Shown here: piece by piece, positions 1-64,000 of the stretch
Numbering within the stretch: position 1 is the first letter of the stretch
Layout of the letters: each line of letters starts with the position of its first letter
Assembly: GCA_034401795.1 (NCBI GenBank)
Contig: CM067373.1
Coordinates: 85,414,521 to 85,478,520, forward strand
Length of the DNA stretch: 64,000 nt
Source: Chaetoderma sp. LZ-2023a
Taxonomy: Eukaryota; Mollusca; Caudofoveata; Chaetodermatida; Chaetodermatidae
Reading direction: 5' to 3'
The notes under the pieces: generated by a model
Seen by the model: the letters and a program-made list of their open reading frames with translations, nothing else
Databases searched by the model: none
Told to the model about the DNA's origin: nothing
Program-made: the position numbers and the translations under genes

Positions 1-114
1 ACATGTATGTAGGATACAACAGTAAAACAGGACAATTACATTCATGAACATAAAGGGATTGAGGGTAGGAGAGGGAGGGAGGGGGGGGGGGAGCGTGGGA
101 GCTCATCTATTATA

Positions 115-122
115 TATTACTA

Positions 123-158
<36 letters not shown>

Positions 159-160
159 TC
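115..160 (-). repeat. (ATT)n tract, probable 3' tail of the minus-strand LINE
   Basis: A run of ATT triplets sits directly beyond the 3' end of the minus-strand LINE that follows. CR1/L2-type LINEs usually end in a short microsatellite rather than poly(A), so this is probably the element's 3' terminus. A G-rich stretch with a long G run lies just left of it (about 61-95). Target-site duplications were not found. Confidence 0.55.
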
Positions 161-425
161 TTATACAGGGATTAATAATGCTAAAAGAAGTTGGCATGCC
201 TCCAGGTCAAGAGAGTAAGTTAACATGTTAATTAGTGAGAAGTGCTCCACTGAGCACTCCGAGCACAATCTGATTGGAAGGCACTGCCTCTTTGGGAAGC
301 AATGTCTTGCATCACCATGCCCAGAATGCCCAACAGGACACCTTAGCTCACTCCGGAAGCATGCCAAGTCATTCCAGAGCTGTGCTGTGTAATGGCCATG
401 GTGGTGGTGGTTAGTGGTGTGGTTT

Positions 426-1740
426 CTAGTAGTTCTCAATAATTATGTTTGTGATGAATTTATTGGATGATTTTAATGTGGGAACTTGTGTACGTATGTC
501 TGTATCTGTATTATTCCATAATTGTATTGCTTGGTAGGATGGTGTTCGTGTAGCTGCCTCTGTTCGGTGGTATGTGACATGTAAGTTGGAACTTGTTCTT
601 GTGTTGTGCGTATGCATGTCTGCATTTATTGAAAAAAGATTGGATAGAGATGAGGGTAGGTTGCCATTGTGGTAGTCCATTAGAATTGCATATAATTGAA
701 CCCTTCGAGTTTTAGGATTTTGTTACTTTTGAAGGTGTCTTGTCCCCCTGTTGTTCGCGAAAATAGTTTGATAGATTGCTTTTGTAGTGATTTTAGTATT
801 TTTAGTTTATTTTGATATGTATTGCTCCAGATAGCATTGCAGTAGGTTATGTGTGGAAGTATCAATGTATTATACATAGTTTTTAAGATATGAGATGGAA
901 GATATGACTTGAGTCTGCGCATGATACCAATATTCCTTGCTACCTTGGATGTGATTATCTCAATGTGCTTCTCTCAGATTAAATGCTTGTCCAAATAGAC
1001 TCCTAGGAATTTAACATACTCGGCCTCCTCTATTTCTTGAATGTCTATGTAAAGTTTTGGGAGAGCAGCTTCTTCAGGTTGGCTAGACCTTGTAAATAGT
1101 ATAAAGTTAGTTTTGTTAACATTTAGAGATAATTTATTAATTTTGAACCAATTTATAATTTTTGCCATTTCATTATTTACATTTGTGTATAGAGTATTAA
1201 TATCCTTATGTCTACCAAAGACATTGGTATCATTTGCAAATAGTATTAATGAAAGTTGGTTAGTGACATTGGGTAAATCATTCATGTATAGTAAGAACAG
1301 CAGGGGTCCAAGGATTGAACCCTGAGGTGCACCGCAGACTAATTTCTTGTTTCCTGAAATAGCACCATTGAATTGAACACATTGAATCCTGTCAGTCAAA
1401 TAATTTTGAATCCAATCCAAAGCGATGCCTCTTATACCATAATGTGATAATTTTTTCAATTAGATTTCATAGTCAATGGTGTCGAATGCTTAAGAAAGAT
1501 CCAGGAACACCCCGAGTGTATGTTCTTTATTTTCCAAGGACTCAGATATTTTTTTATCATATCCACAATGGCATGCATAGTAGAGTGTTTTTCTCTGAAA
1601 CCATAGTGAGATTTGCAGATAATTGAATGTCTATTTAGATAATTAACAGTTCTGTTGTAATATAATCGCTCCAGAAGTTTCGAAAAAAGTGGAAGCACTG
1701 AGACTGGTCTGTAGTTAGTAAAATCAGATGGACTTTAGCT
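426..1740 (-). pseudogene. LINE ORF2 reverse transcriptase and C-terminus, broken
   Basis: The 1698-1456 segment carries the RT block with LLERLYYNR and SHYGFREKHST, which matches the 'QxGFRxxxST' block of CR1-type RTs. The 1459-974 segment carries the palm: GAPQGSILGPLLFLLYMNDL followed by the catalytic box. That box reads FANDT (about 1227-1241) where FADDT or YADDT is expected, so one metal-binding Asp is lost. The 922-680 segment has the thumb-type TLILPHITYC motif. The 680-426 segment has HTHNTR and SYQAIQLWNN, typical of the C-terminal end of CR1/L2 proteins. The pieces lie in different frames. What is seen is sequence similarity by eye; clade placement is inference. Confidence 0.75.
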
Positions 1741-2151
1741 TTATAAATAGGTGTTACTCGTGCTATTTGTAGTCGTGATGGGAATATACCTTGTGAGAGT
1801 GAGAGATTACAGATGTGATTTAGTGGGGTGAGTATTTCTGCTATACAGTGTTTAAAGATTTTCTATGTAAAGTTGTCAATACCTGCACTTTTAGTCGGGT
1901 TAATATGCGTTAAGATTTTATAGATTTCTTTTTCATCTGTTGGTGTTAGGAACATTGAGTGTTGGTAGCTGCCTGACAAATAGTCTTTTATAATTTTGGC
2001 CGAACTGGATTGAACTTTTTGTGATAGGTTAGGTCCAATATTAATAAAGTATTCATCGAATTTGTCTACTATCTCATTTTTATCTGTTATAATTGTGTCT
2101 CTTATGGCAGGCAGCTATCAATCCTCTTGTTAGCCACGGTTTAGTCGGATT

Positions 2152-3096
2152 TTACTTAAATTTCTTAACTGTGACGGAAGACATTGCTTCATAGGCATTA
2201 GTACATATATAGTGGAATGTGTTGTAGGCATCTTCACATGAGTCGCACTTGGTCACCTGATTCCATTTTATGTTCACCAAACTGTTTCTAAACTTTTCTA
2301 TGTTCTCATTTCTAAAATGTCTATATTTTGTTTCCTCTTTTTCGAATAACTGTGTTCTAACTTGTTCATTTTCCATGTGGTAGATTGGTAGGTGGTCTGA
2401 ATTCATGTCTTCAACAAAGATACCAGATTGGGCTTTGGGATTTGCAGTGTTATTTGAGAGAATATTGTCAATGACAGAGGCCCTCTTTTCAGTTATTCGT
2501 GTCGGTTTTGTGATGAATGGATAGTATCCAAATGTTCCTAATAAATTTACAAAATCTTGAGTGGTGGTTTCATTTTCTCTAAGTAAATCAGTGTTGTAAT
2601 CACCCAATAAGTAAACTGTTTTATTCTCCTTTTGTATGGTTTTAAAGCATTTTTCTAATGTTTCTATGAATCTTTCTTTATCACTTTCTGGAGGACTGTA
2701 AATGACACCGACAATTTTGTTCTTAGCTTTTTCCATAGGTATTTCAATAAAGATAGATTAAAAAAAGTTTTCAATTATTGTCAGTTCTTCTCTCTTATAA
2801 TACTGTATATTTTCTTTTATGTAGATGGCTACCCCACCTCCTGGTTTAATAGCCCTGTGGTTTTCCAGGAATTTGTAGTTTTGCATAGCAATTAAGCTAA
2901 GTGCCAAGTTAGTTTTAATCCACATCTCAGTGATTCCAATAACGTTAAATTCAATTGCGCTAGTGTCTAAAAAGTTGCTTAATTTATCAAAATCTTTTGG
3001 AAATGATCTTATATTGATGTGTATAGTTGAAAAGGAGATGGTATCTTTGTTTCGGATCAGGTTTTTGTTAAATTCACATTGTAGTATATAGTACAT
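2152..3096 (-). pseudogene. LINE ORF2 AP-endonuclease domain, frameshifted
   Basis: The right-hand part (3096-2758) has HINIRS, IGITEMWIK (the catalytic Glu of the APE fold) and GGGVAIYIK. After a frame break near 2750 the rest (2736-2152) has VIYSPPES, LLGDYNTDLL (the GDxN motif) and SDHLPIY (the SDH motif). These are the ordered catalytic motifs of the endonuclease that nicks target DNA for target-primed reverse transcription. The domain is complete apart from the frameshift. It sits directly upstream of the RT remains on the same strand. Confidence 0.8.
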
Positions 3097-3199
3097 TTAG
3101 GTTGTGGGAGAGTAATTTCTTGATCATCAGTATAGGTCTCAGAGAGTATGAATTCCTGTGATGAGTTTAGGTTAAATGGATTTATACGTATGCTTGGAC

Positions 3200-3601
3200 C
3201 TAATATGTTGAGTTTAAATTCAGTGTCGTTGTCATGGTGATTGAATGGAAATTGAGTTTTCTTGCAGGTAATGCACCACCATGGCCTATATTGTTTTCTA
3301 AAATTTCACAATCCGTGGTTGTTAATTCGGAACAGGTTCGGCGCACCCATTCACCACAGCAATCACATAATAATGCTTGCTGATTTTTCTTTTTTGGCTT
3401 GTTACAAGATGAGCAGGGGTATTTGATAGGTATAGGGGTACAGGATGGGCATGGTAGGAATGTGGATGGGTAGGTGGGCTGGGACTGGAATGGATGGGGT
3501 TGTAAGTGGAGAAAGAAGCAAGTGGACAGGAGGGATAAATGGCTACCTAGGAAGTTTCTTGACCTTGACATTAGTTTATTTCTCTGGTTTGCTGTTGACA
3601 C
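3200..3601 (-). pseudogene. LINE ORF1 remnant with PHD-like zinc finger
   Basis: The 133-residue open stretch contains PCSSCNKP, then LLCDCCGEWVRRTCSEL and later ARKLNFHS. This resembles the PHD-type finger found in ORF1 or at the N-terminus of many CR1/L2 elements (CxxC, CDxCxxWxHxxC, WxCxxC). Two ligands look mutated: the His of WxHxxC is Arg here (WVRRTC), and the final Cys pair is lost in GALPARKL. The upstream part is Ser/Pro/Thr-rich. The fold is unlikely to be functional in this copy. Family assignment rests on motif spacing only. Confidence 0.55.
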
Positions 3602-3699
3602 AGTTAAAATAGTATATTGGCATCAGACTGGCAATGGTTGATACATGTAGGACAATAGGTCGGCTTTACAGCACCCTTACAGTTTATATTACATGTAGT

Positions 3700-4400
3700 A
3701 AAATAAGTTAGGATTACGGATACATTACAAATTCTTACCTTAGATTGTCTAATTTCATTATTTTTCTTACCATAGATCTTTAGCTTTTAGGATGTTCTGA
3801 GAATATAAAATAGGAATGGCTTAATTTAGCAATGTACTAGATTAATAACAATAGATAGTAATATGTTTGACTAGTCCTCTCCCGGTCCGCAAATGGACAC
3901 TTTCTATGAGAAAATTTAGATTTTCTTGGGCAAGTGTGAGAGTTAGAGGACTAATCTTTAAGCTCTCTTGAAATTGAGATACTGAGATTTCAGGGGGTAT
4001 AAGGTCAGTATAATTTAGTATATATATAATTGCCCAAGTGACATACAGCATATGACCAGCTGATACATTTGAGTGTGGTAAGATTACTAATTAAGTGGCA
4101 AAAGTGTGTGATAAAGATGATATCAGTTGGAGCATCGGACATATCAGGATAAAATTAGTGATCATAATATCAGACATAACTTCTGGATATCTATGACAGT
4201 GATTGCATAGATACTGGATTTTCAGTTTCTGATCATATAATATAGGAATTGTCAGAATGCTATTCAGTAAGTCAGTACATGCAAAGCAAATACATCAATG
4301 GGCATAAGTAAGTATTGGGCCATTATGAGCAAGCATAACTTAAATAAAAAGTATGCTAAGAATATGAGGTGGCAAATTGTATACATCTCTCTATCCGCAA
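3700..4400. other. No recognisable gene; AT-rich spacer
   Basis: No coding similarity, RNA gene or tandem array was recognised here. It may include the 5'UTR of the minus-strand LINE to its left. Confidence 0.4.
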
Positions 4401-4410
4401 TGGGTATAAG

Positions 4411-4643
4411 TAGGTATAGGACTAGTATAAGCAACATAAAAGTAGAAAGTAAAATACAGAACAGGATTTGGAACATTCCAATTATAGTTTGGAGTAATCA
4501 TCTTCTTGCTGGATTGCTGCAGACTGTATATCCCATGGGGTTTTAACTCTGGTCCCCCTGAGTACCCCCCGAAAGTACCTTGACAGAAAGTTGTTAATGG
4601 CTGAGCCACCAACAAATTTCAGGCAAACTGCCTCCAAAGCACT
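4411..4643 (+). repeat. Direct repeat, copy 1
   Basis: About 233 bp starting TAGGTATAGGACTAGTATAA recurs 980 bp downstream at 5391-5620 in the same orientation with scattered substitutions and small gaps. Both copies include the phrase CAACAAATTTCAGGCAAACT. No coding potential is visible between them. They could be LTR-like flanks of a small element or an old tandem duplication; no TG...CA ends or primer site were recognised. Confidence 0.75.
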
Positions 4644-4976
4644 CAGCATGTCCAGAGTTATTGGCCAATGAAATTCTTGTTTGGTGGCTTGAAGCAGTGA
4701 GAGTTACAAAAACAAATTTGCGGGTCAAAAAGGTTATGCACTCTTTCATTGATGCAACTCAATTTCAAGATATGACATTTTGAAATTAATTTGACTGGAA
4801 GTCATCGTTACTGTAGGCAATGACATCCAGGCAGACTACACTCAAAATATTGGTCAGGGAGATTTATTTTAGAGAAAGATTGAAATTTATTGTCATGTAT
4901 TAATCACTTAAGATGTATACTTAATATGGTACTAGATATTAAAGAGCTTAACATGTTATCTGTATGGCTGTCAACT

Positions 4977-5210
4977 GGAAAATTCACCTTCCAATGACAG
5001 GTAAATAGCCATACATTATGTCCCCTGGAACTTTACATACAGTACGACAAGATAAGCTTGCAGGAAGATTCAATGTCAGCAATACATGGAGGAAAATTCA
5101 CCCGTCAATGACAGGTAGATAGGTAAACATGCAGTATGACCCATGGAACTGTACATGCAGGATTAGCTTAAAATAAAGTTGGTTGTCAGTAGTACATGGG
5201 AGGCAGATAA
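4977..5210 (+). repeat. Two-copy tandem duplication, period about 114 bp
   Basis: GGAAAATTCACC at 4977 recurs at 5091 and both units continue through CAATGACAGGTA and ATGGAACT/TGGAACTTTACAT-type text. Divergence is moderate, so the duplication is old. It lies between the two 980-bp-spaced direct repeats. Confidence 0.6.
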
Positions 5211-5390
5211 CAAATTAGAAAAACATAAGAGAAAAATAAAATTATACATGAGAAGCAAATAAATCAAGCTAGGATATATAATGCAGCAAATGAATTAGAT
5301 ATGAAGCACATATTTCACCACAAATTAAAGAAGCAAATAAACTTGCGGGTTTAGGCAGTTTAGATGGTTAGGTTTAACATATGTATAGCA

Positions 5391-5620
5391 TAGGTATAGG
5401 ACTAGTATAAGCAACATAAAGGTAGAAAGTAAAATACAGAACAGGTTTTGGAACATTACAATTATAGTTTGGATTAATCATCTTCCTGTTGAATTTCTGC
5501 AGACTGCATATCCTATGGGGTTTAATTCTGGACCCCCTGAGTACCCCGAAAGCAGTTTGACAGAAACTTGTTAGAGGCTAAGCCACCAACAAATTTCAGG
5601 CAAACTGCCTCCAAAACACT
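5391..5620 (+). repeat. Direct repeat, copy 2
   Basis: Second copy of the repeat at 4411-4643, same orientation. It is followed by unrelated sequence (after CCTCCAAAACACTTC), which defines the right boundary of the shared block. Confidence 0.75.
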
Positions 5621-5958
5621 TCGGGTTGAAAGTATAGTTTCTGATCCAGAAGTATCGGAAGTGCAATACCTTCCTTTCACAGAAAGGATATGTATCATGT
5701 TTCCAGTAAGGGTGTCCTCTTTCCGCTTAGGAAGTGATCTTATCACTCAGGAAGTAGTCAAAGAAATTCAGTAGACATGATACTACAGGGAAATCCCCTT
5801 TCCGGTCCGAATGTCCTGTTTCCGGTCATGGGGGTGATCACTCAAGGAAGTAGTGAAGGAAACGGATTGCTACAGGAAAAAACAAAAAAATAATTTGTGA
5901 CGTCACTGGTAGTAGCCAATCAGAATCATTAACTACTAGGGTGGTTTATTAATACAAT

Positions 5959-6302
5959 GGACCTTTCCAGTTTTAGCTATGCCCCAGCTCTAGCTAAGCT
6001 CCACGCACACCGCGCTCGTATTGTGATCGATGGGTCTCTGAGCCTCTTGACTATCAATTTCCAGAAAACTATACAGATAAACTGTTCAATATTTGAAAAT
6101 AATTTGACTGGGTGCTGTTGCTGCATGTGTATTAAATAGCAAAGACATACAATTCATACAACGTGCCGGACTATTAAGCATTTAAGATGGTCTAAATCGA
6201 GTCAGTCATGACGTCAGGATTATGACGTCATCATATACGGTACGTAGTTGGCTATGCGGTCATCTGACGTAATATGATGGATATACAACATGAAAAGGCC
6301 CA
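5959..6302 (+). mobile_element. Foldback MITE, left-to-right copy with one arm deleted
   Basis: Starts GGACCTTTCCAGTTTTAGC and ends with GAAAAGGCCCATT, an inverted match to the start. Inside are the family hallmarks: a block beginning TTTAGCTATGCCCC, one palindrome arm (TTTGACTGGGTGCTGTTGCTG), the TTAAATAGCAAAGACATACA block, and two TGACGTCA octamers at 6209 and 6223. The second palindrome arm is missing. It has no coding capacity, so it is a non-autonomous DNA transposon mobilised in trans if at all. Confidence 0.7.
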
Positions 6303-6652
6303 TTGCCCACTTGTATTGATTGCCCTCGCTCCGTCAGAAGACTATCAATTTCCTGAAAACTATACAGTTAAGTTGTTGAATATTTTGTAACTAATTTGAT
6401 TGGGTGCTGTTGCTGCCTATGACAGTAACAGCGGCCAGTCAAATTAGTTTCAAAATATTCAAAAGGATGTTTATTAAATAGTAAAGGCATACAATTTGTG
6501 CAATAGCGCATAGTCCGTCTTCTACTATGCGTTCGTGGCGTACTTATCTACGTCATTCCTGACATCATTGATTGCAATGTCATTCTATATGTCACGTAAT
6601 TCATTGTGACATTGACGTCATATGATGGAAGGATACAGTGGAAAGTTCCATT
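6303..6652 (+). mobile_element. Foldback MITE, second adjacent copy
   Basis: It follows the previous copy directly. The left end is degenerate. The central palindrome is complete: GAATATTTTGTAACTAATTT at about 6380 pairs with AAATTAGTTTCAAAATATTC at about 6440-6465. The right end runs through a TGACGTCA at 6613 to GGAAAGTTCCATT. The two copies probably reflect nested or tandem insertion. Confidence 0.65.
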
Positions 6653-6659
6653 GTTTTCG

Positions 6660-7148
6660 CCAAGAAATATCCCAGACCTGTTCAGACATAATGAATTGCC
6701 AGGCATAAATGTTGTTTGTGTCTGACTCAAGCGTTCGATGGAAGATAGCCCGTGTCTGATTTGACCATGAACCCGGGCTAGGCCGGCTCTTTCAGTCTTT
6801 CAAATATCTGACGTAGTGTCAGTTCAGGGCCAGAGTAAATTCGGAATAGCTTGGAGAGGGGTATGTGATGTGGCATGGGGGCGTCAATACCGTCAATGCA
6901 ACGACGATCGTCGTGACCTTGGCAATGTTAGTCTTCACTTGAAAGCAGTTCACTATGCCACACCATTTATAATCCTATTAAAGTAGGCATGCTATCGAGA
7001 AGAGAGTAATTGTCCATTTGGACAACTATTAGAAGTCAGTCGCACGATCTGTCTGTCTGGCTGTCAAATTGTTAACAGTTCTGATAAAGTTGTCTAACTC
7101 GAAAATATACAGCGCATCACTTACTGATGTAAGATATATGACGTAACG
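6660..7148. other. No recognisable gene
   Basis: Mixed-composition spacer between MITE copies. No coding similarity or RNA structure was recognised. Confidence 0.4.
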
Positions 7149-7546
7149 ATTGACTTTTCCAGTTTCAGCTATGTCCCACTCATCTCTAGCTAAGCTCCAC
7201 CAATACTTTGTCCATGTTGGGATCGATCGATCCCCGAACGCCATGACTATAAATTTCCAGAAAACAATACAGGTAAGCTGTTAAATATTTGGAAACTAAC
7301 TGGAATGGGCGCTGTTGCTGCACAGTCGAATTAGCTTCAAAATATTCAACAGTATGTTTATTAAATGGTAGAGGCATACAATTCATACAACGTGTCGGAG
7401 TCACTGATATGACTATGGATATCTATAGTAGGACTAGGACGTGTTAAAGATGGACTATATCGAATCACTCATGGCGTCATGCTACACGTAGTTGATTATG
7501 ACGTCAAATGATGGATGGATAAACTTGGAAAGGTCCATTATAGCAC
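7149..7546 (+). mobile_element. Foldback MITE, near full length
   Basis: Left end GACTTTTCCAGTTTCAGCTA, GATCGATCGATCC block, left arm GTTAAATATTTGGAAACTAA, right arm TCGAATTAGCTTCAAAATAT, then TGTTTATTAAATGG and the right-end block ATGATGGATGGATAAAC, ending TTGGAAAGGTCCATT. It contains one TGACGTCA (7499). The central palindrome has decayed. Confidence 0.7.
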
Positions 7547-8159
7547 TCCATAGCTCAATTACATTGTTCCCACTCTATATGAAACTTCATACCTATATCA
7601 CTCTAGGTCTCTTTGGACCGTACTGTCACGAGGTCAAATTTCAGTAGCCTTGTACAAAGTTCAGCTTCGAGTAATGAATACGTCTTGCCATTGTTGCATC
7701 TCATATAGCATCCACTGATTTATAACAATGCCCCATTTGTGATCTACTTCGAACTTTAGCAACAATACGGAGGTCACGTGAGCGGTATCACTATGCGATT
7801 CTATTCCTGTCATTCAGTCATATCGTATCCGGGAAGGGAGTTTGAAATGAAGACTTCTCGTTTTTATGGTTGAAATTAATTTATTGTGATTACCCTGATC
7901 CCGTAAGGAAAATAGGGTAATGAAATCGGGTCTGCCTGTCTGTCCGTCCGTCTGTCCGCCCGTCTGTCCGCCTGCCCGCCCGACAGCCTTTCTTGTATTA
8001 AAATGCGACCCAAAACAGAACTGTTGTTTCCAAGATAGCCATAGATTCAGATTTGTGATGGATTGCGTATGAGGCTGAGCTGATTGGTGTCTAGTCTTTG
8101 AACCAGTTTCCTGAAAGCTGTTGCTGTCTACAAACACAAAGTCATACAATAACACAGTA
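7547..8159. other. Spacer with a (GTCY)n-type microsatellite
   Basis: No gene recognised. A CTGT/CCGT/CCGC tetranucleotide-like stretch lies at about 7925-7983. The sequence at about 7570-7620 resembles 13960-14020 (both contain AACTTCATAC and CTAGGTCT), so part of this spacer is repeated. Confidence 0.4.
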
Positions 8160-8517
8160 ATGAAAATACAACGCACAATGTGGTAATTAACTGATATGAA
8201 TAGCTCTACGGCATGGTTCGTCAGTAAAATGCTTATTGGGATATTTCTGTTACTATCTGTGTGTGCCCACTAAGCTTCTGAAAATTTAATTTTGCTCAAG
8301 ATTCGCACGCCATGTAGTAATTAGAAACAATGAAATCTCCAGGGTTGTCACGCTAGGACAAGATCATAATCATGTTATTATGCTATTTACTGAGATAGCC
8401 TGTCCATGTTACATTGATAATGACAGGAAACGGTGTTGCTATGCTGATCTCCTGCTTTGTCTCATCGGCTTTGACAACGTGCTGGTTTGTTAACTGCTAT
8501 GTCAGATGTATCACACA
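8160..8517 (+). repeat. Dispersed repeat family, copy A (left part)
   Basis: This block (AATGCTTATTGGGATATTTCTG, ACTAAGCTTCTG, TTACATTGATAATGACA) is matched at about 20,560-20,880 and at about 30,460-30,800 in the same orientation and order. It is interrupted at 8518 by a hAT-type insertion and resumes at 10,458. No protein is encoded. It may be an old non-autonomous transposon or an old local segmental duplication. Confidence 0.55.
8510..8517 (+). repeat. 8-bp target-site duplication, left
   Basis: ATCACACA directly abuts the CAGAGTTGCCC terminus of the inserted element and is repeated exactly at 10,458-10,465 beyond the other terminus. An 8-bp duplication is the signature of hAT transposition. 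Confidence 0.8.
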
Positions 8518-9820
8518 CAGAGTTGCCCTTATGCGTCCTTTTACGCGTATATACGCATAAAAATGGCAGAGGGACGCATAAAAATTAACCCTCTGCATCC
8601 CCGAGGACGCACTACGGACGCAGTGAAAAGGTGTAACGGAAACTGATAACTTTGCGTGTGCTTATATTATCGTGTGTGTATATTTATTTGTGTATGTTTT
8701 TACTTTAAAAATGTATCTAATGTATTGTGTGTTCAATAAAAACGAACGTACTGCATTGTTTAAGACTGAAATCCAATACAACTGATCAAGCGTATACAAA
8801 CGTGTCTGATCGTCTTAACCCTTTCACAGCTCAGAACATTGGACAGAACACAAAGTTGGTATCACTAATATGCTGAATATTTTGAAATTAATTTGCGCAT
8901 GCCTACTTGCCTAAAGCGGCAACGACTTACAGGCAAAATATCTTTTTTCTATTTACTTATCAAAATATCTAAATGGATGAAGGAATATATGGAAGATATT
9001 GTGATTTCTTTTACATTTGAAATGGTCATTTGACTGATTAGCGGCGGTGTCTTTGTATTGCTGTTTGAATAACGGTATCAATACGCGCTATAAGCCATCT
9101 TTTATTTAGCAATAGCGGCTGATTGATTGACTGATGGATTAGTGTTTATAGTGTTTAACAATACTCGATTGTTAAGTGTTCCCAATTTCTCAACTAAAAA
9201 GCTCCCCAGCAGCGATGTTCAACGATATCGTCGATCTACAGGTAGGCATACGTTAAAATATTGATTTTTTCCAAACAGCGTATAGCTCAAAGCTCCCCGA
9301 TACAATCTAATGCGTTATCTATGCTTCAACCAATCGCGTTACATAGTTACTCCCTATGAATTAGACATATCCGGTTATTGGCTGATATATTTTCACTAAT
9401 TACACATTTTAATCTGATTTTTACAGATTATTTTTGATAAATTATTGTTTTGTCTGATCTGAGCCTATGTATTCCACTATATTTAGTCATTCCAGTTACA
9501 TTATAAAGAAAAATACACGTGCATTATATCGAAGTAGGTCAAGTCGTCCTTGAGCAGACTCGCCCCAGTACTCGTAATTTTTCAATTCGTCCAAAGTCAA
9601 GTTAGGGTTTTATAGAAAAACTAATGCAGTGGTCTTTGCTAATTACTAATGTAGTGGTCTTTGGAAATGTTAATCATACAAGGTTGTCAATGTAGGTTGT
9701 AAGTACAGTGCATTAGGTTATTGTTTATTGACACGCAGTTCAAATGTTATTAGTTAAATATACAATGGCCATTTCAATAGATCAATTTTAGCCACCATCG
9801 TGGATCACAGAGTACATATG

Positions 9821-9888
9821 TTTGAAAATTTACCACTGGAATGACTGGCACTGTTTAGAGCCAGTCATTCCAGTTTTAAACTTTCAAA
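9821..9888. repeat. Hairpin repeat (inverted arms around a 10-bp loop)
   Basis: TTTGAAAATT...CACTGGAATGACTGGC pairs with GCCAGTCATTCCAG...TTTCAAA. A closely similar hairpin occurs at 15,695-15,762. The core stem GGAATGACTGGC/GCCAGTCATTCC is perfect in this copy. Confidence 0.7.
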
Positions 9889-9962
9889 AATAGGAATTTT
9901 GGTGACCTACAATAGTGGCCAAAAGTGTTAAGTGCTAAGGGTTAATAAACTATGCATAGTTA

Positions 9963-10251
<289 letters not shown>

Positions 10252-10457
10252 TAACAGTATTCACACAATGTCATAACTAGTGCTTTCAACATGTTTAATA
10301 GTGCTTTATAATTATATCAATGTGTTGTGTTTATTTTAAGAAAAAACATGGGACCCCCATATTTCAGATGAGGACCCCCAGATTTTTCAATGGGACCCCA
10401 AAATCTGAGTGTTGGGTCCTTGGGACCCCCAAAAATCAGATGTCGTGGGCAACACTG

Positions 10458-11680
10458 ATCACACACATATTTATCATTAGTCTAGAATAATACAAATCAT
10501 GACTACGACGAGTACAACGTCGTTTGCTTTTTAAGTTTACCTTTACATATTGGGCCTATGCATTGCTATTAGACTATATGTAACGAAACTGGGCTACATG
10601 ATCAGCCATATCAAGAGGAAGCTCGATCTTCCCACTGATGTCAATAATTAAAAATTGATGGTATATAAAGTTATTTGGCAGCAATATCTTTCGCCGATTA
10701 GCTTTCCTTCTTTGTCTATGATTCACAATTTCATTTTCCTGTTACAGCGATGGGTGGCTGCCATAGCAGGAAAGATTCATAGTTTGGTTTAGCGAGAATC
10801 AGCGATGTGTGATTATCATCAATCTCTGCCACAACTATATCCTTCCATTATTCATTATTTGTACATCAACATCTCTTTCTACGCCTTTCATTCGACATTT
10901 CATCATCCATACATAATTGGGTTTCGTTCACATGGCCTTAGAGAGAATATCCCGCTCGATGATAAATATAGAATTAGCTACAGGTAACTGTAGCAATCAC
11001 CTGTGCATGTGCATTGCAGAGGATATCCGATGCGGGGTGCGCTATGATTAATAGGCGATGGCGAAAGGCTAGTTCTAGATTCATATCGCACCTGACTGAC
11101 TGACGAGAAAATGTTCTGGATCTGAAACAACTGATTTCCACCGTCATTATCATTTGCGTACTGCCGAATATTGGAAATATCTATGTATTTTGCCACTTTC
11201 TATTACTATCCATTATGTCGTTCCGGTCGTATGTTGTTTCATTCGCACAATGTCATCTGACTCGCGCAAATCAGAATTTAGTTGCCCTAATGCGAAACCT
11301 GGGCAAGATGGATGCGTGTCCATGCATCTATCTGGAATCGATTAGACAGACAGCACCGGGACATTGCGTAGCATTTATCTGCAAAGGAACTCTCATCACT
11401 TCAACAAAATACATCGTAAAATAATGCTTGGCGTCAGAAATACTTCATCGATTAGATGAATAGTATTGTCTAAACTCATCTCAAATACTTAATTGTATAA
11501 AGAGATTTTTGACATAAAGTTTTCATATCAATCACTTCTTCCAAACATGTTCCCTTATCTATATCACAAATAATTCACTTCTTAATGTTGTTTTCTGCCT
11601 GCCAGCATTTTGTCTCCTTATCAGATAATCTGAAATGCCATATAGGCTCTGGTATACAAGAAATATGTTTTGATCTAATA
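10458..11680 (+). repeat. Dispersed repeat family, copy A (right part)
   Basis: After the hAT insertion the older repeat continues. Landmarks are CATATTGGGCCTATGCATTGC, GTGATTATCATCAATCTCTG, ATGATAAATATAG, ATTGGAAATATCTATGTATT, ATCAGAATTTAGTTG, ATCAATCAC..CCAAACATGTT, and ATACAAG. They occur in the same order in copy B (20,930-22,415) and partly at 16,500-17,100 and 32,500-33,620. The copies are some 70-80% alike by eye. Open stretches inside are short and not conserved in frame between copies, which argues against coding. Confidence 0.55.
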
Positions 11681-12474
11681 ATCTTCGTGTTGAATATATT
11701 CAAAATTTCAAAACAATATGACTGTCTCCAGTTAGATTACTTGCGAAATAAAAATAATATCTCACGTAGGTCATGGTGGTATATATGGTGATACAGAAAG
11801 AGTCCTTATAGAGGCACACGTCGAATGGAGACATGATTGATATATAGCGTTTGCAAGTGTGAATACACCATAGATGTGATATAGGCTGCCTTGCCAAAAT
11901 CATGACAAATTTGGCCGATCTATCAACTAACCGACCAACTGACAAACATACATACATATATACCGACTATTTGCAAATCGCAAAGGATAAGTAAAAAGAA
12001 GATACCGATTTGACCACAGAAAACATATCAGAGCATACAATGCATCATCCACGTACCAGCGGCTGATGCAGAAAGAATAACCAATGAATGGAGTAAAATA
12101 AGTTAACCATTTGAACTGCTAAGTTCCCAAAATCTGGATATTAAGAGTAGCATGCTTGTAGGTTGCCGAAGACTTTGATATTTGCTAGAAACCTTTTGCT
12201 GCAATATGCATCAACCGTGCTCAGCCAAAGTGGTTTCAATATATTCTTCTGTGCATTTTTGAATAAATAATCTTCATATTGAGAAACGTTGCCCTTCCAC
12301 AACTTGAATTAATGAGAACACTGCAGATTACATTTATAAACAGCACACACCTATCGTCCCCACCAATCTGTTCTGCAGACCGTACTACCTGATTATGTTA
12401 TCAAAATATACAACTAATATTTCTGAATATTTACCGGTTAGGTATACGTGAGGGAACTCTGTTTTCGCTTCATT
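11681..12474. other. No recognisable gene
   Basis: AT-rich spacer after the dispersed repeat. No coding or RNA signal recognised on either strand. Confidence 0.4.
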
Positions 12475-13830
12475 CACGAATATTTTTTCCGCATGCAGCT
12501 ATTGGCGGTAGTATATCAGGAACTTTTTCCTCGTCAATAAAGTTAGCATCGTCTGCATACTGCATCTCTACCAGTATGCCTATCATTGAGATTGGATGCT
12601 TTGGTCTTTGAGAGAGCTGCGGCTAGGTAGCAAGTGAAAAGAACTGGTGGTAAACCAGTGATGATCCTGTTAATGTTTCAAACACTAAAGAAAGCGAACA
12701 TTTAATTTTGTGTTTGCCAAGACGAGTCTCACCAGGCGTAGTTTATGATCATCATCAGTGCAACCCTGCCATTTCCTAAAACCACTCTACCAGTTTCCAG
12801 TAATTATGTCAATGTTATCTCTGATACGAGATAACGTCACATTTGATGGACTTCGTCGGATGCTGTACAAGACACCACTGGTTTTCTACTGCTTTCTTAG
12901 GCTTTGGGAATGAGATGAGTGTGCTCTTCCCTACATCATTTACAGGGAGGCGTTGTTCAAAGGCAGGATTGATGACGTATGCGTGGCCATTGGCTAGAGA
13001 TGTTAAATAATTTCTAACTTTTGCTTCTGCTATTGACATTTGCATGGGCTGTGGCCGGCCTGGAAACGTGGGTAGAGGTTCGTTTTCTGAGTCAGTGAAC
13101 TGCTCATTAGCCCATTCCCTGATTGTTTCAGCCTTTCCCTGGTCAGACCCGATGAATTGACCATCAGAGTTATGTACATTAAGTGCTTGTTGCGTGCTGA
13201 TCTTTAGTGCTTTGCTTGCTATGAACATTTTTCGACAATCATCGATGGGCGTGACCTCGTTTAGCAGGTCATTTGCTCTTTTGATGGGCGAGTTCTTTTA
13301 ATCGTTCACTGGCATGGTGCAGGACCATATTGCGATTCTGTCTTAGTTTAAGTTGGTGTTCAATTCGACTGCTTTGATAAATGCGTAGTCGCAGTGTTTC
13401 CGTTGTTCAAACAGCCTTGTAGCAAGTGGATCATCAACATAGGATTTCCCTTGTTTGGTATTCCTGGCTACATTGATGTTTTGCTAGCCGATCTCTCCAC
13501 AGATTTTAAGACTTTACTTAGGGCTTCATTTGGTTTACATTTGAGGTCAACTACGGCTCAATTATTGTTTTCCTATGCGATGGCGAGAATGCCTTTTGAT
13601 TAGTTAGTTTTGTTAGATATGTGATCTTGGATCTACCGCTAGTAGATGAGAGACATTTGATCAATCGTTAATTGAGCAATCACTGTTTTTTACTCAGAAT
13701 TAAGGGTATGTACCATCATAGGATGGCGAGTCTCCGACTAACGTCTTTGCATTACCCTTGCACAGTACGTAGTCAATCTGATTAAAGATTGCTTTTATTG
13801 TTTTATTACTCTTCGTGTCGTCTGTGTGTC
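12475..13830 (-). pseudogene. YADD-type LINE relic (endonuclease end, linker, RT box)
   Basis: Minus-strand order: a stretch at about 13,820-13,700 reads IDYVLCKGNAKTLVGDSPSY, matching the C-terminal end of LINE endonucleases. Then 13,228-12,815 holds a linker with DGQFIGSDQGKAETIREWANEQFT and PKPKKAVENQW, the lead-in to RT. The catalytic box MQYADDANFIDEEK follows at about 12,565-12,530. RT blocks between linker and catalytic box are deleted. The same family is represented at 51,235-52,990 and in each 8.4-kb unit. Dead copy; several frames. Confidence 0.7.
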
Positions 13831-13985
13831 CGATTCATGTTATTCTATGACGGCACGGGTACATAAAGGCTATTTGTTGCATTGTAAATATATAAGATAT
13901 TGCACACGTCGAAATGGTGTAGCAATTATCACATTCCATAAGTGAAGTACCTTGTTTGACTGTGTCCACTCTGCATGGAACTTCA
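13831..13985. other. Spacer
   Basis: Short stretch without recognised features; resembles about 7570-7620 at its right end. Confidence 0.3.
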
Positions 13986-14071
13986 TACTCATATCGATCT
14001 AGGTCTTCCAGATTTGGCCCAAATTGTATACTCATATCGATCTAGGTCTTCCAGATTTGGCCCAAATTGTT
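13986..14071 (+). repeat. Exact 43-bp tandem duplication
   Basis: The unit contains ATATCGATCTAGGTCTTCCA and repeats without a single mismatch. Perfect identity in otherwise eroded repeats indicates a very recent slippage event, a haplotype merge or a sequencing artefact. Confidence 0.9.
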
Positions 14072-14277
14072 CTCGATCCTAAAAATCTGGAATATATGAA
14101 AGAATCCGCAAAATCCGAAAACTGTTTATGATGTAAGAAACATGGGGTGGAGACGGTCTACAATCTCTGATTGCTCTCATTTCGTTATAGCGTCTGAAAA
14201 TGTATTGTTATCTACGGATTGTTTCTAAATGACATTCACATTAACCTTTTGAATTCCGAACTTCAAAATCTGTATTT

Positions 14278-14460
14278 TACGGTAAGCTGGTGAATATTTT
14301 GTAACTAAATTGGTAAAGCTGTTGATGCCTATTCAACATAATGTTCACTAAAATTGTAGATTCACCTGGTATACAATTCAGACTGTTACTGGCATATCTT
14401 TAACATTTTTCATGACGCATCTACGTCATTTGACTGTGACGTCAGCTAACAAGACCTATC
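14278..14460 (+). mobile_element. Foldback MITE, degraded partial copy
   Basis: GGTAAGCTGGTGAATATTTTG is the family's left-arm junction; a decayed TGTT-ATTAAA block, ATACAATTCA and a TGACGTCA follow. Both termini are missing. Confidence 0.45.
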
Positions 14461-14610
14461 TTGATTATGAAGTGATATGCCATCCCACTAGAGGAGAAAG
14501 TTTAGATAAGCGACGGCTAATTAGTGGCGTGTACGTGTACATATATCTGGAATGAATTCAAATCATTGAGCGTATTCATGTATTATCGTTGCATAGGTGT
14601 ATGACCACAC

Positions 14611-14870
14611 TTGACCTTTCCAGAATATCCATCTATCATCTGACGACGTCATAATCAGCCAAACCTCGTGTAGGATGACGTCATAATCTTTATGTCATGA
14701 ATGATTATATTTGGCCCATCTTTAACTCTTAATAGTCTGACAACTTTGCAAGCTATTGAATGTTTTGAAACTAATTTGACCGGTAGCTATTGCTGCAACA
14801 GCTCCCAGGTAAATTAGTTTCAAAATGTTCACCACAATGCTTATTAAATTGTAAATCCAAAAAAGACAAG
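14611..14870 (-). mobile_element. Foldback MITE, reverse orientation
   Basis: Starts TTGACCTTTCCAGAATATCC, the inverse of the family right end, and runs through TGACGTCA (14,676) into the palindrome GAATGTTTTGAAACTAATTT ... AAATTAGTTTCAAAATGTTC. It stops before the GCTATGCCCC terminal block. Confidence 0.6.
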
Positions 14871-15336
14871 TACTTGTCTTGTGACATAGGCGTGACCAAT
14901 GTTTCAATATTCATGATGGAGATAAAGTAAACCATGTTTATTCTGACGTGAGCTACATAGTGACATATTTGATTAAGATGTCAGATACTTGAGTGACAGA
15001 TCGGGGCTCTTCCTTAGCAGGATGTTCCATGGCTCAATTTCATTATGTCCAACCAGTATTTGAACCTCATCCTCCGAAACGTCATATTTCTCCATGTCAA
15101 CTGAATATGTTTTGGGTCATACGGTCAAGCAAGGTCAAGCGGTCAAACCACAAAGCAGATAATCATGTACAGAGACCATCACACCCTCAGCAGCACATAA
15201 TGGGTAAAGTCCTGCCTTAGTATATATATACATTGCGCATTCGTTTCAGGACCTTGTTATACGTACTTGCGGGACCACATGTTGTAAACTATTGGAACAC
15301 TTGGAAATTTGATTTTTCGACCTTCCAGTACAGGAA
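14871..15336. other. No recognisable gene
   Basis: Spacer between MITE fragments; nothing recognised. Confidence 0.35.
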
Positions 15337-15428
15337 TTATATTGAACTTTTTAAAACTAATTTGACTAGAACCTGTTGTTGCCATAGGCAGCAAGAGCGC
15401 CCAGTAAAATTCGTTTCAGGATATTAAC
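15337..15428. mobile_element. Foldback MITE, central palindrome only
   Basis: ACTAATTTGACTAGAACCTG and CGCCCAGTAAAATTCGTTTC are the two inverted arms. The flanking terminal blocks are absent. Confidence 0.5.
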
Positions 15429-15462
15429 ACCTCTTGTGTCAACAGCTACTTTTATCAATTAA

Positions 15463-16217
15463 CCCTTTCATTTGTCAAGATTTTAAAAGAAAATTCAAAT
15501 ATTTGCTCAGTGAATGACCATATGTTAGCCAAAAGAACTGGGTTTTTTTTTGGTAAATTTAGCACTTAGATTTAGGAAAATATTTGTTAACGAGTTGATC
15601 TTTTGATCGGCTTGACGATTATAGGGTTACTCGTCTAGGATATCTAAATTTTTGCTTAGGCAGTGTCCATTTGTAGGCCAAGAGACGACCATTTTTGAAA
15701 ATTTACAACTGGAATGATTGGCTTAGTAATCGAGCCAGTCATTCCAGTGGTTGATTTTCAAATATAGTATTCTCTTGACCTGCAATTAGACAGACCCCAA
15801 GACTATTGGAGATGCGGTGTTACCATTATAACGACAAGTTCACACAATAGAGTATAAACACAATATTCTATACGACATAAAGAATTTGCTGTTTCGGATC
15901 TGTAAGTGTTAAAAAAACAATATGTTTACAACGAACACAAGTTTACCTCACGCTGGCACATTCTGGCAAAAATGAGCATGGAGTTCGCGTTCTTCGTGGA
16001 ACAGTATTCAGTAATGTGTCGTCTACATTACTAAACTGAAGCATATAGTGCGTATACGCCACATTATTGAACACTGTTACGTAACGGCGAATATTTTTCG
16101 CTATCCTGAACGCACCGGGATTTCACTCCATATGGGACCCCAAATTGTAGTGTAGGAAACGAGGATTTCAGAGTTAGCGTCCCTGGGACCCCCAAGAGTT
16201 AGATGTTATGAGAAACA
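15463..16217 (+). mobile_element. Possible degraded relative of the hAT-type element
   Basis: It shares with the 8518-10,457 element a TAACCCTTTCA stretch, the large hairpin (15,695-15,762), and a right end with CTGGGACCCCCA...ATGTTATGAGAAACACCG, a decayed version of that element's GGGACCCCC...GTGGGCAACACTG end. The left terminus and target duplication were not found, so this is tentative. Confidence 0.4.
15695..15762. repeat. Hairpin repeat, second copy
   Basis: Stem CTGGAATGATTGGC pairs with GCCAGTCATTCCAG (one G-T position), flanked by TTGAAAAT and ATTTTCAA. Same hairpin as at 9821-9888. Confidence 0.65.
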
Positions 16218-16499
16218 CCGCTTCCTGATGCATTATATGTTCTCGACGTCATTCTTAATACGCTTATTCTAACAATGCCAGCATTGCCATCTGTTGTCGG
16301 CATTTTCGCATATATTAGAGTAATGCGAGTGATTTTACTATTTTCAATCAGACATATCGTAAGAGCTAAGGAGCTACGTAAAAGCTTCTTTCGTTTTCTT
16401 TGATTGTAATTACTTTGGCACAAGCGCGTTATATATACGAGCACGCAATTTGTTATTATGCGATACGTACTTCTTGAGATTCATTTACATATATTGCGA

Positions 16500-17607
<1,108 letters not shown>

Positions 17608-17854
17608 TTATACGGGCGTAATCGATAATTACAAGATTAAGTGAACATTACCAAGTTGAAGGTTAGTTTTGATTTTATCTGGTTGTAAGTAAGTATGGAG
17701 GGATCGTATAAGCGTGTGTTCGCAGCTTCTGACGACATATTTAAAATAGTCAGACGAAGGACGAGGAATCACATAGGGTAGGTCAAGGTATATTACAATT
17801 CCCAATAGGGAGAGCCATGCGATCTCTCCGTAGTTGTGGTATTACAATATTTGG

Positions 17855-17935
17855 GCATTGACCGGGAATCGAACCCATAACTGGCGAAAGCGCTAAGAAT
17901 CATATGCCATAAATGCTTCCACCACATCAGCGTCT
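17855..17935 (-). repeat. tRNA-like SINE head, candidate
   Basis: On the minus strand the text GGGTTCGATTCCCGGTC is a perfect pol III B-box/T-arm motif. About 40 bp upstream lies a GTGGTGGAAGC..TGGCATATG stretch that could be a decayed A-box half. Many invertebrate SINEs have this tRNA-derived head. No acceptor stem closes convincingly, so it is not a functional tRNA gene. SINE assignment is inference. Confidence 0.35.
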
Positions 17936-18239
17936 TGTGGTGTTGGTGTGGTGGAAAAGTGTGTTGGCTATGATGCTTGGCACTTTTATCGGTTGTGCGT
18001 TCAACTCCCTGTCAACTTCAACTGGTAAGTTTCACTTAATCTTCCAATTTTATCTCACTGACGTAACTACACCATTATCCCTTGAGACTTCAGAGTATGC
18101 ATTCATTAGACTTACCGCCAACAGTTTTTATTATTACTTATTTCAAGTAGTTGAACTCACATATGCCTTGGTGAGAAGCTTATCAGTATATGCATGCCGT
18201 TATGGTTTCACCATTAGTTTATGATATTATCTTGCAAAA

Positions 18240-18790
18240 AACCTAGTTTCCATTCCATATACTGATAAGGCAGTACTAAGAGGCACATTTGCCCTTGCTG
18301 TTGCTGATGTTAAAGCTGATCTCGTTGAATATGCTTTAAATACCGCAATGCTATTGCCCGCCTTCTTATCCATCTAGATATGATCTGTTTCGAAAATGAA
18401 TTGTGAGGTTTCTGTATCTACACCAATAAACGTGTTACACCACCTCTTTGATTTTCTGTACGCTTCGGGTATTCTGTAAGTACGGTCACAATGAATACTC
18501 GCCGATCAGGTGCACATGCAGGTATTGCTAACATTGGAGCTGAATGACCAGATCGTCATTGTTTTGGAACAGCACCGAATCTAAATAGTACTTTGTTCTT
18601 GCTAAGATGCATATTCCTAATGTCTACCGAGTGTATAGACTGTGTCCGTTGCCCTGACATTATCAACAACAACATACAGAGTTTCATAGTCAAACTTGAT
18701 TCAAACAACTGAGATAAAACACCCAACGAAATGGTTACAGGTACACAAATGGGATCAAACTCGCGACGCTCACAAAAGAGCAACCACTCT
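18240..18790 (-). pseudogene. DIRS tyrosine recombinase, broken
   Basis: The 18,783-18,556 piece has FDPICVPVTISLGVLSQLFE joined directly to LTMKLCMLLLIMSGQRTQSI. The first is the recombinase N-terminal region and the second the start of the catalytic fold (SGQR carries the first catalytic Arg), so the segment between them is deleted. Further on in another frame are VTVLTEYPKRTENQRGG, SKQIISRWIR and YSTRSALTSATARANVPL, matching the C-terminal box (HxxR). The box His appears as Tyr. Inactive. Confidence 0.7.
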
Positions 18791-18925
18791 TCGATATATG
18801 TCCTATGCTACAGATTCATACCCTGTCTCCATTCTTTGAGGATTATGTTTGGAGCGTTTCACGAAACCTTTCTCCGGCGTAACGATTCCTGGACAACTTG
18901 AAAATACACGTCTTCATGTTGTGTC

Positions 18926-19130
18926 TCAGAAGATGTTTTTTGCGGAAGGGTTAACAGATTCTCTTTCGGTAGAATGATGGGAAAATCTAATACTGGCTTT
19001 CATACTTTGGTGAACCATGCTTGTGTTGTCTCCAACAAAGCTATAAGAACTGCATCCACTTCGTCTGATTCTATCCTTTGCAGCACCATCCCGATCACTC
19101 TGAAAGGGCAAATAAATATGAATTATAATG
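18926..19130 (-). pseudogene. DIRS RNase H-to-recombinase connector
   Basis: A minus-strand frame reads ALLETTQAWFTKV then KPVLDFPIILPKENLLTLPQ. This resembles the WPxQPWYPxLxxLxxDxPxxLPxxxxLLxLP connector conserved in DIRS polyproteins. It is one of the clearer signs that this region is a DIRS element. Confidence 0.6.
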
Positions 19131-19984
19131 TGACAAATTTAATGTAAATTCATCAACTGAAACTGCAACTGGATCTGGCTTCCCGGCTCCACAATTTTCA
19201 AACCGACTGTTAAGTCTAGAAGCGAACAAATTTATATCCAGCATTCTAAATTTTTGCTTGGTGAATTTGTTGAACTACTCTAGGATTTATATTCAATTCA
19301 GAAGCATAATTGACTTTTCGCGACTCTGCACCAGCTTCTGTTTTCTCTATGCCAGAAATATGAGCTGCACTCACCCAGATATTCTAGTTATACACCAATT
19401 CCAAATCTCTTTAGTGACTTCATCGCACATCATTTTGCGCTGACCATTTTATTTAGACATTCAACCACTTCCGTATTCTCATCATTACACGTGTATGTCT
19501 AACTTGACTTTTATTACACAATGATTGTAGAGCACGAAAGGCTACTTTAATTTCTAACTAATTAATGTGACTGAGAGCTTCTGATTCTAACCACAAACCA
19601 CTTGTTGTAACTGGACCTCATATTTCACTCCAACCTGTCTTTGAGGCACCACTATTTATAGTAATATCCGGCCTGTTCTGCTGCACGGTTCTGTAAAAAC
19701 CATTCATATTGTGCCACCAAGATATTTCGGCTCGTATATTATCTGATATCAAAATCGTTGCTTCATAATTGCCCTTGTTTTGTTTCAGAAATCTATTTCA
19801 TTCAATTTCAATGGTGTTATAACAACAACGATATTGCATACCAAACACCGCGTTCTGTTGCATAAGAACACACCAATAATTTTTAGCGAACTGGCGGATT
19901 GTAATCACTTGTAAAGCAGCCAAAAAACGTTCGCAGAATGTTCACAGAATGTTATAATACGAACATTCTGTGCATGTGGATACT

Positions 19985-20505
19985 AAACTGTCATATTGAT
20001 TGATTCTAAGACAAAGCCAAGTTATTCAATTGGTTTGCTAGTGGCCCTGATTTTCCTGGATGAATTCCATAACTATCCATTAGTGGCACTGTGGCAATAA
20101 TATTATCCATACATTCATCATATGAGTCACCCTGGAGAAGGTATCATCAATATATCCAAGAATTGAATGCCCATGCTAATGTGGAATAAACAGGTTTTGA
20201 AATCACCGTGAACAGGCGCGGGCTCATGTCAAGCCATTTGCTAAAAAAACTAAATTGTCAACGGTCTCCTTTCCTGAAAATCCCAAATATTTCCTATCTC
20301 GAGGACAAACACATATAGAATAGTATGCATCATTTTAAGTCTTATGTTGCAAGATAGTAATTTGGCTTCATGGGCTGAATAGCCATATTTAATACGTCCA
20401 TCTTAAAATGGTAGTGATTAATATTCCTATTCAAGGTCCTCAGAGTTAGTATTATTCTGTAGGAAGCATCTTTTAGTTCTTAGAAATATAATCTTCCTAT
20501 GGCAG
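19985..20505 (-). pseudogene. DIRS reverse transcriptase, broken
   Basis: Minus-strand translation gives YRIILTLRTLNRNINHYHFK and MDVLNMAI (fingers). Then AYYSI and RKYLGFSGKE (palm A region), FLANGLT followed by a stop, ARACS, then HGHSILGYIDDTFSRVTH, with the YIDD catalytic box at about 20,143-20,157, and finally GIHPGKSGPLANQLNNLALS. This series is diagnostic of DIRS/Ngaro-type RTs. Several in-frame stops lie between the blocks. Confidence 0.75.
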
Positions 20506-20545
20506 CAACAGCGTCCAGTCAAATTAGTTTCACGATATTCAATAG
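20497..20545. mobile_element. Foldback MITE arm
   Basis: CAGCAACAGCGTCCAGTCAA followed by ATTAGTTTCACGATATTCAA is a single right arm of the MITE palindrome. It forms the boundary between the DIRS relic and the dispersed repeat. Confidence 0.5.
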
Positions 20546-22420
20546 CAGCTCTATGTGATGATGCGTCAGGAAAAATGCTTATTGGTATATTTCTGTCGGT
20601 ATCTATATGTGCTCAATAAGCTTCTGTTCTGAATCCTCTTATTTCACTCAAGCTTCGTACACCATGTTATCCTTAAACACGCAGCAACGTATGCAGTGTT
20701 GTCACGTATGACGCAGAAGATCTTAACGATGCTAATAATGTGCTCTACCGATTTCATCCTGTTTATGATACATTGAAAACGACACAAAGCCTGGCTGCCA
20801 TTCATAGCTTTCTGTCCTCCGCCTTGGAAACGTGATGAACTCAACAGAAAAGGATATTAACTCATAATTGGCGTTCTAGAGCTGTATCATTAGACAAGTA
20901 CGATAGCTATCCTTGCTACGGCAATTACAACATCACTTCCTTTTGAGTTTACCATTATATATTGGTCTATGCATTGTTATTAGGGAATGAGCAACGAACC
21001 GAGCCATGCCACAAAGAAGTTCGATATTTTCATGGAGGTCCATAATTCAAAATTAATGGTACCACATGTTGAAATATATGAATTGCTCAGCCAAATTCTT
21101 TTCATTTTTTGTTTGAAATAAATGTCTAGTTTGCTCTTGCATGATTCGCATGTTGTCGTCTAAATATCATCATCAATCCCTATCGCAAATACATCCTTAG
21201 ATGATTTATTATTGGTAAATCAACATCTCGTTTTCCGTCTGTCCCTCAAGATTCCGTCATCCGTACATAATAGTGTTTGTTTTGCATGGGCGTATAGAGA
21301 ATATCCTGCTCGATGATAAATATAAGATTAGCTACAGATAACAGTGCTGGCCCGCGCATGTGGATCCCAGAGGATATCAGAGCATTTTCTATGGATGAGG
21401 GGTTTACTCTGATTAATCATAGGTGATGGCCACGGGCTAGTCTTAGGTTCTTATCTTACCCGACTTTCACTGCCATTTTAATTAGCAGACAATCAAATAT
21501 TGGAAATATCTATTTATTTTGTCACTTTTTATTGCTATCCATTATGTCCAGCCGTTCGTATGTTGTTTCATTGGTATACTGTCATCTGACGGCTGCGCTA
21601 ACTGGCTGCCCATTCATCTGATCTATACGGCACCCATCAGTCATTCTTTTACAGCGTTCACATATTGGAACGATGGGCGAGTATTGTGCCTCCATCACCC
21701 GTCCCCAACCCACATGCCACCCACTTTTTGGCAACACAAATTGGAAAAATAAGATCAAGTTCGAATTATACTTGAGTGGCAGGCTAGATTCATTAATTAA
21801 ATCATGTTTTCTAAGATAACAAGTCATTATTCTGAAAAATGTATTTGATGAAAAATGCGCAACTTTACCAACAGAGATTTCTAAATGACGTGTATTGAAC
21901 ATAATATTTGCCACCCATCAGCTCTTATAACTCAAGATGTCGTAGCCATAGCTTAGTGATATAAGTACTGCCGTGCTATAATTCCATTAGAGAAGATGTG
22001 CTATTTGAAGCGCTTTACACAAATCGCGGCTTTTCCGGAAATCAGAATTTAGTTGGTCTAATCCCGAAACCAAACATGATGGATGCGTGCCCATTAGTCT
22101 TTACGGCATCGATTAGGCGGCATACAGAGCCAGGCGTTAGCGTAGTATTTTATCTAAAATGCCGCTCAACTCACTCAGACAGAAAACAGGGGACCAGGGA
22201 GACCCTATCTAGTAAAGGAATAATATTGTCTATTGTCAGCTCCCATGGCGTATAGCACAGATTAATTATGACGGTTTTATATCAATCACCTCCAAACATG
22301 TTTCTTTATTTTCATCATACAGAATTTGTTAATAGTGCGTGTGTCAGCCAGTCTTTCTTTCTCTTTATCAGATGATCTCTAATGCGCATGTAGGCTCATG
22401 TGTATACAAGTAATTCCTTA
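20546..22420 (+). repeat. Dispersed repeat family, copy B (longest uninterrupted)
   Basis: About 1.9 kb colinear with copy A if the hAT insertion in A is removed. Shared landmarks run from AAAATGCTTATTGGTATATTTCTG through TATCATCATCAATCCCTATC, GATGATAAATATAAGATTAG, ATTGGAAATATCTATTTATT, AATCAGAATTTAGTTGG to ATCAATCAC-CTCCAAACATGTT. It has no conserved reading frame. The part at about 21,640-21,990 has a local insertion relative to copy A. Confidence 0.55.
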
Positions 22421-22429
22421 TGATGACTA

Positions 22430-22770
22430 CAAACAGACAGACAGAGAGATTTACCATCAGGCAGACTGACAGACAGACAAACGGACTTACATTCAGACAG
22501 ACAGACAAACAGACATACATGCAGGTAGGCATGGAGGCAGGCATGGAGGCAGGCAGGCGGGCGGGCGGGCGGGCGGGCGGGAGGGCGGGCGGGCGGGCGG
22601 GCGGGCGGGCGGGCGTTCGTTCGTTCGTTCGTTCGTTCGTTCGTTCGTTCGTTCGTTCGTGCGTCCGGGCGTTTGTTCATATGTGTGTATGGGTGTGTGC
22701 TCGTACATCCGTATGTGTGTGCATCTATACTTGCGTGGGTGTATGTGTGCGTGTGTATGTGGGTGTGGGT
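22430..22770. repeat. Compound tetranucleotide array (GACA)n-(GGGC)n-(GTTC)n
   Basis: (CAGA)-rich text at 22,430-22,520 passes into (GGGC)n at about 22,557-22,614, then (GTTC)n at 22,615-22,660 and GT-rich text. The array is open in several frames on both strands and gives artefactual Ala/Gly/Pro/Arg or Ser/Phe/Val/Arg proteins. The GGGC part has many consecutive GGG runs. Confidence 0.9.
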
Positions 22771-22786
22771 GCATTAATTCGTGAGT

Positions 22787-22915
22787 ACATTAGTGCCTGG
22801 GTGTGTGCGTGCATGCATTCGTGCATGCGTTCATGCATGCATTATTGCGTGCATTCGTGCATGTATTACTGTGTGCATGTATTATTGCATGCATTCGTGC
22901 ATTCGTTCAGATGTG

Positions 22916-22967
<52 letters not shown>

Positions 22968-23197
22968 TATGTACGTGCGTATGTGTATGTGTGTGCATTC
23001 GTGTGTATGATTTCTCTATAATGTAGGCTCAATCCCAGCCTTTACCTGTTAAAGCGACCTACTGATTAATTCACTTTACCCCAACTAATCTCAAGGGGGG
23101 ACCACTCTAAGTAAATCTAAACTTGGTCTCGATAGGACAAATTTAGGCAAAGAAATTTTTAATTAAATTCCTGTGCCAATGCGTTTTTTTCAATGTA
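22787..23197 (+). repeat. Segment duplicated downstream of the PLE (donor-side copy)
   Basis: From ACATTAGTGCCTGGGTGTGT through a (GTGC)n array (about 22,915-22,970) to CAATGTA, this 411-bp block recurs at 27,860-28,251 right after the truncated PLE, and again in each 8.4-kb unit. The two copies differ mainly in the number of GTGC units. This copy continues into AAGACGGACTTGC, while the others continue into (ACGG)n. Confidence 0.9.
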
Positions 23198-23342
23198 AAG
23201 ACGGACTTGCTTGTGCCAGGCCTCCATATTTGTCCCAAATCAAACAATTTTAAACTGTTTACATGTACAAATACACTGTCGGAATTGGTCTGCTGGTAGC
23301 TGATATTTCGTTTGCACTGTCTTCCATACGTGCAATCGTCCA

Positions 23343-23530
23343 TGCGTTCGTTCGTTCGTTCGTTCGTTCGTTCGTTCGTTCGTTCGTTCGTTCGTTCGTT
23401 CGTTCGTTCGTTCGTCCGTCCGTCCGTCCGTCCGTCCGTCCGTCCGTTCGTTCGTTCGTTCGTTCGTTCGTTCGTTCGTACGGGCGTCTGTGCGGGCGTC
23501 CGTGCGGGCGTCCGTGCGGGCGTCCGTGTA
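23343..23530. repeat. Tetranucleotide array (CGTT)n-(CGTC)n-(CGTT)n with (GTCCGTGCGGGC)n end
   Basis: A run of CGTT units changes to CGTC at about 23,411, back to CGTT at about 23,447, and ends in three 12-bp units of GCGGGCGTCCGT type. The alternation points to point mutation followed by expansion of the mutated unit. Confidence 0.9.
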
Positions 23531-23559
23531 TATGCGTTCATATGTGCGTTTATTCATTC

Positions 23560-24460
23560 ATTCATTCATTCGTTCGTTCATCCACCTATCTGTTCACTCA
23601 TCCTGTCACCTGTCCTTGGCCTCTCTATTGGTTTACTGGTCTGTGCCTCCCAGACATCAATTGATTGTCTATGTGGATGGACTGATGGATGGATTACTTG
23701 GTGGGTGGCCGGGTGGGTGCATGGATTGTTTGGACATATATGTTTGTAAAGGTACAAACCACCTCTCTTCCGCAACCACCTGCCGTATTTTATTCTTATA
23801 TTTTCAACAGCCGCACCAACTCATTGCAAAGAAGCAATTAGCGCTTTGCAATGACTAAGTGAATAAATTAAACCAAATTCGGAAATGAAATTGTAGCTTT
23901 CACCCATTTGCCTATTCATTTGTTCAGTCGTCTAGTCACCCACCGGGTGTCTGTCTATCAGTTTACAAATCTGTTCTCCCCTTAATCAAGTATTTGTTTA
24001 GGTGGATGGCAGGATGGACTGATGGATGGATTAATATGCTGGTGTCTGGGCGGGTGAATGAGTGCATGGGTTGTTGGACATATAAGCTTACAAAGCTCAA
24101 ACAACCTGTGACTTACACCACCTCTCTTTAGAAGGAATCTCACTAGACCAACAACATTCAGTCAATCCACAATGGATCATCCTATGTCAGAAAGACCTGC
24201 TCAAAACTATTTGTTTATTCCTATTTTCGAACACAGGGCAACACCAACTTATTACAAAGAAGTAATCAATGCTTTGTAATGACTGAGTGAACCGATTTGC
24301 CCAGATCAAAAAAATGTATAACTCCTAATTGTCCAAATTTGTTCCAATTTTCGAACACACGGCAACGCCAACTTATTACAAAGAAGTAATCAACGCTTTG
24401 TAATGACTGAGTGAACCGATTCGCCAAGATCAAATAACTGTATAACTTGTCAGAATTTGT
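23560..24460 (+). repeat. Tandem diverged duplications around a palindromic core
   Basis: Text with ATGGACTGATGGATGGATTA occurs at about 23,678 and 24,012, followed each time by a GGTTGTTGGACATATA-type line, so about 335 bp is duplicated. Within the second half, ATTACAAAGAAGTAATCAA-GCTTTGTAATGACTGAGTGAA appears at about 24,250 and 24,370 (period about 120 bp), and a relative lies at about 23,826. The ATTACAAAG/CTTTGTAAT part forms a small stem. No coding function recognised. Confidence 0.65.
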
Positions 24461-24479
24461 TTTAATAATCTTTATTCAG

Positions 24480-25078
24480 GAAACCTGTCCCTTGCAGTAC
24501 TCAAACAACAAGTAAATTACTCTCCGCCGCTATGATTAAACATATCTCGGCAGCATTTGATCTAATGACTGACCAAATAGCCCTCATTGTTATTCTCACA
24601 CCTTAATCGCCTGAAACGAACCGGCGTACTAACCCATGCTACAGTTAGATAAGCTCGATATAATTAAGCAATCACGCCTTTTGTATTAGCTGTTTGACTT
24701 CAGTAGCGCCAAAGGCGCACAGTGATATAAAGCAGGTCTTCGGGTTTAGTTTGATCTTTTGTGGAGAGACTGAATTAATAGTTAATCAGTAGTCACCATT
24801 GTAGTAATTCTCCTATAAATATGTAAGAATTATCAGTTGCCATTAGACCGGTTTTTTCGCTGCATGACGAAGACCATTACGTCGAAAGCGCTCCAGCAAC
24901 TGACAGTGTAAGCTTTAATTTTATATATATATAATAATCTTGTATTAATTGTTCTTATTTTTCAGTTTCTAAATTGTTTCAACACATATCGCTCTATTTA
25001 ATATTTGGTAGTTAACTTTTTTGAATCTTTCTGACTAAATTTGACATAAATCTATAGAAATTTGATTACGTTCTAAAA
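24480..25078 (+). other. Upstream region of the Penelope-like element
   Basis: No coding similarity was recognised. By position it is the 5' flank or 5' pseudo-LTR of the PLE whose first open stretch begins at 25,079. It contains a hammerhead-ribozyme-like motif at about 24,831-24,903. The exact 5' terminus cannot be set because the 3' end of the element, needed for comparison, is missing. Confidence 0.45.
24831..24903 (+). ncRNA. Hammerhead-ribozyme-like motif (probably degenerate)
   Basis: CAGTTGC at about 24,833 can pair with GCAACTG at about 24,896 (outer stem). Between them lie ATGACGA, a 3-bp stem GAC/GTC, GAAA, and a small GCT/AGC hairpin. Hammerheads need CUGANGA then a stem then GAAA; here the first C is A, and a UH cleavage site is not clear. 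PLEs are known to carry minimal hammerheads in their terminal repeats, which fits the location. Likely a decayed copy; activity is doubtful. Confidence 0.3.
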
Positions 25079-25573
25079 ATGGCCAAGAATTTCAACGGCC
25101 CAGTGGGTAAAGGACGCAAATCTGGCAACCCAGCGTCCAACCTTTCATCAACCAAAAGTGCTCCTAACCAGTCTGTTCAGGCCTTTCAGAGACTGGTTAA
25201 GATGTACTTCCATGTGTTGCAATGCTTGCATCACTATGGTCTTTTACGAGAGCATTTGGCATCAGACTCTCTCCCAAAATCTCTCAGCATGAAAATGGAG
25301 GAGATGAACTCGTTTTTCTGCCCTGCCTTACGAGATGACGAATTTTTGAAATCGACCAGCATGATAAACCAAATTTGGGCTCATAGCTGCTTAGAAAATT
25401 TAATCAACCATTATCGAAGCAAATTGGACAAATTAAAGGCAGAGGTAAAGGTGGCCGAATCTAATGTAATTCTTGATCTACACAGAGCCAAAGGCATAGC
25501 ATTGAAATGGGGTAGGCAAAATTTTGGAAATAAATTGGCCACAACGACAATCACAAATTTTTGGCAGAAATAG
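25079..25573 (+). pseudogene. PLE N-terminal segment (frame-broken part 1)
   Basis: 164 residues starting MAKNFNGPVGKGRKSGNPAS. The middle is amphipathic (SKLDKLKAEVKVAESNVILD is likely coiled coil). It lies directly upstream of and in the same direction as the RT frame, and is read here as the N-terminal, pre-RT part of the PLE polyprotein. It ends at a stop after NFWQK. No catalytic motif; assignment is by position. Confidence 0.5.
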
Positions 25574-25664
25574 CTAGTGATGAGCAAAATAGAGTGATGT
25601 CAGTACCAACACCGGCGGCCACACCAAGTACAGGTTCAGGTTCACATTCAACAGTGACTAACAA

Positions 25665-26000
25665 ATGACAACGGTCACCAACCACCTTCACACCCTCGCC
25701 TACCACTTCCAAGCGGACGAATCTGTATACAACACCAGCACCTGGAGTGAATTTAAAAACACCTTCCCTAATGCGGAGTTGCACTTTGCTGAGATTAACT
25801 TCTCTGATAGCTTGTCAGACAGGCAAAGGTACTGTCTCAAGCGTATCAACGAATCAGCAAGGTCCAACTGCCACGTTGATAAGGTCATCCCCAAAATTTC
25901 TGATGCGAATTTTCATGTTGAGAAGGATAGAATCCATTGGACGAAAGAAACAGCTAATTGTATTTATAACCATTGGTTGACGGTACTTAGTTTAAACTAA
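25665..26000 (+). pseudogene. PLE N-terminal segment (frame-broken part 2)
   Basis: A second 111-residue piece in another frame, with HFAEINFSDSLSDRQRYCLK and KETANCIYNHWL. It ends just before the RT frame begins at 26,003, which is in a third register. Two frameshifts therefore separate the N-terminus from the RT. Confidence 0.5.
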
Positions 26001-26002
26001 AT

Positions 26003-27988
26003 GTGGGTCAAGGCAATAGCTCCCCTAACATAGGATTAGGAACAAACCTTGTCAATTTAGCAGCTGACTATGATCTCTCACCATCTGAAAAATCAATTCT
26101 CGATCGTGGTCTTACTTTTATACCAACTCCAAAACCAAAAACAGGATTAGATTTGCTTTTAGACACAGGTCTTATTGAAGTAGCTAATTTTGGTCATTCA
26201 GTAAAAATAGCCCATCATTTTCGAAATTTAAATGGAGAGTCAAAACCATTCACTGGAAAATCCGGTTGGGACCCTCCAGATAGGCTAGTTGATGACAATG
26301 TTAAAGCAACCATAAAAACGGTTGCTGGTATAGCCAGATCATTGCCAGTTACAAACAATAAGCACAACCTTTCATTTCTCGAACGACAGGCTATCAACAA
26401 ATTACGTAGAAATCAAAATATTATTATAAAACCAGCCGATAAAGGTTCAGCAACTGTGATTATGTCTAGAGAAAACTACATCCGCGAGGCCGAAAGGCAG
26501 TTAACTAACACCAGGCATTACAGAAAACTTGATAATTTAATTTGGCCTCAAAACCGACAAAATTTCATTGAAATACTTAATTCATTGCATACAAATAAGT
26601 ACATCGATAAGAAACAGCTAAAGTATCTGCTAGGTGAGAATAATCCACAAAATCGGACATTTTATATCTTGCCTAAAATCCATAAACCTATCAGCACCTG
26701 GTTAGATCCATTGACACCTCCTGGACGACCCATCATTTCAGACTGTGGCAGTGAGTCTTATGGCATTTCAGAATATATTGATTACTATTTAAAGCCCATT
26801 GCTAATAGACACAAGAGCTTTCTCAAGAACACAGAACACTTTCTTTCAAAATTATCCAAATTGTCAGTTCCGAAAGATGCATATTTAGTCACATTAGACA
26901 TAGATGCTATGTATACCAATATAGATATTGATGCTGGAGTCAATGCTATTAAGAATTCTTTTGTCAAATTTCCTGATCCAGATCGACCAGACACGGAAAT
27001 TCTAAAATTATTAGAGCTAAGTCTTAAAGGAAACGATTTCCAATTTAATGGTGAAAATTACCTTCAAATCTGTGGATGCGCAATGGGTAAACGATTCAGC
27101 CCAAATTTTGCCACGATTTATGTTGCGGAGTGGGAAGAGGAGGCACTGAACAAATCAACCAAAAAGCCTCTTCTTTACCTCAGATATCTAGATGACATCT
27201 TCATAGTTTGGCAACATTCAGAAGAAGACTTTTGGGAATTTTTTCGCATTTTAAATAACCAAGATTCAAACATCAAGCTAAAAGCTACTATTAGTGGAAC
27301 ATCGGTTGACTTTTTAGATGTCACGATCTATAAGGGTCCTCAATTTGATTCCTCTGGAAAATTAGAATATAAAGTATTCTTTAAGCCAACAGACTCACAT
27401 CAGCTGCTTCACAAAAAATCATTTCATCCTCCACACACATTTAAAGGTTTGATCAAATCGCAAATCATAAGATTTTTTCGAAACTCTAGCAACAGGCAAA
27501 ATCTGAATAGTGCATGCTCTACTCTGTTTGATGCTTTGAAAGCACGAGGCTATTCAGCCCGTTTTCTTCGAAAAATTAAAGCAGACACCATCAATGAGCT
27601 TGAAAATCTAAAACCTCATAGCGGACCCGAGTTTGAACCTGTCCAAATTAAACACAATAAACCAATCATGTGCGATGGATCAGTTTCTAAATGCGACAAA
27701 AATAGATGCAAAGTAAACAACTATATTGTAAACCAACAAACATTCCTGAGCTTTCAACCTAAAAATGAATATCATATCCGAACTAATATGCATTGTGATT
27801 CTGAGAATGTAGTCTATTTGATCAATTGTGCCCTTTGCCAGAAACAGTATGTTGGTGAAACATTAGTGCCTGGGTGTGTGCGTGCATGCATTCGTGCATG
27901 CGTTCATGCATGCATTATTGCGTGCATTCGTGCATGTATTACTGTGTGCATGTATTATTGCATGCATTCGTGCATTCGTTCAGATGTG

Positions 27989-28020
<32 letters not shown>

Positions 28021-28063
28021 TATGTACGTGCGTATGTGTATGTGTGTGCATTCGTGTGTATGA
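26003..28063 (+). CDS. Penelope-like element reverse transcriptase with truncated GIY-YIG nuclease, fused to a microsatellite frame
   Basis: PLE RTs copy RNA onto target ends and are related to telomerase RT; most carry a C-terminal GIY-YIG nuclease. RT motifs are visible in order: KPADKGSATVIM (about residues 142-153), YILPKIHK and GRPIIS, TLDIDAMYTNI (motif A), GCAMGKRFSPNFATIYVAEW (B), LRYLDDIFIVW (C, YLDD intact) and VDFLDVTIY (E). A CDGSVSKCDKNRC cysteine cluster then precedes VVYLINCALCQKQYVGET, the start of GIY-YIG. At 27,860 the element stops and the frame runs on through a GTGC array as Val-Arg-Ala-Cys repeats, so the nuclease catalytic residues are lost. The first codon used here is a GTG; the true protein began upstream, before two frameshifts. 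A Neptune-like affiliation is suggested by the linker cysteines but not proven. Confidence 0.85.
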
Positions 28064-28251
28064 TTTCTCTATAATGTAGGATCAATCCCAGCCTTTACCT
28101 GTTAAAGCGACCTACTGATTAATTCACTTTACCCCAACTAATCTCAAGGGGGGACCACTCTAAGTAAATCTAAACTTGGTCTCGATAGGACAAATTTAGG
28201 CAAAGAAATTTTTAATTAAATTCCTGTGCCAATGCGGTTTTTTTCAATGTA
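27860..28251 (+). repeat. Copy of the 22,787-23,197 segment joined to the truncated PLE
   Basis: Begins with the same ACATTAGTGCCTGGG text as 22,787 and ends at the same CAATGTA. The junction with the PLE shares the two bases AC with both parents. The GTGC run is shorter than in the upstream copy. Equivalent copies follow each PLE fragment at 36,218-36,609 and 44,608-45,015. Confidence 0.9.
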
Positions 28252-28301
28252 CGGACGGACGGACGGGCGGACGGACGGACGGACGGACGGACGGACGGAC
28301 G

Positions 28302-28348
<47 letters not shown>

Positions 28349-28620
28349 TTCCATCAGACAGACTGACAGACTTCCATCAGACAGACTGACAGACTTCCAT
28401 CAGACAGACTGACAGACTTCCATCAGACAGACTGACAGACTTCCATCAGACAGACTGACAGACTTCCATCAGACAGACTGACAGACTTCCATCAGACAGA
28501 CTGACAGACTTCCATCAGACAGACTGACAGACTTCCATCAGACAGACTGACAGACAGACAGACAGACTTACCATCAGACGGACTGACAGACTTACCATCA
28601 GACGGACTGACAGACAGACA
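28251..28620. repeat. (ACGG)n, (CAGA)n and a 23-bp minisatellite
   Basis: (ACGG)n at about 28,251-28,307, (CAGA)n to about 28,345, then about nine copies of a 23-bp unit (CCATCAGACAGACTGACAGA plus CTT) from 28,351, ending in TTACCATCAGACGGACTGAC variants. Counterparts are at about 36,610-37,010 and 45,016-45,410 with different repeat numbers. Confidence 0.9.
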
Positions 28621-28722
28621 TATACTAGTTGTGAGTCGAAACTAAAAAAAGGAAGTGACAATAATCCATCCCGAATGTTTCTAAATTACATACCGTGATT
28701 AATTTACAATTTAAAACATTTC

Positions 28723-28837
28723 TGCTAAATATTTTGAAACTATTTTGACTGAGAGTTGCCGCTATCATCAGTTAATATAACCATGCTATCAGCAACAACA
28801 GCCGTGAGCCAAGTTAGTTTCACAATATTCAATAACT
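28723..28837. mobile_element. Foldback MITE core (unit copy 1)
   Basis: Only the inverted arms remain: AATATTTTGAAACTATTTTG and CAAGTTAGTTTCACAATATT. Equivalent positions are +8390 (unit 2) and +16,787 (unit 3). Confidence 0.5.
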
Positions 28838-29739
28838 TACTCGAGGGACGCATAACATGGGTTTTGTTGTCATACGTTCAAACTTCAAATTCCTTTAGAT
28901 TTCATGTCTCGATGTGCTTGTGCACAACACTGAGAGACATCGAAATCACCTGGTGTTTGGCAAATATATGTTCCTTGCAAATGTCGGTGTACAATGTTAA
29001 TGGTCAAAGGCAACATGACGTGTGTTCCGTATAGTTTTAGTTTGTTTTGTAAAACAATATAGATCTGTGTAGACGTAATGGATTGCTATGCATGTTATTG
29101 TTTAGTCAGGAACTCGCATTTAAGAGTGGTATTTGAAGTTAAAATTTGCCAATGTAATGACAGTCGTAACCGTGCTAAATGTAAGCTTCGCTCACTATCA
29201 GTTTTTTATGCGACATCTTTTGAAAGCATCGTACACACTAAGCATATTGCTGTTGTCCAAAGGCGATGCGAGATATGACACACGGGTATATGGTGCATTC
29301 ACTTTATGCTACAATCAATATAATTCAAGCAACGTTTGTCAAATCTGGTCATGAGGTCAAATGTTATGTCACTAGTCGTGTTCTGATCAGAGTTCCAGAG
29401 ACTATGGTGAGCATCGCATACTGGATACATATTTCTTAAATTGTAAGCAGATTTAGCAATGTCTGTGCACAAACTTACCCTCTGCTTCGGCCTTTATCGA
29501 TAAGGATTCAGGAGACCATGCGAAATTTATTTCAATGCAATCTTAATCATTTCATTCGTCATATTGCTTTGATATAAATAACTGATCTGAATATAAGGGT
29601 CTTTGGTTTTCTATAGCTGAAATGTAATTATTGCAAATGTATAAAATTGTGTAATATGGTGAGAATATATGTTATTATATTTCCTAATTGTTATTCATTA
29701 AATACATCTTTACATTATTTTGGATCGTACTCGATGTAT

Positions 29740-30850
29740 GTAAGCTGTGATTGATGTACACACATCGACCATTGTCCTTGTACTTTAGAATCTATGCTGA
29801 CCATGGCTGAGAGAAAAGCAATGATAAATGCATATTATCAATCTCTGTCACTGACTACATCCTGAGACTATTCATTATCGGGACATCACCATGTATCATT
29901 AGGCTTGTCCATGACCTATTCATTATCCGTGCTAGGATGGAATATGTACTGCTCGAGGACAATAAACGTAAGGTTAACCACAGCTAACATGTGACGTCTA
30001 GGTATAAATACAAGGCCCGAGTTCCAATCAGTACAGACAGGATTAATGTATTATATATGCATGAGTGGATGACGACAATTATTAGACAATGGCCAGCGGT
30101 TATGCTCAGATGTTTCTCCAGAATCACTGATGAACAAATTTTCTACTGCCACTGTTAAACATTTACCATTACGGCGATATTGGAACTCTGCTTACTCATT
30201 AATCCATCAAAGACATAACGCTCGTACACGTGACGTACTTTTCAATGTTCATACCCGAGGTAGATCTGTCATTCATTATGCATTTTGATTGTGACGTAGG
30301 CCTACATGTGACGTCATTGAGAACAGAATGGATGCTTACATTAGATATGTGCCTGTAATGATAGGCGTCCATTTTTCACATGTTCCCTGAAAGCGATTGT
30401 AGACACAGATATAACGTGTTACAGTAACACGGTTACAAAAATACAATACACAGCGCATCAGTTAAATGGCATGAATACATCAATATGGTGATTTATCAGT
30501 GAAATACTGATTAGGCAGTTTCTGTTGCCATCCGCACGTGCTCACTAAGCTTATGAAATCTTTTATTTCAATTGAGGTTCCCAAGTAATCATTAGACACA
30601 CAGCAGAATCTGTAGTTTTGTTACGCAAGAATCCCAAAGGACAAGATCAGTAATTTCTTTAGGGAGATCGCATATCTACGTTACATTGATAATGACACAA
30701 AACGCTTCTGCCATTCAGACCTAAGGGTTACTGTCCTCGTCTTTGAGAACGCGCTCCATTGAACAGAAAATGCATTTAACTTGCAATTGCTATGCCAATG
30801 CATGCACCAAGTGAAATTTACCACATACAGACCCATCATTAACCTAGCAT
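29740..30850 (+). repeat. Dispersed repeat family blocks in unit copy 1
   Basis: Two blocks: 29,790-30,150 (GATAAATGCATATTATCAATCTCTG, a relative of the 10,800 block) and 30,460-30,850 (TTACATTGATAATGACAC, CTCACTAAGCTTATG; relatives of 8160-8500). Their order is the reverse of that in copies A and B, so this region holds parts of two neighbouring repeat copies. Equivalent positions are +8390 and about +16,788. Confidence 0.45.
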
Positions 30851-31277
30851 AACAAATATTCTTCTTAAGATGACGACAACGTCGATCTTTCTTACGTCCA
30901 ACATTACATTTTGAAATTGCTAATAGCTAACGCAACTGGAATGAAACGTGAATACCCGACCAACGTATCGAGTGGAAGTTCTATCTTTTGGTTGACGTCA
31001 TTCGCTCCAAATTCATGGCATGGGGAGTTATTTGGCAAGTATACAATTCCATGATTAGCTTTGATTCTTGGCCTGTGTTTCACAATAGACGTATCCTTGC
31101 AATGACACATTGCTAACAAAGTAAGAGGCAGGCATACAGTTGACATTGATGTGGATAGTTCAAATCCTATTTCCTTGTCGCGAGAAATGCACTTTGGGCT
31201 TCGGGTCACGAAGTAAAATGTTAGCACTTTGAAACGAAATACCTGCTTCGAAACATCATTTACAAGTTAATTAGTAT

Positions 31278-31600
31278 TATGCTTAATATTTGGAAACAAA
31301 TTTTTCTTGGAACTGCTGTCGCACATGGAGCTAACAGATTCCTGTCAAATTAGTTTCGAATTATTCAATAGCTTACCTGTACAGTTTACTTTCTTTGACG
31401 CTCTCTAGTTTAACCACCAATCATATGACGTCATAATCAACTGCGCGATGCGTAGGATAACATCGTAATCAATGACGTCATGGACTACGTAATTAAGTTA
31501 GGCAGCAACAGCACCAAATTAGTCAAATTAGTTTCAAGATATTCAAAAGCTTACTTGTATAGTTTTCCGAAAATCGATAGTCAGAGAGCTCAAGAATCGA
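31278..31600 (-). mobile_element. Foldback MITE fragments, reverse orientation (unit copy 1)
   Basis: Arms TAATATTTGGAAACAAATTT and CAAATTAGTTTCGAATTATTC are followed by CTTACCTGTACAG, a TGACGTCA pair (about 31,427 and 31,463), then a second arm CAAATTAGTTTCAAGATATT. Two nested or overlapping copies. Equivalents at +8390 and +16,788. Confidence 0.5.
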
Positions 31601-31750
31601 TAGATTAAGCATGTCATGACCTTGGTACAACGGCCAGTTTGTGATCCATGACTTCCGAAGCATACATGCGATGTGGTGTTTCTTAGACGCAGTACCATGC
31701 CAGACATAAGGTTTGAATGTTTACTTATTAATTCAGCATCTAGTGACATT

Positions 31751-32130
31751 AGGAAATAGTTTTAGCTATGCCCCGCCCATCTCTAACTAAGCTCCACCCA
31801 CGCTTTGTCCGTCTTGCAATCAATCGATCACTGCACTCACTGGATCTCAATTTCTAGAAGCTTATACAGGTTAGCTGGTGAATATTTTGAAATTAATTTG
31901 ACTGGCAGCAACAGCGCCCAGTCAAATTAGTTTCAAGATATTCGACATAATGTTTATTAAATAGTAAAGACAGACAATTGGTACAACGCGTCGGCTTATT
32001 CAGCGTTTAAGACGGACTAAATCGAGTCAGTCATGCTGGAATTCATCATGATGTCGTCCTACATACCACGCAGTAGATTTTGACGGCATATGACATCATA
32101 TGATGGATGGATAAACTGGAAATGCCAATT
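31751..32130 (+). mobile_element. Foldback MITE, near full length (unit copy 1)
   Basis: TTTTAGCTATGCCCCGCCCA, ATCAATCGATCAC, left arm GAATATTTTGAAATTAATTT, right arm AAATTAGTTTCAAGATATTC, TGTTTATTAAATAGTAAAGA and ATGATGGATGGATAAACTGG are all present in family order, ending GGAAATGCCAATT. The palindrome loop is very short (TGACTGGCAGCAACAGCGCC). Equivalents lie at 40,141-40,520 and 48,539-48,918. Confidence 0.7.
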
Positions 32131-32271
32131 GCCATCTTGTGTATCAAAATGTGAGTTTATTGCGGCTATGCTCATCTTAAAAGAAATGTTGCGCGTGGCG
32201 GTTGGAATATGACATTCTTCAGTTAAAAGGCAATGTTGATTGTAGCTTTCGGAAGTGTCCTCAACTCCCTG

Positions 32272-32455
32272 CTAAAATTTATTAGGTGGTAAAGACATAG
32301 AATTCGGTCAACGTGTCAAACTATTATGAGCTAAAGACGGATTATGTCGGGTCATTTATGACGTCATGATTGTGACGTAATTCTTCAAGTCATGTAGTTG
32401 CTTATGACGTCATATGACGTCATATGATAGATGGATAAACTTGGAAATGTCCATT
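32272..32455 (+). mobile_element. Foldback MITE, right half (unit copy 1)
   Basis: From ATTAGGTGGTAAAGACATAG to ATAAACTTGGAAATGTCCAT. It contains TATGACGTCATATGACGTCA at about 32,405, two CRE octamers in a palindrome. Left half missing. Equivalents at +8390 and +16,788. Confidence 0.6.
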
Positions 32456-32499
32456 TTGTTATTAAGAGATGTTTTCCTCTTGACATTCATTAAATATTT

Positions 32500-33620
32500 T
32501 AGGAGGTTACTGTAACAATAGAGCATGGATTGGCCTCTGCTAGCAAACAGTGTTGTTGCATACATATAACATTGTCTGATCTGTCTCTGTACTTTAGAAT
32601 CTGTGATGACATCGACTGAGTGAGAACCAATGATGCGTGATTATCATCAATCTCCGCCACAACTACATCATTCCATTATTCATTATTTGTCCATCAAGAT
32701 CTCTTTCTACATCTGTCTCCCGACATTTCATCATCCGCACATAATCGTCTTTGTCACTCGTGTGCTTAGATGAAATATCCCGCTCGATGATAAATATAAG
32801 ATTTAGCTCCAGCCACCTGGTGGCCGATGCGTGTATATGACATGAATTCAAATTCTTACAAGGGATATTCTTGCATTATCTATGTATGTGGGGGTTTATT
32901 ATAATTAATCGGCAATGGTCAAAGGCTAGTCACTGGTGGTTCTTTTCACTGACTGGTGATAAAATATTCTAGATCTGGATATATCTATTTCACATTTTCT
33001 TTTTAATTTGCAGAGAGTCTAATATTGGAAATATCTATGTATTTTCTTGCTTTCTCTTTCTATCCATCCTACGGTTCCGTTCAAGTTGTTTCTCTCCCAT
33101 ATCGGTATTTATGTTACGAGCTAGCTGGCTGTACATTCCCCTCATCAACAACCAATCAACAGGCCTTTCTTTTACAGTATTCACATGTCGCTAGGCGTAA
33201 CAGATTTTTTGTTTCTCTCTCATCCCCTCACGCATCTACCCTCCCACACCATACCTCGTATACACCCACTGGACACACTATGGTAAAGTTGAACACCATT
33301 AAATTGTCTTTAGTGACAGTACAGCTCCTCATTCTCAAAAAAGGTGTTGCTCATTTTATCAACATAGCTTTCTAAATGAAGTTTTATGAACATAATACTT
33401 TGCGTCCATAAACTGTTGTCACACTTATGGTGGTAGCCGTACTAACGCGTGCCATAATCTGCTGCTGGATCTATGAAGTTCTTTTTTTAAGTCTGCAGAT
33501 CAGAATTTACTAGGGATACTTGCGACCCCGGGCATGATGAATGCGTTTCCGTAAATTGCCACTGAATCGATTAAGTAGGACTTAGCGGAGCATTTATCTG
33601 TGATTGGGTGTCTGTATGTA
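32500..33620 (+). repeat. Dispersed repeat family, copy C (unit copy 1)
   Basis: GTTACTGTAACAATAGAGCA, ATGCGTGATTATCATCAATC, GATGATAAATATAAGATTTA, ATTGGAAATATCTATGTATT, ATCAGAATTTACTAGGG and GAATCGATTAAG..GCATTTATCTG run parallel to 10,800-11,400 and 21,150-22,200. Small open frames here (for example 33,025-33,375) are not conserved in the other copies. Equivalents at 40,890-42,010 and 49,288-50,408. Confidence 0.5.
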
Positions 33621-33879
33621 TGCTTAGTGTATTCCGCGGCTGTAGTAGTAGAAACATCCTACATCTGCGATCAGTCCTTATTCGCTTTTGCCCACTGTGT
33701 CTTGTCTCCGCCGAAATCCTTAGCTTTCTCACGTCCATTCGTGACTTGAGTGTACCGAGTCCTCGTTTCTTGCGATCACTTCGTAGCACGCTTAGCATAT
33801 TTATGCAATGACACGCAATGTGTCGATTCTTAGATGGTTTGAATGTTTACTCATTAATTAAGCATCTAGTGGCAATAGG

Positions 33880-34425
33880 AAATGGGCCTTTTCAGATTTA
33901 GCTATGTCCCGCCCATCTCTAGCTAAGCTCCACCAACACTTTGCCCGTGTGGGAATCAATAGATCCCTGAAGACTCTGAATCTCAATTTCGAGAACACTA
34001 TATTGAGCTTATTGCCAGAAACATTAAGCACAAGATCGTGCATAGAGATCAAGAACATTAAAAGGAAAATATTGTCTAAAACAAGCTCAAATGTCATATT
34101 GTACTGAACAGACATATTTTTCACTTGCAAACGTGGTCATTTTTCACGTCACAAATAATTTGCAAAAGTTGGCTTATAATAATTTTGGTGCTGTAAGATC
34201 TGATAAATTGTCTGCTGACTATTAGGCAGGACTGCAACAGCGCCCAGTCAAAATTAGTTTCAAAATATTCAACATTATGTTTATTAAATAGTAAAGACAT
34301 AAAATTCGTACAATAACGCTTAGTCCGTCATCAATTAAGCGTTCGTGACGAATTTATCTACGTCATTCATGTTGCCATTGATTATGATTGACGTCATTCA
34401 TGACATCATTTATTATGCGTAGGTG
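33880..34425 (+). mobile_element. Foldback MITE with internal insertion (unit copy 1)
   Basis: Left end AATGGGCCTTTTCAGATTTA and GCTATGTCCCGCCCATCTCT at 33,880. About 190 bp of unrelated AT-rich sequence interrupts it. It resumes at about 34,210 with CAACAGCGCCCAGTC, AAATTAGTTTCAAAATATTC and TGTTTATTAAATAGTAAAGA and runs to about 34,425. Equivalents at +8390 and +16,788. Confidence 0.55.
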
Positions 34426-34439
34426 TTTATGGTAGCAGG

Positions 34440-35014
34440 CATCAATTTTGTCTAGAGCTGATTTGGAGCTTCCCGGCATCTACAGATATGCGGCTTGAAG
34501 GATACGCAGGTTGCCTTGTATAAACGTAGTCTTTGTGTCAATGCCACCTTTGATTTACAAATCCCGAGCTTCTTGAAGTACTGGAAAGCTATGTTCCCTA
34601 TGATGCAGCGGGCAGCAATATCAGCAATGAGCACAGGATCGTACCTTTCCTCCATGGTTCGCCGCCACGAAGCGGATCATCATTTTCTTCAGTTTCATGA
34701 TTAGTAGATATGTAGCTGAACTCTGTTTTGGATTCATTAATAAAGAGATTCTTAATTTTTAGCTTGCTTGCAGCTATGGGAGAAATTTTTCAAGAGGTTT
34801 CTTTTCCTCGTCTATGAAGTCCGCGTCGTCGGCATATTCCATCTCTATCGAAATACCCAGTATGGACACTGGGGGTTTGGTATTGTGGAATTTTCTAGCA
34901 CGGATTTCAATGCAGTGGCAGCGTAACAGGTAATGGGCAACTGCGTCGAAAGCGTGTGACATGTCAGTGCCCGTTTTGTTGAATTCCCGGTGCTTGGACA
35001 TGACTACTGACACT
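34440..35014 (-). pseudogene. YADD LINE fragment cut at the unit boundary (copy 1)
   Basis: Minus strand: FDAVAHYLLRCHCIEIRARK, ISIEMEYADDADFIDEEKKP (catalytic YADD intact) and, in a second frame, ALTQRLRLYKATCVSFKPH (thumb-type block). The sequence stops at 35,014 where unit 2 starts in the PLE. The uncut version is at 51,235-52,990. Confidence 0.7.
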
Positions 35015-35027
35015 GACATTTTATATC

Positions 35028-36347
35028 TTGCCTAAAATCCATAAACCTATCAGCACCTGGTTAGATCCATTGACACCTCCTGGACGACCCATCATTTCAG
35101 ACTGTGGCAGTGAGTCTTATGGCATTTCAGAATATATTGATTACTATTTAAAGCCCATTGCTAATAGACACAAGAGCTTTCTCAAGAACACAGAACACTT
35201 TCTTTCAAAATTATCCAAATTGTCAGTTCTGAAAGATGCATATTTAGTCACATTAGACATAGATGCTATGTATACCAATATAGATATTGATGCTGGAGTC
35301 AATGCTATTAAGAATTCTTTTGTCAAATTTCCTGATCCAGATCGACCAGACACGGAAATTCTAAAATTATTAGAGCTAAGTCTTAAAGGAAACGATTTCC
35401 AATTTAATGGTGAAAATTACCTTCAAATCTGTGGATGCGCAATGGGTAAACGATTCAGCCCAAATTTTGCCACGATTTATGTTGCGGAGTGGGAAGAGGA
35501 GGCACTGAACAAATCAACCAAAAAGCCTCTTCTTTACCTCAGATATCTAGATGACATCTTCATAGTTTGGCAACATTCAGAAGAAGACTTTTGGGAATTT
35601 TTTCGCATTTTAAATAACCAAGATTCAAACATCAAGCTAAAAGCTACTATTAGTGGAACATCGGTTGACTTTTTAGATGTCACGATCTATAAGGGTCCTC
35701 AATTTGATTCCTCTGGAAAATTAGAATATAAAGTATTCTTTAAGCCAACAGACTCACATCAGCTGCTTCACAAAAAATCATTTCATCCTCCACACACATT
35801 TAAAGGTTTGATCAAATCGCAAATCATAAGATTTTTTCGAAACTCTAGCAACAGGCAAAATCTGAATAGTGCATGCTCTACTCTGTTTGATGCTTTGAAA
35901 GCACGAGGCTATTCAGCCCGTTTTCTTCGAAAAATTAAAGCAGACACCATCAATGAGCTTGAAAATCTAAAACCTCATAGCGGACCCGAGTTTGAACCTG
36001 TCCAAATTAAACACAATAAACCAATCATGTGCGATGGATCAGTTTCTAAATGCGACAAAAATAGATGCAAAGTAAACAACTATATTGTAAACCAACAAAC
36101 ATTCCTGAGCTTTCAACCTAAAAATGAATATCATATCCGAACTAATATGCATTGTGATTCTGAGAATGTAGTCTATTTGATCAATTGTGCCCTTTGCCAG
36201 AAACAGTATGTTGGTGAAACATTAGTGCCTGGGTGTGTGCGTGCATGCATTCGTGCATGCGTTCATGCATGCATTATTGCGTGCATTCGTGCATGTATTA
36301 CTGTGTGCATGTATTATTGCATGCATTCGTGCATTCGTTCAGATGTG

Positions 36348-36379
<32 letters not shown>

Positions 36380-36422
36380 TATGTACGTGCGTATGTGTAT
36401 GTGTGTGCATTCGTGTGTATGA
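35028..36422 (+). pseudogene. PLE RT fragment, N-terminally cut by duplication (copy 2)
   Basis: Begins at MPKIHKPISTW, an internal Leu-to-Met position of the parental RT created by reading from within, and keeps motifs A to E (TLDIDAMYTNI, GCAMGKRFSPN, YLDD), the linker cysteines and the first GIY-YIG motif, then the Val-Arg-Ala-Cys tail. It lacks about 218 residues of the parent, including the KPADKG finger motif, so it cannot be an active RT. It starts only 13 bp from the unit junction. Confidence 0.85.
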
Positions 36423-36609
36423 TTTCTCTATAATGTAGGATCAATCCCAGCCTTTACCTGTTAAAGCGACCTACTGATTAATTCACTTTACCCCAACTAA
36501 TCTCAAGGGGGGACCACTCTAAGTAAATCTAAACTTGGTCTCGATAGGACAAATTTAGGCAAAGAAATTTTTAATTAAATTCCTGTGCCAATGCGGTTTT
36601 TTTCAATGT

Positions 36610-36664
36610 ACGGACGGGCGGACGGACGGACGGACGGACGGACGGACGGACGGACGGACGGACG

Positions 36665-36723
<59 letters not shown>

Positions 36724-37010
36724 TTCCATCAGACAGACTGACAGACTTCCATCAGACAGACTGACAGACTTCCATCAGACAGACTGACAGACTTCCATCA
36801 GACAGACTGACAGACTTCCATCAGACAGACTGACAGACTTCCATCAGACAGACTGACAGACTTCCATCAGACAGACTGACAGACTTCCATCAGACAGACT
36901 GACAGACTTCCATCAGACAGACTTCCATCAGACAGACTGACAGACAGACAGACAGACTTACCATCAGACGGACTGACAGACTTACCATCAGACGGACTGA
37001 CAGACAGACA
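36610..37010. repeat. Tetranucleotide and 23-bp minisatellite, unit copy 2
   Basis: Longer (ACGG)n and (CAGA)n runs than copy 1. One minisatellite unit is internally shortened (CAGACAGACTTCCATCAGAC near 36,915); the same shortening is seen in copy 3 but not copy 1. Confidence 0.9.
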
Positions 37011-40000
37011 TATACTAGTTGTGAGTCGAAACTAAAAAAAGGAAGTGACAATAATCCATCCCGAATGTTTCTAAATTACATACCGTGATTAATTTACAAT
37101 TTAAAACATTTCTGCTAAATATTTTGAAACTATTTTGACTGAGAGTTGCCGCTATCATCAGTTAATATAACCATGCTATCAGCAACAACAGCCGTGAGCC
37201 AAGTTAGTTTCACAATATTCAATAACTTACTCGAGGGACGCATAACATGGGTTTTGTTGTCATACGTTCAAACTTCAAATTCCTTTAGATTTCATGTCTC
37301 GATGTGCTTGTGCACAACACTGAGAGACATCGAAATCACCTGGTGTTTGGCAAATATATGTTCCTTGCAAATGTCGGTGTACAATGTTAATGGTCAAAGG
37401 CAACATGACGTGTGTTCCGTATAGTTTTAGTTTGTTTTGTAAAACAATATAGATCTGTGTAGACGTAATGGATTGCTATGCATGTTATTGTTTAGTCAGG
37501 AACTCGCATTTAAGAGTGGTATTTGAAGTTAAAATTTGCCAATGTAATGACAGTCGTAACCGTGCTAAATGTAAGCTTCGCTCACTATCAGTTTTTTATG
37601 CGACATCTTTTGAAAGCATCGTACACACTAAGCATATTGCTGTTGTCCAAAGGCGATGCGAGATATGACACACGGGTATATGGTGCATTCACTTTATGCT
37701 ACAATCAATATAATTCAAGCAACGTTTGTCAAATCTGGTCATGAGGTCAAATGTTATGTCACTAGTCGTGTTCTGATCAGAGTTCCAGAGACTATGGTGA
37801 GCATCGCATACTGGATACATATTTCTTAAATTGTAAGCAGATTTAGCAATGTCTGTGCACAAACTTACCCTCTGCTTCGGCCTTTATCGATAAGGATTCA
37901 GGAGACCATGCGAAATTTATTTCAATGCAATCTAAATCATTTCATTCGTCATATTGCTTTGATATAAATAACTGATCTGAATATAAGGGTCTTTGGTTTT
38001 CTATAGCTGAAATGTAATTATTGCAAATGTATAAAATTGTGTAATATGGTGAGAATATATGTTATTATATTTCCTAATTGTTATTCATTAAATACATCTT
38101 TACATTATTTTGGATCGTACTCGATGTATGTAAGCTGTGATTGATGTACACACATCGACCATTGTCCTTGTACTTTAGAATCTATGCTGACCATGGCTGA
38201 GAGAAAAGCAATGATAAATGCATATTATCAATCTCTGTCACTGACTACATCCTGAGACTATTCATTATCGGGACATCACCATGTATCATTAGGCTTGTCC
38301 ATGACCTATTCATTATCCGTGCTAGGATGGAATATGTACTGCTCGAGGACAATAAACGTAAGGTTAACCACAGCTAACATGTGACGTCTAGGTATAAATA
38401 CAAGGCCCGAGTTCCAATCAGTACAGACAGGATTAATGTATTATATATGCATGAGTGGATGACGACAATTATTAGACAATGGCCAGCGGTTATGCTCAGA
38501 TGTTTCTCCAGAATCACTGATGAACAAATTTTCTACTGCCACTGTTAAACATTTACCATTACGGCGATATTGGAACTCTGCTTACTCATTAATCCATCAA
38601 AGACATAACGCTCGTACACGTGACGTACTTTTCAATGTTCATACCCGAGGTAGATCTGTCATTCATTATGCATTTTGATTGTGACGTAGGCCTACATGTG
38701 ACGTCATTGAGAACAGAATGGATGCTTACATTAGATATGTGCCTGTAATGATAGGCGTCCATTTTTCACATGTTCCCTGAAAGCGATTGTAGACACAGAT
38801 ATAACGTGTTACAGTAACACGGTTACAAAAATACAATACACAGCGCATCAGTTAAATGGCATGAATACATCAATATGGTGATTTATCAGTGAAATACTGA
38901 TTAGGCAGTTTCTGTTGCCATCCGCACGTGCTCACTAAGCTTATGAAATCTTTTATTTCAATTGAGGTTCCCAAGTAATCATTAGACACACAGCAGAATC
39001 TGTAGTTTTGTTACGCAAGAATCCCAAAGGACAAGATCAGTAATTTCTTTAGGGAGATCGCATATCTACGTTACATTGATAATGACACAAAACGCTTCTG
39101 CCATTCAGACCTAAGGGTTACTGTCCTCGTCTTTGAGAACGCGCTCCATTGAACAGAAAATGCATTTAACTTGCAATTGCTATGCCAATGCATGCACCAA
39201 GTGAAATTTACCACATACAGACCCATCATTAACCTAGCATAACAAATATTCTTCTTAAGATGACGACAACGTCGATCTTTCTTACGTCCAACATTACATT
39301 TTGAAATTGCTAATAGCTAACGCAACTGGAATGAAACGTGAATACCCGACCAACGTATCGAGTGGAAGTTCTATCTTTTGGTTGACGTCATTCGCTCCAA
39401 ATTCATGGCATGGGGAGTTATTTGGCAAGTATACAATTCCATGATTAGCTTTGATTCTTGGCCTGTGTTTCACAATAGACGTATCCTTGCAATGACACAT
39501 TGCTAACAAAGTAAGAGGCAGGCATACAGTTGACATTGATGTGGATAGTTCAAATCCTATTTCCTTGTCGCGAGAAATGCACTTTGGGCTTCGGGTCACG
39601 AAGTAAAATGTTAGCACTTTGAAACGAAATACCTGCTTCGAAACATCATTTACAAGTTAATTAGTATTATGCTTAATATTTGGAAACAAATTTTTCTTGG
39701 AACTGCTGTCGCACATGGAGCTAACAGATTCCTGTCAAATTAGTTTCGAATTATTCAATAGCTTACCTGTACAGTTTACTTTCTTTGACGCTCTCTAGTT
39801 TAACCACCAATCATATGACGTCATAATCAACTGCGCGATGCGTAGGATAACATCGTAATCAATGACGTCATGGACTACGTAATTAAGTTAGGCAGCAACA
39901 GCACCAAATTAGTCAAATTAGTTTCAAGATATTCAAAAGCTTACTTGTATAGTTTTCCGAAAATCGATAGTCAGAGAGCTCAAGAATCGATAGATTAAGC

Positions 40001-40140
40001 ATGTCATGACCTTGGTACAACGGCCAGTTTGTGATCCATGACTTCCGAAGCATACATGCGATGTGGTGTTTCTTAGACGCAGTACCATGCCAGACATAAG
40101 GTTTGAATGTTTACTTATTAATTCAGCATCTAGTGACATT

Positions 40141-40520
40141 AGGAAATAGTTTTAGCTATGCCCCGCCCATCTCTAACTAAGCTCCACCCACGCTTTGTCC
40201 GTCTTGCAATCAATCGATCACTGCACTCACTGGATCTCAATTTCTAGAAGCTTATACAGGTTAGCTGGTGAATATTTTGAAATTAATTTGACTGGCAGCA
40301 ACAGCGCCCAGTCAAATTAGTTTCAAGATATTCGACATAATGTTTATTAAATAGTAAAGACAGACAATTGGTACAACGCGTCGGCTTATTCAGCGTTTAA
40401 GACGGACTAAATCGAGTCAGTCATGCTGGAATTCATCATGATGTCGTCCTACATACCACGCAGTAGATTTTGACGGCATATGACATCATATGATGGATGG
40501 ATAAACTGGAAATGCCAATT
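40141..40520 (+). mobile_element. Foldback MITE (unit copy 2)
   Basis: Duplicate of 31,751-32,130, essentially identical. Other MITE pieces of this unit are at about 37,113-37,227, 39,668-39,990, 40,662-40,845 and 42,270-42,815. Confidence 0.65.
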
Positions 40521-42829
40521 GCCATCTTGTGTATCAAAATGTGAGTTTATTGCGGCTATGCTCATCTTAAAAGAAATGTTGCGCGTGGCGGTTGGAATAT
40601 GACATTCTTCAGTTAAAAGGCAATGTTGATTGTAGCTTTCGGAAGTGTCCTCAACTCCCTGCTAAAATTTATTAGGTGGTAAAGACATAGAATTCGGTCA
40701 ACGTGTCAAACTATTATGAGCTAAAGACGGATTATGTCGGGTCATTTATGACGTCATGATTGTGACGTAATTCTTCAAGTCATGTAGTTGCTTATGACGT
40801 CATATGACGTCATATGATAGATGGATAAACTTGGAAATGTCCATTTTGTTATTAAGAGATGTTTTCCTCTTGACATTCATTAAATATTTTAGGAGGTTAC
40901 TGTAACAATAGAGCATGGATTGGCCTCTGCTAGCAAACAGTGTTGTTGCATACATATAACATTGTCTGATCTGTCTCTGTACTTTAGAATCTGTGATGAC
41001 AACGACTGAGTGAGAACCAATGATGCGTGATTATCATCAATCTCCGCCACAACTACATCATTCCATTATTCATTATTTGTCCATCAAGATCTCTTTCTAC
41101 ATCTGTCTCCCGACATTTCATCATCCGCACATAATCGTCTTTGTCACTCGTGTGCTTAGATGAAATATCCCGCTCGATGATAAATATAAGATTTAGCTCC
41201 AGCCACCTGGTGGCCGATGCGTGTATATGACATGAATTCAAATTCTTACAAGGGATATTCTTGCATTATCTATGTATGTGGGGGTTTATTATAATTAATC
41301 GGCAATGGTCAAAGGCTAGTCACTGGTGGTTCTTTTCACTGACTGGTGATAAAATATTCTAGATCTGGATATATCTATTTCACATTTTCTTTTTAATTTG
41401 CAGAGAGTCTAATATTGGAAATATCTATGTATTTTCTTGCTTTCTCTTTCTATCCATCCTACGGTTCCGTTCAAGTTGTTTCTCTCCCATATCGGTATTT
41501 ATGTTACGAGCTAGCTGGCTGTACATTCCCCTCATCAACAACCAATCAACAGGCCTTTCTTTTACAGTATTCACATGTCGCTAGGCGTAACAGATTTTTT
41601 GTTTCTCTCTCATCCCCTCACGCATCTACCCTCCCACACCATACCTCGTATACACCCACTGGACACACTATGGTAAAGTTGAACACCATTAAATTGTCTT
41701 TAGTGACAGTACAGCTCCTCATTCTCAAAAAAGGTGTTGCTCATTTTATCAACATAGCTTTCTAAATGAAGTTTTATGAACATAATACTTTGCGTCCATA
41801 AACTGTTGTCACACTTATGGTGGTAGCCGTACTAACGCGTGCCATAATCTGCTGCTGGATCTATGAAGTTCTTTTTTTAAGTCTGCAGATCAGAATTTAC
41901 TAGGGATACTTGCGACCCCGGGCATGATGAATGCGTTTCCGTAAATTGCCACTGAATCGATTAAGTAGGACTTAGCGGAGCATTTATCTGTGATTGGGTG
42001 TCTGTATGTATGCTTAGTGTATTCCGCGGCTGTAGTAGTAGAAACATCCTACATCTGCGATCAGTCCTTATTCGCTTTTGCCCACTGTGTCTTGTCTCCG
42101 CCGAAATCCTTAGCTTTCTCACGTCCATTCGTGACTTGAGTGTACCGAGTCCTCGTTTCTTGCGATCACTTCGTAGCACGCTTAGCATATTTATGCAATG
42201 ACACGCAATGTGTCGATTCTTAGATGGTTTGAATGTTTACTCATTAATTAAGCATCTAGTGGCAATAGGAAATGGGCCTTTTCAGATTTAGCTATGTCCC
42301 GCCCATCTCTAGCTAAGCTCCACCAACACTTTGCCCGTGTGGGAATCAATAGATCCCTGAAGACTCTGAATCTCAATTTCGAGAACACTATATTGAGCTT
42401 ATTGCCAGAAACATTAAGCACAAGATCGTGCATAGAGATCAAGAACATTAAAAGGAAAATATTGTCTAAAACAAGCTCAAATGTCATATTGTACTGAACA
42501 GACATATTTTTCACTTGCAAACGTGGTCATTTTTCACGTCACAAATAATTTGCAAAAGTTGGCTTATAATAATTTTGGTGCTGTAAGATCTGATAAATTG
42601 TCTGCTGACTATTAGGCAGGACTGCAACAGCGCCCAGTCAAAATTAGTTTCAAAATATTCAACATTATGTTTATTAAATAGTAAAGACATAAAATTCGTA
42701 CAATAACGCTTAGTCCGTCATCAATTAAGCGTTCGTGACGAATTTATCTACGTCATTCATGTTGCCATTGATTATGATTGACGTCATTCATGACATCATT
42801 TATTATGCGTAGGTGTTTATGGTAGCAGG

Positions 42830-43404
42830 CATCAATTTTGTCTAGAGCTGATTTGGAGCTTCCCGGCATCTACAGATATGCGGCTTGAAGGATACGCAGG
42901 TTGCCTTGTATAAACGTAGTCTTTGTGTCAATGCCACCTTTGATTTACAAATCCCGAGCTTCTTGAAGTACTGGAAAGCTATGTTCCCTATGATGCAGCG
43001 GGCAGCAATATCAGCAATGAGCACAGGATCGTACCTTTCCTCCATGGTTCGCCGCCACGAAGCGGATCATCATTTTCTTCAGTTTCATGATTAGTAGATA
43101 TGTAGCTGAACTCTGTTTTGGATTCATTAATAAAGAGATTCTTAATTTTTAGCTTGCTTGCAGCTATGGGAGAAATTTTTCAAGAGGTTTCTTTTCCTCG
43201 TCTATGAAGTCCGCGTCGTCGGCATATTCCATCTCTATCGAAATACCCAGTATGGACACTGGGGGTTTGGTATTGTGGAATTTTCTAGCACGGATTTCAA
43301 TGCAGTGGCAGCGTAACAGGTAATGGGCAACTGCGTCGAAAGCGTGTGACATGTCAGTGCCCGTTTTGTTGAATTCCCGGTGCTTGGACATGACTACTGA
43401 CACT
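42830..43404 (-). pseudogene. YADD LINE fragment cut at the unit boundary (copy 2)
   Basis: Duplicate of 34,440-35,014, with intact YADD box and the same endpoint ACTACTGACACT at the junction with unit 3. Confidence 0.7.
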
Positions 43405-43417
43405 GACATTTTATATC

Positions 43418-44737
43418 TTGCCTAAAATCCATAAACCTATCAGCACCTGGTTAGATCCATTGACACCTCCTGGACGACCCATCATTTCAGACTGTGGCAG
43501 TGAGTCTTATGGCATTTCAGAATATATTGATTACTATTTAAAGCCCATTGCTAATAGACACAAGAGCTTTCTCAAGAACACAGAACACTTTCTTTCAAAA
43601 TTATCCAAATTGTCAGTTCTGAAAGATGCATATTTAGTCACATTAGACATAGATGCTATGTATACCAATATAGATATTGATGCTGGAGTCAATGCTATTA
43701 AGAATTCTTTTGTCAAATTTCCTGATCCAGATCGACCAGACACGGAAATTCTAAAATTATTAGAGCTAAGTCTTAAAGGAAACGATTTCCAATTTAATGG
43801 TGAAAATTACCTTCAAATCTGTGGATGCGCAATGGGTAAACGATTCAGCCCAAATTTTGCCACGATTTATGTTGCGGAGTGGGAAGAGGAGGCACTGAAC
43901 AAATCAACCAAAAAGCCTCTTCTTTACCTCAGATATCTAGATGACATCTTCATAGTTTGGCAACATTCAGAAGAAGACTTTTGGGAATTTTTTCGCATTT
44001 TAAATAACCAAGATTCAAACATCAAGCTAAAAGCTACTATTAGTGGAACATCGGTTGACTTTTTAGATGTCACGATCTATAAGGGTCCTCAATTTGATTC
44101 CTCTGGAAAATTAGAATATAAAGTATTCTTTAAGCCAACAGACTCACATCAGCTGCTTCACAAAAAATCATTTCATCCTCCACACACATTTAAAGGTTTG
44201 ATCAAATCGCAAATCATAAGATTTTTTCGAAACTCTAGCAACAGGCAAAATCTGAATAGTGCATGCTCTACTCTGTTTGATGCTTTGAAAGCACGAGGCT
44301 ATTCAGCCCGTTTTCTTCGAAAAATTAAAGCAGACACCATCAATGAGCTTGAAAATCTAAAACCTCATAGCGGACCCGAGTTTGAACCTGTCCAAATTAA
44401 ACACAATAAACCAATCATGTGCGATGGATCAGTTTCTAAATGCGACAAAAATAGATGCAAAGTAAACAACTATATTGTAAACCAACAAACATTCCTGAGC
44501 TTTCAACCTAAAAATGAATATCATATCCGAACTAATATGCATTGTGATTCTGAGAATGTAGTCTATTTGATCAATTGTGCCCTTTGCCAGAAACAGTATG
44601 TTGGTGAAACATTAGTGCCTGGGTGTGTGCGTGCATGCATTCGTGCATGCGTTCATGCATGCATTATTGCGTGCATTCGTGCATGTATTACTGTGTGCAT
44701 GTATTATTGCATGCATTCGTGCATTCGTTCAGATGTG

Positions 44738-44785
<48 letters not shown>

Positions 44786-44839
44786 TATGTACGTGCGTAT
44801 GTGTATGTGTGTGCATTCGTGTGTATGATTTCTCTATAA
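43418..44839 (+). pseudogene. PLE RT fragment, N-terminally cut (copy 3)
   Basis: As in copy 2, including the shared Pro-to-Leu change. The GTGC array is 12 bp or more longer than in copies 1 and 2, extending the artefactual Val-Arg-Ala-Cys tail and changing its end frame. Confidence 0.85.
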
Positions 44840-45015
44840 TGTAGGATCAATCCCAGCCTTTACCTGTTAAAGCGACCTACTGATTAATTCACTTTACCCC
44901 AACTAATCTCAAGGGGGGACCACTCTAAGTAAATCTAAACTTGGTCTCGATAGGACAAATTTAGGCAAAGAAATTTTTAATTAAATTCCTGTGCCAATGC
45001 GGTTTTTTTCAATGT

Positions 45016-45062
45016 ACGGACGGACGGGCGGACGGACGGACGGACGGACAGACAGACAGACG

Positions 45063-45097
<35 letters not shown>

Positions 45098-45410
45098 TTC
45101 CATCAGACAGACTGACAGACTTCCATCAGACAGACTGACAGACTTCCATCAGACAGACTGACAGACTTCCATCAGACAGACTGACAGACTTCCATCAGAC
45201 AGACTGACAGACTTCCATCAGACAGACTGACAGACTTCCATCAGACAGACTGACAGACTTCCATCAGACAGACTGACAGACTTCCATCAGACAGACTGAC
45301 AGACTTCCATCAGACAGACTTCCATCAGACAGACTGACAGACAGACAGACAGACTTACCATCAGACGGACTGACAGACTTACCATCAGACGGACTGACAG
45401 ACAGACATAT
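45016..45410. repeat. Tetranucleotide and 23-bp minisatellite, unit copy 3
   Basis: Short (ACGG)n with a CAGACGGACAGAC interruption, about ten 23-bp units, with the shortened unit shared with copy 2. Confidence 0.9.
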
Positions 45411-48400
45411 ACTAGTTGTGAGTCGAAACTAAAAAAAGGAAGTGACAATAATCCATCCCGAATGTTTCTAAATTACATACCGTGATTAATTTACAATTTA
45501 AAACATTTCTGCTAAATATTTTGAAACTATTTTGACTGAGAGTTGCCGCTATCATCAGTTAATATAACCATGCTATCAGCAACAACAGTCGTGAGCCAAG
45601 TTAGTTTCACAATATTCAATAACTTACTCGAGGGACGCATAACATGGGTTTTGTTGTCATACGTTCAAACTTCAAATTCCTTTAGATTTCATGTCTCGAT
45701 GTGCTTGTGCACAACACTGAGAGACATCGAAATCACCTGGTGTTTGGCAAATATATGTTCCTTGCAAATGTCGGTGTACAATGTTAATGGTCAAAGGCAA
45801 CATGACGTGTGTTCCGTATAGTTTTAGTTTGTTTTGTAAAACAATATAGATCTGTGTAGACGTAATGGATTGCTATGCATGTTATTGTTTAGTCAGGAAC
45901 TCGCATTTAAGAGTGGTATTTGAAGTTAAAATTTGCCAATGTAATGACAGTCGTAACCGTGCTAAATGTAAGCTTCGCTCACTATCAGTTTTTTATGCGA
46001 CATCTTTTGAAAGCATCGTACACACTAAGCATATTGCTGTTGTCCAAAGGCGATGCGAGATATGACACACGGGTATATGGTGCATTCACTTTATGCTACA
46101 ATCAATATAATTCAAGCAACGTTTGTCAAATCTGGTCATGAGGTCAAATGTTATGTCACTAGTCGTGTTCTGATCAGAGTTCCAGAGACTATGGTGAGCA
46201 TCGCATACTGGATACATATTTCTTAAATTGTAAGCAGATTTAGCAATGTCTGTGCACAAACTTACCCTCTGCTTCGGCCTTTATCGATAAGGATTCAGGA
46301 GACCATGCGAAATTTATTTCAATGCAATCTTAATCATTTCATTCCGTCATATTGCTTTGATATAAATAACTGATCTGAATATAAGGGTCTTTGGTTTTCT
46401 ATAGCTGAAATGTAATTATTGCAAATGTATAAAATTGTGTAATATGGTGAGAATATATGTTATTATATTTCCTAATTGTTATTCATTAAATACATCTTTA
46501 CATTATTTTGGATCGTACTCGATGTATGTAAGCTGTGATTGATGTACACACATCGACCATTGTCCTTGTACTTTAGAATCTATGCTGACCATGGCTGAGA
46601 GAAAAGCAATGATAAATGCATATTATCAATCTCTGTCACTGACTACATCCTGAGACTATTCATTATCGGGACATCACCATGTATCATTAGGCTTGTCCAT
46701 GACCTATTCATTATCCGTGCTAGGATGGAATATGTACTGCTCGAGGACAATAAACGTAAGGTTAACCACAGCTAACATGTGACGTCTAGGTATAAATACA
46801 AGGCCCGAGTTCCAATCAGTACAGACAGGATTAATGTATTATATATGCATGAGTGGATGACGACAATTATTAGACAATGGCCAGCGGTTATGCTCAGATG
46901 TTTCTCCAGAATCACTGATGAACAAATTTTCTACTGCCACTGTTAAACATTTACCATTACGGCGATATTGGAACTCTGCTTACTCATTAATCCATCAAAG
47001 ACATAACGCTCGTACACGTGACGTACTTTTCAATGTTCATACCCGAGGTAGATCTGTCATTCATTATGCATTTTGATTGTGACGTAGGCCTACATGTGAC
47101 GTCATTGAGAACAGAATGGATGCTTACATTAGATATGTGCCTGTAATGATAGGCGTCCATTTTTCACATGTTCCCTGAAAGCGATTGTAGACACAGATAT
47201 AACGTGTTACAGTAACACGGTTACAAAAATACAATACACAGCGCATCAGTTAAATGGCATGAATACATCAATATGGTGATTTATCAGTGAAATACTGATT
47301 AGGCAGTTTCTGTTGCCATCCGCACGTGCTCACTAAGCTTATGAAATCTTTTATTTCAATTGAGGTTCCCAAGTAATCATTAGACACACAGCAGAATCTG
47401 TAGTTTTGTTACGCAAGAATCCCAAAGGACAAGATCAGTAATTTCTTTAGGGAGATCGCATATCTACGTTACATTGATAATGACACAAAACGCTTCTGCC
47501 ATTCAGACCTAAGGGTTACTGTCCTCGTCTTTGAGAACGCGCTCCATTGAACAGAAAATGCATTTAACTTGCAATTGCTATGCCAATGCATGCACCAAGT
47601 GAAATTTACCACATACAGACCCATCATTAACCTAGCATAACAAATATTCTTCTTAAGATGACGACAACGTCGATCTTTCTTACGTCCAACATTACATTTT
47701 GAAATTGCTAATAGCTAACGCAACTGGAATGAAACGTGAATACCCGACCAACGTATCGAGTGGAAGTTCTATCTTTTGGTTGACGTCATTCGCTCCAAAT
47801 TCATGGCATGGGGAGTTATTTGGCAAGTATACAATTCCATGATTAGCTTTGATTCTTGGCCTGTGTTTCACAATAGACGTATCCTTGCAATGACACATTG
47901 CTAACAAAGTAAGAGGCAGGCATACAGTTGACATTGATGTGGATAGTTCAAATCCTATTTCCTTGTCGCGAGAAATGCACTTTGGGCTTCGGGTCACGAA
48001 GTAAAATGTTAGCACTTTGAAACGAAATACCTGCTTCGAAACATCATTTACAAGTTAATTAGTATTATGCTTAATATTTGGAAACAAATTTTTCTTGGAA
48101 CTGCTGTCGCACATGGAGCTAACAGATTCCTGTCAAATTAGTTTCGAATTATTCAATAGCTTACCTGTACAGTTTACTTGCTTTGACGCTCTCTAGTTTA
48201 ACCACCAATCATATGACGTCATAATCAACTGCGCGATGCGTAGGATAACATCGTAATCAATGACGTCATGGACTACGTAATTAAGTTAGGCAGCAACAGC
48301 ACCAAATTAGTCAAATTAGTTTCAAGATATTCAAAAGCTTACTTGTATAGTTTTCCGAAAATCGATAGTCAGAGAGCTCAAGAATCGATAGATTAAGCAT

Positions 48401-48538
48401 GTCATGACCTTGGTACAACGGCCAGTTTGTGATCCATGACTTCCGAAGCATACATGCGATGTGGTGTTTCTTAGACGCAGTACCATGCCAGACATAAGGT
48501 TTGAATGTTTACTTATTAATTCAGCATCTAGTGACATT

Positions 48539-48918
48539 AGGAAATAGTTTTAGCTATGCCCCGCCCATCTCTAACTAAGCTCCACCCACGCTTTGTCCGT
48601 CTTGCAATCAATCGATCACTGCACTCACTGGATCTCAATTTCTAGAAGCTTATACAGGTTAGCTGGTGAATATTTTGAAATTAATTTGACTGGCAGCAAC
48701 AGCGCCCAGTCAAATTAGTTTCAAGATATTCGACATAATGTTTATTAAATAGTAAAGACAGACAATTGGTACAACGCGTCGGCTTATTCAGCGTTTAAGA
48801 CGGACTAAATCGAGTCAGTCATGCTGGAATTCATCATGATGTCGTCCTACATACCACGCAGTAGATTTTGACGGCATATGACATCATATGATGGATGGAT
48901 AAACTGGAAATGCCAATT
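48539..48918 (+). mobile_element. Foldback MITE (unit copy 3)
   Basis: Duplicate of 31,751-32,130. Other MITE pieces of this unit are at about 45,510-45,624, 48,066-48,388, 49,060-49,243 and 50,668-51,213. Confidence 0.65.
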
Positions 48919-51234
48919 GCCATCTTGTGTATCAAAATGTGAGTTTATTGCGGCTATGCTCATCTTAAAAGAAATGTTGCGCGTGGCGGTTGGAATATGA
49001 CATTCTTCAGTTAAAAGGCAATGTTGATTGTAGCTTTCGGAAGTGTCCTCAACTCCCTGCTAAAATTTATTAGGTGGTAAAGACATAGAATTCGGTCAAC
49101 GTGTCAAACTATTATGAGCTAAAGACGGATTATGTCGGGTCATTTATGACGTCATGATTGTGACGTAATTCTTCAAGTCATGTAGTTGCTTATGACGTCA
49201 TATGACGTCATATGATAGATGGATAAACTTGGAAATGTCCATTTTGTTATTAAGAGATGTTTTCCTCTTGACATTCATTAAATATTTTAGGAGGTTACTG
49301 TAACAATAGAGCATGGATTGGCCTCTGCTAGCAAACAGTGTTGTTGCATACATATAACATTGTCTGATCTGTCTCTGTACTTTAGAATCTGTGATGACAA
49401 CGACTGAGTGAGAACCAATGATGCGTGATTATCATCAATCTCCGCCACAACTACATCATTCCATTATTCATTATTTGTCCATCAAGATCTCTTTCTACAT
49501 CTGTCTCCCGACATTTCATCATCCGCACATAATCGTCTTTGTCACTCGTGTGCTTAGATGAAATATCCCGCTCGATGATAAATATAAGATTTAGCTCCAG
49601 CCACCTGGTGGCCGATGCGTGTATATGACATGAATTCAAATTCTTACAAGGGATATTCTTGCATTATCTATGTATGTGGGGGTTTATTATAATTAATCGG
49701 CAATGGTCAAAGGCTAGTCACTGGTGGTTCTTTTCACTGACTGGTGATACAATATTCTAGATCTGGATATATCTATTTCACATTTTCTTTTTAATTTGCA
49801 GAGAGTCTAATATTGGAAATATCTATGTATTTTCTTGCTTTCTCTTTCTATCCATCCTACGGTTCCGTTCAAGTTGTTTCTCTCCCATATCGGTATTTAT
49901 GTTACGAGCTAGCTTGCTGTACATTCCCCTCATCAACAACCAATCAACAGGCCTTTCTTTTACAGTATTCACATGTCGCTAGGCGTAACAGATTTTTTGT
50001 TTCTCTCTCATCCCCTCACGCATCTACCCTCCCACACCATACCTCGTATACACCCACTGGACACACTATGGTAAAGTTGAACACCATTAAATTGTCTTTA
50101 GTGACAGTACAGCTCCTCATTCTCAAAAAAGGTGTTGCTCATTTTATCAACATAGCTTTCTAAATGAAGTTTTATGAACATAATACTTTGCGTCCATAAA
50201 CTGTTGTCACACTTATGGTGGTAGCCGTACTAACGCGTGCCATAATCTGCTGCTGGATCTATGAAGTTCTTTTTTTAAGTCTGCAGATCAGAATTTACTA
50301 GGGATACTTGCGACCCCGGGCATGATGAATGCGTTTCCGTAAATTGCCACTGAATCGATTAAGTAGGACTTAGCGGAGCATTTATCTGTGATTGGGTGTC
50401 TGTATGTATGCTTAGTGTATTCCGCGGCTGTAGTAGTAGAAACATCCTACATCTGCGATCAGTCCTTATTCGCTTTTGCCCACTGTGTCTTGTCTCCGCC
50501 GAAATCCTTAGCTTTCTCACGTCCATTCGTGACTTGAGTGTACCGAGTCCTCGTTTCTTGCGATCACTTCGTAGCACGCTTAGCATATTTATGCAATGAC
50601 ACGCAATGTGTCGATTCTTAGATGGTTTGAATGTTTACTCATTAATTAAGCATCTAGTGGCAATAGGAAATGGGCCTTTTCAGATTTAGCTATGTCCCGC
50701 CCATCTCTAGCTAAGCACCACCAACACTTTGCCCGTGTGGGAATCAATAGATCCCTGAAGACTCTGAATCTCAATTTCGAGAACACTATATTGAGCTTAT
50801 TGCCAGAAACATTAAGCACAAGATCGTGCATAGAGATCAAGAACATTAAAAGGAAAATATTGTCTAAAACAAGCTCAAATGTCATATTGTACTGAACAGA
50901 CATATTTTTCACTTGCAAACGTGGTCATTTTTCACGTCACAAATAATTTGCAAAAGTTGGCTTATAATAATTTTGGTGCTGTAAGATCTGATAAATTGTC
51001 TGCTGACTATTAGGCAGGACTGCAACAGCGCCCAGTCAAAATTAGTTTCAAAATATTCAACATTATGTTTATTAAATAGTAAAGACATAAAATTCGTACA
51101 ATAACGCTTAGTCCGTCATCAATTAAGCGTTCGTGACGAATTTATCTACGTCATTCATGTTGCCATTGATTATGATTGACGTCATTCATGACATCATTTA
51201 TTATGCGTAGGTGTTTATGGTAGCAGGCATCAAT

Positions 51235-52990
51235 TTTGTCTAGAGCTGATTTGGAGCTTCCCGGCATCTACAGATATGCGGCTTGAAGGATACGCAGGTT
51301 GCCTTGTATAAACGTAGTCTTTGTGTCAATGCCACCTTTGATTTACAAATCCCGAGCTTCTTGAAGTACTGGAAAGCTATGTTCCCTATGATGCAGCGGG
51401 CAGCAATATCAGCAATGAGCACAGGATCGTACCTTTCCTCCATGGTTCGCCGCCACGAAGCGGATCATCATTTTCTTCAGTTTCATGATTAGTAGATATG
51501 TAGCTGAACTCTGTTTTGGATTCATTAATAAAGAGATTCTTAATTTTTAGCTTGCTTGCAGCTATGGGAGAAATTTTTCAAGAGGTTTCTTTTCCTCGTC
51601 TATGAAGTCCGCGTCGTCGGCATATTCCATCTCTATCGAAATACCCAGTATGGACACTGGGGGTTTGGTATTGTGGAATTTTCTAGCACGGATTTCAATG
51701 CAGTGGCAGCGTAACAGGTAATGGGCAACTGCGTCGAAAGCGTGTGACATGTCAGTGCCCGTTTTGTTGAATTCCCGGTGCTTGGACATGACTACTGACA
51801 CTGGCAATGTCTGTGCAGATGCGTCCATGTTTAAAGCCACTTTGGCATGATCCGGTGAAGTCATCGATCTGGTCTTGGATGCAGCATAGAATAACATTGG
51901 ATAGGATTTTTAGTATGCTATTGAGGAGCACAATGGGACGCAGATTGGCTGGGAGCTATGTGGCCTCTTGGGCGTGGGTAGCGCGATATGTGTCACGGTG
52001 TACGTGCTCCTTGACCTACACCGTCGATGGGAAGGTAGTGTAGAAAGGATTAATTGACTAGGTACGTGATCGATTTTGAGCTAATGTCACTTACGTATTT
52101 GATTAGTTACTTGCTCAATGCTATCAGGTCCGGATGCACGCCCTTTTTTCAGGGATTTGAGCGCCTTCTCAAATTCTGCTGTGGTAATTGATGTTAGTAA
52201 TGGCATGGGGTCTCCTGAGAACGGTGTCATGGATCATCATAGTGCTCAGTGAACTGTTCCTTGAACCATTCTAGAATCGCCTTTGCTTTACCTTGGTCAG
52301 TCTCTATAAAGTGTCCATCAGATGTGTGTGCAGTGAGTGGTGGTGTGTAGTCCGTAACTCTCAGGGCTCTGGCTGCCAGAAACATTTTGTAGCAGTCATC
52401 TGTGGCTGTGAATTTATCTGCTAGGGAGTCTCGTTCTTGAATACCAAGATATGTTAAGGAGTCGATGATGTAGCGCGGAATGTTTTTGCCTTCCTTTCAT
52501 AGTTGCTGGTATGGCATTTATACATTAGGTAGAGAGTGTTCCCGTGCAGGCGTGTAACTGGCTTATGGTTAAGCCCTTCTATGCTGTGACGACATGAGTG
52601 TTTAAAGGTGGTGTTTGTAGGAAATAGGCTATTGGATCTCCTTTGCTGTTGTGCGTGCTCTCTCCTTACAATCCCATACATAAACCAAGTCCTGACTTTT
52701 TTCCGCATTGCCAAGTTTACCTATCCTGGAGTTAAAATATCCACACACCAACAGTTGCCATCTGGCTGGTATTGTAATGGCGGAACTCAATTCTGCTTAG
52801 AAGGAATCTAACATTGCTGGATTCTCTTCGGCTCTTTTGGTAGTTGGACCATATGAGTTCACTATGCGACACTTAGTGATGGTGCGTCTTCGCGTTGCCA
52901 GGTCGATGAACGCAACGCGATCACTAACGGATACAGAACTAATGGCAGGGAATCGTAATGTAGGCTAATCGTAATATGTGTGTACATCGG
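51235..52990 (-). pseudogene. YADD-type LINE, most complete copy (endonuclease to thumb)
   Basis: Minus-strand order: endonuclease text at about 52,930-52,700 (SYGPTTKRAEENPAM, then VCGYFNSRIGKLGNA, a GDFN box with Asp replaced by Tyr), linker (52,714-52,330; TSDGHFIETDQGKAK), then LRPIVLLNSILKILSNVIL and CQSGFKHGR (RT fingers, about 51,950-51,800). Then FDAVAHYLL, ISIEMEYADDADFIDEEK (YADD near 51,611-51,626) and the thumb block (51,443-51,240). Many frame breaks. The right boundary of the 8.4-kb unit (51,803) falls inside it, between the RT finger block and the palm. Confidence 0.7.
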
Positions 52991-54370
52991 ATCTAAATGC
53001 GTTTGAATAAATGTATACGCTTTTCCCCGGGATGTTTGCCGCTGTAATAGTACATAAAACGTGTTTACATGTCGCCAAAGAAAGATATTCTCTTTACTAG
53101 GCTAATCAAATTCCAATAGATATCCTTATTCTATGAATGAGAGGAAGATGCAGCGGCGGTTAGCGCACTGGTGTTCATGGCCAACAAATTGGGTTAGTGT
53201 CTCGAGATGTGACTATCTCGGCATGTTCGAAATCATGGGACATCGAAAACAGAAGTCCTATATAATCTACCCACACGAATACCCTAACTAAACCTCGTTT
53301 GCCAATGTGGTGGAAAAGCAGCCATACTGGTAAGACTAAGCTGTTGCGTATTTTGAACTTAATTTCTCTGGAGACTGTTGTTGCCCACGTACGAACATGT
53401 ACACGCCGGGCATAAAAGAGGAATCAATTTCTAGCTATGCCCAGCTCATTTTCTAGTTTTTGAATTGATGTACAACTTTGAAACCTGAATTCCCAGAATC
53501 TAAATTTCAAATTATATATAGACAGCAAGATTGTCTAAGAAAAGTAAATTCACAATAACCCAAAGCCTTATTATATCATAAATGGTTTGTTTGTATCTGC
53601 GTTGTGATGCTGAAACCCCTTTGACCACTGAAATAACAGCTTTCCAAAGTCAATTCCATTTCATACGTTACCGGGTGTATATTCTGGAAACAAAATTATT
53701 GTCAATTGCCATGCCTGTTGGTGTCTAATTTGGCAGTAGTTGTATCGTGCATGTTTCAAAACCATTGTGAAATGTACACCAAACTTTCTTCTACTGACCT
53801 TGTAACAATTATATTTGGCTTAGTGTTTAATAGGGTTAATATTACAGATATGTCATGTGTCAGTTTGTGAAATCATAATTAAAACAAACAATATTAAATA
53901 TAATCTTTAAAAAAAATGTTACATTTTCTATAGTGCTTTTTCATTCAAGATGTAATGGGTTAAATTGCGTATACATGATATGTTAATTCCCACATCTAAA
54001 ATCAAACAAAATAGAAAACTTGCAAGATAAATTGAAGACTATATGATTTCAAACCACAACTATTGTGGTTCGAAATCTTCAAATGCAGGTGCAAATGTAA
54101 ATACTTGAAAAAAATATTTAAATGCATTTAAATGCAAATGAATTTGTATTTGAACCCAGGTCTGATAAGACGATATGCTGAGCTAAACCAAAAACATACC
54201 CGATGAAAATAGTTTTATACCAATAGCAGATTGACCTTGAACTTTGACCGCGTGACGTCAATATCACAGTGCTCCACCCCCTTGCTAAAAGTAATCATGT
54301 GTCCAAGTATCGTCCCAATAGAATGAAGCCATGCTGAGATATAAGACAACATGTTGAGCTACACCTAAAC
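52991..54370. other. Spacer with a MITE relic; no gene recognised
   Basis: AT-rich. A weak MITE relic lies at about 53,339-53,460 (ATTTTGAACTTAATTTCTCT, then TTTCTAGCTATGCCCAGCTC). A tRNA-like stretch at 53,155-53,250 was judged too weak. Otherwise nothing on either strand. Confidence 0.4.
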
Positions 54371-54384
54371 CTTAGCCGAGGTTG

Positions 54385-54465
54385 GATGCAGACAGACAGA
54401 CTGACAGTCCAACCAACCAAACGACCAACGGACCGACCAACCGACAAACTGACAGATCGACCAAA
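54385..54465. repeat. (ACCG/ACCA)n-type degenerate tetranucleotide
   Basis: CAGACAGACTGACAGTCC passes into CCAACCAACC, GACCAACGGACCGACC text. Low-complexity and open in several frames; not coding. Confidence 0.6.
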
Positions 54466-54578
54466 AATAAAACCCATTCTGTACAAATTGATAGTCGTTA
54501 CATACTTATATACATGATACGCATAATAAATATAAATTTTCAACTGAACATGCCAACACAGCAAAATACAACTTATTT

Positions 54579-54930
54579 TCACAGAAATGGGCAGACGCGT
54601 GATGTTGCCGCATTGCAGCAGCTCCCGAACTTCGCATCATAGCTTTTTATGCCACAACATGCTGGCTGTATGCCTGATCGACGGCTGATGTTGCCACGAC
54701 AGCACATACTGAACTTAGCATCATAAGCGTTGGCTGAACAGCAGGCAGGCTGTATGCCTGATCTTCGTCTGATGGTCCCAGAACAGCACAGACTGAATTT
54801 AGCATCGTAAGCGCGGGTTGAACAGCAGGCGGGCCGTATGCCTGCTCTCCGTCTGATGGTCCCAGAACAGCACATACTGAATTTAGCATCATAATTACGG
54901 TTTGCACAACAGGCGGGTTGAATACCTGAT
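54579..54930 (-). CDS. Galaxin-like protein, terminal exon (four Cys-Cys repeats)
   Basis: The minus strand shows an acceptor TTTTATTCTTTTAG ending at 54,931, then an open frame to a TGA at 54,579-54,581. It encodes four repeats of exactly 28 residues (84 bp), each with a PACC near its start, an AYDAKFS core, a second CC, then GTIRRR-GI. Dicysteine repeats of this kind (PACCG-x-AYD...CC-G) are the hallmark of galaxin, a secreted matrix protein of corals with relatives in other invertebrates. The intron splits an AG|A Arg codon, and each repeat contains AGATCAGG-like text at the same place, consistent with internal repeat duplication in frame. Periodicity and conserved cysteines argue for real coding. 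The last repeat changes to CCNAATSRVCPFL before the stop. Upstream exons would lie at higher coordinates and were not found, so the gene is partial in this window or its exons are outside it. Confidence 0.6.
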
Positions 54931-55074
54931 CTAAAAGAATAAAAATACGGAATTGCTGATGGGATTTTACTTATGTGTTATTTAAGGCAGAGGTCACAAT
55001 CAAAATACGCAATGAATGACGTATCTAAGTCCGTCATGAACCCTTAAGAGGCAGTCAAGTGTATGACTTGTATA

Positions 55075-55265
55075 CCTTTCCAATTTAATAAACATTTATT
55101 TGAATATTTTGAAACTAATTCGACTGGGTGCTGTTGCTGCGCCTTATCTGTATAGTTACCATGATATTGTGATTCTGAGAATTCAGGGTTCGCTCGATCG
55201 CAGCACGGCTAAAGCCTGGGCGAGCTGAGCTCACCGAGACATTGGCGGGGCATAGCTAAAAGTGG
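55075..55265 (-). mobile_element. Foldback MITE, partial, reverse orientation
   Basis: GAATATTTTGAAACTAATTC and GGTGCTGTTGCTGC arm, then a block ending GGCGGGGCATAGCTAAAA, the inverse of the family left end. The right half is missing. Confidence 0.55.
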
Positions 55266-55311
55266 ATTCATCCATTGATCTTTTTTCGAGGCTTTCATTA
55301 AATGGACACCT

Positions 55312-55710
55312 CCAGTTTATTCATCCATCATCCGACGTCATATGACGTCGTAATCAACTAAGTAACGTGTATGATGACGTCATAATTAATTATGGAATGA
55401 ATGACTCGATTTAGTCAGTATTTTACGCTTAATATCCCGAAACGTTGTACGAATTGTATGGCTTTAGCATTTAATAAATATGCTATTGGATATTTTGAAA
55501 CTAATTTGACTGGGCTCTGTTGCTGCCATATGCAACAATAGCACCTAGTCGAATTAGTTTCGAAATATTCAACAGCTTACCTGTACAGTTTTCTGGGAAT
55601 TACAAGGCAGGGAGTTCAGAGATCCATCGATCCCAACACGAGCGAGGTGTGGGTGGCGCTTAGCTAGTGATAGGCGGGGCATAGCTAAAACTGAAACGGT
55701 TCATTGTAAC
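55312..55710 (-). mobile_element. Foldback MITE, full length, reverse orientation
   Basis: AATGGACACCTCCAGTTTAT, TCATCCATCATC, GACGTCATATGACGTC, GATGACGTCATAATT, CATTTAATAAATATGC, both palindrome arms (about 55,485-55,580), ATCGATCCCAACACGAGCG, and the end GGCATAGCTAAAACTGAAAC-GGTTCATT. All blocks are in order. One of the best copies for defining the termini. Confidence 0.75.
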
Positions 55711-55789
55711 ACAAGGTTTCAATTTACATCATTTTGGCAGTAATTAAAATAAGTCTAAGTAAGGGTACAAATACTATTCATACACAATA

Positions 55790-55875
55790 CGGATGAAGTG
55801 GCTAAGAAACTCGAGAACATGAAAGTTGACAAGTCAGTATGTCCAGGTGGTGTTCACCTTCAGACATCTGAGTGA
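55790..55875 (+). pseudogene. Short LINE RT fragment
   Basis: The frame from about 55,793 reads DEVAKKLENMKVDKSVCPGG then VHLQTSE and a stop. This corresponds to the 'V-KLxxLKxxKSxGPDGIHPR' block at the start of CR1/RTE-type RT domains, with P-D changed to C-P-G-G. Only about 85 bp of coding similarity remains. An (ATT)n tract follows at 56,057. Confidence 0.55.
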
Positions 55876-56055
55876 TATGTTTATATAGATATGTAGCATT
55901 TTGTATATAAAGCTAAATAGTAACTGGGAGGGTCAACTTGTGGATCGCAATGAGGATTGTATAGATAATGAAAATTGGTGATTGGTTTTTTTTGCATTTG
56001 CTGCATGGGGAACTGTATAGCTATACATATTGATTTAAAATTAATATTTCATTTT

Positions 56056-56056
<1 letters not shown>

Positions 56057-56103
<47 letters not shown>

Positions 56104-56105
56104 GT
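56057..56105. repeat. (ATT)n microsatellite
   Basis: About 16 ATT units. Its position after a plus-strand RT fragment suggests a LINE 3' tail, but the orientation cannot be settled. Confidence 0.85.
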
Positions 56106-56445
56106 ATATTTATACATGCTATGAAAGATTTGAAAATATACTAAAATCAATTAAAAGGAAAAAATAAAGAATGAAATATGAAGGTATTGTACACTCATAT
56201 GAAACCGGTGAATGTCTGACACAAGGGATCGCAATGTGTATCCCCGGTGTGTGTCGGACTGCCACCACACTTTCCGGCTGAAAGTGGTGTTCTGAATAAG
56301 CAGCCTGGTTTATTATAAATTAAAGCGAATTCTTTCTAATAGAAAGGTATGTTGTATGATAGGTCATTGTGACCTGGATTTATAATCGCCAGGTGAAGAT
56401 ATATGTGTATGGTTTGTTGCTGTGGGTTCGATATGATGCCCGTGT

Positions 56446-56482
56446 GTGTGTGCGCGCGTGTGTGCGTGTGTACGTGTGTACG

Positions 56483-56530
<48 letters not shown>

Positions 56531-56531
56531 T
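56446..56531. repeat. (GTGY)n / (GTGC)n microsatellite
   Basis: GTGTGTGCGC passes into about twelve GTGC units. Same unit as the arrays at 22,915 and within the 8.4-kb units. It produces Cys-Val-Arg-Ala reading frames on the plus strand and Thr-His-Ala-Arg frames on the minus, all artefacts. Confidence 0.9.
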
Positions 56532-56756
56532 GTGGGGATGTGCACGTGAGGTGTATGGTGACAGTGAGTGCATGTTGGGAGTGGTGCATGTATGGATGCT
56601 TGTGGATGCGTGTGTGCTTGCATGTGTTGATGTGTGCGTACTGTCATCAGTCTCTCTTAATACGTGTGCCATCAGAGGACCTGTCATTTTTTAAACCTCG
56701 CTAAGCGAAGTTATCATCACTTGGAGGAACTGATACAGATAGAAGGATATGCGGAT

Positions 56757-57169
56757 AATGGTCCTTTCGGGTTTTAGCTATGCCCCGCCCATCTCTATCT
56801 AAGCTCCACCCACACCTCGCTCGTGTTGGGATCGATCGATCTCGGAACACCCTGACTATCAAGTTCCAAAAAACTACACAGGTAAGCTGTTGAATATTTT
56901 GAAACTAATTTGACTGGGGGCTGATGCTGCCTAAGACAGCAACAGCGCCCAATCAAATTAGTTTCAAAATATTCTACAACATGTTTATTAAATAGCAAAG
57001 AATTACAAAGACATACAATTCATACAACCTGTCGGACTTTTTTAGATTTGATGACTGTCTATATGGAACCCTTTCTGACGTAAAGATTGTGACGTCATCA
57101 TACACGCACTAAGCTGATTATGACGTCATGCGAGGTCAGATGGTGGATGGATACTCTGGAAAGGTGAAT
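56757..57169 (+). mobile_element. Foldback MITE, best plus-strand copy
   Basis: AATGGTCCTTTCGGGTTTTA, GCTATGCCCCGCCCATCTCT, CTCGCTCGTGTTGGGATCGA, a complete palindrome (GAATATTTTGAAACTAATTT at about 56,893; AAATTAGTTTCAAAATATTC at about 56,955), TGTTTATTAAATAGCAAAGA, two TGACGTCA octamers (about 57,090 and 57,120) and the end GGATGGATACTCTGGAAAGGT. About 410 bp, no coding capacity. A short duplicated AATTACAAAG-type insertion lies near 57,003. Confidence 0.75.
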
Positions 57170-57483
57170 TACACGCAAACGCATGTGGCGTGAAATCCCT
57201 CAAAACAGCACTCTTTTCAACCAGCTCACTATTAGCACGTCTCCTCGAGCGACCAAAGCGGGTGGCCCCTCAGAAAAAAGGCTGCAATGAGCGCCGTTCT
57301 ATTTGCACGCATACGTTTGCGAATTTGCGTTCGTTGATGATAGACGTGTTTTAGATTAGTGTAAATTGCGTCCATTATTGCGTTTGCGACAAAATTAGAT
57401 TGCTTAAGTGAGACTAGAGTTTAAAGAACAGTGTTATTCGATAGTTCCTTTCTTTAAACTATTTTAAACATTTTCCGTTTGAG

Positions 57484-57832
57484 GTTCGTTCGCGTGCATC
57501 AAGCACTAGCTTTTCCGCCAGTAAAATCGTTGTTCTTGTCGGCCATTAGTGTTGTCTTGTTCGTTTCTATTTGGCGCCAATTTTCGAAAACAAAGCTTTT
57601 TATTTTTACGTTTATTTGCTGTGCTCCCCGAGTCGTAACTATAAGGTATTGTTATTAAATTATTTTAATAAATTTCGTAATTTTAAAACCTGTTTAAACC
57701 TTTTTGATCAATTTTCTTTTGGATGTTCGTCTGCGTGCTTTAAAACACTAGATTTTTCGCCATTCAAACAGCCGCATTTGTCGGCCATTAGTGCTAGTCT
57801 TGATCGGTTTCGACACCAATTTTCGAAAAAAA
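57484..57832 (+). promoter_or_regulatory. LINE 5'UTR tandem monomers (period about 241 bp)
   Basis: GCACTAGCTTTTCCGCC...TGTCGGCCATTAGTGTTGTC...CCAATTTTCGAAAA (57,484-57,592) recurs as CACTAGATTTTTCGCC...TGTCGGCCATTAGTGCTAGTC...CCAATTTTCGAAAA (57,725-57,832). Tandem 5' monomers act as internal promoters in some LINEs. That role here is inference from position; no pol II core motif was identified with confidence. Confidence 0.5.
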
Positions 57833-58092
57833 AATTTGAAATCTTCCTTTCAGTGCTTAGTTGGAATTTTCGCGAATTTTACCGAAGGGGATGACACAGC
57901 ACTGGTATACTGGTAACGTTTACTAGGCATATTCTACCTCTTCTCTCTACACTTCCACCTTTCACAGCCTACTCTACTCATCTCCTTAACACATTAATCC
58001 TACTGCATTCTATCCTATCTCTCATACTGTACCTACTAAATTTTCCTACTACACACTACCTTCTAAATAATCCACACCGTTGGGCAAGCAAC

Positions 58093-59788
58093 ATGGAGGA
58101 AGCTGACTTCCTCAAACAGCTTCCTGTAGTGGCGCATGATACTGGTGGTGGTCAACTGGACACAGCCAACTCGGCGCCAAATGGTGGCAAAGACAATGAC
58201 GAAGTGGCAATGGATGAGTTCACCCACGAACAGGTGGCCCAGCAAGTGGTGATCCTGGAGAGCAATCTCCAGAACACACCACAAAGCACCCCTAAGAAGG
58301 GTGGTGATACACCAGGCCCCAAAAGGAAGAGGATGGTCGGGGTGTTAGAGGAGGGGGAGGATGTGGGAGGAAGGGAAGGCACTCCCAGCAAGAGGTCTCG
58401 GGACAAGGGGGCCTCCCCAGCGGGAGGGAGAGACCAAACCACCGCGCAGAGCGGGGGTTCCCCGGGTGGTGCGTCCAGTAGGGAAGGGAGGGAGGTGGGA
58501 CATAAGGGGGGGGGGGGGGCAGAGAGATGGTACCCAATGAAGGAGGGTCAGGGTCAAGGGACTCGCGGGAGATGATTTTGCGGGGTTAACCCGCATGGTA
58601 ATCTATAGGTTGCTGTATGCCATGGTGGGCATGCTGGCAGGCCTAGACAAAAGGGACGGGGAGGTTTTGGTAACCTCCACCAGTGAAGGGCAGTTCCAGA
58701 AGCTGCTGAAAATCACAACGATAGGCAGCCACGTGGTGTCTATTGAAGAATACACCACCAAAAACACAAGACTAAGTAAAGCGGTAGGTGTCATATCGGG
58801 AGTCCCAAGGGACTTCACGAATGACGACATAAAAGAAGAACTGAATGCCCAGGGGGAACGCAAAGTGGAATGGGTGGGCCGGATTGGCGGAACAGCCAGA
58901 CCGACTTATGCAGTGAAACTGGTTTTCAACTCAGACGCACTGCCAAGTAAGGTTAAACTGGGATGGATGACTTTCAAAGTCAAACCATACATCCCAGAGC
59001 CCGTCAGATGCTTCAGATGCCACCTGCTGGGTCACGTGGCAAAGCACTGCAGGAACAAAGCCAGCGCATGCGTCAACTGTGGAGGGAACCACAAACGCGA
59101 GGACTGCCAGCAGACCCCCCACTGTAGAAATTGCAAGGGTAACCACAGTGCTGCATATCGCGGATGCCCGGCTTTGCAAAAAGCCAAGGACATCCTCAAG
59201 GTTAAAACAACAGAGCAGGTCTCATACGGGGAGGCCAAGAAGAGGGTTACCCAGCAAATAAGCAGGGGAACTGAACAGCCAGCCGGAATACCAGCACCTG
59301 GACCAGCCACACCTCTGGAAAGAACAGCATGGCAGAAAAGGGCTAAATCCGTAAGGAGGAAGCTGGCCACCCCCAAGAGGGACTGGTCAGTGATGAGACA
59401 CCAGGGAAAAGGGGAGGAGGCTCCTACTGAGCCACCCACAATAGAGACGGCCACGCCCACCCTCCCGCTTGGGAGTCCGGCCAGCAAAGCCTGTAAACAG
59501 GCCAAAAGGCAAACAAAAACGCCTAAAAAACCCGCCTGCAAAGGGCTGAAAGTCATAAGCAGGAGCAGGGCCCGAACGGCCGAGATCACCAGAGGGACAC
59601 CAACGAGCGAGGTAAGACCCACCCCGATTGTTGGAGAGCATAAAATTGTTCTAAATGTCCAAACTTTCAGACTGATCATAGAGACGATCATATCATCAGT
59701 TTGCATTGGTAACGAGGCAGCAAGGAACAAGGTCGATGTCGACGGTCTCGTTGCGAAATTCGTAGAACTTTGTTCCTCATCAAACTAA
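58093..59788 (+). CDS. LINE ORF1, nucleic-acid-binding protein with three CCHC knuckles (one frameshift)
   Basis: The ATG at 58,093 opens a charged, Gly/Pro-rich N-terminal part to 58,575. The frame then shifts by one somewhere in 58,541-58,575 and continues from GDDFAGLTRMV to the stop at 59,786-59,788. The second part has a compact domain (VGVISGVPRDFTNDDIKEEL, an RRM-like stretch), then CFRCHLLGHVAKHC, CVNCGGNHKREDC and CRNCKGNHSAAYRGC, three zinc knuckles, then a basic Lys/Arg-rich tail. ORF1 proteins coat LINE RNA and act as chaperones. A 14-G run (58,506-58,519) lies just upstream and could hold compensating indels or a sequencing error. The stop comes just before the ORF2 ATG. Confidence 0.8.
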
Positions 59789-59790
59789 TC

Positions 59791-62700
59791 ATGGGGGTCA
59801 AAATTCTTCAATGGAACGTTCGAGGCACCCGGTCTAATACCAACCTTGACGAACTGTGGAACACATTCCACAACGAAAATGACCACCCAGACATTATATG
59901 TCTACAGGAAACCCGTCTGAAACCCAACCAGGATTTCAAAAGGTACAACTACAATGTCGAAAGACAAGACCGTACCACATAATCTGCAACCACCTCTAGG
60001 GGTGAAGGCGGCGGCGGCATAGCGACCCTCATAAAAAGTAATATTTCCTACAAAAGATTGCCACAATGTGAGAGTAGCGTAGAGCACCTTACGATAGAAA
60101 TAGAAATCAATCACGAAACTATTAATATTGTAAACGTCTATAGTCCCAGATTGCACTCTTCCTCGGACTACGACAAGCGCCTTGAAGGCCTAGAAGGTGA
60201 AACAATACTTCTGGGCGACTTCAACTCCCACCATGCCCTATGGGGGAGCAAAACCACGAAACCCAAAGGCCAAATATTAGAACAGGTTATTGATAACTAC
60301 AACCTGTACCTACTAAATGACCAGAGACCCACCAGATATAACTCTAGTGATGGGGAATGGTCGGTCTTGGACCTTTGCCTCATAACACCTGGCTTTCGAC
60401 CAACCCCCAGCTGGGACATCCAAGACCAGCTCCTCGGCAGCGACCACCTCCCTATCAAAATACAGATAGGAAGCCTACAGAGCAAGAACGAGGCGCCACT
60501 GCACAGGAACAATTGGAATCTGAAAAAGGCCAACTGGACCGAATACAAGCACATAATGGCCATGGAGCTGGAGACACCAATCACTAGTACCAGCACCGAG
60601 GAATATTATGAGCAATGTATGGGGATTCTCTACAAGGCTACCAACTCAGCCATCCCCCAATCAAGGCCAGACAGTAACCCCAAACACAAACGCGTGCCTT
60701 GGTGGAACAGCGAGTGCCAAGAAGCAGTAAAGCTCAAGAAAACAGCCTGGAATAGACTAAAGAGAAACTTCAGCATTGAACGCCTAGTTGAACACAAGAG
60801 ACTCCAGGCCAAGGTAACAAGAACCATCAAAAAGGCAAAACGCGATCACTGGCGACAATACTGCTCTGAAATCACTCGGTTCACACCCTCAAGCCAAATA
60901 TGGCGCAAAGCGAAAGCTATAGCCAGCGAAAAAACCAAGTCCAAAAACCCCCTACCCACCCTCATAGCAAATGGGGTAAAGCACGCCAATGACAAGGAAA
61001 AAGCTGAAGTGCTTGCCACAGTCTTCATTGCAACCAGTAGCAATGATAACCATGACCATGACTTTGTAGCAACCAAAACAAAGGTCGATGAGCATATCAA
61101 TCACCTGTTCAGCTCAGAGAAATGCGAAGATCTTAACAACCGAGACATCAATAAACCGTTCAACAGAATGGAGCTTGAGCAAGCCCTTGGCAGAGGCAAA
61201 AGCTCCTCACCAGGTGAGGACGGCCTGAAATACGACATGCTTCGTAATATGCCAGAGGAGGGTAAACAAATGCTACTCAATCTCTACAACCTCGTATGGA
61301 GCTCTGGAAAAATACCCTCAGTTTGGAAAACTGGGATCGTGGTTCCTATCCCAAAACAAGGGAAGGACAAAACTGACACAAGATCATACCGGCCAATCTC
61401 CCTGAGCTGTCTATGCAAAGTCATGGAGAGGATGATCAAAAACCGTCTAGAACATGAGTTCGAACATAAGGGTCTACTCCACCCTTGGCAGAGCGGCTTC
61501 AGAAAGGGCAGACGCACTACGGACCACCTAGTCAGATTAACTGAGGCAGCCAAGAAAGCCCTAGATGCGGGAAGAGGAAACACAACAATAGGAGTTTTCT
61601 TAGACGTCGAGAAAGCCTTCGATATGATGTGGCGAAACGGAGTCCTAAAAAAGCTCTATGACTTTGGTTACCGTGGCCGCATCCTATTCTGGATACGAGA
61701 TTTTCTCGATAACAGAAGGACTAGCGTCCGCGTTAATGGGCAAATGTCTAGGGAACAAACACTGGAAAACGGCACCCTGCAGGGTGGGGCAATAAGTCCC
61801 CTACTGTTCAATATCATGATGAGTGATCTACCCAAAGACATTGAAAAAGACCATGCACTGGGTCCCAATGCAATAGGCGGGTCTATTTTTGCAGATGACA
61901 CAGCACTGTGGAACAAATATGCGAAGATAGACCGTGCACGTAAGACCATGCAGAAAGTTCTGGACATAGTCTCACGGTGGTGCAAAAAAAATGGTTTCAA
62001 ACTGTCTGCGGAAAAAACAGTTCAAATCAGCTTTACCAATGTTAAATACACAGGCCATGATGCAAATCTCTACCTCAATGGACAGAAAGTCAAGACATGT
62101 GCTGAAGCCAAATTCCTGGGACTAACATTTGATGGAAAGCTCACATGGAACCCCCACATCAAGAGTCTGAGGGAGAGATGCTTCAAGCAATTAAATTTCC
62201 TTCGCTCATTAACTAAGCACACCTGGGGTGCAGACCTGCCGAGCATGCTTATGCTATACCGCGGCCTAATCCTGTCAAGGATAGACTATGGATGCGAAGC
62301 ATACGCCACGGCGAGAAAGTCACTGTTAGAAACCATTGACACCCTCCAAACAAAATGCCTGAGCATTTGCTGTGGTGCCTCACAGAGTAGCCCTCGAGAC
62401 GCAATCAACGTAGAGTGTGGAGAAATCCCATTAGATCTGCGAAGAGAGGAACGGCTTCTCAAATTCTGGACATACCTACAAAGCTCTGCACCCACACACC
62501 CTACCAGGGAGGTATATGTACCATGCAAGGAGCACCTAAGACACAAGGTACTGCCCAAAATGACCAAAAAGACCAAACCACCAGGCCTGTTAATGACAGA
62601 GCTCGCCAGTGCCACTGAACTGGTAAACGTCGAAATAGAAAGCTCAAGGCCGGCTCCTGACCCGCCATGGCTACTTCCGCAGATCAAGGCGCATGACAGC

Positions 62701-63645
62701 CTATCCTCACAGATAAGCAAGAAAGATCCACCAGCGCTAATCAAGAGCTATGCTCTGGAAAACATTGACAACAGATGGAAGGAGCACAGAAAAATCTATA
62801 CCGACGCCTCCAAAATGCCCAACTCCGGCGAATGCGGAGCAGGAGTAGTCATAGGCGACCAGGAAAAAGTCCTCAAGTACAAGCTCCCGAATCACCTGCC
62901 AATATTCACAGCCGAACTGGTGGCAATTAAAAAGGCTCTAGAATGGATTAAAACAGCTAATCCAGGCAAATACGTTATACTCACAGACTCACTAAGCTCG
63001 GTGAAGAGCTTCCAATCTAGCAGCAGCAAGAGCAGGGACAACCTAATCAAGGAAATCCGGCAGCTGTATGCAACTGTGGTGACTGACAACAACACCGTGG
63101 ACATCGACTGGGTCCCAAGCCATGTTGACATTAAAGGCAATGAACAGGCGGACGAGGCAGCCAAGCAAGCGCTCAAAGATGGAACTATGACCAGCATAGG
63201 ACTCTCAAAGTCCGAAGCAAACGCCCTGGTCAAAAGGCACATCAACAGCAAATGGCAAAGACAATGGGACGAAAGCACAACCGGCAGATCCCTGTACAGA
63301 GTCGTCCCAGGAGTCAAACGCAAATACCAAAACCACATCCCAGGACGCCAAGGCGACATTGTATTACGCCACATCAGAATGGGTCGGATCAGCGTTAACC
63401 AGATACGAAAAAAACTCAACCTGTCAGACACAGACCAATGTGAGGCCTGCAAGGAGACTGAAACTCTAGACCACTTCTTCCTACGGTGCACTGAATATAC
63501 AGACATTAGAAAGGAACTCATCAATACGCTGACAAAGGGAAACCTCAATCTTGACCCTGTAGAAGACATTATAGCGATGCGTGACCGACAGATCAACCAC
63601 GAATTAATCAAGTTCGTGCTTGCATCGGACAAACACATCACATAA
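59791..63645 (+). CDS. LINE ORF2: endonuclease, reverse transcriptase, RNase H (one in-frame stop)
   Basis: From ATG 59,791 the frame gives 1284 codons, broken once by TAA at 59,980-59,982; downstream of it the frame is open to 63,645. APE endonuclease: ILQWNVRG, CLQETRLK, GGGGIATLI, VNVYSPR, LLGDFNSHHALWG (about residue 141) and GSDHLPIKI (about 216). RT: SSSPGEDGLKYDML, SYRPISLSCLCKVMER, QSGFRKGRRTTDHL, FLDVEKAFDMMW, NGTLQGGAISPLLFNI and FADDTALW (about 699), all catalytic Asp present. RNase H: IYTDASKM (about 1002), FTAELVAIKKAL, VILTDSLSS, WVPSHVDIKGNEQADEAA, giving the D-E-D-D set. C-terminus: CEACKETETLDHFFLRC, a CCHC-like motif. It carries out target-primed reverse transcription. The single TAA would remove most of the protein, so this copy is probably inactive unless the stop is a sequencing error or is read through. 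Confidence 0.9.
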
Positions 63646-63703
63646 TCAGAACACATTCTGGTTAGCCCAAGACACCGACCGAAACAACAACTGAGACAAC
63701 CCT

Positions 63704-63825
63704 CATGAGGTGTCAGGTCCGAAACGCAAATCACTTCCCCTAGGCGCATGAGGTGTCAGGTCCGAGGGGAATCGCATCACACTGTTTCCCCTAGGCGCAT
63801 GAGGTGTCAGGTCCGAGGGGAAATA
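63704..63825 (+). repeat. Three short repeats in the LINE 3'UTR
   Basis: CATGAGGTGTCAGGTCCGA occurs at 63,704, 63,747 and 63,798, each of the last two preceded by CCCCTAGGCG. Flanking GTCCGAGGGGAA and TTCCCCTAGG can pair, giving hairpin potential. Repeated 3' ends can serve as the recognition site of the element's own RT; that role is inference. Confidence 0.8.
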
Positions 63826-63829
63826 CGTG

Positions 63830-64000
63830 TAGGCGAATGATTTGCTGTGTGCATGGCCTATACAGTATGTTATCTGTGATGTCAAAAAAGCAAACACGTG
63901 AGATGGCGCAAGAAGCACTCTTCTGCGGCCTCTACGACCCCGGCCTGTCCCGCGGCATTTACTGCCTTCCAATCCCCGGCCTCTCCTGCGGCATTTAGTG
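63830..64000. other. 3' end of the LINE and window edge
   Basis: GC-rich text with two CCCGGCCTGTCCCGCGGCATTTA/CCCCGGCCTCTCCTGCGGCATTTA lines. The exact end of the LINE was not found. No other gene recognised. Confidence 0.3.

Follow-up and report, generated by a model that had tools for sequence, protein, structure and literature searches.

How did an 8.4-kb unit of mostly repeat-derived DNA come to stand three times head to tail in a Chaetoderma genome, and in which order did the copies arise? The stretch of DNA analysed here (C15:85414521-85478520), referred to as the window, is 64,000 nucleotides long and comes from a genome assembly of 2.44 Gb in 2753 contigs. A sequence-only reading had described three near-identical copies with identical junctions and proposed one template-switching or rolling event followed by unequal exchange. 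Our results point to a real-looking, ordinary young tandem array whose order of events is unusually readable. We consider it likely, from a few polarised changes in one assembly, that a single tandem duplication was followed by one unequal crossover or an equivalent conversion.

The array and its junctions

Self-BLAST and MAFFT alignments delimited three copies in the same orientation (Table 1). As determined by self-comparison, the stretches 26656-43405 and 35015-51803 are 99.54% identical over 16,798 aligned columns, and the three-way alignment bore out the near-identical 8.4-kb copies of the earlier description; by these alignments chance similarity is excluded as their source.

Table 1. 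Features of the array and of the elements at its ends (window coordinates).
Feature	Position	Strand	Length	Remarks
Penelope-like element (PLE)	22614..28263, limits approximate	+		RVT_1 5.1e-7; left breakpoint 26656 in RT
Copy 1	26656..35014	+	8359 bp	self-BLAST, MAFFT
Micro/minisatellite block within unit	27978..28620 (copy 1 coordinates)			most length differences here
Non-PLE body of unit	28934..34275 (copy 1 coordinates)			broken collinear paralog at C15:85580980-85588476
Inner junction 1	35005..35025			LINE RT fused to PLE RT, one G in common
Copy 2	35015..43404	+	8390 bp	read as mosaic: left end copy-3-like, further right copy-1-like
Interval of inferred crossover, in copy 2	35230..36346			right limit 37946 without microsatellite site
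Inner junction 2	43395..43415			identical to junction 1
Copy 3	43405..51803	+	8399 bp	final G retained; self-BLAST, MAFFT
Old decayed LINE	51240..53000, limits approximate	-		right breakpoint 51803; RT end repeated at ends of copies 1 and 2

The sequence at both inner junctions is ...TGACACT(G)ACATTTT..., where the single G can be assigned to either side. In the left parent the sequence is AAAATCG(G)ACATTTT, in the right parent it is TGACACT(G)GCAATG, and no bases were lost from either at the join. When a 400-bp junction query was run against the genome (40 of 4276 candidates scored), full-length matches were found only at the two inner junctions of the window. Both parent sequences are unbroken elsewhere: a 601-bp query across the left breakpoint matched in full length at at least 39 other places (40 of 1370 candidates scored), and the LINE runs across the right breakpoint in all 37 other scored places, with 78-81% identity. 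This identical novel junction between unbroken parents with little or no homology fits tandem segmental duplication by non-homologous joining. The breakpoints have no long homology, as the earlier reading had it.

The mechanism of this joining is another matter. Random junctions at a base composition of 30/20/20/30 share one base in approximately 45% of cases, and thus the one-base microhomology identifies no mechanism. MMBIR or template switching would be recognised by at least 2 bp of microhomology and, often, complex junctions; we found 1 bp and a simple junction, which does not exclude a replicative origin. Of the history proposed earlier, the single initial event stands; the shared base gives template switching no preference over plain end joining. 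No long hairpin was found within 100 bp of the breakpoints, and hairpin-driven breakage was disfavoured: the only inverted repeat of at least 7 bp within that distance lies at the right breakpoint, with none at the left.

The element at the left breakpoint carries direct repeats resembling pseudo-LTRs (22787-23206 vs. 27860-28260) and is shorter than fetched copies of its family at 25742/25747 and at 27862. Compared with a fetched copy on contig C2592, approximately 780 bp are missing at 25742-25747 and approximately 800 bp at 27860-27862, the second gap with a 3-bp ACA shared at the join. Over an RT stretch the family is 97.5-99.8% identical in nine fetched groups, eight of which were picked for having neighbours (on C1 and contig C2592), and it is thus young. 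On chromosome C1, 21 of the 31 places among the matches listed have another on the same strand no more than 12 kb away, at spacings of 5.3-11.0 kb. For the LINE at the right breakpoint, a related copy gave an RVT_1 match (4.9e-7), and three short LINE ORFs scanned in the window gave no Pfam match.

The unit and its distant paralog

Approximately 120 kb to the right, on the same strand, we found a broken collinear paralog (C15:85580980-85588476), 74-87% identical by block. A 2-kb query from the body of the unit, for which 40 of 3816 candidates were scored, recovered the three copies (printed as 100%), two pieces of 85-87% identity on C15 about 120 kb to the right and a further 47 matches that were weaker. 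A 401-bp query from further right in the body had eight candidates, all scored: the three copies, a match of 82% at the distant paralog and four weaker ones. Over the 9501 bases of the paralog region, neither the PLE end nor the LINE end of the unit had a plus-strand match at E 1e-15.

That no intact gene was amplified, as had been claimed, is consistent with our scan, within its reach: five of the 37 unit ORFs of at least 55 aa in 28600-35014 were scanned as continuous frames, and none gave a Pfam match; the PLE frame itself matches RVT_1. On these five ORFs, amplification of a gene is disfavoured. Compared with the paralog along 261 bases, the longest minus-strand ORF of 28600-35014 had a dN (0.105) close to its dS (0.114), and the 122-aa plus-strand ORF at 33007-33375 had no match in the paralog sequence compared. 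Rfam at the gathering threshold and ARAGORN returned nothing in the window. We infer that the array is most likely neutral.

Polarised differences and the order of events

In the three-way alignment, copies 1 and 2 differ by 5 substitutions and 2 gap events, copies 1 and 3 by 17 and 5, and copies 2 and 3 by 16 and 5. The micro/minisatellite block (columns 1261-2100) accounts for 2, 10 and 10 of these substitutions, respectively. Nine events lie outside the block, at columns 216, 2201, 2943, 2956, 4792, 6012, 6362, 6527 and 7329; the final G at column 8415 was left out of this count as the shared junction base.

At unit position 216 (26871, 35230 and 43620 in the three copies) copy 1 has C, whereas copies 2 and 3 have T. 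Of 35 distinct PLE places read for this column, three are the copies themselves and the other 32 all have C (fetched loci, identity at least 90%). By this comparison the T, at a single CpG site, is shared-derived in copies 2 and 3. For six further columns the older state was read from paralog blocks of 83-87% identity (2943 T, 2956 C present, 4792 G, 6012 A, 6362 A and 6527 G). Copy 3 agrees with the paralog in having C at 2956 and G at 4792; judged against it, the 1-bp loss of C at 2956 and the T at 4792 are shared-derived in copies 1 and 2. The changes private to one copy right of the satellite block are 6012 in copy 1, 2943 in copy 2, and 6362 and 6527 in copy 3. Column 7329 is without a collinear counterpart in the paralog. 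Among 18 places of related repeats, counting the array's own copies, the base is T at 15, C at one and G at one, and by this majority the change is probably also private to copy 3.

Relative to copy 3, copies 1 and 2 both have 16 bp less of a (GTGC)n microsatellite at column 1333, which in the upstream pseudo-LTR repeat is longer than in copy 3. Its length agrees weakly with the grouping of copies 1 and 2, as it varies widely among other copies of the family. Copy 2 stands alone at columns 1620 and 1667 of the satellite block, copy 1 at columns 1628 and 1910, and copy 3 at the others. The four named differences (two sites and two gaps) go against the grouping of copy 1 with copy 2; they are unpolarised, and the block was given little weight. 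If derived in copies 2 and 3, the states at 1628 and 1910 would contradict the crossover interval.

The middle copy thus resembles the last copy at its left end (one CpG site) and the first copy further right (two polarised changes and the microsatellite), the mosaic by which a triplication through NAHR is recognised. Since one set of derived changes is shared by copies 2 and 3 and another by copies 1 and 2, a three-copy tree free of exchange fails, barring repeated identical changes or an overwriting of copy 1 at column 216. Right of the block, with the unpolarised column 2201 omitted, each lineage has three polarised changes, and in the lineage of copies 1 and 2 two precede the exchange and one follows it in each copy. 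The exchange would therefore be younger than the duplication.

We propose that a break in the LINE (51803) was joined to a break in the PLE RT (26656) with no meaningful homology, either end joining or a replication template switch being sufficient for this step. The resulting two copies, A on the left and B on the right, would then have accumulated mutations, until B of one chromatid or homolog mispaired with A of its counterpart. A crossover somewhere from unit position 216 to approximately 1333 (or 2956, if the microsatellite is ignored) would give an array of A, a copy with B on its left and A on its right, and B. The polarised shared changes, few in number, support this crossover step. 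The middle copy would look no different after conversion of a second copy, and the pattern at column 216 could also stem from another PLE having converted copy 1. With identical junctions and polarised shared changes, the suggestion of one event followed by unequal exchange is upheld.

This two-step route, a single junction followed by unequal crossover, is described for expansion of the MYH3C array of threespine stickleback in a preprint (PMC12776057). The two cases have in common one low-homology shared junction and middle copies that are last-copy-like at the 5′ side and first-copy-like at the 3′ side. In the preprint, the stickleback junction has 4-8 bp of microhomology and the region of approximately 17.6 kb bears genes and was followed in many haplotypes with long reads, whereas here we have 1 bp, no gene found and one assembly. 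MMBIR followed by NAHR has been put forward as a general route to copy-number change, in which, as in our array, a non-homologous first junction supplies the homology for later exchange; the 2-5 bp of microhomology given there for MMBIR junctions leave the one base found here unable to separate MMBIR from end joining (PMC2621351). What is new is that paralog-polarised differences at one compact locus indicate duplication and then unequal crossover, and such a mosaic pattern could serve as a screen for young arrays in assemblies.

Other origins and the neighbourhood

An assembly error on a true two-copy array would yield exactly the same mosaic. The assembly path would have switched from within the second copy of haplotype 1 to the first copy of haplotype 2; the duplication would then be real and the third copy would not. 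The copies are 8.4 kb long and nearly identical, and the array is known here from the assembly alone. Against this, the differences between copies 1 and 2 (two single-base sites right of the satellite block and two gaps inside it) would have to be allelic, and the window contains no N; neither point is decisive. We regard such an error as unlikely, and because an assembler that switches haplotypes produces this mosaic, read support is needed before arrays of this kind are interpreted. For the first duplication an artefact is a poor explanation, given the one-base junction overlap and the different derived changes in each copy.

That a single replication-based or rolling event gave all three copies, the pattern arising through later mutation and gene conversion, appears improbable to us. 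The identical junctions agree with it, and the private counts of 2, 1 and 6 alone do not reject it (exact multinomial p 0.17). Yet the T in copies 2 and 3 and the two changes in copies 1 and 2 would then call for two or more conversion tracts or for the same changes in parallel, whereas duplication followed by exchange fits the polarised counts. The rolling amplification suggested from the sequence alone was dropped: nothing requires it, the copies are unequally related and the middle copy reads as a mosaic.

Penelope-like elements form partial tandems with pseudo-LTRs (PMC11167929, PMC3846280), and the element at the left breakpoint, with its pseudo-LTR-like repeats and often head-to-tail family, resembles them. 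A Penelope tandem array would have the element itself as its unit, whereas the 8.4-kb unit begins in the RT, ends in the LINE and carries other DNA. It is very doubtful that the young PLE family, through, for instance, breaks or primed synthesis where it has inserted, drives tandem duplication of the host DNA next to it and that this array is a fresh case among many in the genome. We give hardly any credence to retrotransposition with 3′ transduction, in which a 5′-truncated PLE insertion took 8.4 kb of flanking DNA into the LINE: the family is young and often tandem, but its tandems repeat PLE sequence whereas the unit is largely non-PLE, and the LINE is continuous at 51803/51804, with no loss, no tail and no target-site duplication beyond the G shared at 35015/43405, so that one base would have to serve as both transduced end and insertion point.

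To the right of the array by 2.8 kb lies a galaxin-like repeat ORF (54579-54977, minus strand; PF24748, 7.1e-23), whose family has at least 136 matches in the genome (150 of 819 candidates scored). Six matches at five spots fall within approximately 260 kb (C15:85.21-85.47 Mb), all on the minus strand and one with an inner stop; the other spots are C15:85208738, 85221178, 85277407 and 85321358. Two of the five spots lie 12,440 bp from each other and share 99.06% identity along approximately 2 kb. With these duplicates beside the array, the neighbourhood is one of local duplication, both old and young. Further right, at 59983-63645 of the plus strand, a LINE frame stays open for 1220 codons and gives endonuclease, RT and RNase H matches.
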